From the NCBI GenBank assembly GCA_949710005.1, contig OX453281.1:25708862-25772861 (forward strand): a stretch of DNA of 64,000 nt, written 5' to 3'. The DNA comes from Ricordea florida (taxonomy: Eukaryota > Cnidaria > Anthozoa > Corallimorpharia > Ricordeidae). The position numbers and the translations under genes are program-made. Every line of letters starts with the position of its first letter. The stretch's first letter is position 1. Shown piece by piece: positions 1-64,000 of the stretch. The notes below the pieces were generated by a model that made no database searches, had not been told where the DNA came from, and worked only from the letters and a program-made list of their open reading frames with translations.

Positions 1-55
1 CAAGCTCCAGTTACTCTGTTTTTCCCACATTGTACTCTGTTTCCTTTTTCTTTAG

Positions 56-2576
56 AGACGCATCAAACAGCAGAACAAAGACCATCTTAACTACATGTTC
101 CGAGAACCATTTGCTGCAGGGCATGTGTTCAGTATGAGCATGTTGGATACTCTGCTATACCAAGTAAGGGACGGCCAAATACCATAAATTTTGCTGTCGA
201 TTCTAAGCAGTTCTGTACAGCGATACTGTTTGGTTTAATAAACAGTGTTGTTCTCACTTTTTCATCTGTGGATCAAACCATGCAGCGTGACCATTCTTTG
301 TAAAGCTACTGAACAGTACTGTACTGTGGTACTGTTTATTTTACTATACAGTGTGGCTCTAACGTTTTCATCAGTGGATCAAACCATGCAGTGTGACCAT
401 TCTTTGAAAAGCCACTGAACAGTACTGTACTGTGATACTGTTTGTTTTACTATACAGTGTGGTTCTCACTTTTTCATCTGTGGATCAAACCACGTAGTTT
501 TGCCATTCTTTGGAAAGCTACTGAACAGTACTGTACTGTGGTACAGTGTAGTTCTAACGTTTGTATTTTTAGATCAAACCATGCAGTTTGTTTTACTAAA
601 CAGTGTGACTGGAACATGCTAACATCTCCTTCGTTCCTTGAATGTTTGTTGATATGATTCTCTTCTGGTTTTTTTGTATACAGGCATTTGTTAAGGATTA
701 CATGATTCATTTGATAAGACTTCTCCTTGGTTGTGAACAGACGCCAAATTCTGGATACTTGTGCGCGGTAAGTGGAGAGTGCGTGACATGTTATACTGAT
801 CTTTTGTCTGCGAGTTCATGTAACGCAATGTCTGCTGTAATTTCGCGAGATTATTATGTAAAGTACTAAATCTGTGCTTTGGAATGAAACCGTTTTCTGG
901 CTTGATTCTGTCCGCCAACGGAGTTGGACGGAGGCTATGTTTACACCGGCGTTTGTTTGTTTGTTAGTATGTTAACAGCCTAGCGTCCACATCGCTCAAC
1001 CAATCATCACCAAACTCGGTCAAGACATTGGCTATGGTCTAACTTAGAACTGATTTAATTTTGGGGTATCTAGGTCAAAGATCAAGGTCACGGAAAGACG
1101 AAAAAATCATTATTTCGCAATAAATCGCCCTAGAATCATCATATCAACTTCAAACAAAATCTAAAATGTGCATCTTTCAATTCTGCATCTGCCCTTATGT
1201 CACATGATGCACTAACATTAGTACCCTTGCTAGAGGTAGGGGGGGTCGAATGCGCTGGCTGTGGTCTGCGCTCTCTGAGTGCTCTTGTTGAACCTTGTAT
1301 CCTAAGCAGATGTTGTGTTCAGTTCTTGTGGTCTGTCTGTTTGCCAACTTGTTGTGATGACATTGTAAAGAGAAGCTGCCCCTTTATCAATCCTAGAAAA
1401 GGTTAAAAGTGTATAAGTATACGTTCAGAGTTGTAGTGTCTGTCTCGAATAAGAAACTCAGAACAAGTCTTTTCATTTGTTCTTAAGAAGGTTTGCTCTC
1501 GTTTAGGGCGGCTCAAATACCAAAGACGGTACTTTCCGAGTGTCAGAGTAAAATGAAAACAATAAAAGAAGAGAAATGTACTTTAGGGGCGCTTTCCATT
1601 CAACAAAAATTCCGACCGGTCCGACTGGTCAAAGTGGACCACCTTTAAAGGTAGTCCCGAATATTCCTGTCGGACTAACCCGAAATGGTCCGTTCCTGAA
1701 TTTTGGGTTGAATGGAAAGCCCCCTAGAACACTCGGCGAATTGTTTGTCTTGAAAGAGGATAGGTGAAGTCTGATGTTGTTTTCACCTCCTAAAAGCTTT
1801 GATGTAGCTGACTTCCCATCTCATCCGTAAACACGTCTCTATCAGTGAACAGTTCTGTCTTTACTTTACGAAAGGGAAACGAGTTTGAAAATTATCTTTC
1901 AATATTTTGTTTTGATTAATTGCATGATATTATTACAGAGTCTTTATCTTTGGTATTACGTTCTTAGCAAATATTTTTGGCTCTTTCTTCTTTCGTAATT
2001 ACAAACAGTTTCAATTTTTCTTTGTGCGTTCCCCCCAAAAAAAGATCTGACCTATTTTACTTATTTTCGATTTTATTAATTTTGGCGCAGTTGAAAGTGA
2101 CTGGGGATCATCTGTGGATTGAGACATACGGCAGATTATTCCAGCGACTCTGTTCAACGACTTGTGAGATTCCCATTGGACTGTATCGAAGTCAGATGCA
2201 AGAGGTAACTTGTGCTAGTCATATTAAGCAACTCCTAGCCGAGTCTAATCAGAAACCAGAGCGTTTGCACATGACGTCACGGCAGCCATGTTGGTGTTCC
2301 CAAACAGAGGAAAGGCAGTCATGTTGGTGTCCCAAACTGATCCCCCAGGAATTAAATTCTATTCTCATGCAAACATGTCCTTTTCTTTCCGTTAAAAACA
2401 TGGCCGCTGATCACGTGAGTGAAAAGGCTCTATAGGACTAGAAACGCGTAACGCGCGTTCACAGCTTGTCCAGATTCAATGTTTCGCAAGTGTTAGCTCA
2501 GCTGATAGTGCACCGGACTGCTGTGCGGGAGGTCGTGGGTTCAAATCCTTGATCGGACCAACACTCAGGGTCTTAC

Positions 2577-2608
<32 letters not shown>

Positions 2609-5600
2609 GACATCTACAAATGGTTAGACTTTCTAGATCCGCCTTGTAGGTTGTGCAACCATACTATCCTCTTTTTACCTCATGGTTTGTATGTGATACC
2701 ATGAGCTATAGTAATGGTTGGATTTGTCACTCCATTCTCGTTAGACAATTAATTTATGCATTAAATCCGCATTAAAAGTGAATTAAACTGGTTCTCCCCT
2801 ATCTCCCCTGCTAGGTTTGGTTTCGTCCACAAAGTCGTGCAATTGTTTTATGTTCACATATGTGGGGGAGGGGGTGAGACAAAGCGGCAGCACATGTTTA
2901 CAAAATGGCGTCTGTTGTGTTGAGGCCGACGCAAAGATAGTCAAGGCGGGTTTTCGTTCCTTTCGCTCCATCTTTGATGAAATTACACTTTTGAAGATCT
3001 CGCGAACGAACAGGAAATGTGCTTATGAATGCTCGAGGGCAAAGAAATGGGTTTTAAAGTCTTAAAATTGACGATGTCTCCAATTTGGACGACGAGTAAT
3101 CGATCAGTCGTAGCAAGAGTGTACAAAACGAACTATTCGGAATTAACTCCGGAATTCGGAATTCGCTCCGACGAAGGGCTAACGCTCGAAACGTCAGCAC
3201 CTCCCTTTTACCTTACGGTGGTATAACTTACTTAATCAACTTGTTTGATTTAGCCAATTTCTTGTATTCGGAATTAACGCTTTACGGTCTGGGGAAAGGA
3301 CAGCACTTCATGGAATAATTACCACATACCATGAGGTAGCTCGAAGGAGCCTTTGATTCCAGATTGGGCTATAACAAAGTAGTTTTCGTAAACTTTAGTA
3401 CAGACATAGAAAAGTATAGGTTTTACGTCTTGAAGGAAGTTCTCCAAATAAGAGGTACCGCCACTGATATGAGACATCCGAAATCAGTTCTCAGCACAGC
3501 GTCTTTACGAGAAAGAAGACATTTAATTGGCCAAAATGCAGCGAATGTGTTCCACAGTATGCTGCTGATGTCGTTTTAATTCTTTTTAGGACGATTGTGT
3601 GGACGCTTTTCCAAGATCAAGGAAAAAGGAGACACGGGACATCTCTGATATTATTGAGAACAGAATGAAAACCTTGGGTCTGATGGGAACACGTAAGTAC
3701 CTACCTACAGATGAAAATTATAGAAGCACATTGTACAGTACTGTACTGTTAAGTAGCTTTACAAAGAATGGTCACACTGCATGGTTTGATCCACAGATGA
3801 AAAAGTTAGAACCACACTGTATAGTAAAACAAACAGTACCACAGTACAGTACTGTTCAGTAGCTTTACAAAGAATGGTCACACTGCATGGTTTGATCCAC
3901 AGATGAAAAAGTTAGAACCACACTGTATAGTAAAACAAACAGTACCACAGTACAGTACTGTTCAGTGGCTTTACAAAGAATAGTCACACTGCATGGTTTG
4001 ATCCACAGATGAAAAAGTTAGAACCACACTGTATAGTAAAACAAACAGTACCACAGTACAGTACTGTTCAGTAGCTTTACAAAGAATGGTCACACTGCAT
4101 GGTTTGATCCACAGATGAAAAAGTTAGAACCACACTGTACAGTAAAACAAACAGTACCACAGTACAGTACTGTTCAGTAGCTTTACAAAGAATGGTCACA
4201 CTGCATGGTTTGATCCACAGATGAAAGAGTTAGAACCACACTGTATAGTAAAACAAACAGTACCACAGTACAGTACTGTTCAGTGGCTTTACAAAGAATG
4301 GTCACACTGCATGGTTTGATCCACAGATGAAAAAGTTAGAACCACACTGTATAGTAAAACAAACAGTACCACAGTACAGTACTGATCAGTAGCTTTACAA
4401 AGAGTGGTCACACTGCATGGTTTGATCCAGAGATGGAACAACTGGAGCGACACTTTTCTGTATATTGAATCAAACAGTGCCATGTTACAGTACTTGATCC
4501 GCGTTATTCATTTTCCTTTTCCCACAGCTGACATGTCTCACAGACTTGGATTTTCTTATGTCATTGTCAATCCACCTCCCGAGTTTGCGTTGCAAGAAGG
4601 AGACATAGTGTAAGTAAATTTTTAGAGATTAGTACGAGTAACGGAGAGAGAGGTTTACCTAACTTTTTAACTGTCTCCGTTACATTTTGAGCCAAAAGCG
4701 TGTGGCGCCAGGCAACTGCCTGGCAACTTGGGGGATCGTAGTTGTAAACCTGTTCCGGAGGTCGTGGTTCCGATTTCCCCTGAGGTCAAAAATATTTCTT
4801 TTGCCTGTGGTGGTTTTTGGCCTCTTCTCGGGCTAACGCTCACTAGACATTTCCGGAGTGATTTACTCAGAGGGTTAATTTTCTGTTTGACCCGCTATTT
4901 GCGTTTTGTGGCTTTTCGTCCCCTACATCATAGCCCTGAAGGCCTTGATGAATCGGTATCTGGGTTTCAGTCTTGTCCTTTTGCGTTTGGAAACAAAACT
5001 TGGCTAGTAACAGTATGTATGAATGGTGAGCCATTTCTCCGCGATTTGATGTAATCTCAAGAAAGGTAAAGGCTCTCACGAGGCTTAAATCCCACACGGC
5101 CAGAACGTATCCTGGTTTCAGTAGCTTTGACCATCTGGGAGTGTTGTTACTCCCCCTGGATGGGTTGCTAGTCCATCGCAGGGTCACCCCCAGCATTATA
5201 TCGGTGGTACCCATTTATACACCTGGGTGGAGAGAGACAGTGTGGAGTAAAGTTTCTTGTCTAAGGAAACAACACAAGTTACCCCCAGCATTATATCGCC
5301 GGTACCCATTTATACACCTGGGTGGAGAGAAACAGTGTGGAGTTATGTTTCTTGTCTGAGGAAACAGCACAGTACCAACACCAGGGCTCAAACTCCTTAC
5401 CTCCTGCTCGGAATTCCGACTCCCTAACCACGACACTACCGTGTTGCCACCTCAGGAGAGAGCGCCTTTTTTTATTTCTTTGTAAAATATTAGGGTGATG
5501 GTGATGCTAAGTAAATAGCCCAAAGTGTACAGTTAATTAATACAAGAATGGACTCCACTTGTATATTTAATCGCATGGGCCCGAGGGCAATTAATTGTTA

Positions 5601-6052
5601 ATTTCACGCGTATTTTATTCAAAGTTTAACTTTATCACTGAGTTGGTAATATACCCGTAAAGAATGAAGAAGTGAATGCGAATATGTGAAAATTCCATGT
5701 ATGTGAGCTGCGGAAGAAAGATTTAATAAGTGAAAAGAACCTTGCAAGAAAATCTTTCTTTCGCAGTTCACATATGTGAAATTTTCATATATTGACATTG
5801 ATTTCTTCATTCTCTACCGTTATAGTACGATCTCAAAAATGACCAGCGTCCAGTGGTCTTGATAGCTCAGTTGGTTAGAACATTGCACAAGAATTTTTAT
5901 CACGGCCTAGGGAGTTAAAAGGTTAACCGATTGGTTTTGTACACAGTTACCTGCTCCGTCCGTGTAATGCTCATTTGTCTGAGACGGAACCGAGCCAGGG
6001 AGAAGCTGATTCACCTGGCGACAACAGCAATTGCCCCACTACAGCCCTGTAG
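56..6052 (+). CDS. KCNT (Slo2): Slo2/KCNT-type sodium-activated K+ channel, C-terminal part (six exons)
   Basis: Plasma-membrane K+ channel whose cytoplasmic RCK gating ring senses Na+ in this family. Only the last 198 residues are present; the pore and first RCK domain lie left of the window. Exons read here: 56-163, 684-767, 2091-2204, 3590-3692, 4528-4609 and 5947-6052, all GT-AG and phase-consistent (0,0,0,1,2). The protein runs through [79 protein letters not shown] and IVYLLRP. This order and wording match the distal RCK2 region of vertebrate Slack/Slick. The linker before ENRMKTLGL is much shorter than in vertebrates. The last exon is identified by the IVY-L-L-RP motif and the phase-2 junction. 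It ends in TTAL and TAG at 6050-6052, a class I PDZ ligand form. Introns hold only repeats. High confidence for family, slightly lower for the last exon. Confidence 0.93.
230..600 (+). repeat. 106-bp satellite, about three degenerate copies
   Basis: Within KCNT intron 1. Units recur every 105-107 bp. Each has a CTGTGGATCAAACCATGCAG core, a CTTTGTAAAGCTACTGAACA segment and a palindrome-rich CAGTACTGTACTG stretch. The same unit occurs at 3720-4440 (reverse), 8588-8850 (forward) and 23780-24165 (reverse). Confidence 0.85.
1585..1727. mobile_element. Fold-back MITE in KCNT intron 2
   Basis: Inverted termini of about 28 bp: GGGGCGCTTTCCATTCAAC on the left and GTTGAATGGAAAGCCCCC on the right, enclosing about 90 bp with a second internal inverted pair around GGACC/GGTCC. 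No coding capacity. Non-autonomous DNA transposon by structure; superfamily not assigned. Confidence 0.7.
2255..2440 (+). repeat. Dispersed repeat (inverse copy at 36370-36515)
   Basis: Contains ACATGACGTCACGGCAGCCA, GGAATTAAATTCTATTC and AACATGGCCGCTGATCACGT. The same segments appear in reverse order and complement downstream of the RABGAP1 stop. This is an unclassified interspersed repeat lying just after KCNT exon 3. Confidence 0.6.
2488..2672 (+). mobile_element. tRNA-derived SINE copy
   Basis: The head has an A-box-like TTAGCTCAGCTGATAGTG and a B-box-like GGTTCAAATCC. The tail, CAACACTCAGGGTCTT then AACTGAGGAGAAAGTGCTGCC, is shared with copies at 11140 and 53768. The acceptor stem does not pair, so this is a SINE rather than a tRNA gene. 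Confidence 0.75.
2677..3337. mobile_element. MITE with ACCTCATGGT termini, long copy
   Basis: Starts with ACCTCATGGT and ends with ACCATGAGGT. A 531-bp relative at 49584-50114 matches along its length. This copy has an extra segment of about 128 bp (around 3143-3270) flanked by direct repeats of TATTCGGAATTAAC. Short open frames inside it (for example 2817-3065) are conserved only because the repeat is, and resemble no known protein. Confidence 0.75.
3720..4440 (-). repeat. 106-bp satellite array, seven copies
   Basis: In KCNT intron 4. The landmark GTCACACTGCATGG recurs at 3771, 3877, 3983, 4089, 4195, 4301 and 4407, an exact 106-bp period. Copies differ by few substitutions, so amplification is recent. 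Orientation is opposite to the array at 230-600, so the two arrays bracket KCNT exons 2-4. Confidence 0.95.
5125..5455 (-). mobile_element. tRNA-SINE-like repeat with internal duplication
   Basis: In KCNT intron 5. The segment CCCAGCATTATATCG...GGTACCCATTTATACACC...CACCTGGGTGGAGAGA occurs twice here (5190-5275 and 5281-5360) and again at 55200-55300. The right end, GGGCTCAAACTCC through CCTAACCACGACACTACCG, is the complement of a tRNA-like promoter head. Confidence 0.65.
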
Positions 6053-7734
6053 GGTTTTTGTTTGTCTTCCAAGCAAGGGGACCCTAGAGAGTCATTCCAT
6101 TGAGTGCAATCACAGATTGAACGCACCAGTCGGTACCTAGCTGGTGAATTTGAGGAGCGAAATAGATTCTCTATTGGTGCGTGATACGTTCCAGTGAAGT
6201 CAGAGATACTTACACTTTGGCAAGTGCCGTGGTCGGAAAAGTAAGAGATGCGTGCACAGAACTACCGTTTTTAAATCTCGTGTTGCATAATGCGTATTAG
6301 TAGACATCACAAGTAAAAATTAAGGTCATATGTCGATGGTTGTCAAATGCGAGGTCACAAATGAAAGTGAAAAGTCACACAGAGGTCAAACAGACGTCAA
6401 ACATAATCTTAATAGTGAGACCAACAGTGGCTCAAATGTTAAATCAAAATTGAGGCCATAAGTGAAACGTTAAGTCAGTAGTAAGGTCAAAGGTCAGTTA
6501 TGACGTAAACTGAAGTCAAATATCAGGTCAAAGTTAAGTCAAAAGTTAAGTAAATAGTGCCAGCAAAGATCAAACGTAAGGGCAATAGTGAGGTCAGAGT
6601 TCAAATGTTGACTCATTAATGTGGTCAAAAGTTTAGCATGAGTTCAGGAATGGAGGCTAAAGTTAATAGTGCGGTTAAAACTAACGTGAGGTCAGAGGCA
6701 AAGTCAAAGTCATATTTGAACTCACAAGTAAAACGTTACGTTAAAAAGTTAAATAAAATGTGAAGTCAAAGACCAGTAGCTAGGTCAAAAGTTGACTCAA
6801 CTTTTACAATAAATTTAATTGAATGTTGAGAGAATTTTAATCCGATAGTGGGACCATTTAAGCTATGTCGCAATTGTAGTTGAATTGAGTGACTTGACTA
6901 ACGTTTTACAAAATAAAATATTTTTGTCAGCGACAAAAACAGAATAGAAATTCCTTTTCTTATAAAAGGATTTAAGCTTTAAAGTTACCTTGAATAATGT
7001 ATATAGATGAAGGTAAATCAGAGAATTGACAGCTATAGCTAATAAATGCATAGTGCACCTTGTTCGACAAAATAGTACAAGTATATTACAACTGTTGTAA
7101 AAAGAATTTGTTCCATACTTTGAGTAATCTTTGTCCGGAGATGTTTCTGTGAAGCGGGCTGAGTCAGAAATTGTGGGTCGATTTAATAACTTCCCACGAT
7201 CTTCCTTTTATCTCTTACAACGGCCCGTATGTCGATACTTGGAAAGCACTTCACGAGTAAGGAAAGAACTCTGTTTGTCACAATGGGCTAGTAACTTGTT
7301 ACTGTTATGAGAGTGTTAGATAAATGAAACCCAAATCTTTGTAATGGCAATTTTAATCGATATTGCATCAATATATCTGAAAAGAGACAAGAATTTAATA
7401 TTATATACTGAATCAAATTCAGTATAAACTGAATCAAATATTTCAATCTTCAGATAATGACTAGTGCGGCGTTCACGCCAACTTAACTTGTTTAGTTAAA
7501 CTAGGTTTTGAAATTTTCACAACAGCCTCCTAAACGATTTAAGTCTTATCTTTACACATAGCGAGAAAAAGAGTCTAACAGTGATTCATTATAAATAACT
7601 GTCAAGTCAGTAGAGAATTTACACGGAGATGCTTTGCGCAGTGATTCCAAACCATGTTTAGTTAACAGCTTTTAAACGTGTTTAAGTTACGGTGTGAACA
7701 CAGCATTAGATTTTGTGGTCAATGAAATTTATCA

Positions 7735-8370
7735 AACACGGTAAGCAGTGTTTAATCACAGAAAAAACTGCCCGCAGCGTATAATTTTTATCGAAACTTG
7801 ACGTGCTTGATATGTCACTCAAACTCACCAACAATACGTAAGAGAAAGACAAAGGAAATCAAACATCGTGACGTGTTTGGATATCTGATGAAACACGGAC
7901 TTGTTTTTGCATCGTTAATTCCTCCTTCTGGGTCATTTTGTTTGAGAAGGAATTTAAAACACGAGATACAGTGTTTCATTATTTATTATATGGAAAAGAG
8001 TGTTTTACTGGGAACTAAACCACTCGTAGATTCCATACGCCACTTCATCCGGGACCCGAGTGGCGTATGTCACCTTTGTGAGTGTCGTATCGTTCAATGA
8101 CGTCACGATTCCCGCCTTTTGCTTTAGTCTCCATATCTCGTGGCAAGAACAATAGATAGATATTGTTCTTGCCACTCGAACATAAAATTCTTATCTTCTC
8201 GCCACCGTGTAATATCCTCTATATATCAAACACCTCGAATTTTGAGAAAAATGCTCCGCTACGCGTCGTATTTTCACCTTTCTGCTCGATGCTTGATATG
8301 TGATGAAACACTGTATCTCGTGTTTGATATATTACTGAAACACGTGTTGGGTGTTTGATAAAGATTTCTA
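7735..8370. repeat. Dispersed repeat rich in GTGTTTGAT and inverted motifs
   Basis: GTGATGAAACACTGTATCTC followed by GTGTTTGATAT occurs at 8299-8330 and again at 39168-39200. Reverse versions (ATCAAACACG) occur at the left end near 7732 and 7858. A short hairpin, TGGCAAGAACAATA...TATTGTTCTTGCCA, sits at 8141-8175. This is probably a non-autonomous transposon; its ends are not defined. Confidence 0.45.
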
Positions 8371-8587
8371 AAAAGAAAGCGCACTTAGTGTTTTCTGCAA
8401 TTTTGGCGAAGGAAACCGAAACGAACTGGAATTTAGATATGAAAGTTCAGTACCAACAGATAAGAGGCTTGAAGTTTAGTTTTGATTACTTTCTGTCTCA
8501 GCCATATTTATACTTAAGAATGTTTTTATATACGTTTTACGTTGAACGAAACCATGTATAGGTGCAATTTGACTTCACAAGGTACAG

Positions 8588-8850
8588 CACTGTTTGTCTT
8601 ACTAGAGACTACAGTGTGGTTCTAACTGTTCAATCTGTGGATCAAACCATGCAGTGTGACCATTCTTTGTAAAGCTACTAAACAGTACTGTACTGTGGTA
8701 CTGTTTGTTTTACTATACGGTGTGGTTCTAACTGTTCAATCTGTGGATCAAACCATGTAGTGTGACCATTCTTTGTAAAGCTACTGAACAGTAATGTACT
8801 GTGATACTGTTTGTTTTACTATACAGTGTGGTTTTGTTGTAGAGTGGTTT
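8588..8850 (+). repeat. 106-bp satellite, about two copies
   Basis: Same unit and orientation as 230-600, with GGATCAAACCATG landmarks at about 8640 and 8746. It lies in the KCNT-MRPS2 intergenic region. Confidence 0.85.
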
Positions 8851-10287
8851 ATTATGTGTGGTTCCACTTTTATCTTTGAGTAAGGAGACCTGAGACTCTT
8901 GTACCAAAAATGTGTTTTGAATAAACATTTTCACACAGGCAGCGGTACCGGAACATTCTGTTCATTTTTTTTTTTTTCCATATTCCTTTATTCCGCCCAA
9001 CAAAATGGCATAATTCCATTATTTCAGCGAGTAAATATCCGTTATTTTCCTTCCACTATTCCTCTTCTTCCCCCGCCTTGCACCCCCCTCCCATGGAAAC
9101 AACTGAAAAAGGGCAGAAGTCTCGCTAGTCTCTCACGCAAATGTTCGTGAGGGAGGAATTCAAACGTGCGACAAAGCCCAGAGAAAGTAGTGTGTTCCTT
9201 AACAATGAAATGCCTCTTTAATTCCACACAAGTTCGCTAACTCTTCCGGCACTATCCAAAACTGAAGTCATTTCATACAAAAAATCACAGCCTTTCTTGG
9301 TAACCTGATCACAGGCCCTAACCTGCACAGCCGTAGACCGATAAACAAATGCCAATGCTTGTGCTCCCTGCGTTGTTTTTCCAGCCGTTTCTGCTGCGGC
9401 CGGTTGTTCGAAGGCCGATTAGCGTTAATCCAGGGTTAAATTTCAACCCGGATTTCTTTTCCTCTTGTTAAAAAGCATTTACTCCGATAACTTTCTCTAT
9501 TTTTCTAAGAGCATACAATCATCAAATTGTATTCAAAAAGAACTATACTGAATGTGCTTTTTAAGCTCTCATATCTGCATTTAAATTTCGCACTAACCCT
9601 GGGTTACCTTAACCTTGCTTCGAACAACCCGGCCCTGTACTTTTAAATCAAATCAAATCAAATATCTTTATTCATCAGCCCTGCCCTTACCCTCGCCGCA
9701 CTGAAAATGATCATTCCAATTTGGCTAGACATTGGTAAAGTTCTTTTTTCATTGACCAAGACGGTTGACCGGTTTTTCATTTACCGAGACGTAGTCAAGA
9801 TCCAAAAAAAAAAACGCAGAAAAGGAAGAAAGAAAGAACAATATGTAGCCCTCTTGACCAACAAGATAGCTCAATGAAGGATTTATTATGTGGCCATTTT
9901 GTTTTGTTTTGTATTGCGGAACAAGGCGGGAAATACGAGCCGGCAAGATAGGTCCATATTTCCCGCTAGGGTAGCCAATCAGGGCTCAGGATTCGCCATA
10001 TCTTGCCTGCTCGCGGAACAAGGCATGGAATAAAAGATCAGCTGCAGCTGCTTTACTTCACGCGGTTCTTCTTAGTTCCGTATACTAACGAAAACGGAAT
10101 GTTTGAACCGTTGCCTAATCTAGTGCTTTTGCACCTTGGGTACATGAGGGGTAAGCCCAGTCACAAACTGAGGCTGAATTCGTACGAAAAACCAACGCTG
10201 AAAAAGAGCGTATAACAAAATCTTCAAATCTATAAATATAGATCATTTTTGAAACAAACACAATCAGGAATTTTCTAAAATGGAAAT

Positions 10288-11283
10288 TCAAACATCTAAT
10301 TTCTCCTTTCCAACCTCTGCAAGCTTTTTGCCTGAGCGTCTAATTTGTCTTATGTACTTTGAGCGCAAAACAGCCGTCTTAAACAATTTACAGTACAGTT
10401 CAACAGCCGAGGGTGTGTCATCGTTCCCAGGTATAGGGTACATTACAAGATTAGGGTTACAATCGCTATCCACGATACCAATGCTTGGGATATTGGCCTG
10501 TGCGGCTTCTTTCACGGCTAGGGTGTTTCGCCCGAGCGAAGGCAAATGCAAGAATACAACAACATCTGGGACACGCATTGTTCCAGTTAACATGAACGTG
10601 TTGGTGAAAGTTCCCCCTCGCCATTTTCTTGTGATGAAGAACTCGCCACATTCCCTGGCTGTTCTTTGAGTAAGCTCTTCGTACCGAGGGTGGGTATTGA
10701 CAAAAAGAGTGATGCCACCTCGGAAGACGATATGTGACAAAACATTCAGGGCCAACTGAAAGAAGAAAGGAATCATCGGAAAATGTTATTTAACGTTCAG
10801 AAAACATTCCTAAGAAAATACGCGCACTGATTGGTTAGAATTCCTGTTTCTATAACTCGATAGAAACACGGAACTTGTTTTCTATTTCTTAAATATACAC
10901 TAATGATATACCAGATGACCATTTGCTGTAAATATTTCTAAAGTTTATATCAATAAAACAACCTCAGTGACATCTCTTGGGAACAGCTGGAAAGCGAGAA
11001 TAGATGCCAGCCATTTTTTTCTTCGACCAAAACTCACTTGCACGAGGATTTTCTAGAAGCCCAGAAATAATCTCCTCGTGGGAAGTGGAAAGTGTGTTGA
11101 ATATCCCGAGGTGGTGAGCTAATCAGATTTCTCAAATTGACAAGGTTGCCGAGTTCGGACTGTTGTGCGGGAGGTCGTTGGTTCGAACCTCGGACGGACC
11201 AACACTCAGGGTCTTTAAATTACTGAGAAGAAAATGCCGTCTTTGCAATAACATCTGTAATAATATACATGAAAAAATTACTC

Positions 11284-11316
<33 letters not shown>

Positions 11317-14300
11317 TGTAACACCAGTGCAAAAAGTGTAACAACAGTGCAAAAAGTGTAACACCATTGCAAATTACACATCGATATTCTGGATTATGAT
11401 ATTCTTTATTTTTAAACGAACCGCTTTGAGTTCGTAGCGTTATCAGTTGATCTTCATCAGCCAATCAGTAAATAAAGTGTCAAATCCGCGTCAAATGCTC
11501 ACGTCCTGTCCGCAATGAGATCTTCCGGCACTTCCTGCGGGCGACTTTTTCATGTTTATATTATTAATAAGTAATCATACGGTTTTTCTCGTTCAATTTG
11601 GAATTGATTTGCACTTAATAAGCGGCTCGTGCAATTTCAGCTTTTTGAAAAATTCACTCGGGCAAATTAATTCCAAATTGAACTCGAAACCGTATGATTA
11701 CCTTTACTAAATGGTTAGACTTTCTAGTCTTCTCGGGTAAGGACGATAAACCGTAGGTCCCGTCTCACAACCCTTGTTCGTATAATTTCGTGAGACGTTA
11801 AAGAACCCACACACTGTTCGCAAAGAGTAAGGGATGTAGATCCCGTTGTTGTGGTATGGCCTTTGTGAATGTAATTTCACACGCGTACGTATTATGAGGC
11901 CCTGTTAGGGGTAAATTCCGACAAAGCGACATGGCCTTGAAACGGCGACACGAAGGAACTGAAATGACGACGAACGACGAGTCGCTCACGCGAAATTACG
12001 ACAGCGACCTGCGACCTGCGACCTTCCGAAATTGCGACGTGAAAAGGTTTGAAACTCAGACGGGCGACATAAAGAACCCCCCTAACTAGGGTGGCCCACA
12101 AGTGCCACGGTGAAAATCACGAGTCACGGCACAACACAGTCAACTCACGGCACAACACAGTCAACTCACGGCACAACACAGTCAACTCACGGAACAACAC
12201 AGTCAACTCACGGCACAACACAGTCAACTCACGACACAACACAGCCGAAACTCACGACACAACACAGCCGAAACTTACGGCACGACACAGCCGAAACTCA
12301 CGGCACGACACAGCCGAAACTCACGGCACGACACAGCCGAAACTCACGGCGGAAGTAAAATTCTGCGAAATCAAAGTGCTCTGTGAGCGATGTCATCCGA
12401 TTTTATCTATGACGTCATTGTCTTAGCGTGAGATCAGGTAAAAATCATAGATTTTACCACTGTGATGCATATCATTGACAGTAACATATCATTCCGTATG
12501 AAAATAAAAGCTTTTCATTGCTACATGGGAAGCAAAGATAATTTCAAGAAAAGCAAAAAACAAACCGCTTATTTTGGATGATGATGCTTTGCGTTCCATG
12601 AAACATGAAGACGATGCATAATGCATCATGAAAAGAAACATGGATTGAACTGCTACCCAGGGTATTAAAACAGTAACCTCTAACCAGAAATGGGAAGTCG
12701 CAGGAAAAATCCATACACTCCGTTGAGGACCCCAGTTTCAGTTCCCACCATGGAAATTTAAAGTCCCACATACCCATCCTGGAATTCCAGTGAATTTCTT
12801 TATGACCACCCTGGAATTTATGTAAAAAATAGAGGGAAAATGGCAATAAAAAAGAAAGAAACTTAGTCCTCTTCATCAAACTGACACTAAAAAGGAAGTA
12901 AAAAAAAAAAGAGAAGAAACTGTCCTCGGCAGGACTGGACCTTGTACCGTCGGCCTCACTGAAAGGGAATGATCACCACTACACTACTGAGCAAGTCACT
13001 TATGACAGCAACAAATTAAGTTTTTAATGTGTTATTGTGAGCGAAATTTTTGATTGCGGTCGATGTTTCGACTGTGCGTAGATTCAGTACTTCTTGCCTA
13101 TTAATTTTTGAATCTTTTCCGAAATCTAGGCACAGCTTACTTTTTTCGGACGCTAAGAAAAAAACCTATCTTGAACTCTGTTATATTATACATTGTAAAG
13201 CAGATCAGCAATCTTTCCTCTAGCAGAGCGGTCTTCGCGGTCTGTCTCAAATCAGCAAGTCCTTGCCGAACACAAATAAATTAGGAATAACTCATTTACG
13301 TCCCATTTACATGTACTAGTACACAAAGTATTCTGAAAACACTTATATTTCCAGAAAATGCAGTAGACAATCGACCAGCTGAGAACGAATAAACCCAAAT
13401 CCTTCCTTTTGTCACTAGCAAATTTCACCGGACTGCCTAAGCAATGAAAGAACACGATCGAGAAAGAAATAAATACAAACTAATACCACTTCAGGACAAA
13501 ATGTGGCAAAAGGAGTTTATTTTGTGTATTTTTTACCGTTTATTTGGGCATAAAGGTACTAAGGTTCGGCTAAATCTGGTGTATGAAAGACCTCATTAAG
13601 CTTGCAACATAGGCGGCAGAATCCATCCTGGGTACATTTGCGTTCTTCGGATCGAGTTTACACCTGAGTGAGGGCGTAAGTGACAAATCGTCCCCTCACA
13701 GTATGTCATCCTGCTCAACCTGCACGGATGACATAAAAATAGCACACGCGGAGAGGAAGAAGGGTTATGAAGAAGTAATAGATTATTTATTTCGTTCAAA
13801 GGAAGGACTTGCAATAGTATACTTTCCCACCTGGACGTTTTGGTCTTCATTGGTATTTTAGGCCAGCATTGGTGATAATCATGCGCGATACCCTAGTCAG
13901 AATTTCACTTCCGCCGTGGAATTTTAGTTCCGCCGTGAGTTTCGGCTGTGCCGTGAGTTTCGGCTGTGTTGTGTCGTGAGTTTCGGCTGTGTTGTGTCGT
14001 GAGTTTCGGCTGTGTTGTGCCGTGAGTTGACTGTGTTGTGCCGTGAGTTGGCTGTGTTGTGCCGCGACTCGTGGGTTTCACCGTGGCACTTGTGCGCCAC
14101 CGTACCTAACAGGACCTCTCTTATGAACGAGCTTGTACAGCTCCTAGGCGTTACGTGTTTAAATAAAGTATTGATTGATTGATTGTACATGCTAAATACA
14201 ATTATTATACCTACCCTCAAGTGTTTAACAGTGTGCTCAAGATTTATAATGTTATAGCGCTCTCTTGTTCCTAACAGGTGAGGCTTCATTAGAGGATTCC

Positions 14301-15351
14301 AGCAACCTTCGTGATGCCCAAAATGTACTTTAGCTTCGAACAAATCTCTTAAGGTGAAAAGCTTGTGTACTTCAAAGAAATCTGGATGTTCCAGAACGTT
14401 TTTAATTCCGTGAATATCCACAGGTTCTAAGTCCAAAGAAAACAAAATTATATAATCAGAGTTTTTCAGCTGTTTTGTTCCAAGGCCATTTTCGTTGAAG
14501 CTAAAATCTGTAGAAAGTGGGGTTGGGAGGGTGGGGAGGGTGGGAAGGCCATTTCTTGGGGATTTAAAAAGCGAAGTCAGCCTATGTGGTGGAATTTTGC
14601 TATCAGCAAGTCTCGAGGGTGGAGGGACTTATGAATTAATTGGTGTGCCTGTTTATAAGGTGTACGGTCGTTTCGCCGATGGTTAGTTCGCCCGATACCA
14701 GTTCGAACGAACCTTAAAAGTCGATTCGCCCGAAAAAAAGTCTCTTTTGGGGGTGGGGGTGGGGAATTCGTTATTTTTTACCAATTACTTCGTCTCTGCT
14801 TCATCCCCCACTCCCACCCCCAGCCTAACATTGAATGGTGCAAAACATAAATATATAACTGAAACTCAATGAGCACTGAACAAAGAGGAAAGATCCTGGC
14901 CGCCACTGGTGTTTATATTAGGAAGTTATTTCGCTTCAATTTCCTTAAATCACTCGTCGACTGCTTAATTGGAAAATGGACAGTAACCGATTTATTTTGC
15001 AAAAGATGAATATTCGCCACTAACTCACCGTTTATGCTCGGAGTTATCACTTCTTCCCGTGGAAAAGTGGTAGATACCGTTTTACCGTCATCGGTTGGTT
15101 TTGATTCTTCAGTTTCTTGATCGATCTCCGAAGAAGAGCTAGAAAAATGTCTTTGGCGTGTTATGGTAGAAGACGCCACTCTAAGACTTCTCATAGACGC
15201 TAACAAAGAAGCAACAACTGTGTTTCCTATAAAATAATACGATAAAATACTTGAGTATTACATCTAAACTAATATTTAAGGAATGTGAGGAAATCGTACC
15301 CCGCAATGGTGAGATATTACGAAGACAACACGAGCCATGCGAAACCGCCAT
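10288..15351 (-). CDS. MRPS2: Mitochondrial small-subunit ribosomal protein uS2m (MRPS2)
   Basis: Structural protein of the mitochondrial ribosome small subunit, encoded in four exons on the minus strand: 15351-15300, 15226-15029, 14426-14215 and 10755-10288, with TGA at 10290-10288. Total 930 nt, 309 aa, phases 1,1,0. The start ATG at 15351 lies in a good context (AAGATGGCG). A basic, serine-rich presequence (residues 1 to about 40, with RQRHFSSSSSE) fits a mitochondrial transit peptide. The uS2 fold begins about residue 95 with LRDLFEAKVHFGHHEGCWNP, MKPHLLGTRERYNIINLEHT, then RKWRGGTFTNT, PDVVVFLHL, NIPSIGIVDSDCNPN and YPIPGNDDTPSAVELY. These are the conserved blocks of bacterial RpsB. Intron 3 (3.5 kb) is full of repeats. 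The exon 2 donor was chosen at GTGAGT (15028) because it alone preserves frame; reading on reaches a stop. Confidence 0.95.
11140..11905 (+). mobile_element. tRNA-derived SINE, split by a later insertion
   Basis: Head and middle at 11140-11258 (GAGGTCGTTGGTTCGAACC, CCAACACTCAGGGTCTTTAA). The tail resumes at about 11709 (AATGGTTAGACTTTCTAG, AAGGACGATAAACCGTAGG). The same sequence is continuous in the copy at 53768. The interruption is the hairpin element at 11259-11708. Confidence 0.8.
11259..11708 (+). mobile_element. Non-autonomous copy of the tyrosine-recombinase hairpin element
   Basis: The left end, TAATATACATGAAAAAATTA then GATTGGCTGAGAGCAGTGCAG, matches the left end of the recombinase-coding element at 50905. 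It is followed by repeated GTGCAAAAAGTGTAACA words. The right end is a long hairpin (arms about 11571-11635 and 11640-11703, including TCAATTTGGAATTGATTTGC and its complement) ending GTATGATTACC, matching the right hairpin at 52570-52755. The recombinase gene is absent. Confidence 0.8.
12085..14105. mobile_element. Two-kb element with inverted termini carrying tandem repeats
   Basis: In MRPS2 intron 3. The left end at 12090-12355 has GGCCCACAAGTGCCACGGTG followed by about 12 tandem words of the form CTCACGGCACAACACAG(TCAA or CCGAAA). The right end at 13905-14105 is its reverse complement. The 1.5 kb between has no convincing gene. It does have a tRNA-like promoter fragment (about 12920-13005) and an AT-rich stretch. 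Open frames such as 12091-12426 are translations of the tandem unit. Structure suggests a fold-back or long-TIR DNA transposon. Confidence 0.65.
14560..14870. other. MRPS2 intron 2 remainder, no gene
   Basis: Contains only G/C-asymmetric low-complexity stretches: GGGGGTGGGGGTGGGG near 14748 and the complementary CCCCCACTCCCACCCCC at 14804-14822. These could pair as a weak inverted repeat. No exon or transposon ends are visible. Confidence 0.4.
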
Positions 15352-15710
15352 CTTGGTAACTCTCCTTCTTTGTCATTTAAGCTGTAACATTGTGTACTTT
15401 AACTTCCCGGCAGGCTCAGCGCCAAGGGCCAGGAAAAAGGGAGCTTTCTGTTTTGATACCTGAAGTAATGATTTGAATTTTGAGGATTAAGAAAGGGAAT
15501 TTTTGTCTCTAAACGAAAACCGTAATAGTGTCCAAGTCAACAAATGTTAATTAACGATAACAAAGATCATTTGGCATTGTCTGTGAGGCGAAATACGCCT
15601 GCTCAATTCTCCTTGACGTCACGAAAACATCGTGAAGATTTGGGAATGACAAGCTTTGATCAGTGAGACGGAGATCTTCCCGTCTGCGATCGGGAGTCCT
15701 CATAAACAAG
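15352..15710. promoter_or_regulatory. Probable divergent promoter shared by MRPS2 and RABGAP1
   Basis: The MRPS2 start codon (minus strand) is at 15351. On the plus strand CATAAACAAG is followed by a strong donor, GTAAGA, at 15711. It can splice to the acceptor TTTATCAG ending at 17292, just ahead of the RABGAP1 ATG. That would make about 15600-15710 a non-coding first exon of RABGAP1. The interval lacks the transposons that fill most other non-coding DNA here. CACGAAAAC/GTGACG-type words (TTGACGTCACG near 15612) could be a CRE-like site. Inference from layout and splice signals only. Confidence 0.5.
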
Positions 15711-16062
15711 GTAAGACCAAAGGGGAGATGCTTTCAACTAGAATTTTAAACGTTCGGTGTCGTCTTAGTTGTGAATAACAATTGTAGAAGAAATTTATTT
15801 AAATTTCTATGATTTCACATTTTTTACATGTACGTTTTCATGAAATATTATTGAGGATTTCCCTAAGTTGCTGACAGCGTTTAAAGGAATCTTTATGGAA
15901 GCTTTTTTACGGGACGTTTTTTCTCTTCGGTCAAGAGTTTCTCAGTGATTCGCTTCAAATCCAGCGTGTCGGAGAAACACTGCAGGTGAATTGTATTATC
16001 CCAATCTGTGATTCGATTTATTTATGGCCGACATAGATTTTATCTGCAAAATTTGAAGAGGA

Positions 16063-16409
16063 AACCTATATATATATATACAATGTATATATATATATAT
16101 ATATATATAAACACGGTTATAAAATGCCTCAAGCCAACAAAGAATGCCACTGCGTCAGGAGGATCAATGAAGATTCACAGTCCAAGCCTCACCACAAAAA
16201 TGAATTTAAAAACGTTAGATAAAGCAAGGACGGACAACTTCTGACGATAAAAAAGTTAAAAAGTTAAAAATTTAATAGAAAAAACGTTTCGGTCTTAGAC
16301 CTTCGTCAGTTACCTGACGAAGGTCTAAGACCGAAACGTTTTTTCTATTAAATTTTTAACTTTTTAACTTTTTTATCGTCAGAAGTTGTCCGTCCTTGCT
16401 TTATCTAAC

Positions 16410-16450
<41 letters not shown>
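16063..16450. repeat. Near-perfect 204-bp palindrome between TA microsatellites
   Basis: Arms 16210-16310 and 16313-16413 are reverse complements with a centre of only a few bases (CGTCAG-TTAC-CTGACG). Outer ends read AAACGTTAGATAAAGC and GCTTTATCTAACGTTT. TA dinucleotide runs lie on both sides (16067-16110 and 16413-16450). No coding capacity. Fold-back transposon by structure, in the first intron of RABGAP1. Confidence 0.85.
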
Positions 16451-16454
<4 letters not shown>

Positions 16455-17321
16455 CTAGTAAAATATCCTTGGCTCATATGTTGCTATTAGTGAACATGAA
16501 ATATTTAAAAATTCTGGGTCGAAAATGTCTTTATTATTATTCCTTTACTACAAATACCATATAGTAAATGTCATATATTTTTTATCACCGTGCTTCTAAC
16601 TTTAAACGTTTTACAGTTTTGGTTAGCTTTGTAAAACGTATTTGCTTCTAAGATTATGTATTATATTTTTGTTACTTCCATTATTTAGTCCCGGAAATTT
16701 CTTGCCATTTTCTAAGCCATTTTGTGCTCTGTTGAAAAAAAAAAAGAATTTAATCAAGGTAACTGATTTGCCCAGTGACTGTGTGGTCTGTTTGAACAAG
16801 TGATTGGTGAATTATAGAATGCCTAGTTATGTTAAGTATAAAACCTGTTTGTAAACCCATATAATCAAATTTTGATAGATTTAAAATTTCAAATTTGCTG
16901 GAAGCTTGTGGCAGTAAAATCAACGAAATTGAAAGAAATTATGACTATACGTTTAGAGGAGGAAGCCTCACCTCTCTATGTTTGCTCTTGAAACTTGCGG
17001 TGTATATGTAAGTTTATGTACAATTTACTGAACTTTGGACTCAGATGAACCCATGCTATACAAGAAATGTTTTTCTTAGAAATGGAATGCCCATCAAATA
17101 AGAATGAAATTTGTATACTGTTTCTCTGACTGCCTCATTATGGTTAGTTTTCTGAGTCAGTAGCAATTGAGAATGGAGTTTCTCAGTACTTTTGCCTAAA
17201 AATGAGTTAAGGTAAGATCTTGCTAACCAATGACAATAGTTGTTATGTTTCTATGCAGTTTTTATGTAAAACAAAATTCATTGCTTTATCAGATCTTTAA
17301 GGAGTTTCAAACAATACATAA

Positions 17322-19294
17322 ATGGCAGATGCCAGTATTCAGGAAAATGAGCTTTGTGTAGCTGAGGGAAGTGAAGCAAATAACCCAGAGACAAAAGTGC
17401 CAAACGGTGACCACGATTACATTGTACTCACCCCACCAGAGGTGGAATCTGATACAGGATCAGCTATATCACTTTCATCTATAGACAAAAGCAAGTCCCA
17501 GGGAAGTAGTGTGAGTAGTTTTGCTGAAGTGAGTATTCCAAGTATGGATGCAACGTTGGAAAAAGGGCCAACAGAAGAAGAGCTACAAGAGCTGGTGGAA
17601 GACGCGAAAAAAGACCTTATTCACAGCTCAGCTGAAGAGGTGTTCTCTGATTCTGGTCGATCTGCCAGTTCTGAAGGCAATCCTCCTGAATTGAATTATA
17701 AAAATGAATCTGAGATGAATGATGTTGATAGCAATTTGTTAGCTGGAAATCAGGATTCCAAAGACTTCCCCCAGGAGCAAAGTAAACTAGAAAGTTCAAA
17801 CTCTGAGCTGATTAAAGAACGCTCACTATCTGATGGAGCTGTTGGTATTACTAAAGCTTCAAATGTCACTCAGTTTTCTGCAGGGGAAAACGTACGAGTG
17901 AGAGCGAGCACACTACCAGCACAGGGTGAAGAGGAAAATGATGAAGATGCTGTGTTATTTGATGGAATCACATACCTTGGATCATCAACAGTGAATGCGC
18001 CTGTCAGTGAAATCGAATTGAAAAGAACAATGTCCATTTTACGAGAACAAACAGAGGTTACTATTGATGTTATGCTTTATGTTGGATCAACAACGGAAGG
18101 TATGATAAGACTTATTGACCCAGAGTCTGAGGCTGATATTGCAACATATCGCATTCAGAGGATCTTGTTTTGTGGTCGAGGGGATGCAGATGGTGGCGAA
18201 AGGGACTGTTTTGCTTTCAACACTGTGCATGGTGATTCTGATATCTTTCACTGCCATGTTTTCAGATGTGAGGACCCAGAAAAGGTGTGTTTGGTGTACA
18301 TGTTGCAGGCCATTTTATTCCTTAGGTCAATTTGTTTCAACATAGGTCAACTTGTTTCAATCTCCATCAAGTTGTCTCAACCTAGCTACAGTAGGTCAAC
18401 TAATAAGTCCTAAGGTTAGCTTTCATGAATGTTTAGGATACTTTCTGTATTGGTAAAACAATGACCTGTGAGCTGTGTTTTGTACCTGCCCCAGCTTGAC
18501 CTAGTTTGAAACAACTTGATGAAGGTTGAAATATTATGTTGACCTTGGTTGAAACAAATTGACCTAAGGAAGTGACCAACAACACACACAACAATACAAT
18601 TAACTGTTGTTATATAATGTAGCTCAGCCCCAAAATAATGCCTTTTCCTGTTAAGCTACATATACATGCAATGTACTTGCAATATACATGTATTCCAGGC
18701 AGACACAAGAACTGCTTTTTGGTTAGTTTTTTCAACAGCATGAATGTCTTTTAGAAGTATATTTGCATGAACAGCATCATTCTGGTGGTAACCATAGTTG
18801 TGGTTGAGTCAATGATAATAATTAGTACAAAATGTAAGCAGGGACTGTGAGAGACACCCTCAAGACTTGATACTCAAGTAAATCCTTGATTGTTGCATCT
18901 CAATATTTGATAGATAGGAATATCCAGTATTGGGAATCAAGTCTCGATTCTCGTCTGGATAACCATTGTCAACATAAATTTGCATGGGACTGTATGTAAC
19001 TGATATGCTGCCCAATTTTCTAGGTAGCAGTGTTGCATTAGGTCTTGAGGGAGACTAATATTCAAAATGTCAGCATTGTTATTTTTGTACGGTGGTGCAA
19101 CTTACTTAATCAAATCTTTTGATAACTCCAATTTTCAGTGCATTTAGTTTTGAATTTGTTTTTGAATATTTTTTGCAATAACTTTTTTAGGCTGGGAAAA
19201 TTCTGAAAACCTTTGCTCTGTCCTTCAGGAGACACAGAAGGGTGAGTACCTGATATGGATTCATTTAACCCTTTCACTCCCAAGGGGTCTCCAT

Positions 19295-19335
<41 letters not shown>

Positions 19336-22300
19336 GTAAAGTCACTCTTGGGAGTGAGAGGGTTAAGGGAGATAGTCTTTAAGGGAGATAGTTTTTAATT
19401 GCTATTGTGGTCCTGTTACTGAGTTTACAGTTAATTTCTTTAACCAGAGCTTCTAACAGGGTAATGGTAAAATTGAAATTATATGTGATTTTCAAGGTAA
19501 CAGTAAATCGTACAAAGTCTTAATTGTGTTGAGAATTCCATGGAACCAAATGTTTGGTAACTCAAACTGTAAAATCTCTGAGCATTTGCTTTATACAGTG
19601 AATACTATATTTTTACTTTTAAACAGTAAAATGTACGTTGTAAAATAGGCTAATCAGTAGCTGAAGATATAAAATACAACTATTAAATTAAATGAAGAAT
19701 TCAGTTTATATAGAAAAAATTATTGTGTATGACTGTGAAAATGACTATTAAATAAATCTACCAACAAAAGCCCTTCTCATGACAACTTTCAGCTAACAAA
19801 CATTTACAGACTATGATTTACTGGCTTAATCTACATGTTCCTCAACATTGAGTGTACATTCTATATGAGATTTTGTGCTTTTTTTTCTGAGGGTGTTTTT
19901 CTCTTGTTCTTCTCTCCGGCATGTTTCTCTTGGAGGACAAATATTCTTCAGTGAGTTTCTTGCCTTGCCTTTCCAAGTAAACTTTCTCTTTCAGTCAAAA
20001 TTTTTCTTCAACTTATATTACTGATTAGAATAATTATCTTCTTCCCAGCTAAATGAAATTGTTTCAAATAAAATATTGCCATTAACTTTTTAAAATATAC
20101 ATGTTCACCCTTTTGTTGCTTAGAGAAAATGGCATAAACTAAGTATTTTTTTTTAAGGTAGATGGACTGTGAAGTATTGAGCAGCATGCATTTAATAATA
20201 ATTTAGAAATGAACAGGTGTAACCAACTAAATACTGTTGCACATGTTACCAATGTCATTTTTGAACAGAGTGTTATACTTGTATGTATCATTAATCACAA
20301 AGAACTGTTCAGAAGTTAAGTTGATAGCTTTTCCAATTCTCCTCCATTTGCTTCACAATGTATTAATTTTGTAATGATATTAAATCTGCCTCATGTTTCC
20401 CGTGATTGAAAACGTACGTGATGTTTTTATTTTTTGGTTATTCTCCATGGAAGAGAAAACAGCAAGCAAAGCAGTCATCCATCGACCCCTCGCCGAGCGT
20501 TACTGGAATCAGCAACCTGGTGTTTAAGTTTGATGTGACGCTTGACATTTTGGAGGAAGATAGTAAAGGATTTTCTTCTACAGCAAGGGACAAGAACTGT
20601 TTCAAACTGCGGCAAGATCTGAGAAAAAAAGTTACAGCTACAGTGCAACAGTTAACCAATAGACATCTTATTGTTGAAAGGTTTGTATTAATGCAGTACA
20701 AAAATTAAACAGTTGAAATTTATATTTCTTTTAGATTGCTATGACCATACTAGCCAGCCAGCAGTGGAACAGTCAGGGTGTTCTTCTTTATTTATGACAC
20801 TTCAACTATGGAGATAAATGCAATAAATGAATACAATGTGCTTCAGCATGCTTCTCTGTGCATACACCTTGAAGTTCATTTGCAAACTATAATGTCCTAA
20901 TTCTGATGCAGATGGCAGTGGCCACTAATAAATCAGGTGAAGTAAAAAGGAATCTTGAAATATCTTGATCAGTGATATTGATAATGAAAGACTCTTCCCA
21001 AATCATGCTATCTACTTTGAGGACAAAACGTAGATAACAAATGTAAAGCATTTCTATGTACTTAAACTCCAAACCAAAGATATACTTGCATACAACTCAA
21101 ACTCACAAAATGTAACATTGTTTTCTGATGAAGGTGGACTAGTGAGGCCATGAAAAATTCATTCTCAAAGTAGATTGAATAATAACTGCAAAGAAGCTTA
21201 AAATAACCTTATTTGTTGAAATCATACACTTTTTCTTGCAGATGTTTTGGGCTCCTAATTTGTCCAGGAAAGAATGTCAGATATTCAGACATGCATCTGT
21301 TGAGTGATGTACGTGTTCATTACAATTAGTAATGCTAATGATATGGTTTCAAGTTCAATTTGGAAGTAATTTGCATGAGTGAATTTTTCAAAAAGCTGAA
21401 ATTACATGAGCCGCTTCAGTGTGTACAATTTCAGCTTTCACAAGTGCAAATTAATTCTGAATTGAACAAGAAAAACCATATGATTACTTGTGAATAATAT
21501 AAACATGAAAAAAAAATTATTGGCCAGAGTAAACCTTTCTTGCTTTAATGTAACCATTTTTTCTCACTTGAGAAAACTTTTTTTAAAGTTTCCACATAAA
21601 TTTTTCATCATCATTTTAGGTTATACGATTGGCTTAGAAATTTTCCTATTGTCTTTCAGGCAATAGTAGTGGTGTTACACTTGAACTGCACTGTTCTCAG
21701 CCAATCAGAATCAAGATGTCTAACAGTTTGGATCTTTTGAAATTCCATGTACATGTATATACATTCTGTAGCTTAGAAGTGATAGTGTAATTAAATTTTT
21801 TTCCAGCATTGTAATGAGAAAGGCTTGATCAAAAATAAGTAAATAATACAGATTTCTATGCATACAGTGAAAAAACAATAGCCACCACTACAAATACCTA
21901 GTATTGATATTAGATTGACTTGGATTTGAAAACAGAAAGAATTCTGAAGTTTTTTTGCCAATGTAAACTTAGCTAAAGAAAAGTATGTACATGTAGGATT
22001 CTTGCTTTGCAAGACATTAGCTTACTGGATTGCAAGGCAGGATTTTTCACCAAGTCCCAAGAAAAGAATTGCATTTAGTTTGAACTATAAAATCTCCTTA
22101 ACTAATTGAATAACTGCCTAATTGCATTGGCTTTTTATTATGTCCATTATTTTCAAACTTGTAGGTGTCCATGGAGGTAACAGATGGAGGCAAGACCTAT
22201 GTAATCAGTGGTTTGTGGAACCCAGCTGTGCGTGACTTGCTTGTTTTAAACACAGAGACCCCCAAAGGTATACATTGCTGCTTTTAAATTAATTGCCATT

Positions 22301-25300
22301 TTCTACTAGCTCTGTGAATACACAAATGCAAACTTGTGCGGTATATGTTACAGGTTAAATTTGATTTCAGATTAAATTTGATTTAACCTAGCTTGGTTTG
22401 TAATTTCTTTGTGTGGAAACCTGCCATACAATAAATATAGTGTATAATTTACAGAGATACTAAGATGTAAATGTTATTATTGAGTTATGAAACAGTATCT
22501 TTCAAACCGTGCAGTGGGATCAGTATGGAAAATATTTTTTCTTGTACAAAGATTTTTCCTATTTATATGGAGAAAGTGACTGACTCCATGAACAATATTA
22601 ATTGTTTGTTACAGGGCGTAAAATTAACTTTTTTATCCGGAAGCCACTTGGCTCCTAAAATAATATTTTAAGGTGGTGGCCAATTCCAAAAAGTTGGTGG
22701 CCATTATGTTTAAATGAGCTCACATGATCGACATGTTGTGAAACGCAATGAAAAATAAGCCCGCAATTTGCACATGTTACAAAGAGGGCATTACAATGGT
22801 TCATATACAACTTTAAAGGCTACCTAAATACAAGATGGCTTCGATTTACGTTTGTTTCATACATGTGCTGCCTTTTGGAAATGAGTTTAATGAGGAACTT
22901 TGCTGTAGATTTATCTTTACAAATATTCAACAATCACTATATCACTAGGTAAGATATGTGATTAGAAATTCTAGTCGCCAATTTGGCGATACTTTCAGGA
23001 TTTGGTTGCCAAAGTGAAAAATTTAGTCGCATTGGCGCCTTTATTAGGCGCAATTTGACGCCCTGTGTTATGAAAGTGGGGAAATAAACTCCTCAGTATT
23101 ATCATGGGTGAGGTTGTGCAAAACATTTTTACTATTCAAGGTATAAAGATATGAGCCATGTTTTCTTTCAGTGCAACGTTATGTAAACTGATTTCTTTTA
23201 ATCTCCAGATACTCGTGTTTTCCTGACAGTGGCTGTGGACTTGGTTGTTACAGGTGTTACAGAGCCTGTGAGGTTTATTTTGGAAACAAGAGCCAAAATA
23301 TTTCCCACTGGAGAAAAATTCTGGAATCCCAGTAGGCCAAGAATTCATGAGTCCTTTATTATGGAGCTCAAAGAGGTTAGAACTCTTTTTTTATCTTGAT
23401 AGAGTTTTTCTTCTTCTTCTTCTTCTTCTTCTTCTTCTTCTTTTTTTCAGGTTGAATCACAATTAGCCATATCCAGTTAGTCATAGTCATATATTAGCTT
23501 AGATTGTACAGTGTAGATATTGCAAAAAAAGGTCCATATATGAGACCTTTGCTGGAACCATTGTGAGTGAAAGGGTTTAAAGATTTTGTTGACTGGTCAT
23601 AGGTAATTGATAGTGCCACAGGCGAAAAGGGCTGTGAGGTAAAGAGCATTAGCAATGAACTCAGTTTTCAAGAAGCTGCAAGGAATTTTAAACAGAAGCA
23701 AGCTGGGTTGAACCGTCAGTTATCAGGTGGAGACAAGACCCCCTCTGATGGTGAGTGAAGCTTTGGATCTACTGATGAAAATGTTTGTATCACACAATGC
23801 ATAGTAAAACAAACAGTACCACAATACAGTACTGTTCAGTAGCTTTCCATAACATGGTCACACTGTATGGTTTGATCCATAGATGAAAAAGTTAGAACCA
23901 CTCTGTTTAGTAAAAACAAACTGTACCACAGTACAGTACTGTTCAGTGGCTTTACAAAGAATGGTCACACTGCATGGTTTGATCCACAGATGAAAATAGT
24001 TAGAACCACACTGTATAGTAAAACAAACAATACCACTGTACAGTACTGTTCAGTAGCTTTACAAAGAATGGTCACACTGCATGGTTTGATCCACAGATGA
24101 AAATAGTTAGAACCACACTGTATAGTTAAACAAACAATACCACTGTACAGTACTGTTCAGTGGTAGTTTAATCTGTGGACTTTTGTTGTTCAGATGATGA
24201 TGAGGATGATGAGCCATTGTTGTCGGGATCAGGAGCTGTACAGAAAGAGTGTTCAGAGGAGGAGCTAGGGACCTGGGCTGACCTGTTGAGCAAGTGGAAA
24301 GATGTTGGCATGAGACCAAGACAGCTTCCAGGACTCGTAAGAAAGGTAAATCAAACAGAACAAGTGCAATTGCAACAGCCAAAATGTTCTTATTTTTACT
24401 TTGAATGATCACTGCACTGAAGCTGTGATGGGAGGAAAGAGGAACTACAGTGGAATGGCAACAACAATAACAACAAACCTTTAGTTACACTTGTGCAGGG
24501 TTCTCTGTAGTTTTCAGCACAACAGGTAATTGAACTTTTTAAAACAGTAAAGCATTGGGTCAATGCATATTTATCTAAGACTTTTGAGCGTTTGCGAGCG
24601 GTAATAACTGCTCTGACAAGCGGTAAATTTTACTGGTTATCGCCCGATAAGGAGAACCCTGTTGTGATTGTACAGCATACAGATGCCAGGAAGGAAGTTG
24701 TAGTTGTAGTTTGAAAGGAGTCTCTTTTCATATCTCACCAATATAGCTAAACTGTTTTCCATAAACCCCCTAACTTCCAAGATCTGAATATCAACTCTCC
24801 AAAGCTGTTTCCATACATTTTACCATATGTTGGATTGAAGAATTTGGCATGAGATCAGTTTATCACCTTTGACTCCATTCCAGTGAGGATTTTGCTTTAT
24901 GTGGAATGTATTGTTATTAGACATGTAAGGAGAAATTCCGTTTTGATCACTTCTGGAAGCAGTAGGATTAACAAACCACTGATTAATTTTACAACTTAAA
25001 TTGTACCCCTTTATTTATATAATATTTTTGGATGTAATGAAGGGAGTTCCTGAACCTCTCAGAGGCCAAGTTTGGCAGATGATGGCTGGGCTTAAAGAAA
25101 ATGATGAACTTCTTGAAGGTTACAAACATTTCATTAAAAAGGTTAGTAAACAATTTGCAATTCCAAAAATGCTATTAAATAAGTAAAGTATGTCTAAAAG
25201 CATAGGTTTGGACTTAAAGGAAAAGTGCCCAATGCAAGCAAGTGGACAATCATTCTTACTGTACATTCATTATTTCAAACTAGCCATACTTGTCCAATAC

Positions 25301-28300
25301 TTTGACAAATTTATGCACTGCATTGTGTTGTTCTAGAATGCATCGTTGAACTATTGTTATGGCCATGTAAGACAATACAACGCTATGCATAAATTTGTCA
25401 GAGTATTGGACAACCCTCAAACTAGCATAGCATCAAACTCTGTTTGATGTTTGGGTGTTTTTCAAATTTAAGTGTTGTAATGTTACGTTGTAATGTCTTT
25501 ATTTTTGTTGTTGTAATGTCTTTATTTCTGTTGTTGTAATGTCTTTATTTTTGGTGTTGTAATGTCTTTATTTTTGTTGTTGTAATGTTTTTATTTTTGG
25601 TGTTGTAATGTCTTTATCTTTGTTGTTGTAATTAATGTCTTTATTTTTGTTGTTGCGATGTCTTTATTTTTGGTGTTGTAATGTCCTTATTTTTGTTGTT
25701 GTAGTATCTTTATTTTTGGTGTTGTAATGTTTTATTTTTGTTCTTGTAATGTCTTTATTTTTGTGACTCTGTAGGAATCTCCCACAGAACAAGTAATTAT
25801 GTGGGACATTCACCGCACCTTTCCTGCTCATGAATATTTCAAGAGTAGCGGAGGAGAGGGACAAGAAATGCTGTACAAGATCAGCAAGGTAAGCAACACC
25901 AGGGGAGGGGAGGGACAGGAAATGCTCTACAAAATCAGCAAGGAGAGGAACAGATTTCAGTGACTGCATACCTCGTCTGCTGCAGTCGAGTTCAATCAGT
26001 TGTTCCTTTCAGTTGGCCAAAGTTCTGTTGACAAAATCCAGTCATTGCAACATAACACTTCATTATGCCATCTGTAGCTGTAGTGTTTCGTTCTCAGAAA
26101 TGTTTGCACGCGCACTTCCCAAGACAATTCAACTACAGCATGCATAATGAAGTAGGAACCTATGAGGAAATCTTACCACTTGTACTCTTGACGATGTAGT
26201 TTGTAGCAAGAGAAAATGAGGTAAGAGAACGCATCTTCCATACTGGGTTCTCTTTATGATAAGGGGACAGAATCTATTTTTAGATCCAGAAACTATTTTC
26301 ACTGAGCAATGGTTGATGTCTTTCTCATCGCGTGGTTGTAATTTCAATACGCCGTGGGGAAACCGCGCAGCCATGGAACGAGATATAAATAGATTCCGCG
26401 CTAAAAATAGATCCTGCCCCCTCCCTTAACATATCAGTCAGGGTTATGTTCTCTTTCCTCATTTTCTCTTGGTTCTGTTCCCTTATATCAGACAGGGTTA
26501 TGTTCTCTTTTCTCATTTTCTCTTGGTTTGCTGCTAATTGCCTACAAGTGTTCTACGTTCTTTCTGCAGGCATACTCGGTGTATGATGAAGAAGTTGGTT
26601 ACTGTCAAGGACTGTCATTCTTATCTGCTGTTCTCCTGTTACATGTAAGAGACCATTCATTTTTTACGAGGAAAGGGGGAGGGGCTATTGGGATTTGGGG
26701 GACCATGCGAAAAAAACGGCTTTCGAGGGGGGCCATCCCAAAAAATAGGGAAAGGGGGGTCACTTGAAATATTTTCTCAATACTTTGAAATGGCATAATG
26801 TTTCAACAGGAGCCCATCAATGAAATCGCTGCTTCAAGGAGGGGGCGGGGTGGGGCATGTGAAAAACAATTGGCAAGCTGAGGGGGGGGGGTGTCAATTT
26901 TTAAATGGTTCCCCCCGAATCACACCAGGCCCCCTTCCCTCGTAAAAATGAACGGTCCCTAATTAGCAAGTTTTGATATTTTTTAATGTGGCTGTCCCTG
27001 AAACACTCTCTGAAACACTCTCCATATTTTTCGACTACATTGTGGAATGCAACTACTGGACGGTGGAATGGTTCAAAGCGCTAAAAAATGTTAGGAAATA
27101 ATTTGCTGTTGATTGTGGTAAGTGGTTATAAATGATGACGCAATCACTTAGATGTCTGTCGCGATTTACATATAAGTGACTTCGTCGTTGGTTAAAATGA
27201 AAAAATTCACTTTATCATAACAAGAACATTCTTCTGGAGGAGAATCGATATTTTTGAGAATACCATTCGATTGACTCTCTAATTACTTACAAACTGCAAA
27301 CTTACTTAGTTGACGAAACAGTATTTGTGACTCAGTCAGATGGCGTAACCTGTTATTGTCACATCTTGCTGAAGTGTCCAGACACATTTATCATGTTTTA
27401 ATCTATTTAATAAAGACTCAAGTTTATTTGTTTGTTCAGTTGCCAGAGGAGCAAGCATTTGGGTTGTTGGTGAAGATCATGTGGGACTACGGGCTTAGGG
27501 ACATTTTCAGAAGTGATTTTGAAGCTCTCCATCTTAAGTTCTATCAGCTGGAAAGAATGATTGAGGTGAACACAACATCCTACAGCTTATTGTAATCTTT
27601 GCGAAAATGCGTTGGACCGATGTGTCGGCTGTAAGGAAGTGGATGAGAGATGTTGGAATCATTTACCGAGGAATATTTCCCTTGACTAAGAGTGATAATG
27701 TTGTAATTTGTCCATTGCAGGATTCTATGCCAGACCTGCACAGCCATTTCCATTACAATGATATTCAGACACACATGTATGCGTCTCAGTGGTTTTTGAC
27801 TCTTTTCACTGCAAAGTTTCCTCTGTCGCTTGTTTACTGGATTATGGACCTCTTCCTCTGTCACGTAAGTTCTCAAACGTTTGTATGTTAGCGCGGTAAT
27901 CGAACAAATGATTTACTCCGCTCGTGGTTGGTGGTGTAAGAGCCGTTTACAAATATCGGACCCAAAAACCAACGCAATTATTCTGTTCAATCACAACAAA
28001 TGCGCTTAGTCTTATGAACCAATGAGAACTCAAGGCAAATTCTTATCGTCAACATTAAGCGCGAGAAAACGCGTATGGCCTCGTCCTGATTGGGGTTAAG
28101 TTAAACATCTGATTAGTTGATAAAGTGACGTGAGATTCCTTAGCCAATCACCTCTCGCAGCAGTGCAAAACCATCACAATCACGAGGATACTCTTGACAG
28201 TTAATTCGAAATTTATCTATTATTGTTTTATTTCCTCTGTTTTTAGGGGATGAATGTGATCTTTCAAGTTGCCTTGGCCCTGTTGAAGGTAGAACATTAT

Positions 28301-31300
28301 TATTCGGTTTCTCCAATTCAATAGTAAAAATACGCGTTATTGACCAAGCGTGAGGTCAAGATGGCTGCATATTGGCCAAGCGTGAGGTCAAGATGGTTGC
28401 TTATTGACCAAGCGTGAGGTCAAGATGGCTGCATATTGACCAACCGTGAGGTCAAGATGGCTGCATATTGACCAAGCGTGAGGTCCAAGATGGCTACATA
28501 TTGACCAAGCGTGAGGTCAAGATGGCTGCATATTGACCAAGCGTGAGGTCAAGATGGCTGCATGTTGACCAAGCGTGAGGTCAATATGGCTCCATATTGA
28601 CCAAGCGTGAGGTCAATATGGCTGCATATTGGCCGAGTTCTTTTTTGCGTTTTTATCGACCGAGACGCCACGCATATCTAAGGGGTGGGTTCTGGGGTGC
28701 CCGTGACCGCCCCTCCCCACCCCTTCTCCTTAGTGAGATAACTGTTTCATGTCCCTAGAATTCTGGTGGCGAAAACACGTGAATCCGAAGAATCAATATG
28801 CGATAAATATTTTCCAGTGCTAGATAGTTACATACTCCATTTATAGGACCGAACATATGCAGTGGACCATGTTCTTGTTCGTAACTAAACTTATGAAGGT
28901 GACCTTATGACCCCTCTTTGAAAAATCGTAGCTACGCTCCTGTGCGTAGTCGACGCCATCTTGCCCGCTCGCGGAACCTTTCATAGAATAAACATTTTTT
29001 GAACCTTCTTTACCAGCTGATATAATGATGGCGAATTTAGCAACTCGTTCTCCTATTCGAGACAACGTCCCAAGCGACTTACAAGGGAACACGAGAAGGC
29101 TGGACCTCTTAAGGGGGCATTACGATTGGATTTTGGCGAAAAATGGAAAATTTGTCATTTTTTTTTTCTTTGGCTCTAACAGTTCTTGAAACTATCTACT
29201 TTTAGAAGAGATATGCATTTAATTGAAAATTATTTTTGCTCGGCCTAAAAAAACGAAGCTTCCGAAAGGTAGGATTTGTTTGTTTTTCGGTTGCCATGGC
29301 AACGACATACAAATCAATCTCCAAAAGCCGTTTAATTTTCTTAAAATTTTTTGAATTGACGTTTCTCAATTGCCTAAGCCTCTGTAGTCCATTCCAACGT
29401 CCAAACTTTAAATAAAAGCCAGGATACAAAGCAGGCAACCGTACACTTGGTTTTGAGCGTCAATGGTCGACATAAAGCATAGGAAAACCTAAGAATTCCC
29501 TCAAGTGGCAGGTCATTTCAATGAGTTAAGTACCTTTTCTTTGTTGTTTTAGACAGAAGTAAAGTTTTACTTGAGTTTTCCCAAAAATTATGTTTTTCGT
29601 AGTAATTTTGGCGCCCCCTTAAATTTCTTGTAGAGTATTTAAGCAATTGCCACCAAATTTGGCACAAACACTGTCCTTGTAGTCGCCTACAACCTAATTG
29701 AGCAAATTTTAATTTGCTCAAAAAACACTGGTTTTATGAGTTTTTTAGCTAAATTGAAATGTAAATGGTTGCCAAAGTAACGAAAATAATCAAAAGTCGA
29801 TAATTCTCTATTAAGTTGCACTTCACCGAGCAAGGATTTACTGTAGCAAATATCATGTGTTTTTTGTTAAAAGACAGTTCTCAAATTGAGGGGCAGGAAT
29901 ATAGCTCGAAAATCGGTAGTCTTTAACAAATGGTTAATAATTAACAAAGAGTTAATAACTGACAGACGTAGACTGTGTTATGTGGTTAGCAATGGTCTTG
30001 CCCTTAATTCTGGTAAGTTTCAGTGTAATTGAAAGCTGTCAAAATTTTACCCAAAACCAACCGTAATGCCCCCTTAACTGTTTTACTCTGACTTGTGCTC
30101 AAGATGACAATACAGCTTCTCCTCCCTTCAGGTGTAAGGAGGAGATGGGCTGAAGTAGGGAGAATATGTGTTTTGATACTGGCAAGTAAAGGACTCTTTT
30201 TGCCAATTAACTTATTCTTTTGTTTATGTGCTAATTAAACTCACTAACCTCGCTCTCAAGCAACATTTCTTTTAAATTTTGTCCATGCAAACGATGCTAG
30301 TGAGTCTAATTAAGCACATAAGCAAAGAATAATTTTTTGGCCGCCACTTATGCATTCGGTCTATATGTTATTTATATTTCATGCAGGCTTCTCGCAGAGA
30401 ACTCATTCAAATGGACTTTGAAAGCATCTTGAAATATTTCAGAGTGTCCATGCCGAAGAAATATCTGGGCGAAGAAGAGTACAAGAAACTGATCAATTCT
30501 GCTCTGGGATTTAGGGTAAAATTAGGCAATTTCTTTTCTCTGTGCACGCAGTAGGTGAAATCTTAGATACAGCTGTAAATGAAACTGAAAACATTTTTTT
30601 TTTTTGGTTTTTGTCAGTTTTCACAATCTTTACAGTGATTCTTAGATTACACATAAGTTTTTGCATGTCCTCCACTTTTAAATTAAAGGAAGAACAGTGG
30701 CTACTCTAATTCTGTTATTGTACGATAACACCCATCTGGTTCTGTTACTGCACAGTGTCTTTTAAAGAGTTTTTGTTTAATTATTAGTAATGGTAATCAT
30801 ACGGTTCGAGTTCAATTTGTGACTTATTTCCACAAGTGAGTTTCGTGAAATTTGAGCTTTTTAAAAAACTCACGAGTGCAAATAAATCACAAATTAAACG
30901 AGAATTCCGTATAATTTCTTGTTAATAGTTATACGTATCGTACGCACTGGTGTTACACTTTTTACACTGTTGTTACAACTGTACTGCACTACTCTTAGCC
31001 ATTTACAATCGAGTAAATTTTTCATATGTATTATTAGGTTACAAACAGAAAGATGAAGAAATACGAGAAGGAATACTTATTGAAAAAGGAACAAGAAGCA
31101 CAACTAGAGGATCCAGTTCAAAGACTCACGGTAACTGTTCTCATTTGTGGACTCAGAAATCATTATTCTAATGTATTATATGGCCGGTTATGTGAGCGGG
31201 CAACATCAAGAGAGTCTTGATTCTTGATTGGCTACCCTGCCCGCTCGGGATTTCCCGCTTTGTCCCGCGAGAGAAAACAAAGCCAAATGGCCATGTAATA

Positions 31301-34300
31301 AATCCTTGATGTATTGACCAAGGCTGTTCGGTCAAGATGGCTGGATTTTGGGCAAATAAAGAAATTGGCCAATACGCAGCAATCATGACCTCATGCTCAG
31401 CTGGAGCGATTCACCCTGGGTAATTCTTTCGTGCGCTCGGTCAATAACGCACGTTTAAAAACCAAACTGCAGTTTGCTAGAGGTAAGTTACAAATGCAAT
31501 CACGTCAAGGTTTGGAAAGTTAAGTGGTCGAAGTACAAAATGTCCAATCATTTTGTAACCTATTTCTTTTTCTAGTTCCCCTTTTGCAGCTACCTGTGAC
31601 TCCTTTGTTTGTTATTATTATTTTTTTTTTGGTGTGTCGCATTCTTTTTGCTTTAGCTGTTATTTAACAATTATTCGCCGAAGGCGAAGTGATTATCGGT
31701 TAATATTCATGAACGAATTATTCTCGACGAATTCGAGGTGAATATTCACCGATAATCACTGAGCCTTAGGCGAATAATTGTTTTAGTATAAATACACAGG
31801 TAATTGTTTCCAAAACAGAAAAGAAAAAGCATTGTACAACACGAAAAAATTTTATTTCATCAAAAGCGCGCGGAACGACTAGCAGCCATTTTGTTCGTCG
31901 AGGTGATTATCGGCTGATAATCCGATATAGCGAACCAATCCGAGCGCGCTATTTTGTATAATCTTCTGAGTATTTATACTAAAATCACATAATGGAACCC
32001 TCGTCTTCTATTCCTTTGTTTCGGCTTCGGTTCTCGAAGGTCTCTCTCCAGGTGTTCCAGTTTTCTCCTCCTCTCCCCTCCGCCCAGAAAAAGAATAATA
32101 CATAACATTCGAATTGGTCCGAAATCAGAAGATTTACTTTTTGCTACATATATTAATTTATTATTTATTTATTGGTATATTAATAAATTTATTTATCGAC
32201 CAATTGATCTACTAATTAATTGACGAACGTACTTATTTATTTATTTTTATTCCTTTTCCCTGTTCTCCATCAGCGTGAAAACAAGAGACTTTTTGAAGCA
32301 AACATGCGCCTTGAACGGGAAAATGACAACTTGGCACACGAGTTAGTTACTACTAAAGTCGAGATACATGGCAAGCTGGCAGAGGTATCACGTCACTGTT
32401 CATGTTTGTTGAAGCATTTTGTATTCTTGGTTGTAGTCCCTTATGCAGACGATCTTTGGGATTCGCTACACATTCCTTGCCGTTTGTGGGGAAAGAATTT
32501 GTGACAAGACCTCAAGACCGTCCGTGTGAGAGGCTGTCTTGTTGAGAGACGTACACGTAGTCTTATGATGCCTTGTCCATAAGAGATTAAGAGGGAATGT
32601 GCCATGCTACTTAAAGGAAAAGTGCACACGTTTTAGGGGGTTGATGTCAATTGGGGCTTGCCCTGTTTCTTCCTTCTATCATAGATGTAAATCGTCTGTA
32701 AAATATATCTAATTTTTGTGACCAAAATAATAAACTAAACTAAACACATCTGGCACATGGCAACAAGGTGGACAATCAGACATGGCCGTGTCGGTGGATT
32801 ATAACTTTTTTAGTTACATTCATTATTTCAAAGCAGCGTAGCATCAACCTATGTGCCATGCTACTTCAAGTTAACAAGATGGAAGGAAACTGACCTTAAA
32901 ATGCAACAGAACCTCGCCATAATTTTTGGGGTGATCGAAACACAGCAAAGAACTGTAAGGAACTTTGGATGTATCAAGTTTTAACACCGTGTCATAGAGA
33001 ATACAGCCAGTCAGCATGCAGAAAAGCCGTTGGATATTCGTCAGTATTCCACCGATCGTTCCAATCGTGCGTTGCGTCTCTTGGCAGTTTCTTTCAACTG
33101 TTGTTTTTATTTTCTATGACATGGTATAAAATAGTTACGCCGCCCTTTCTCGTGGTATGCCATGGAATATCCTACTCGTCACTTGTATGTTTTCGTATAA
33201 ACCCCCCCCCCCCCCCCCTTAAAGGCTTGTGTGTATAAGAAGAAAATACGAGTGACTCGTGGAGTATTCTACGGTATACTTCTCGAAAGCGCTCCATAAC
33301 CAGTATTTACACAGCGGTTCCATTTTGTAGGCGGAGGAAAAAGTAGAGGAACTATCCAAAGCCCTGCAGATTGCCAGTAAATCTTTACTTGAAGCCGAAG
33401 ATGAACGCGAGAAATTCAAGTTTGAAGGATCTCAGGTCTTCATTTTTCTCTTGTCCTGTACCCAAGTATATGTGAAATGTTGGCTGTAATCTTGCAAGTG
33501 CCAAGTTCACTGTTTTGCTTTTCAATGCTAACTCATTGGTAACCGAAGAAAAGAATTGAAGCAAAAGAAGTTATTAAAACAAAATTTACGTCTGTGCGCA
33601 AATTTTGGTTTCGGGATAGTTTAATACAGGCCATGCATATTCAGATTCTTCCTGTCCCCTCCCCCCTTCCTTTTTAAGACGTACAGTGTACATTCTTCAC
33701 TTACCCCTCCCCCACAACTCCCACTTTTTTCTGACCTTCACCATATCATCCAATTTTAGCGAGTTTAATTCTGTGTTTGATACTATTACACAAGCATTTT
33801 GTTTAACAATTTCTATTTCTTAAACCTTGTTTGGAGTGGATTAACCAAATTTACTACGCTTGCAAATAGCCCATGTCGCGGTTTTGGTAGCTATAAAAAT
33901 ATAACTTTTGTTTGTAATTGCAAGCGAAAGTGGTACATTAATTGTTTCTCAAACAACTCTACAAGTTTAGTCTACGCCGACCTTTGCTTTTTGCGGTATG
34001 GAAAACATTCTGTAATTGTAATCTGGGGATCAATTCAATAAAACTTTGCAATTGTAGCTGTTGTTTAAAAACTCTATAACTATAGTTGCCCTTGTAAAAG
34101 GTTTATTAAATTGACCCCTGTGTGCATAAAGGATTTTCAATGCGTCTACTCGAACCAAATAAATTTTCATACAAATTTTGAATGTCCATTTTTGACGGTG
34201 AACAACAGATTTGTGGCGAGTTTCTACCGACTGAGACGATTCTTTTGCCAATCTTGAGATGTTTTGTTCAGATATAGAGCAAATTATATGCATTTTAAGT

Positions 34301-36266
34301 GAAATATAAAGCATTTGTAAGGATTCTATTGTTTAGATAGTCGATCGTGATTGGATAATTTGTATGAAAATGTGTTTGGATGGCCTTGCTTCAAGACGTC
34401 GCACTGTAGTGATAATGATGACGATGAGAAAGAATGACCGAATTTGACGTCCTGTATACACTTATTAACAGGTCAAGGAAATGTGGCGAGAGAACTTAGA
34501 GCAGGCAGAAGAAGAGAGAACGCGACACACCGCCATAATTGAGGAGTACAAGAAGGTAGCTGTTGGATTTTGTTTCTTCCTTGTCGTTTTTTGAACGCGC
34601 AGTTCATTTAACAGTTGTACTTTTTTCGCTTTATTTGCAATTTAGATCTGCTCTCAGCTAGACGAGCGCAGTGAGAAGCTTAAAGAAGACTTGCAACGAG
34701 AATTGCTTGAAGTCAAGGTATATAAAGCTACCACTGTCAAAATGTTTACTCTGTTATTTTCTCGTAAAATCACCAGTTATCGTCGGTTTTAAGTGTCCAT
34801 ATTGTTTCGGTACCAATGATGCTACATCTTAGGCGTATAATTCCAAAGCTGTCCATGGCTGCTGGCTTTTGAGCTCAATTTTTTCAACTTTTTTTGGTAG
34901 CAACAGGATTTCATCCCTTCTACCACTGTCGCCTCAGTGCGCATATGTGTGGCTTCAACTTACCCATATTACATTTTGACGTATAATTCCAAAGGTTTGT
35001 TTTGCATGGAATGAATCTGTGGAATGGATGAAAGACGTCCCAGCAAGGGTGGGGTCCCTTGGTATGATTCAGATCTGGACTTGTGATCCAAGATTCCTCA
35101 GATCATGACGCATCAAAAGAACCGATGAATCCTTGTCCAGTGTGGATTCGTCAGTTCTTTTGATGTGGCTTGATTCATGTGAACTTAGATCACGAATCCA
35201 GATCCGAATCATACCAGAGGATAGGACCCCAACTCTAAGTAGATTCTATGGGCGCTTACCAAAAGTCAGAACTGACCAGCCGGGCAGGTCAAATTGAAAA
35301 TTAACCCTTTACTCCATGAGAGTGACCAACATGCATCTTCTCTTAAACATATTACTACAAAGGCAACCATAGAGCTCATGAGAATATGCAATCTTAAAAC
35401 TTGTATAGGTTTTGGTTGATATAACATTAAAATCTCCACACTGATGTAAAGATAGATGTATTGAGATCTGTTAGAAGAATTAAGATTTTGATCTCAGGGG
35501 TTAAAGGGTTAAGTAGGCCAGGAGCCTCCATACACACTATATCCTTGAGTCAACCTTTGCTCGCATCTTTTTATTTTTAGAACAGTCTCAAGAGAATATT
35601 TTGTGAGACGCTATCATTGGTTTGTGACTGCATGTGACGTAAAAGAACAACTTTGTTCTGATTGGACGGTACAATGCATTCGCGGGAATTCGATCGACTA
35701 AAAATAGAAAGATACGGGCAAAGGTTGTCTCGTAGGGTTTATAAGGGAGATGGAGGCTCCGGGTAATGGACTCCTGAGTAGGCTTTTTTTCGCTAAAAAC
35801 CTGTCACTGCTTTAAATACTACGTAGAAATAAACTGATCTGGCTGGACAGTTCTGATTGATAGTGAAATTCTCTTTACAAAATGGGCCTGTCCGACCGGT
35901 CAGTTCTGGCTAATGGTAAGCGTCCTATGATACTAATTGTGGAATTTTTTACGATACAAATATTTGTTCCCATTCTAGAGACGCGTCGGCTCTTGCGAAA
36001 ACTGTTCGGCTCTCTTTACCGAAGAAGGTCACGTGTTAGACGAAGGTGGTACGAGCGACGCTTTCAAAACAAGCGTCAAAGTGGTTGATGCCGAACAGCG
36101 GTTGAGGGAACTGGAACTAGAGCTTGCGCAGACGAAGCTATCCCTCGTGGAGTCTGAGTGTCGTTCCCAGGAGCTTGAGCATCGGCTCGCAGCCATAGTA
36201 GCCGCAGCCGAGGAGAGCAAACCGTGGTTTAAAAGAATCAGCTTAGCTAAAGACAATTCCAAATAA
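17322..36266 (+). CDS. RABGAP1: RABGAP1-type Rab GTPase-activating protein (PID + TBC)
   Basis: Activates GTP hydrolysis by Rab proteins in membrane traffic. It has 21 coding exons and 1119 aa: 17322-18284, 19191-19241, 20454-20680, 21242-21308, 22165-22267, 23209-23375, 23603-23750, 24194-24345, 25043-25141, 25775-25888, 26570-26644, 27440-27565, 27721-27864, 28247-28288, 30387-30515, 31038-31130, 32274-32384, 33331-33435, 34472-34555, 34646-34717 and 35979-36266 (TAA). All junctions are GT-AG and in phase. Residues 1-205 are acidic and serine-rich. A PID/PTB domain spans about 212-335 (FDGITYLGSSTVNAP), followed by the kinesin-like DUF3694 region at about 345-530. An acidic DDDEDDEPLLSGSG segment precedes the TBC domain at 627-826. 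The arginine finger is R673 in WDIHRTFP and the glutamine finger is Q710 in GYCQG. Coiled coils occupy about 870-1024 and 1050-1100. One gene probably stands for both vertebrate RABGAP1 and RABGAP1L. The ATG follows an upstream acceptor at 17292. Confidence 0.95.
19268..19400 (-). mobile_element. Single copy of the 114-bp AACCCTTTCACTCCC MITE
   Basis: In RABGAP1 intron 2. It is the reverse complement of the unit amplified at 43064-43505, with ends AACCCTTTCACTCCCAAG and GAGTGAGAGGGTT. The spacer word TTAAGGGAGATAGT(C/T)TTT that separates units in that array follows here twice. Confidence 0.8.
21329..21715 (-). mobile_element. Non-autonomous hairpin element, second copy
   Basis: In RABGAP1 intron 4, reverse orientation. 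The hairpin at 21345-21487 (TTCAAGTTCAATTTGG...TTCTGAATTGAACAAG) is followed by TATAAACATGAAAAAAAAAT and ends with GGTGTTACACTTGAACTGCA and CTCAGCCAATCAGAATCAAG. These match the subterminal parts of the copies at 11259 and 50905. The outermost left terminus is degenerate. Confidence 0.7.
23402..23452 (+). repeat. (CTT)n microsatellite
   Basis: About 12 CTT units just downstream of the RABGAP1 exon 6 donor. Confidence 0.9.
23780..24165 (-). repeat. 106-bp satellite, three to four copies
   Basis: In RABGAP1 intron 7, same orientation as 3720-4440. GGTTTGATCCA landmarks recur at about 23869, 23976 and 24084. It ends about 30 bp before exon 8. Confidence 0.9.
25478..25762 (+). repeat. 24-bp minisatellite abutting RABGAP1 exon 10
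   Basis: About 11 copies of GTTGTTGTAATGTCTTTATT plus TTTG, with GGTGTTG variants. The last unit is followed within 12 bp by the exon 10 acceptor at 25774, so the T-rich repeat forms its pyrimidine tract. Confidence 0.9.
26650..26961. mobile_element. MITE inserted next to the RABGAP1 exon 11 donor
   Basis: Inverted ends: GACCATTCATTTTTTACGAGG at 26651 and CCTCGTAAAAATGAACGGTC at 26938. The interior is purine-rich (GGGGG runs). It begins about 6 bp after the exon 11 donor at 26645, leaving the splice site intact. The short open frame 26528-26767 is exon 11 running into the element. Confidence 0.75.
28340..28640 (+). repeat. 32-bp minisatellite in RABGAP1 intron 14
   Basis: Nine to ten copies of TTGACCAAGCGTGAGGTCAA then GATGGCTGCATA. 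The same unit is amplified at 43895-44215 in Crumbs intron 3. Related single segments lie at 31310-31445 and 62545-62600. Confidence 0.9.
29109..30077. mobile_element. TTAA-flanked terminal-inverted-repeat element, 0.96 kb
   Basis: TTAA at 29109-29112 is followed by GGGGGCATTACGATTGGATT. The other end reads AACCAACCGTAATGCCCCC followed by TTAA at 30074-30077. TTAA target duplication is the hallmark of piggyBac-type transposition. No transposase frame is visible, so it is probably non-autonomous. In RABGAP1 intron 14. Confidence 0.75.
30785..31037 (-). mobile_element. Non-autonomous hairpin element, third copy
   Basis: In RABGAP1 intron 15, reverse orientation. The hairpin is at 30793-30915. 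It continues with GGTGTTACACTTTTTACACT, CTGCACTACTCTTAGCCA and ends GTAAATTTTTCATATGTATTATTA, the complement of the family's left terminus. The element end runs directly into AG at 31036-31037, the acceptor of RABGAP1 exon 16. Confidence 0.8.
31672..31985. mobile_element. Fold-back repeat around AATTATTCGCC
   Basis: AACAATTATTCGCCGAAGGC at 31668 is mirrored by GCCTTAGGCGAATAATTGTT at 31763-31782. The inner arms GTGATTATCGG/CCGATAATCAC pair as well. A related segment (GTGATTATCGGCTGATAATC) follows at 31901. In RABGAP1 intron 16. Confidence 0.65.
32385..33330. other. RABGAP1 intron 17, no recognised element
   Basis: Mostly unique sequence. There is a C run near 33202-33217, and GTGCCATGCTACTT words at 32597 and 32850. 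No coding potential or clear repeat ends. Confidence 0.4.
34845..34965 (-). repeat. Dispersed repeat with inverse copy at 50230-50355
   Basis: AGCTGTCCATGGCTGCTGGC, TTTTGAGCTCAATTTTTTCA and CACTGTCGCCTCAGTGCGCA are shared, in reverse complement, with the segment in Crumbs intron 7. Element class unknown. Confidence 0.7.
35051..35230. mobile_element. Fold-back MITE (GGTATGATTCAGATCTGGA family)
   Basis: The left arm, GGGGTCCCTTGGTATGATTC, pairs with the right arm, GAATCATACCAGAGGATAGG plus ACCCC. The centre is GATGAATCCTTGTCCAGTGTG. A second, better preserved member is at 63025-63189. Confidence 0.8.
35246..35928. mobile_element. Terminal-inverted-repeat element in RABGAP1 intron 20
   Basis: The ends CTATGGGCGCTTACCAAAAG...CAGAACTGACC and GGTCAGTTCTGGCTAATGGT then AAGCGTCCTAT are inverted relative to each other. 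Inside lies another MITE-like pair, AACCCTTTACTCC (35304) and GGGTTAAAGGGTT (35497). It ends about 50 bp before the exon 21 acceptor. Confidence 0.65.
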
Positions 36267-37458
36267 ATGACCAGACCTAATCCCCCCTGACACAAGCCAA
36301 ACGGACAATACTCTTAACAATCTTTGCCAAAGCATTTGAACCGTTTGTATCTTTTTTTTTCTGGAAAAGCAAATAGAGCATATTCACTCACGTGATCAAC
36401 GGCCATGTTTTTAACGAAAACAGAAGAAAATATTTGCATAAGAATAGAATTTAATTCCTGGGAGATCAGGTTGGGACACCAACATGACTGCCGTGACGTC
36501 ATGTGCATACGCTCTATTGATAGATAAGTATATAAATAAGATTTCCACTTACCAAAAGTGTGTTCCCCCGCTTTTCTTTTCAAAATTGATATATGTTTTA
36601 AGGAATATCTTCGAAGTATTGTGTTCCCGTTATTCGTAGAGGTGAGGGACATACTGTACCATACGGTTCAAGTTGCTTTACCAAAGATTGTAAATGTGCA
36701 CAGTTGAATTGATGCTAATCCCGACTCACCCCTAAAAGGAAAACGGGAAAACCTGTTTTCCTTTCAGGGGTGGTGAGTGGATACAATAACATAAGCTTTA
36801 ATATATGTCATATTTAATTATTGCAGCCCGGCGCTGATAAGCGTTGCAACCTTTTATTTTGTTTAGAAGTCTGCCATTTTATTTCACTCATTTGTGTATA
36901 TAGATTGAGTATGTGATACGTGAGTAAAGGCAGGAGCCCGGATAGTGAATGAAAAAAACGGTGAGAACGGCATTTCATTTTGAGTTTAAAAGTTATAAAT
37001 TAAAAAAAAAAAACGTTTCTTGAACTTTAAACTTCAATTATCAGCCGGAGATAGAAGTGAATAAGAATAGAAATTTAGTGTTTATAATAATTTAATCAGG
37101 TGCAGTTAATATTCAGACGATGGAATTCTTGTGTTGCAAACTTCTTAGTTATTTCATGTACAGAAGTTGGAACGTTTTGTTTGCAATTCACCAGTTATTA
37201 ATTTTCTTAAATACATTTTTGGCAATCTTACATTAGAGCAAGTAGTATGTCTTGTGAAATTTAGTGATGCTTATGTTGTACGATAGTATTTTGAAAAGTT
37301 GAGGAACGCTGTACCCAAGTCAATGTAGGTTTTGTTTACATTTGCTATCACCAGTGTTTTGCCAAGATAAAGTTTTCTGCCTGTTTTGTTTCCATGGGCT
37401 GATTTGGCTCAAAAAAAAATTGCGCCCTAAGTCTAGTTCAATATTGTATTCGGTGCCA

Positions 37459-37560
37459 CCCAACCTCGTTCCCAGGGCTTTTCCCTAGAAAGAAAAATGG
37501 CGGACAAATTCCCGTCCGCCATTTTTCTTTCTAGGCAAAAGCCCTGGGAACGAGGTTGGG
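37459..37560. mobile_element. Perfect fold-back with ACCTCGTTCCCAGGG arms
   Basis: CCCAACCTCGTTCCCAGGGC...GAAAAATGGCGGAC pairs with GTCCGCCATTTTTC...GCCCTGGGAACGAGGTTGGG across an 8-base loop. A second element with the same outer word and a different core is at 46860-46936. Confidence 0.85.
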
Positions 37561-38176
37561 TGCCACCAACATGTGGTCGCCCCAGGAGACTGTAGAATTA
37601 CTGGTTAACATAACTTTTTTCTCTCTCAGTGATCAAAACTTTCCCTGACAATAACAGAAGAGAAGTCGTAAGCAATTTATCCACTCTAGGATTTTGAGTT
37701 TGTCCTTCCTTTAAGCCCCAGTAGTGACCAGCATCCAATTTCTCATTACAATATTCACTGATCATCAACCATTCACTTAATAAGAATTACGAAAATGATC
37801 ACCAAAAATAGAATTGTATTGATATTACAACAAATTCTCCTCACTAGTACCATAACAAATATATGGGAACAGTTACGAGAAAATGAATAGTGACATTGGG
37901 GCTTAAAGGGTTATGTTAAATTTTGGATAAATAATGATAAATGCGGAGTGTGACTTGCTAATGGGAACTTTTGAGTAGATCTTAGGGGTGAAAGGGTTAA
38001 AATAGTAGCAAATATGAAGTGTTATTTTAATGTTTCTGTACTGCAGTATGTGATGACCACTAACTTGCTACTACAACTCGTAGTAAACAATAAAACTAAT
38101 GAGCGTCGTCTATCAGAGTTACATGTAGTTATTCCTTTAGTTCAATAGGAATAAAGAACAAGGCAGTACTAGTAGT

Positions 38177-38425
38177 TAGAGCACTAGCCTGCGTGGCAGG
38201 CGGTAGAAAGGGAAGGGAAGAACGGGAGCGCGCGAAGCGAGGCGAGCGCGGGGAAAGGGAAAAGGGAGCGCCTGTTGCAATGCCATTTGAGGACCCCCAT
38301 TTGAGAGCACTAGCCTGCGTGGCAGGCGGTAGAAAGGAAAGGGAAGAACGGGAACGCGCGCGAAGCGAGGCGAGCGCTAGGAAAGGGAAAAGGGATCGCC
38401 TGCAGCCATGCCATTTGAGAGCACT
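38177..38425 (+). repeat. Tandem duplication of about 124 bp, GC-rich
   Basis: AGAGCACTAGCCTGCGTGGC through GAAGCGAGGCGAGCGC and ATGCCATTTGA occurs at 38177 and again at 38302, with a few substitutions. Open frames over it (38193-38516, 38129-38464) are repeat translations. Confidence 0.85.
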
Positions 38426-39639
38426 CGCCCTCCATCTCAGCTCCGTGACCTGTGTTTGGTTCATACGTACATATACTTCATTTCACCTCGAAAATTCAGA
38501 GCAGCTAGTATGCTAAACTTTATACATTATAAAACTAATTTCAATACGGCTAAAATCATTCATAATTTAGTATTCGAGGCTAAAAATCAGTAAAAGTAGA
38601 TGTTCTAAACAAATCGGGAAGAGAATTCCATAATTTAGCAGCTAAATCAGTCTGTCGGTTCCAAAAGTCTCGTGTAAGATGAGTTTCCAACATGCTCTGT
38701 TGGTTTTCCACCAGGTATTACGGTTTTCCTCCCTCCATAAAAATAACCAACGCTTCCAAATTCCAATTTTATGATCTACAGGAAACACTGGACGAATAAT
38801 TACGTCGCGAATTTGCCACTGCAAAAACCTATGTAATTATTTACTTACTTATTTGTTTATTTATTCATTTATTTATCTATTTATTTATTTATCATTTTAG
38901 CCATCCAGAGTGTTTAACCTTCCATTTTTTATGTAGTGCCAAAAAACAAGGTTTTGAATGGAAATAGCTTTTGGATAGTTATGTCACTTGTAAGTATTAA
39001 TTTTTGTATCTACGGTCTCCCTGTAGAACACGTAAATAATTTCGTTTGAGAAGCTATATCAGACACTCAATCTCGCATGCGTATCATCACAAATCAAACA
39101 CTTCGAATTTCACTAGAGATAATCCGCTGCGCGTCGTATTTTCAACTCTCTTCTCGGTGTTTGATATGTGATGAAACACTGTATCTCGTGTTTGACATAT
39201 TACATGAAAAATTTTATCACCCACGTCCACTGATGCCCCGGAAAAATCACTGATTGAATTCTTTTTGACTGACGATGTTTTTAACCTTCTCCTATTTCGG
39301 GACCTCAACAGACAAAACGATCACTCTGAATCACGCCAAGATAGGGCATGATGGGGGAAAGTCGACGCGCGAATCGATGTTCTTCACCGCGCGTGCCCTC
39401 GCGCGTCAGCACGAACATGCGTGTCCACTGATTTCTGAACTGAATAATCGATCAAGCCCCAGAGTAAAGCACAGAACTAGGGACGACTGGAATCGTAATG
39501 GATCTAAGCCACTTTTTAAACAGGAAAGAAGAAAGAAACAAGCGAGATAACAATTTATGGAACACCAATTTGTTTGCGCTATAAATAGGCATGATGGCCT
39601 CGTTCCTGTGCTTGCATAGAAACATAAGAAGTTTGAATA

Positions 39640-40430
39640 AATAATTACAAAAACGAAACGGTTGGTCGCCTACTCTATTTTGTTGTTAGAAAACTCTCAA
39701 CGGCAGCTGTTTTGAAGTAAATTTCGACAGAATGGTTTTCACAGGACCTTGGGGAAGTGCATTACATCTCAATTTACTGCCTATCCTGCGAAGTTGCCGA
39801 GGTAAGTGTCGGAAATATTTGATTCCAGTTTGTGATCTCCATGACTTTGACAGCCTGGCTTTCATTGCACCGATTTCATGACATTATTGAAGTCTCGTTG
39901 AACTGGCGAACTGTTCAGGACCTCGTTCGAGAGTTCCAATTTTGATCATGGATTTTGCTATTTAGTTTGTGAATCGATACTAGTCGGTCGTAAGCGTCTG
40001 TGTGTGTTGAGATTGTTTTCAGATTCTAGGCACTCACACTCTTTCAAGATTCCCTCAATCTTCTTGCAAACCTTTGTTCTTTTAGCAGAAGCCTAGAAGT
40101 ATTTTAAATCCAATACAATAAATGGTCCGAAGAATTACTAAAAGCTTTTACTGTAGAAAGAATCTGCAGTATAGTTAATCTCATTTGTGTTTGCTGGAGT
40201 TGGTCACGTGCACAAATACGAGCAGATCAAAAGATCGCGCAAGGATTTCTTCGAATACTTTTCCTATATTTTTATGTTTAGTATTCTCAAAATAAGAATG
40301 GATTTCACACGAAACCATCTCAAACATTATCTGCAACTTCTGTTAAGTTTAGATTTAAATGCTGCTTGCAGGTTTATGATGCCGATTTGAAGTCTACCTC
40401 AACTGTTCGGTACACTACTTAGCGCATCAG
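39640..40430 (+). promoter_or_regulatory. Putative Crumbs promoter and 5' leader with a short uORF
   Basis: A likely non-coding exon ends at GTTGCCGAG (39801) with donor GTAAGT. The acceptor TGCTTGCAG ends at 40371, and the leader then runs to the ATG at 40431. An ATG at 39732 opens a 25-codon frame that stops (TGA) three codons after this junction, so it would be an upstream ORF. Inferred from splice signals only. Confidence 0.45.
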
Positions 40431-43088
40431 ATGGAGACTTCGAAACACGGAACCACACAAATATATCGCCACAAGAACCTTCTTTTGATTCTGTTGTTCT
40501 TCGCAGGTATGGAAATTCAATTTTTATGTCACTGTTATCGTCATAACCTTGGGAAAAATAAATAATCAAATTAAGAATATAAACTATAACGGTCACGAAA
40601 TATAATTAGGTAATGGAATAATTGGTCATAAATATTTTAAAGAAAATCATTTATGATTAGCAATATGTAACAACCTTAACATATTCACGTATTTTTTAAC
40701 TTTGTGCTTTTTCACACTGTACTGTTAGTTCTTGTAAATTTAATGTTCACTCACCTTTTTATGAATACACTCATACCGGACCCCTGGTCTGGGAAATCCT
40801 GGCTGCATGTAGATTGTAGTTTACTGAAAGGAAAGTTAGGTAGACACAGGAAGAGGGGGCATTTTCTATTTAGGGATTGTGTGCCGTTGGATTTCTTAAT
40901 TAAACTGTGCAACAGGTTGAAATAGGGTGCCTTTCCATTAAGCATTTATCATAAACTCAAATCAGCTAAGTTAATTTGCTTTACAGTAATTGTAAAGAAG
41001 TAGCTAACCCTCTGGTCATAAATAAAACAATTGCAACTTGAGCAGTAATAGATTAAATGTAGGACAAGATAGAGTAAGCTAGGTGAGAAGACAATAGTAG
41101 TTGCAGTGTGCTTGCAGAACTGGTGGTCTTGATCGGCCCACTTCTACAGTATAGTTCCAATAATACACATTTGTATGAAGAGAAATTTAATACATGACAT
41201 CAACACTTGGAATAGAGTTTGAAAGAATCCAAAAGCACTTGTAGGGGTATAGAATGGTAAAATCCGAGACTCGCCGAGACGCCGAGACCCTCGTTAAAAA
41301 ATCCAAGACCGAGACTTAACTGTTTTTTCAAAATCCGAGCCCGAGACTCCGCGTAAAATGGGGTTGACAGGCCTACACAACTCCCCAGCGCGTGTTCAAA
41401 ATAGCCTTTTTATAGTTTGGCTCTCACGAGTATGTCTTTGAGCGACCGCCCTCTTTTATAAGATACGAGGGGCGGTTTTTTGTAGATTCCGCTCAGTAAT
41501 GGTTGTTGTTCTATTAAATGCCAGTTTTTCATGAGAATTTGCTTTAGGTTTGGCACTGACTCTGAGACTCACATTTTAAAAATTCGAGATTTCGAGACCT
41601 GTTTTTTTTTTGCGAGCTCGAGATTCTGAGACTCTAGTTTTTGACGCCGAGATTTCGAGACCCACTTTAAATTTGCCGAGACTTATTTTTTTACAGGGAC
41701 CATTCTATACCCCTACTTGTGTGTCTCTCTAGTGATCTGTGCTGTTTCCTGAGTTTGAAAGTGTCTTAAACTTCCACTCATGTTAAATTTGCACCAGCTT
41801 ATATTAAGTCTTCAGATTTCCAAAATGTCGACATGTATCAGCCGATTTGGTATTCCTAATTCTTCAATTTAAAACAGGTTTCAGCACAGTCAAAAGTCAA
41901 CAATGTGCTTCAAGTCCCTGCTACTTCAATGGAACATGTATTGAAGGAGTTAATAACAGCTTCACTTGTAACTGTACCTATGGATTTACTGGTATGTACT
42001 GGTACACTTTAGCTTTAACCCTTGTCTTCCCAGGATCTGAGTAGTAATTCTCCTAATTGAGTACCTTGCACCACCATATTTATTAATTAGGAGAATTTGA
42101 GATCAAATAAATTTTTTATCTTTATTATTGATTGTGTTCTCAATTTTCACCATCTGATTGCTTGACCCTTAACAATGCTTTGATATTGTATGGAGAAGTT
42201 TCAGATTGATCAAGCCTGTAAAAAGGGTGGGGGAGGGGGTGGTAATGGGGTCACAAAATCCTTTTTAACTGTAATTGTCCACCATATAAACAAGTTCAAA
42301 ATTCCATGCTGAAAAAGAAAGGCATGGGTGATCATAATTTAACAGATATCAGAAGAAACTATTACATGTATACTATCACAAATGCCGCAATCTGACTGGC
42401 TAACATACTTGTGCTCAATATCTACTCTATTTAGCTGCACTAAGGGATAAACCATGGAAATGTTGGGGGGGGCGGGGGGTTGGGCATTTCTGGAAAAAGT
42501 CCTGCGCAGTCAAAGTAAAAAAAAAATTACAAAAAAAAAATCGTACACGGTGGGCCAGGGGCTAAGAAAGGTGCTTCAAAGGCCAAGGTGCCAAAATCAA
42601 TTCTTGCGCAGCTCAAAGGGAAAACAATTCTTGACATGACAAAATTGCCCAACCCCCTCCCCTCAAATATGAAATGGTCTATCCCTATTAAAGAAGAAGA
42701 CAATGTACTTTATATTGACTACTTGAAAAAGCAATATCTACTAGTTATAAAACAGACATTGATATTTTTGGATTTTACTCAAAACAATGATATGAGCAAG
42801 GTTTTCATTTGAGGCCGGAGGCCGGATACTTCATCTGTTCATTTCCCATTCCATGTCCAGTACTTTGAGACAAATATTTGAGTGTTTTTCGGCATTATAA
42901 AAGGCGCCTTGCAGTGCCACGTCCAGTATTTTCAGAAATATGCCCACTACTTAACAAAACTGTTGAAAACCCTGATATGACTATTGATTCTTGTTTTATA
43001 CAAGTTAAGGAGTTGCGCTTTGCAGCTCATTGACTATTGAATCATACAAAATGTGAACTCTTTAACCCTTTCACTCCCAAGAGTGACT

Positions 43089-43133
<45 letters not shown>

Positions 43134-43202
43134 ATGGAGACCCCTTGGGAGTGAAAGGGTTAAAAACTATCTCCCTTAACCCTTTCACTCCCAAGAGTGA
43201 CT

Positions 43203-43247
<45 letters not shown>

Positions 43248-43316
43248 ATGGAGACCCCTTGGGAGTGAAAGGGTTAAAAACTATCTCCCTTAACCCTTTC
43301 ACTCCCAAGAGTGACT

Positions 43317-43361
<45 letters not shown>

Positions 43362-43430
43362 ATGGAGACCCCTTGGGAGTGAAAGGGTTAAAAACTATCT
43401 CCCTTAACCCTTTCACTCCCAAGAGTGACT

Positions 43431-43475
<45 letters not shown>

Positions 43476-46400
43476 ATGGAGACCCCTTGGGAGTGAAAGG
43501 GTTAAGTGGATAACAGCTTTGCGATATATATTTTTTTTGCGAGCTCTGCAATGGTACAGTGTAAATGCTTTGGCGACATTGATTTCAGGAAAAAGATGTG
43601 AGGCAGTTATTAACATTTGCCACTTTAAACCATGTGACAATAATGCAACGTGTGAAAGATTTCAATCTGGTGGATATCGATGTATTTGTCCAAGTGGATT
43701 TACAGGTCAGTCATTCTTAATAATTCCATGATGTACCACAGAGAGCTTACTTTATAGAGTGACATCATTGCTTTAAGAGGTTTCAATTATACAAATTAGG
43801 TACAAATTGTAATAAAAATATTACAGTACCTCTAGCAATATAATTATATTAACCCTGCCATATAAGTCCACCCTATTATAATATGTATGTGTTATTGATC
43901 AAGCTTGAGGTCAAGATGGCTGCATATTGACCAAGCGTGAGATCAAGAGGGCTGCATATTGACCAAGCGTGAGGTCAAAATGGCTGCATATTGACCAAGC
44001 GTGAGGTCAAGATGGCTGCATATTGATCAAGCGTGAGATCAAGATGGCTGCATATTGACCAAGCGTGAGGTCAATATGGCTGCATATTGACCAAGCATGA
44101 GGTCAAGATGGCTGCATATTGACCAAGCTTGAGGTCAAGATGGCTGCATATAGACCAAGCGTTAGGTCAAGATGGCTGCATATTGACCAAGCGTGAGGTC
44201 AAGATGGCTGCATAGTGGCTAAGTTCTGACAAGGTCAATGATAAGGCTAGAAGAAATAAAGCTAATACCCAGCCATCTTGACAGAACAAGCTTGGTCAAT
44301 AAAGCATTTATTATATGGCTATTTTGTTTCGCGGGACAATGTGGAAAGTCCCAGGCATGCAAGATAGGCCCATTTTGCCTGCTTGCGTAGCCAATCAGAA
44401 CCCAGGATTTGCCTGATCTTGCCTGCTCATGGTCCAAAGCAGCCATATAATATAACCACTTATTGTGTGCTTTAAACTAAAAGGAAATGTCAGTCACTTT
44501 CTTATGTTTGCAGTTTGTGTAAGTGCTAAAACTATAACAGATGTCTTGGAAGCAATAAGGTTAAGATACATTATTCACTGAAGAGTCTTAACACTGGATT
44601 TCCCTGTGTGAACCATCTCTTAGGAACACTTTGTGAAACTGATATTGATGACTGCGAGCAGGTAGCAGTTCCTTGTCATAATGGTGGCACATGTCTTGAT
44701 GGTATCCATGGTTACACATGTCAGTGTCTTCCTGGGTACTCGGGTCCTCTGTGCAATGTTACAATCTCAAAATGCAGTGGTCATCCTTGTCAAAATGGAG
44801 CAACTTGTGTGGAAAGTCCTCAAGGGTGAGAGGTTGTTTGTTGTTAAGGTATCAGTAAGGGGAAAATTTGCCATTTTACATAATTTTACTTTTTTAAACG
44901 GTTGGATAAATCTTAAGGTTATCTTTAAAATTAAAAAAAACTCCACGAAAAAATACTATATCTGTCGCTAGTTATTGCGCGATAAATATTTTTTGCACAT
45001 TAATTACTTAATTGAGAGTTGACAAGTTCTGTCAAATGAATATTAATTGTCGAGGCAAGGCGTCATAATCAAAACGCGCCATAATCAGTGCACGGATGTC
45101 TTCGAGGAAGAACAAACGATCTTGCCCTTTTTCATCGGCTAAAGGAAGGTTCAAAGAAGGCAAAAAACACTTTTGACAAAACGTGGGCCGCTAAATTAGC
45201 GGAAAGCGACGAAGGGTCTTATTACAATCAAGACAAATTGCTGGATGAACTCGATCGCGATCACGAAGCCAGCGAGCAAGTCGAAATGAGCGCAAGTCGC
45301 CGTAAAATACGATTGCAATAAACTGTCGAAGCAGAGGAAATTGAGGAAAAGGAGTTTACGTTTACGACGTCCGCTCCAGCGTTTCCCTTTGTGTGCTTGC
45401 ATTTTCTCGGGGATCTACGGGCCTTTGGCATCTTTACTGAAGATGATTTCACGTTTACTAACCTTGGAATTCTGACTTTACACATGAAAAAGCGGTTTAT
45501 TCACAGGAAAATAATTTACCGCGCGCCATGCGGTTTCTCCCTTGCTATGATAATCTCATAACACTTGGATGCTGCCGAATTTTAGTTTTTCTCTGTTTCT
45601 TGAAAGTAAAAAGGTAGGCGACTTGTACGTGCATTTCGAGTTCCAAGTCGTCAGCCCCTGGACCAAATTGGCTGAAATTCGGAGAGCATGTTGTCAGAAC
45701 GTTCGCCGACAAAACCGTGTCTGCGAATTCTGATTATTCTTCTCATTAAAAAGTTATGCCTTTTTTTCGCGAGCAGCTCTATTTTTTTCCCTTTCCAAAC
45801 TTTACCCTCTTATAAAAAAATAACAAACGCATGTGCCAAAAATCTGAGACACGGTTTTTGAGGTCAATGTGTGAAGAAACGGATGCCATGTTAATCGTTT
45901 TCTCCGACCTAAATTTAGCGGGCGTATACCTTGATTTATGGCTTCCTGAATCTTTGTAAACATATTCACATTTTCGAAAAACGGTATATTTTTTACCGTT
46001 TAAACAGATCCGGTCATAATCTGTAGTTATTAAGCTTCCGAAAAATATACGGTTTATATGGGTTTTGTTAAAACCAAGAACGCTAGAGCGGACCGCGCGC
46101 GGATGGTCAAATGGGCTATACTGATACCTTAAGGAGGAATTTGTTTGCATGTTAATTAACTCCTTGACTGTTGTCGTCTTATTTGATACTTGAGTTGTAA
46201 CAGCTAGGTGTACGTAGGCAGCGTGGTCAAAGCGTTTTATAGTAGGCGGCTGAGTTTGCAAATAAACCGTCTGGACAACTGAACACCAGAGGCTGGTCTT
46301 GGGGGGGGGGGGGGCATGCCATGCAGAGCAACCGTCTGATATGTTGAAGTAGGCGGAGATTTTCACCAGCAGCCAGCTGTAACTTTTGACAACTGTGCAT

Positions 46401-49400
46401 AGGCCATGAGTAAACACAAAAGCCTGATCCTCTTACAAATTACAGCATATAAAGAATTACAGGACATGTACAAATTAAAGTAGATAATAGGGAATAATGC
46501 AAACATCATTATCACGTGAATTCCATTACCCCATCAAATAACTTATTACGTTTTGCAACTCTATGCATGTGTCAAAAGCTCTCTGGCAGTTTGCCTTTTA
46601 AACTGCTTTATTTGTCTTTAAATACAGAAGTTGAAGTAGTTTGCCCAGCAAATACCTTAAAAGCTAGTCGTGGCAGGGCAAGACAAGTACATGAGGAACT
46701 CAAATAAGTACCTTAAAGAAACAGAAACCTTAAGTTAAAACAAGCTTTGCAGATTGCAAAATTACACGAATGATGATCTAGTTAACACAGAGCTTACTGA
46801 CTACAATGCATTAAAAATAGAGAGTCACAGACTCTTTTAGGATGATGGCAGACATCAACCTCGTTCCCAGGGCCCTCTCCTACTCGGCCCCCCTGGCGAC
46901 GGGGGCCGAGTAGGAGAGGACCCTGGGAAAGAGGTTGGATAGAGATTAGTTGAAGAGATAAACAAGTGTATCTGTGTACCTACTTTTTGATAATCATGAG
47001 GATTTGAATATAGTCATTTTCCTTTTCTAAAATATTAAATAGCAACTTGCGAAGAACTTGTTAATCTTTCACAGCTCACATATATGAAATTTTAATGTCT
47101 TCACATTTATATTTTCTTCTTTTATTCATATTCCAGTTATAACTGCTCCTGTGTAGTTGGCTTCACTGGAATTCACTGTGAACAGAACATCAACGACTGT
47201 CAGAAAAATTCTTGTCAAATTTATGAACAGTGCATTGACGGAGTGAACAGTTATCATTGCGTCTGCCCTGATGGTAAAACGGGTAGCAATTGCGATGTGG
47301 TTATCGACTACATGTACTGTGCTAGTCAGCCCTGTTTGAATGCTGCAACATGCAATAACCATGCCAGTAAGTCTCCACTGCCTTTCCTGATTCAGAAATC
47401 CAATAAGACTCGCAATATGCAAGATGCATTCAGTTCAAGTTACTGAAAGTATCTAACCGCAAGGAAAACGTTTTGACATTTTTTGTTTTAAAGATGTTTC
47501 GCTGTGTTTAAATGCTGCAACATGCAATAACCTTGCAAGTAGGTATCCATTCTCAGACCGCTGACATCTTGGATCATTGACACAATAAAAAGATCAGACC
47601 TTCTTTTTAGGGAGTAAGAATGTCGAAAGAGGAGGAAAATTTCTCGTGAATATCGTGTTGCCATTAAAAAAAGAACGCATAGGGAGTTCATAGAGATTTC
47701 ATGTAATGGAAAAAAATTGTATTCTGTTTCATCGTCTCATTTGATCAGCACTCTATCAGAATCGTTTATTCCATATAGTATGTGTGTGCCCTTACATAGT
47801 TACTCAGACTTCCGTTCTGTTTTCAGCCAATTATTCCTGCACATGCGCTCCAGGCTATGAGGGGCCTCGTTGTGAAAACGAGACAGATGAGTGCGCGTCC
47901 AACCCGTGTTTTAATGGCGGCACTTGCCAAGACAAACTAAACAGTTTTGTTTGTCAGTGTATTCCGGGATTTATCGGAAGTCGCTGTGAGGCTAATGTCA
48001 TCGAGTGTTTATCCAATCCTTGTCAAAATGGCGGTTCATGCACAGAAAATGTTGGTACAGCAGGATATCAGTGTAAATGCCTTGCAGGATTCCAAGGTAA
48101 CCCTTTTCGCTATGTACTAAATTTTTAGTAGAAAACAACTCGCATTATATCTACGATGGGCATAAATTACTTCATGTGGCTGTCTTTTTGGAATGAGAGA
48201 TTTTTTGTTATGTTAGAGATCTGAAACAGGGTACCAATTTGGTTGACGCCCGAAACACATTTCTTGTTTACTAGCGGCGCGGCCTGAACGCATTCTTGTC
48301 TCGGTCAATTGACATTCCCTCGACCATCGATACAAATCGAACATGCTTCGTCGCTCTCGGTAAGTCAATTCCTTCAATGTTCGACGCCAAACGAAATCCG
48401 AAGATTGAACGACTTAATTACATACTCGATGACATATATGACATTATAGTGGCTACGCTTTCTACAGACGCTGGTAGCCACAACAGCCCTGTGATATGAT
48501 TGCTTGTACTCAACAATTAGACTTCTTGTTTGAGGTTTCTCTGAGTCAGTAGTCGTGAGACTGAGTAAGTAGGCTAAAATGGTGGAGTGCGTCCTGGGTC
48601 TGTTCTACTCAACTGATCAGAAGCTACAAATGCACTTTCTTGCTTTACTGGCCTTTGGTAGATCGTCTGGTCTCACAGTGAATATAATTCTTGTTGTAGG
48701 GCCTCATTGTGAATTTAACAGTTCTTCATGTATTCCCAATCCATGTCATTATAATGGCACGTGCACACTGTACAAGAACACTGTGAACTGCACGTGCACA
48801 ACCGGTTGGACCGGTTTAGACTGCTTTGTTGACGTCAATGAATGCCTGACATCACCTTGTGGAAGACTGGGCACGTGTCATAACACACCCGGTAGCTATA
48901 GTTGCACGTGCTTGGCAGGTTTCACGGGGAGACATTGTGATAAGCACGTGGATGAGTGTCAAAGCAGACCTTGCCTGAATCAAGGAACGTGCGAAGATCT
49001 CGTAGATGGCTACCGCTGCCTGTGCACAGCAAGTTTTTCTGGCGTCAACTGTGAAATTCCTCTGAACGATTGCTCGGCGCAGCCGTGCAAGAATGGCGGG
49101 ACATGTCAACTGGGTGGAAACGGGTTTCAGTGCTTGTGTAAACCGGGCTATACCGGTTTGACCTGTGACACTGACGTGAACGAATGCGTGAGTAATCCAT
49201 GTAAAAATGGTGCTACCTGTTTGGACCGAGAGAATAAATTCGAGTGCAAGTGTGCGGAGGCTTACAGAGGCAGGTTATGTGAGTTCCTATTTGCTGTCAG
49301 CTTCCAGAAGGGATCTCATCTGCTCGCCTTGAGCTCCTATCTTATACCTCCGGATCAGTTTTCTTTCAAGTTTCGGACCACTCTTCCTGATGGACTGTTA

Positions 49401-52400
49401 TTCTATCAAGGAGCGGTAAGGACAGGCTTGAATACATTCCTCCTCTAAAATTAAGTTGTCATTGTTGTTAATCTTTTTTCTTCATGCTACTGTTATTTTT
49501 TTTTGTGTATGTTGGCTGCTCGTTTGTTCTAATTTTTGCTGCTTTGTAGTTGATCTCCTTCTAAGTGTTGTTTTATTGTTTTTACCTCATGGTATGTATG
49601 TCATACCATGAGGTATAGTAATGGTTGGATTTGTCACTCCATTCCCGTTAGACAATTAATTTATGCATTAAATCCGCATTAAATGTGATTTAAACAGGTT
49701 CTCCCCTATCTCCCCTGCTAGGTTTGGTTTCGTCCACAAAGTCGTGCAATTGTTTTATGTTCACATATGTGGGGGGAGGGGGTGAGACAAAGCGGCAGCA
49801 CATGTTTACAAAATGGCGTCTGTTGTGTTGAGGCCGACGCAAAGATAGTCAAGGCGGGTTTTCGTTCTTTTCGCTCCATCTTTGATCAAAATACACTTTT
49901 GAAGATCTCGCGAATGAACAGGAAATGTGTTCAAGAATGCTCGAGGGCAAAGAAATGGGTTTTAAAGTCTTAAAAGTGACGATGTCTCCAAGTTGGACGA
50001 CGAGTAATCGATCAGTCGTAGCAAGAGTGCACAAAACGAACTATTCGGAATGAACGCTTTATGGTCTGGGGAAAGGACAGCACTTCATGGAATAATTACC
50101 ACAGACCATGAGGTAGCGCGAAGGAGCCTTTGATTGTTATTCAAGTTTGCCGTGTTTCGTACTTTTATCACTGATCGTAAGTCGTACAGCTAACCCTTCG
50201 CCAAATTTACATCCAAAATGAAAATGTAATAAGGGTAAGTTGAAGCCACACATATGCGCACTGAGGCGACAGTGGTAGAAGGTACAAAACCCTGTTGCTA
50301 CCGAAAAAAGATGAAAAAATTGAGCTCAAAAGCCAGCAGCCATGGACAGCTGTTTCAGTCGGCCTTGTTAGGCCTCATCATTTTACTTCCAAAATCGTTG
50401 CTGACATTCCCCGGCTAGGGGTTTATATTCGGTGTAAAACGCACCAGTGACGTAACAAAACATTTCAAAGAAAATCCAAACAATGCAGACCACGAAAACA
50501 ATGGCCTAAAACAAAAAGAATCTTCACACCGTTTTACACCGAACATAAACCCGGCTCGCCTTCAACACGCGCACTGATCGTAGTGCTTTATAACACAACT
50601 AATCGATGTGCGATCGGGAAAAGTACGGTTTTTGTCCGTAATATATAGCCTCCATCAGGTTATGTAGTATTATTACTGATTTCACGTATGCCCTTTCATC
50701 AGACTAACTAAAAACTTTTTTGAACGATCTTGGTTAATTTTATCTTTGAATTGTAACTTTTTAACTAATACGAACTCTTTTTACTCTTATTTATCTTAGC
50801 TTGTAGCTAGTAATTATGAGGTAATTCTTACTGTCATTTTTAGGTGATTTTTACCTAGGAGGGCTCCACTGAAAACTGCCTTTGGCGAGTTGGATTCCCT
50901 CACTTAATAATATACATGAAAAAATTTCTCCATTTTGATTGGCTAAGAGAAATGCAGTTTTCAGTTAACACAATGCAGAAAAGAGGTAATTCAGTGCAAA
51001 ATGAGGTAATAAACGAAGCATTCTGATTGATCAATGATGAAAGAAACACACAGATAGCCAATCAAATGCAAGCCCTTTGTGGCGCAAAATTTGGATACAC
51101 TGAAAATTTACGAGTGAAACAATGGCCGGCGTTTTAAGTAGGTTTTCTTTCGCCACCGCAACAACAATACAAGAGCTGAAAAACAGCTCTAAAAACAAAA
51201 ATACTGTGAAAAGCACTGCTTTTTGGTTGTCGGTGTGGAATAAGTGGTGTTTAGAGAAGAGAATTTCTGAGAAAATCGAAAATTATGAGCCGGCGGAGCT
51301 GAACACTTTGCTCGAGCGATTCTATGCGGAACTTAAAAACAAACACGGTGAGGATTACGAACCAGGAAGCCTCAAAGTAATGATTACATCACTTGATAGA
51401 CACTTGAAGAACAAAGGGTATAGCCTGTCCATTGTTCGCGACAGAGAATTGAGTTCCTCCAAACAAGTACTGGACGGGAAAGCGAAACAGCTTCGCTTGG
51501 CTGGCCGCGGCAAGCGCCCAAACAAAGCTCGACAGCTATCCGAAGAGGAGGAAGAAATTCTCTGGAAGTGCGAGAAACTCGGTGGTAAAACCCCAGAATC
51601 CTTGATTCATACAATGTGGTGGCTACTCACCCAACAATTTGGTCTCCGTGGAAGGCAGGAACATCACGGAATGAGACTGGAGGATTTCAGAATCCTGAAA
51701 GGTGACGACGGCCTTGAATTTGTCGAGTTTGCTGAAGGGCCAACGAAAACCAGACCTGGAGGTTTGAACGCAAAACCAAGACAGTTTCAACCAAAAATGT
51801 TCCAGACTGGCGGAGAGAGGTGTCCAGTTGCGTTATTTCGCCAGTACATCAGCCGTGGGCCTCCCAGTCTCAGGACGAGTGGTGCATTTTATCTCTCGAT
51901 AAAACACAACAGAGGACCGGGCGATGAAATCTGATACAAAGTCCAGCCCATGGGGGAAAATAAAATCAACTCCATGATGAAAAACGTCATCTCTGAAACC
52001 ACCTTTGAGTCATCTGAGAAGCGATTTTCCAATCACAGTGCACGCAAAACACTCGTAAGCAAGATGAAGAAAGCAAATCTCGAGAGGTCGTCAATTGCAA
52101 AAGTCACTGGTCACAGAAATATCCAGTCTTTAGACGACTACGATGAAGTAGACCAAGACGAACAGCGACAGCTTTCCTGGGCCATCTCGAAAGGAAATAG
52201 CACAGCAAAACCCAGTAGTAAATCTGGTCATTCTACTTCAAACGCAGTAATTCCAGACATGATGAGCTCACAAGCGCAGAATCTGATGAATTCCTTCACC
52301 AACTGCACTGTCACATTCAACCTCAACAGCAAGACCTCGCCTGTCATTAAACCTTGCAAACGACGATTCCATTTCATCGAAAGTGATTCGGATACAGACT

Positions 52401-52594
52401 GATACAGACAATTCCTTGAACTTCTCAGCTGTACTTTGAACTTTTTATGAGTCAAACTGTTATTTTGATCGAAAAGCGGTTGACATTTGCATGGTTTGAA
52501 TAAATTATTTTTGCACGTGATTAGCGCGCGTTGCTTCTGCATAATTATGGTGACATATCGCATTTTTTCATGTATATTATTAAGAAGTAATCAC

Positions 52595-52630
<36 letters not shown>

Positions 52631-52697
52631 TTGTAAATTTTTTCCATGACCACAAATTGCACTCGCCCTACGGGCTCGTGCAATTTTGTTGGTCTGA

Positions 52698-52733
<36 letters not shown>

Positions 52734-52760
52734 TCGAAATCATGTGATTACCTATACAAA

Positions 52761-52799
<39 letters not shown>

Positions 52800-55700
52800 G
52801 GAGCAGCATCAGAGTCCGACCTCACTCCAGTACAATGTTTTCTAGATCGTTGTTTGAAAAGGCATTTTACCACAAGGGATCTTGATATACGATCTATTTT
52901 AGAGAAGCAGGATCGTTGTATTTATAAAGAGTTTCCTACGCCGCAAATCACCCCCCTTTCACTAGTTATTCCGCGCGTAAAGACCTGTTGTTACAATCTA
53001 GGAAGGAGGTCAAGCGCCCCCCCCCGACCCCCGCGACCAAACATCAAGAAATACGTTCATCAATCGATTAATTGTTCGTAATTAGATATAACCTTGCGTT
53101 ATAGTAACAAGGTAACAAGAGATTCTTAGCTTATTAAGGTTGTAATTTTGTATGTATTTCGAATTTTTTAATCTTTTTCAATATTTTTAACGTTTATTGT
53201 CTGTAACATAAGATATGTATTTTTATCTTTTGAATGAATAAAGACTATTATTATAAGACTATTATTACATGTTATAGGTCACTCGTGATGTTATAGGATT
53301 ACTCGTTGCGTTTTCTCTTCTGCTCTGACTAGGATATTACCCAGGAACAATACGATCACGTGATCGTAGAGCTCACCAACGGCTCAGTACGACTTTCTTT
53401 GAACGCTGGCGTGGACTCTGCAACGGTCACTGTGGGCAGCGGCTTTAATGACGGAGTGTTACACCTCGTGGAGGTGTCGTTAACCCTGTCCCAGGCCGCC
53501 ATTGGGGCCACCGTCTCGGTCGACGGCAACATGGCTTCAGTGTCTGCAAAATCTGACAGTGATTTCCAGTTCTCTGGTGCATCGTACTTTGGAGGAATTA
53601 AGAATATGGTTCCTCAGATCAGAGATCAACTTGTGTCTGATGGAACATTTGTGGGGTGTGTGCAGGTATGAAGGTGCCATGAAATAGATTGTTTTTCATC
53701 GTGGTAGTTTGATGATAATACAAATTTGTTCTTTTGTATCACGACTGAGTCACTGAGTGCTGATCGCCGACCGGTTAGCTCAGTTGGTAGAGCACCGGAC
53801 TACCGTGCGGGAGGTTGCGGGTTCAAACCCCGGCCGCACCAACACTCAGGGTCTTTAAATAATTGAGGAGAATGTGGTGCCTTTGTAATGACGTCTGCAA
53901 ATGGTTTGAGTTTCTCGTCTTCTCGGATAAGGACGATAAACCGTAGGCCCCGTCTCACAACCCTTTTTCATGATAATTATCTCTACGTCTGGTTTCATCT
54001 GTCATTTCATGCATGGGTTGGGTGGGTGGACGAGATCATATATGGACTGATAGTGGCAGCTAGAGGTGCCTTTACACGCTGACGTTCGATCTCACCCAGT
54101 AAAGCGCCTATGAACGTATTCATATGAAAAAGTTCGTTATATAAGTTCATTATCATTGTCATTATTGATCGCGACATTTCGACTGCTTAGTACTAGTCTT
54201 CTTCAGACTAGCAGTAAGCACATGAAGATGCCCTTTCATTCTTTGGCAACTTCAGTCGTGCTTTTCATTTGTAAGGCAACTGACGCAAACAAAGCCACAG
54301 AGCTCTGGGAAAACCGTGACTTAAAGAGGAACTTCTTCTCCGATGCATTAAAAAACCGTGACTTAAAGAGAACTTCTTTTTATAAAAAACCGTGACTTAA
54401 AGAGGAACTTCTTCTCCGATGCATTAAAAAACCGTGACTTAAAGGGGAACTTCTTCTCCGATGCATTAAAAAACCGTGACTTAAAGAGGAACTTCTCCTT
54501 CGATGCATTAAGGGGAAGCAGTGCGGATGAGTGGTCACCGCACTGAACTTTAAAGCCAGAACCTCTCGGTCTTTATCCCGTTCGCACCACCGGTTAGATT
54601 TGGAATACGGTGGATCCGTGATTTAACTTCTTGGCAAACCTTGTGAGTTCTTTAACCGCCTGCTTATTTTCCAACCAGTTTATGCACCTATCAATGTTAA
54701 GCCGGCGGGAGGGGGGGGGAGTCAGGGCATGGGGTAGGGATTTGATTGTCTTTGTTGGCCCTGGGGTAGGGCATTTGACTGACCTTGTTCTCCCGGGGGA
54801 GGGAATATTTGAATCTTTCTTTGCCAGCCTTGGGATACTTGACAGCGATGTGCAGCCAGGGGTGGGGAAATTTGGTTGCATTTGACTGGAATGATTTGCC
54901 CGTGGGTAGGGAATTTGACGGCAAATTTTTCAAAAATGTCAAATCCCCACCCCATGCCCTGACTCCCCCCCCCCCCCCACGCCGGCTTAACATTGATAGG
55001 TGCATTACTTTCTCGACAAGTTTTTCTTCACTTTGTAATGTACATTCTCAGAATTAGCGTAGCAATGCTAAGTACACTTATTATGAGGGACACACGAGCC
55101 TCAAGGCCACAAAACTGGACCTTATCCCGGTTTCTCAAGCCTGAAGCACCTTGGATTATTGTTACTCCCCCCTCCCCTGGATAGGATGCTTGTCCAACGC
55201 ACGGCATCCCCCAGCATTATATATATCGCCGGTACCCATCTAGATCGATACACCTGGGTGGAGAGAGACAGTGTGGAGTTATGTTTCTTCTCAAAGGAAA
55301 CAACGCAGTGTGACCACCAGGGCTCGAACTCTGGACCTCTTGATTTGAAGTCCGACACGCTAACCACTACACTATTATGTTTCCACTTATTATTGATGAT
55401 TTTTGAAATATTCTTAAGTTATAGATTATTTATATCGATTTTTTATGTTCCTTCACCAAACAGGATTTCTTTTACAACACTCTGGATATAGATTTGGGCA
55501 AAGGCCTAACTTCCTCAAACCTAGTCTCCCCGGGTTGTCAGAGGCAGGATGTCTGCAGCAGTCATGGGTGCCTCCACGGTAGCGCATGCGTGGACCAATG
55601 GTGGAATTACAGCTGTCAGTGCACCCAAGGATTCGTGGGCTCATTTTGTGAGGTTCAAGTGACAGCGACATTTGTTAGCGAGGACAATTCTGGCCTCAAG

Positions 55701-58700
55701 TTCTCATCGTCGACTGTGATTTCGTCGTTTGCTTTTGAATTCTCAGTTGAACCTTCATTAAAAAGTGGAGTGCTGGCATTTGCACACAGAGAGGTAAACT
55801 ATAATAAACTTCCAGCCGTACTGCGTAGCCTGTTGTTAGGGGAATTGAAGTGAATGTTTCTTGCTCAATGCGGCAGCTTGTTTTAACAAGGACCTATTAT
55901 AAATATATATCAAAATAAATATATTTTATTATAATACAATATTTAAGGGACGGCTCCTCTCCTCTTTGACACGAAATTCCACCTTCCGCAACTTGTCCAA
56001 CATGGCGGACCAAGGGAGCAAGGAGGAAAAACAGCTACTCTCAAATAGGAGTCTAATGATACCCTCGGCGCCCCTTAATAACATTGAAGACATCACTTGA
56101 ATAAGTAAAGCTAGGAAAAGTACTCTGTTCCCCTATTAGTAGTAAAAACCAAGCAATTTGGATCTCTGCATTTGAATTTGGCGCCCACGATGGTTTCGCC
56201 AATCGAACCACGCGCACAGACGTCTCGCAGTTCCAAGTAACCTCAGTGAGCCTTCAGATANNNNNNNNNNNNNNNNNNNNNNNNNNNNNNNNNNNNNNNN
56301 NNNNNNNNNNNNNNNNNNNNNNNNNNNNNNNNNNNNNNNNNNNNNNNNNNNNNNNNNNNNNNNNNNNNNNNNNNNNNNNNNNNNNNNNNNNNNNNNNNNN
56401 NNNNNNNNNNNNNNNNNNNNNNNNNNNNNNNNNNNNNNNNNNNNNNNNNNNNNNNNNNNNCCAAGGTCAACATGTGACAAGACAATTTCAAGATGGCGGA
56501 CATTGGCATCAATGTTTTCTTTGACGAATTTAAAAGCTTTGTCGAAGATCTTTGATTTGACCCAATTCATTGATCAATCAGTCAATTGTTTGAAGTTTGA
56601 AGGGGATCAGTCAAAAAGTACATTCAGTTTGTTACTTTGTTTGTGTTCAGCCCTGCCCAAATACACTTGACTGCCCTGGATGAAATATCCATTCTATTGA
56701 GTGAACAAAAACAATCCGCACCAAGGGTCAAATAAATCTTCTGGCAGAAAAAAAGATAAATTGATACCTGACCCTTGTAACCAAAAAATGCAACATACCA
56801 TAGACTGTTGGGCCCAGGCACATTATATACCCTCCTTCGTATCCTAAGTCTTTGTCTGTATTGCTTCCTCACAGGATCAACTCTTTGGATCGAGTCTCTG
56901 AACCTCCATCTTTGAACAGAGATCCCTCGTCCCCGAAGTGCACCACGCACCATCACTTCCCCTGCTTCTGGTGTTCGTTCCAATATAAACCTTACAAAAA
57001 CATCGAGTTCGTCATTATCAATTTCCCTATAGTTATTGCAGTTATTGAGCCCTAATTCTTGCCTTCTCCGATGCAAAGTTGTTCTGGACACGCCAATCAT
57101 TGTCGATATTTTCGTCCAGGAAAATCCCAAGTCCTTTAATCCCTCGACTTGATTTTTTTGACCCAACAAAACGCGGCCCCCCACGGCCACCAACATTACG
57201 AACATGGCACCTAAACCCTGTATCGGTCTTTCTTTCCTCAAGCATATCACAGCGTTCTTTCATCCTTTGTGTCATGTCACTGTACATCTCGATAAGTGCA
57301 GCTAGGGTTTCTGTGAACTCTATACAATCAGCATCCACTGACACTGTTGAAACATAAATTTCTTTGAACAGGCAGAAAAATAACACTAACCCTTGGTAAG
57401 CATTTTTAGCTAGACCAAGGAGTTCATCGGCAACACTGATATCTTCAGTAAGCAGATTCGTCTGTAACTTCTCGAAGGAAAGATCTTCGACAAAGCTTTT
57501 AAATTCGTCAAAGAAAACATTGATGCCAATGTCCGCCATCTTGAAATTGTCTTGTCACATGTTGACCTTGGGGAACTGGGCTCGATGGGATTGCGTTACA
57601 AGTTTTATTTGTAGCTCGAAGTCTTACTTTCTGATAAGTTTGAGTTGTACCACACTAAGTATTATTATAGAAAGAAAGTTTGCTATAAAAGCAAGGAAGT
57701 ACCATATATTCACAAGGAAGTATTACTCATACGGAACAAGTATTACTTATGTGGAGAAAAGGTTTATTTATGTAAAAGAAGTATTATTGAAACAAACGGC
57801 ATGCCATAGTGAGCCTTCAGATAATACTGTTAGTGGTCTCTTTTATCGTGGCATGCCATTATGTGCAAATGATGACTAATTTATTTGATTTTAGAAGTTG
57901 GCTGTTCGATTCATGGTGGAAGGTGTGCTTTGTAGATGGCACACGTTCGACCTTGAATCAAACTGTCTTGCGTGCGTTGCTAACTCTGCTCTAGCACTGC
58001 GGAATTCTGCCTTCGATAAATATTTCCCTCTCGGATATTATTATGGCTGATTCCCCGTCTGAAACATAGGTCTGCAATGCGTACATGAGTACATAATGTG
58101 ACTACATACGTCGTGTAAGCCACACAAAAACCCAAAATAATGGTTCGTCCACCGAGGATTAGGTACACAGTTTAACTTGAAGTGGAAGCTGGGATGGAAG
58201 GTCGGTTGGAACAGGTAGAGTCGCGACTTCAGCAAGTGAAAAGTACCTTACACATTTCCTGTATCTTTCTAAAAAGTAAAGAAAATTGTGAATGTACTGA
58301 TCATATTAGCGATGTAATCTACAAACCATTTGCGGATAGGCCACTTCCACTGACACTTGTGATAGACATCGCATTCCTCGGCATACGAATCACTGCATCT
58401 TGCGCACCTTTGTGTGCATCTACCGTTATCTGGTTAGAAACAATACAAACAGGGTGAGAAACAGAACGCATTTGGGAAGCAGGGTTGGCGCAGTGGTGAG
58501 AGCGCTCACCTTCCACCAATGCGTCCCGGGTTCGATTCCCGGCCACGGCGTCATATGTGGGCTGAGTTTGTTGGTTCTCTACTCTGCTCCGAGAGGTGTT
58601 TCTCCGGGTACTCCGGTTTTCCCCTCTTCACAAAAACCAACATTTGATTTGATTTGATTGCTTTAATTTAATTTAATAAGATTTGATTTGATTTAATTTG

Positions 58701-58760
58701 TGCTTTACAGTGTCCCCAATTGGTACGTCAGTGCTAGATACAGTTGACACTCAAATAAAG

Positions 58761-58819
<59 letters not shown>

Positions 58820-61800
58820 GAGAATAAAAGGTCGACGTGAACGTACAATTAACACACTTACCCGAACTCGTTTTCTTGACTCCGAGGAACCGAGCATCTC
58901 TAATGGCGTGCTTTTTTACAGGATGTACTGATGTCTATAATTCAAAAGTAGTTATATATTAAATAGATTTAGGCAAGCCTAAAAGCGGAGCTCCTCACAC
59001 AGACCCTCACACATTGAAAATGTTGTCACTAAAGTTATTAAATACACCTGGTGTACGCAACTACTTAAAGAAGATTCGATAGCTCAAATATCTAGCTCGC
59101 GACTCAACGGAAGAACCATTACCTGGTCAGCAAAATTATAATAGTTTTAAAGCAACACCAAAAGCAGCTAGGCAGCTCTTTAACAAAGGAAAAATAGACA
59201 CTCAGCTTTACATGCTTATGTCCCTCAGAAAACGCTTGAAAACTTGTAGGAAGAAAATTTTTCCTCCAAAACCGCTATGAATATAGAGATTACTTCATGG
59301 TTAGTGAGGGCGGACGATTTTTCTTTACGAGTTGTGAAGAATAGAAAACGAACGAGTGAGTTTACTTTTCTTCACAACGAGTGAAGAAAAATGGTACGGG
59401 CGAACTAACCATGAAGTAATTTGTTTATTTTTTAGGTACTGAGATTTACTCCTTACAAAATACTACTAACTGATCATGAATCACGCTGGGCTAGAAAAAT
59501 CAAGATACCACAACAAGGTGCAAAACGCACTTAGCAGGCTTTATTTTGGAGCATACCGAATAAACATGACAGTCAAGTTAAAAATGCGTTCAAAATTTAC
59601 TTCTCTAAAATGATACAAACATTGCACGAACTGGAAAATTCTACTTTAAACACTGTTGGAAATGTCGCTAGAAGTATAAGAACCAAAGACAGTTAAAAAC
59701 GTTTTAAAACGACTCGTGAATGACTCAGGAGTGTCTTGTGTACGGGAAATACAATGTAAAATTACCTTTCTGTTTTGATCAGTTTAATGCGGCTCTTGCT
59801 TTTTAAAACACCACTTCTTTTGAGATGCTGAATCCGTAGCTTTTTTATTCAAATAACCGTTGCGAAAGAGAGAACGGAGCGAACTTGGCTCATAATCTTT
59901 GTTTTCCTTCTTTCCCACTGCTACCGGACAAATTCACTCATGAACTGAATTGAGCTCGTTTGAAGGAATTTCTTCTACGGACCTTGATTCACCTTTCAAC
60001 GTCAAGAATTCTTTCAGTGAAGCGACGGGCTGTTCGGATTTGTTATTCGTATTTTTATTTTCTTGATCTTGTATGAAGTCCTCGACTGAAGCTGTATCTG
60101 CAAACCTAGAATTTCTCAAAGAAGAAGCTGAGGAAGAAGCCGTTATTGCTCACTTTTTGCCGAGTTGATGGCGCCAAAACTGATCCCACCTCTATGAACA
60201 GTGAATTGGTCGGACCACTTTTTTTCACTAGTGAAGAAAATGGTCCAACCAATCAAATTGCTTCTAGTTTTTTACAGACTATTTTTCTCACACAGATTTA
60301 TAAGGAGTAAATCTCAGTACCTATGGAATAAAATCCGTTTCTTCAGCAAAACATTGTAGACTGCTGGCTGTAGGTTGTGTAGCCGCGGCAAGCCGCGAAA
60401 AGCGCGCGAAAAACAAAGCCTCCTTTCGGTTTAAGACCTTCTAAATATCCCAGATGACTATGGCCGCCATGTTGGGGCAACATCGTCGTCGTCGTCGTCG
60501 TCGTCGCTAGGCGCACGCGCCCGCGAGCCATGCCGCTAGTCACGGTGACCATGAAAACTCAAACGCATGGTTTTCTCAATTTCTATCCTCGCACGGTAGT
60601 TATGGGGCTCCGCTCTGCGGCTCTTCGAGCCGCTGTGGAGCTCCGCTGTTATTCACCAAACCATATACGTTCAGTATATAATACGCAACTAAACTATATC
60701 GGAAGTCGAGTTACAGTCACGGAGTGTACACGTGATGTTGACAAGTCGGTGTCTGGAATGAAATGACTGACGGCTTGGCCAGGCCAAGATTCCTCAGATA
60801 CTCAGGGTGCTTGGTTAACTTTCTCTCCACCCCCTCTCTCTCCATCTATATTGTGCAATTTTTCACCTTACCCCCACCCCCCTCTTTCTCTTTCGTTTCA
60901 TTTACCCTTTCTTTAAAAGCGGTATTGGTCGCGAGGGTGAGATGCGTTTTTCAGTTCTTAGTATGGTTAAGGACGTGTGGTGGGTATTTTCCGCATGGGG
61001 CCGCGCTGTTGGCTATGTTATGGTTCAATTTTATTCTTGGTTTTAATTTGGTTTTCTTTTGTTTTGGTTATGGTAATTTCATGATAATGAGTTTGAAGCA
61101 AAAGAAAATAAAATTTGAACCAAGGATTGAACCACAACAGCTACGCATGTGATGAATCTCTTTTTTTTTGCTTTCTTTCTGGGGTTAATTCATGTTTTCA
61201 TTTCATGTTATTTCTTTTTGTAGACTCCTTCTTCGGGTCTCGTTGGTTTGGCATTAAGCAATGGAAAGTTCCAAGCAGGATACGTGAAGTCTTTTCTGGA
61301 GAGAAGTTTAGTTTCAATTGACCACAATTTTGCGGATGGCAGATGGCACAGGCTGCAAGTCAACGTCACCTCTGTTGGTATCGTGATTGGCTTAGACTCT
61401 TTTCGCACGGTTCTCCAGCTGCCGAGTGGTTCCCAACCTATCGCAAACCTTGGGAATACTTTATACCTAGGAACACTACTAAATGCATTCTCAGAACTCG
61501 GACTGATCCTACAAGAATACGTAACGTTTGCTGGCTGTGTGCGTGGCGTTACTATAAACGGAAAAACATTCACCTTTGATACCGCGCAAACTATTGGAAG
61601 TGGTGGGATAAATCTACCCGTCGCAGGTTGCAAGAAAGATGAAAACTGTCAACGTTCGCCATGCGCGAACAGTGGGACGTGCGAAGCTACTTGGACTGGG
61701 TTCGATTGTCAATGTCTGAATGATTTTGTTGGTAGCAAATGTGACAATGGTGAGTTTACCACTGACGTTTTTAGGAGTCTTCTCGTACTCCACTCCTTGT

Positions 61801-63958
61801 ACCTTCTTTTTCTTTTCACTCCTCTTTCCTCGCTCTTTCTCCTCTCCTTCTTCACTTCCTCCTTATTTTTATCCGTTTCTCACTTATGGATAGAAGTGCA
61901 CCCAATGGCAAGAATGACGGATTTGGCGAAATGTCGCCATTTCTGCCAAATCTGCCACCCTTGCTGAAGCACATTTTCGTATCTGTCAAATCTGCCGACG
62001 CTATTAGCATTGAGTGTATTTCTGGCCATGTCTCGCTTTTCTTGTTCCTTTTCACCCTTGTTATTCTGTCGTTCCCTCCCTTCTCCTTTCTTCCTTTCTC
62101 CCTTCTCCTTTCTTCCTTTCTCCCTTCTCCTTTCTTCCTTTCTCCTTTCTCCTTTCTTCCTTTCTCCCTTCTTCCTTTCTTCCTTTCTCCCTTCTTCCTT
62201 TCTTCCTTTCTCCCTTCTTCTTTTCTTCCTTTCTCCCTTCTTCCTTTCTCCCTCTCCTTTCTCTATGAAGTCATGGCCCACATCCGTCTTTGTACAGCTA
62301 ATCATTGTCGCTCCTGAAGAGAGCTGTTTGTGACCAAACTGCATTAAAAAGTATGGAGTGGTGAAAAAGAAACACGGGACGGCCGTAGCGAAATGCGTTA
62401 AAATATTACAGATGTGTTTAAGCATTCTCACGATGCACCAAAACATGAAACGTTTTTGCTATATGGCTGGTCCCACCAGGGAGGGGGTGGGGCAAGATGA
62501 GGCCGATCCTGAGTTCTCATTGGCTACCTGGGTAGACAATATTGGTCTCGGTCAATAAAAACGCAAAGAAGACCGAGGACAATATCAGCCATCTTGACCG
62601 AACAAGTCTGGTAAGTAGCGCATGTATCTTCATTCATTTATCTTCATATCTTCATTCAATAACTTACTTTAATTACCTTGCAGTCTCTGAGGTCTCGTTT
62701 CTTATGAATGATAGCTACATCGAACTGTCACTCAATTCCTCCCACTGGAGTTTTGGTCAAAGTGGCGCCGTGTGGATTCGAACACGCGAAACCGAAGGAC
62801 TTCTCATGTATGCCGGCAGGAGGCCTGGTGCTGCAAACACAGAATTCATTATGCTGGATATCATTTCCGGTCAGGTCCGCTTTACCGCTGATCTTGGCTC
62901 AGGTGGGCTCATGTTCCCTCTTGTTGCGTAAACATGCCGTAGGTTAGACATATAGGTGAAGCTTTTCAATTCAAGAAAATTAGAATCCAAGTAGAATGGA
63001 TATTTCGTCTTCTTAGGGTGCTTTCCTTTGGTATGATCCAGATCTGGATTTGAGATCCGAGATCACGCGGATCATGGCTCATCAAAGGGACCGATGAATC
63101 CTTGTCCAGAGTGGATTCATCGGTTCCTTTGATGCGTCATGATCCATTTGATCTCGGATCTCAAATCCAGATCCGGATCATACCAAAGGAACTCACGCTT
63201 ATTTGGAGAAGCCTTTTATCTGCGAATTTGGTATGTTTAGATGTGTTGCTGTTTAGAATATTTGGCCATCTCGAAAAAGATTTTTAATCCATAAAATATA
63301 AAGATATGAAATTGTTTGAATTTTTTTTGGTTCCTGCATGTGAAATAGTGCAGGAGCCAACATGTCAAAGGAAACACGAGTGATTGAGTGAGTGAAGGAG
63401 CCAATCAGCGCATGCCTGGTATTTAGCCAATCACAATGCACAATACATTTCGCGCACCGCGAAGAATTGTGGGTATGTAAAAGTTATGAAATCGAGGAAA
63501 GGCGATAGGTATGGCAAAAAGGTCCGAATAAATTTAATAAATGCAGTAGCCACATGCATGCAATGCTTACCTATTTTTTATCTTTGCACTGAACTGCTTT
63601 AGTTGCTCACATAAGTGCGACAGTCTTTCCCTTTTAAAGGATGGCTTCTGACTTACATTATTTGGAACTAATAGAACGCGAGTCCTTGGAAATGTTTTTT
63701 TTTTTAATTAACGTCTCAACTAGTTACGTTATTCAATTACAGGAGAAAATGCCGTCATAATCAATAAACTCGTGTCTGATGACGACTGGCATCACGTGAT
63801 GTGGAGTCGACGAGCCAAACACATTACACTGACATTAGACGAAACAACTTCAGCACAAACAGACCTGCCAGGGGTGGAGACAGTGTTCAATGCAGCGCAG
63901 AGTGCTACAGTCTATGCTGATATCGGCGGTTACGCTTCTGATATATCACAGGCCAAAG
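40431..63958 (+). CDS. CRB: Crumbs-type apical polarity protein, N-terminal 1116 residues
   Basis: Single-pass apical membrane protein that organises epithelial polarity in animals. Exons: 40431-40506, 41878-41991, 43589-43705, 44624-44825, 47137-47366, 47827-48096, 48700-49415, 53333-53665, 55464-55793, 61224-61749, 62684-62902 and 63743-63958. All are GT-AG and phase-consistent; the rest lies to the right. Exon 1 encodes a signal peptide with hydrophobic core NLLLILLFFAG. Thirteen EGF domains follow (first CASSPCYFNGTC, last CVSNPCKNGATC). Several, such as DVNECLTSPC and HVDECQSRPC, have the calcium-binding form. Then come LamG1 (LFAVSFQKGSHLLAL to DGTFVGCVQ), EGF14 (DVCSSHGCLHGSAC), LamG2 (ATFVSEDNSGLKF to EYVTFAGCVRG), EGF15 (NCQRSPCANSGTC) and the start of LamG3 (VSFLMNDSYIELSLN). 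Alternating LamG and EGF after an EGF run is the Crumbs layout. The transmembrane and cytoplasmic tail are not in view, so family assignment rests on the ectodomain. Confidence 0.9.
41243..41714. mobile_element. MITE built from CGAGAC words, Crumbs intron 1
   Basis: Perfect 16-bp inverted ends: AGGGGTATAGAATGGT and ACCATTCTATACCCCT. The interior is a degenerate array of CGAGACTCGCCGAGACGCCG-like words. No coding capacity. Confidence 0.85.
42440..42690. mobile_element. G-rich terminal-inverted-repeat element, Crumbs intron 2
   Basis: The ends AGGGATAAACCATGGAAATG and CATATTTGAG/ATATGAAATGGTCTATCCCT are inverted relative to each other, followed inward by GGGGGTTGGGCA and TGCCCAACCCCC. Confidence 0.65.
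43064..43505 (+). repeat. Four-copy tandem array of a 114-bp MITE
   Basis: Copies start at 43064, 43178, 43292 and 43406, and are essentially identical. Each has TIRs AACCCTTTCACTCCCAAGAG and CTTGGGAGTGAAAGGGTT. Because 114 is a multiple of three, a 158-codon open frame runs through (43037-43513). It is a repeat artefact. The array ends about 83 bp before Crumbs exon 3. Confidence 0.95.
43890..44218 (+). repeat. 32-bp minisatellite in Crumbs intron 3
   Basis: About ten copies of the 28340-28640 unit (TTGACCAAGCGTGAGGTCAA then GATGGCTGCATA). It runs into an element at 44219-44460 containing AGCCATCTTGACAGAACAAG, CTTGGTCAATAAAGCATTTA and GTAGCCAATCAGAACCCAGG. Related sequence occurs at 9850-10020, 31180-31450 and 62455-62610. 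Confidence 0.85.
44844..46132. mobile_element. TTAA-flanked element of 1.29 kb, Crumbs intron 4
   Basis: TTAA at 44844-44847 is followed by GGTATCAGTAAGGGG. The other end reads GGGCTATACTGATACC followed by TTAA at 46129-46132. TTAA duplication suggests a piggyBac-type element. A 77-codon plus-strand frame at 45088-45321 (HRLKEGSKKAKNTFDKTW, DELDRDHEASEQ) looks protein-like but is unrecognised and too short for a transposase. It begins 18 bp downstream of the exon 4 donor. Confidence 0.7.
46860..46936. mobile_element. Short fold-back with CCTCGTTCCCAGGG arms
   Basis: CAACCTCGTTCCCAGGGCCC then TCTCCTACTCGGCCCCC pairs with GGGGGCCGAGTAGGAGAGGA then CCCTGGGAAAGAGGTTG. It shares its outer arms with 37459-37560 but not the core. 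Confidence 0.85.
47504..47548 (+). pseudogene. Relic duplicate of the 3' end of Crumbs exon 5
   Basis: TTTAAATGCTGCAACATGCA then ATAACC(T)TGC(A)AGTAGG copies the exon 5 end and donor (TTTGAATGCTGCAACATGCA, ATAACCATGCCAGTAAG at 47335-47371) with a few substitutions. It has lost the upstream part of the EGF domain and a usable acceptor, so it is not an exon. Confidence 0.7.
49584..50114. mobile_element. MITE with ACCTCATGGT termini, short copy
   Basis: Closely matches 2677-3337 but lacks about 128 bp after CGAACTATTCGGAAT. In Crumbs intron 7, about 790 bp before the tyrosine-recombinase element. Confidence 0.85.
50905..52756 (+). mobile_element. Hairpin-ended tyrosine-recombinase transposon
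   Basis: The left end, TAATAATATACATGAAAAAA then GATTGGCTAAGAGAAATGCAG, is followed by CAGTGCAAAATGAGGTAAT-type repeats and several CCAAT/ATTGG boxes. An intronless recombinase gene (51122-52402) comes next. The right end is GCATTTTTTCATGTATATTA then a hairpin with arms at about 52578-52637 and 52688-52752, holding an inner hairpin at 52651-52687. Three gene-less relatives (11259, 21329, 30785) share both ends. Confidence 0.8.
51122..52402 (+). pseudogene. Crypton/KIAA1958-like tyrosine recombinase with in-frame stop
   Basis: Site-specific DNA recombinase that would move the surrounding element. One frame of 426 codons is interrupted by a single TGA at codon 271 (51932-51934); frame continues on both sides. 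The N-terminal half (residues 12-110, FWLSVWNKWCLEK, EPAELNTLLERFYAEL) matches the core-binding part of KIAA1958/ZMYM-type proteins. Catalytic candidates after it are R176 in QQFGLRGRQEH, H305 and R308 in NHSARKT, H331 in TGHRNIQS, and Y340 in LDDYDE as the nucleophile. Thus R, HxxR, H and Y are all present. The last 80 residues are basic and serine-rich. The TGA could be one substitution from a sense codon or an assembly error. The gene has no introns, unlike its host gene. Family call is firm; the Crypton subclass is inference. Confidence 0.85.
52758..52798 (+). repeat. (ATT)n microsatellite
   Basis: About 12 ATT units directly after the recombinase element's right hairpin. Confidence 0.95.
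53768..54165 (+). mobile_element. tRNA-derived SINE, best-preserved copy
   Basis: The head GGTTAGCTCAGTTGGTAGAG (A box) and GCGGGTTCAAACCCC (B box) is followed by CACCAACACTCAGGGTCTTT, AAGGACGATAAACCGTAGGC and an AT-rich tail. The acceptor stem does not close, so it is not a functional tRNA gene. In Crumbs intron 8. Confidence 0.8.
54310..54515 (+). repeat. Tandem repeat, about five units
   Basis: Units read AACCGTGACTTAAAGAGGAA then CTTCTTCTCCGATGCATTAA, with a period near 45 and one shortened unit. A tRNA-like fragment follows at 54510-54600. Confidence 0.8.
54683..55005. mobile_element. Fold-back element with TGCACCTATCAATGTTAAGC ends
   Basis: The left arm, TGCACCTATCAATGTTAAGC then CGGC...GGGGGGGGAGTCAGGGCATG, is mirrored at 54945-55005. 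The interior is a degenerate array of GGGTAGGGNATTTGA words. Overlapping open frames on both strands are by-products of this symmetry. Confidence 0.8.
55115..55390 (-). mobile_element. tRNA-SINE-like repeat
   Basis: Shares TTGTTACTCCC, CCCAGCATTATATA, GGTACCCAT and CACCTGGGTGGAGAGAGACA with 5125-5455. Read on the minus strand, the right end (GGGCTCGAACTCTGG to CTAACCACTACACTA) has A-box/B-box-like order. Confidence 0.7.
56261..56460. other. Assembly gap of 200 N
   Basis: Exactly 200 unknown bases, so probably a placeholder length. The last 16 bases before the gap recur at 57808-57823, and the first 92 bases after it recur inverted at 57480-57571, so the local order is uncertain. Confidence 0.99.
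56799..57539 (-). pseudogene. Integrase-type transposon ORF, 5' part, frameshifted
   Basis: The ATG at 57539 sits in a good context (AAGATGGCG). About 125 codons lead to GGRGGPRFVG, then the frame shifts at a run of seven A (plus-strand T run 57153-57159). With six A the frame would join the second stretch. That stretch has a helix-turn-helix-like LGFSWTKISTMIGVSRTTLH and then RVDPVRKQYRQRLRIRRRVY and GPNSLW. This wording is typical of the widespread cnidarian and fish proteins with an rve-like integrase domain beginning after GPNSLWH. A donor GTATGT follows at 56798, so the catalytic exon would lie further along; none is seen before the gap. Either a pseudogene or an assembly error at a homopolymer. 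Confidence 0.65.
57572..58470. other. Crumbs intron 9 stretch without recognised element
   Basis: AT-rich, with repeated AGTATTA(C/T)T-type words (57715-57790). No exon, gene or transposon ends identified. Confidence 0.4.
58476..58700 (+). mobile_element. tRNA-derived SINE of a second family
   Basis: The head GGTTGGCGCAGTGGTGAGAG and CCCGGGTTCGATTCCCGGCC is followed by GGCGTCATATGTGGGCTGAG, TCCGGGTACTCCGGTTTTCC and a TTTGATTTGA tail. Confidence 0.8.
58762..58822 (+). repeat. (TTA)n microsatellite
   Basis: About 19 TTA units. The open frame over it is an artefact. Confidence 0.95.
59287..59420. mobile_element. Fold-back with ATTACTTCATGGTTAGT ends
   Basis: GATTACTTCATGGTTAGTGA pairs with CGAACTAACCATGAAGTAAT. 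The inner TTCTTTACGAGTTGTGAAGA and CTTTTCTTCACAACGAGTGA also pair. It directly adjoins the element at 59434. Confidence 0.7.
59434..60322 (-). mobile_element. 0.89-kb element with 22-bp perfect inverted ends
   Basis: Begins AGGTACTGAGATTTACTCCT and ends AGGAGTAAATCTCAGTACCT. On the minus strand at 60119-59934 lies a 61-codon frame, RNSRFADTASVEDFIQ... to SRSVEEIPSNELN. It resembles the N-terminal segment of KIAA1958-like tyrosine recombinases (compare EPAELNTLLERF in the element at 50905). The core and catalytic regions are missing, so this is a deletion derivative. The homology is weak and inferred by eye. Confidence 0.55.
60484..60510 (+). repeat. (CGT)n microsatellite
   Basis: Eight CGT units inside a locally GC-rich patch of Crumbs intron 9. 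Confidence 0.9.
61775..62270 (+). repeat. Polypyrimidine tract, CTTTCTCCCTTCTTC units
   Basis: In Crumbs intron 10. Nearly pure C/T from 62060 to 62265 with imperfect 15- and 23-bp periodicity, preceded by a C/T-rich stretch at 61775-61880. Frames on both strands are low-complexity artefacts. Confidence 0.9.
63025..63189. mobile_element. Fold-back MITE, well preserved
   Basis: CCTTTGGTATGATCCAGATC pairs with GATCCGGATCATACCAAAGG, with arms of about 75 bp around GATGAATCCTTGTCC. Related to 35051-35230. In Crumbs intron 11. Confidence 0.9.
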
Positions 63959-64000
63959 GTACTATATTAAAAACAGTTTTAACCCAATTTTTGTTTCCTT

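Follow-up and report, generated by a model that had tools for sequence, protein, structure and literature searches.

KCNT, MRPS2, RABGAP1 and CRB stand in a row in the Ricordea florida genome that probably reflects an ancestral neighbourhood of the human 9q and 1q regions

The window, that is, the whole stretch of 64,000 nucleotides analysed here, contains four adjoining genes which translations and splice-site models identify as KCNT (Slo2), MRPS2, RABGAP1 and CRB. The 3' end of KCNT (56..4609, + strand; splice-site models and PDB matches) is followed by MRPS2 (10288..15194, - strand; splice-site model, PDB and Pfam), RABGAP1 (17322..36266, + strand; 18-exon model, Pfam and PDB) and CRB (41898..64000 and on to a stop at 69,042, + strand; open reading frames, exon cores and Pfam), the two outer genes of the four each being truncated by a window edge. 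MRPS2 and RABGAP1 are arranged head to head, with 2,127 bases (15195..17321) between their start codons. No further conserved gene was recognised between the four genes, and their adjacency within 64 kb, which a first-pass annotation of the sequence had claimed, is borne out by the gene models together with the PDB and Pfam identities. The assembly comprises 537.8 Mb in 48 contigs; the contig of the window (C10, 30.4 Mb) accounts for 5.65% of it and carries the best genome matches of the RABGAP1, CRB and MRPS2 queries as well as the sole Slo2 locus of the genome.

Only the last five modelled exons of KCNT fall in the window (56-163, 684-767, 2091-2204, 3590-3692 and 4528-4609, + strand), the pore exon (TVGYGDYTP) being located ~23.5 kb left of it and the remainder of the gene also leftward. 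The model covers the 3' exons, with part of the gene beneath a stretch of 5,000 N and the N-terminal exons outside the model. The 163 amino acids encoded by the 3' exons have no Pfam family, and at E values up to 0.001 their PDB matches are KCNT1 chains only (three of three distinct sequences, best 3.6e-49). Among the 55 PDB matches of the pore exon, three KCNT1 chains come on top (1.5e-18 to 2.1e-16); below them rank two-pore K channels (best 8.9e-9) and then BK channels (best 1.2e-4). A PDB KCNT1 chain shares 65 of 97 residues, and the channel gene is, as judged by these comparisons, nearer Slo2 than Slo1 in its pore and C-terminal region. The genome has four BK_channel_a matches: two on C10, ~10-12 kb before the window starts, and a pair on another contig (C5), which we take as the Slo1 locus.

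The three exons of MRPS2 (14954-15194, 14215-14507 and 10288-10755, - strand) encode a Ribosomal_S2 domain (Pfam, 1.5e-46). The best seven of its 109 matched PDB sequences are mitochondrial uS2m (5.2e-64 to 8.5e-61) and bacterial S2 comes next, from 4.3e-32, among the best 60 of the 109; on this protein similarity, MRPS2 is the mitochondrial S2 and neither a bacterial nor a cytosolic one. The exon queries match the genome twice, and both matches are exons of the gene in the window.

RABGAP1 was modelled with 18 exons and 1067 amino acids, in the Pfam domain order PID (PTB), DUF3694 and TBC, with a coiled coil after the TBC domain that was recognised by eye. The TBC domain carries IxxDxxR and YxQ, which we take to be the TBC motifs. 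Its closest PDB matches are RABGAP1L (1.3e-95) and RABGAP1 (1.1e-93), then TBC1D4 (1.4e-45). Out of ten genome matches of the TBC query, six belong to the gene on C10 and the remaining four (C7, C7, C14 and C4) are at most 48% identical. The domain is 66% identical (125/190 residues) to both the RABGAP1 and the RABGAP1L chains of the PDB, which are themselves 84% alike, and 42-43% identical to TBC1D4/TBC1D1. Such an equal distance to two paralogues that are closer to each other is as expected for a pre-duplication orthologue. A six-row tree of TBC domains resolved only the TBC1D4-TBC1D1 branch and left two of its three inner branches unresolved. This orthology comparison covered RABGAP1.

The EGF and LamG exons of CRB begin at 41898 (the gene starts there or earlier) on the + strand, and the gene runs past the end of the window. 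Joined, its exon pieces contain 12 EGF stretches and three Laminin_G_2 stretches (Pfam); the joined query also matches a teneurin EGF model (8.1e-44), as EGF arrays do. The last exon, located outside the window (64528-69042 in window coordinates, + strand), is one open frame with its stop at 69,042. It contains 35 EGF-like pattern matches, with CSSNPCKNM occurring 23 times, and these repeats probably arose by recent internal duplication. A membrane helix is visible by eye in the same open reading frame, and the tail reads YYRKQRNKMSGDYYPSDEEFKGGAFPMTHFVPEKPEKDERLY, with GDYYPS present and ERLY at the C-terminus. For comparison, we take a Crumbs tail to have a juxtamembrane GxYxPS FERM motif and, in bilaterians, a C-terminal ERLI. 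Taken with protein identities near 66% to the PDB chains, the ERLY end would be compatible with a non-bilaterian animal. Even at E values as high as 10 the tail matches nothing in the PDB; it has no Pfam family, and it matches the genome once.

Ten extra open reading frames of the window were also run through Pfam, four located between the four genes and six in CRB introns. Nine of them had no Pfam family, and the sole exception (51935-52399) is a recombinase family match in a CRB intron. It belongs to a tyrosine-recombinase-like recombinase of a mobile element (51104..52399, + strand; Pfam DUF3504 and Phage_integrase) made of two adjoining open reading frames, which is outside the gene block. 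Another CRB intron region (56627-57554, - strand) holds open reading frames that look by eye like helix-turn-helix or transposase proteins and have no Pfam family. Tandem repeats were also observed. A unit of 106-107 bp occurs both within and outside the genes, at 208-544, 3735-4435, 8610-8833 and 23766-24161, with 2.1 to 6.6 copies each and its sameness at the four sites judged by eye, and a 32-bp unit with one consensus forms arrays in a RABGAP1 intron (28338-28631, 9.2 copies) and a CRB intron (43893-44214, 10.1 copies).

Three further genes follow to the right, beyond the stretch that the first-pass annotation could see. The first is a WD40 gene (~86.8-100.6 kb, + strand; open reading frames found by eye) whose Pfam matches are WD40-type propellers only and which we take to be WDR31. 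It is followed by alpha-spectrin (SPTAN1; ~102.5-152 kb, - strand; open reading frames), recognised from its EF-hand end, which matches spectrin alpha (1.5e-36) and then alpha-actinin (5.6e-28) in the PDB and EFhand_Ca_insen (3.9e-27) in Pfam. The third is DHX9 (from 152.7 kb, + strand; open reading frames and PDB), which matches the 'Dosage compensation regulator' (MLE, 4.3e-31) and then RNA helicase A (2.4e-28); in Pfam, the piece searched has dsrm only. The whole row, measured between the KCNT pore exon and a DHX9 exon, spans 187,479 bases (~190 kb). In or beside DHX9, ~165-181 kb right of the first base of the window, we noted by eye a cluster of open reading frames like a family B DNA polymerase and proteins of large elements, resembling a polinton- or virus-like insertion.

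On the other side, no gene of the human 9q/1q regions was recognised in ~150 kb left of KCNT, in an annotation made by eye that is incomplete; as for the flanks in general, genes were perhaps missed, the codon-usage exon finder being too weak. The left flank contains retroelements, Helitron-like and other mobile open reading frames, TNFR-like genes, and chromodomain and CALHM matches that are both sub-threshold. Three TNFR-like genes, recognised by eye, lie near -124, -109 and -85 kb; those at -109 and -85 kb closely resemble each other, and the one run through Pfam had no family. A second DNA-polymerase-like open reading frame was seen by eye at ~-150 to -147 kb, with Helitron-like ones further right.

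At the scale of the chromosome, we located six families of the human regions concerned (PBX, TSC1, torsin, CAMSAP, DZF and DENN), which were of our own choosing and whose human locations are in part assumed. PBX, TSC1 and two torsin loci are on C10, a third torsin locus being on C13; on C10, PBX and TSC1 are located 21-22 Mb from the window and the torsins 2.7 Mb. Thus three of the six analyst-picked families share the contig of the row against an expectation of 5.65% (P = 0.003), and other genes of these human regions are commoner on C10 than expected. TSC2, the only control family, is on C4; the human bands of PBX, TSC1, TSC2 and the torsins are assumed here. CAMSAP is on C5. All ten DENN matches lie off C10 (loci on C9, C4, C4 and C2), the sole DZF_C match is on C9 and DZF_N has no genome match, DENN and DZF matches being taken at family level and not by subfamily. 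Since CAMSAP1, STRBP and DENND1A adjoin genes of the row in human and their families are off C10 here, part of the human neighbourhood is absent from the row; it was either added during vertebrate evolution or moved away in the present lineage.

How does this arrangement compare with human? We take RABGAP1L to be at 1q25, WDR31 at 9q32, SPTAN1 at 9q34.11 and DHX9 at 1q25.3, the pairs RABGAP1-CRB2 and MRPS2-KCNT1 to be roughly 12 Mb apart on 9q, and MRPS2 and RABGAP1 to be far apart. A published 9q33 table gives the order PDCL, RC3H2, ZBTB6, ZBTB26, RABGAP1, GPR21, STRBP, CRB2, DENND1A (PMC4657880), where just GPR21 and STRBP separate RABGAP1 from CRB2, in agreement with the earlier statement that the two are close at 9q33. 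A study of 9q34.13-ter includes MRPS2, groups KCNT1 with CAMSAP1 and UBAC1, and gives OBP2A, PAEP, GLT6D1, LCN9, SOHLH1 and KCNT1 in a single list (PMC5571153), which agrees with the claimed location of KCNT1 and MRPS2 at 9q34. The study also puts MRPS2 and KCNT1 at or near the borders of rearranged fragments (PMC5571153), and their closeness in human is therefore perhaps partly secondary. For the 1q31 area, a deletion list, apparently in map order, contains CDC73, KCNT2, CFH, CFHR1, CFHR5, F13B, ASPM, CRB1 and PTPRC (PMC11942503) and agrees with the claimed proximity of KCNT2 and CRB1. As far as these lists go, the human side has close pairs only and not one tight four-gene block. The first-pass annotation, which had proposed tight linkage of all four genes through to human, was thus overstated, human showing the separate pairs RABGAP1-CRB2 and MRPS2-KCNT1.

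Gene identity, order, loci and contig placement are read directly in the DNA, the human order at RABGAP1-CRB2 and the groupings MRPS2/KCNT1 and KCNT2/CRB1 come from publications, and the ancestry and later splitting of the row are inferred. Because the human pairs overlap (KCNT-CRB at 1q31, RABGAP1-CRB at 9q33 and MRPS2-KCNT at 9q34), they suggest one original row of four, and it is likely that the four genes were neighbours already in the ancestor common to this animal and vertebrates, within a longer row that was later split. This ancestral row would also have included WDR31, SPTAN1 and DHX9, all three of which we take to belong to human 9q or 1q. Its chromosome would correspond to an ancestral group that gave rise, via vertebrate whole-genome duplication, to the 9q33-34, 1q and related 6p21 and 19p13 paralogons. 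The vertebrate copies would each have lost genes and then rearranged, 9q retaining the closeness of RABGAP1 to CRB2 and of KCNT1 to MRPS2, and 1q31 that of KCNT2 to CRB1. The conservation would be owed most likely to slow rearrangement in an unbroken ancestral chromosome, and regulatory constraint on the row is possible. The earlier proposal of a single ancestral block therefore stands in part: the single best loci, the 66/66/84% pattern of RABGAP1, the human pairs, the right-hand neighbours and the presence of PBX, TSC1 and torsin loci on C10 argue for it, whereas the location of CAMSAP, DENN and DZF on other contigs, the split of the block in human and the fragment-border position of MRPS2 and KCNT1 argue against it. 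These considerations concern one animal genome and a window chosen by a reader looking for such patterns.

Alternatively, genes scattered on one ancestral linkage group could have met here, and pairwise in human, by coincidence, which we consider unlikely. The long distances of PBX, TSC1 and the torsins from the window on C10 are compatible with such scattering. The agreement of three neighbours would have a chance probability of ~4e-5 at 3.4% per gene, and of 0.03-0.13 if 30-50% of the genes of the chromosome map to these arms; because both rates are assumptions, the fit of the three neighbours is not decisive. Coincidence is also favoured by gene order within linkage groups, largely scrambled according to two studies (PMC7269912; PMC10719294), and by the perhaps secondary closeness of MRPS2 and KCNT1 in human (PMC5571153). 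Nevertheless, chance requires several independent coincidences, namely RABGAP1-CRB2, MRPS2-KCNT1, KCNT2-CRB1 and the three further neighbours.

A second alternative is that selection on common cis-regulation keeps the row together as a genomic regulatory block, for example through CRB or KCNT elements in RABGAP1 introns. The short head-to-head interval between MRPS2 and RABGAP1 would suit this explanation, but the two genes are presumably far apart in human, and on balance we judge it improbable. Genomic regulatory blocks have been described for some ancient gene pairs (PMC8851819); sea anemones, however, reportedly show poor microsynteny and lack clear TADs (PMC10719294). We regard as quite doubtful the more specific proposal that KCNT-MRPS2-RABGAP1-CRB-WDR31-SPTAN1-DHX9 is an intact pre-duplication block kept by cis-regulation predating the bilaterian CTCF-based architecture, 9q and 1q being its complementary remains. 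Finally, an assembly artefact, in which scaffolding joined unrelated pieces, is hardly credible: a run of 5,000 N adjoins the window on its left, in KCNT, and another of 200 N occupies 56,261-56,460 in CRB, but the former stretch may not be a gap, there is no N at all from the KCNT 3' exons through MRPS2 and RABGAP1 to the start of CRB, and the exons of KCNT and CRB resume beyond their N stretches in the strand and order expected (judged by eye).

If the preferred reading of a row inherited from the common ancestor is true, the seven genes, with all their human counterparts on a single pair of duplicated arms, would fix the ancestral local order for part of the 1q/9q paralogon. They would mark RABGAP1-CRB2, MRPS2-KCNT1 and KCNT2-CRB1 as old human linkages, with CAMSAP1, STRBP and DENND1A beside them as probably later, and the row would provide a concrete locus for asking whether regulation or inertia keeps ancient gene order.

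The closest known system is the MHC-type paralogon of vertebrates (1q / 6p21 / 9q33-34 / 19p13), which has a proto-form in invertebrates and of which PBX is a classic marker. The row involves the same human regions and shares its contig with PBX; unlike the paralogon, it is un-duplicated and spans ~190 kb instead of forming a set of duplicated blocks, and CAMSAP, DENN and DZF have their matches on contigs other than that of the row. A second comparison is with the microsyntenic blocks of the planulozoan and bilaterian ancestors, which likewise keep unrelated neighbours near one another over very long times. In that study, 162 new blocks were inferred for the planulozoan ancestor, shuffled genomes giving 17, 19 or 25, and 84% of the blocks new to the bilaterian ancestor were lost in vertebrates; a block needed at least three genes with up to five intervening genes between each (PMC8851819). 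The row differs from these blocks in that it looks short of the three-gene rule in human, where the published lists have pairs only. With ancestral linkage groups, it shares chromosome-scale linkage with vertebrate arms, and it departs from them, as described in print (PMC7269912, PMC10719294), in that local neighbours appear to be kept. Sea anemones are described as having strong macrosynteny and poor microsynteny (PMC10719294); microsynteny being poor and order scrambled, the row is uncommon, yet of a known type. In the literature searched, no report of it came up, as judged from titles and the beginnings of abstracts. Altogether, the row is a good fresh example of deep synteny in the 1q/9q paralogon, a phenomenon already known.
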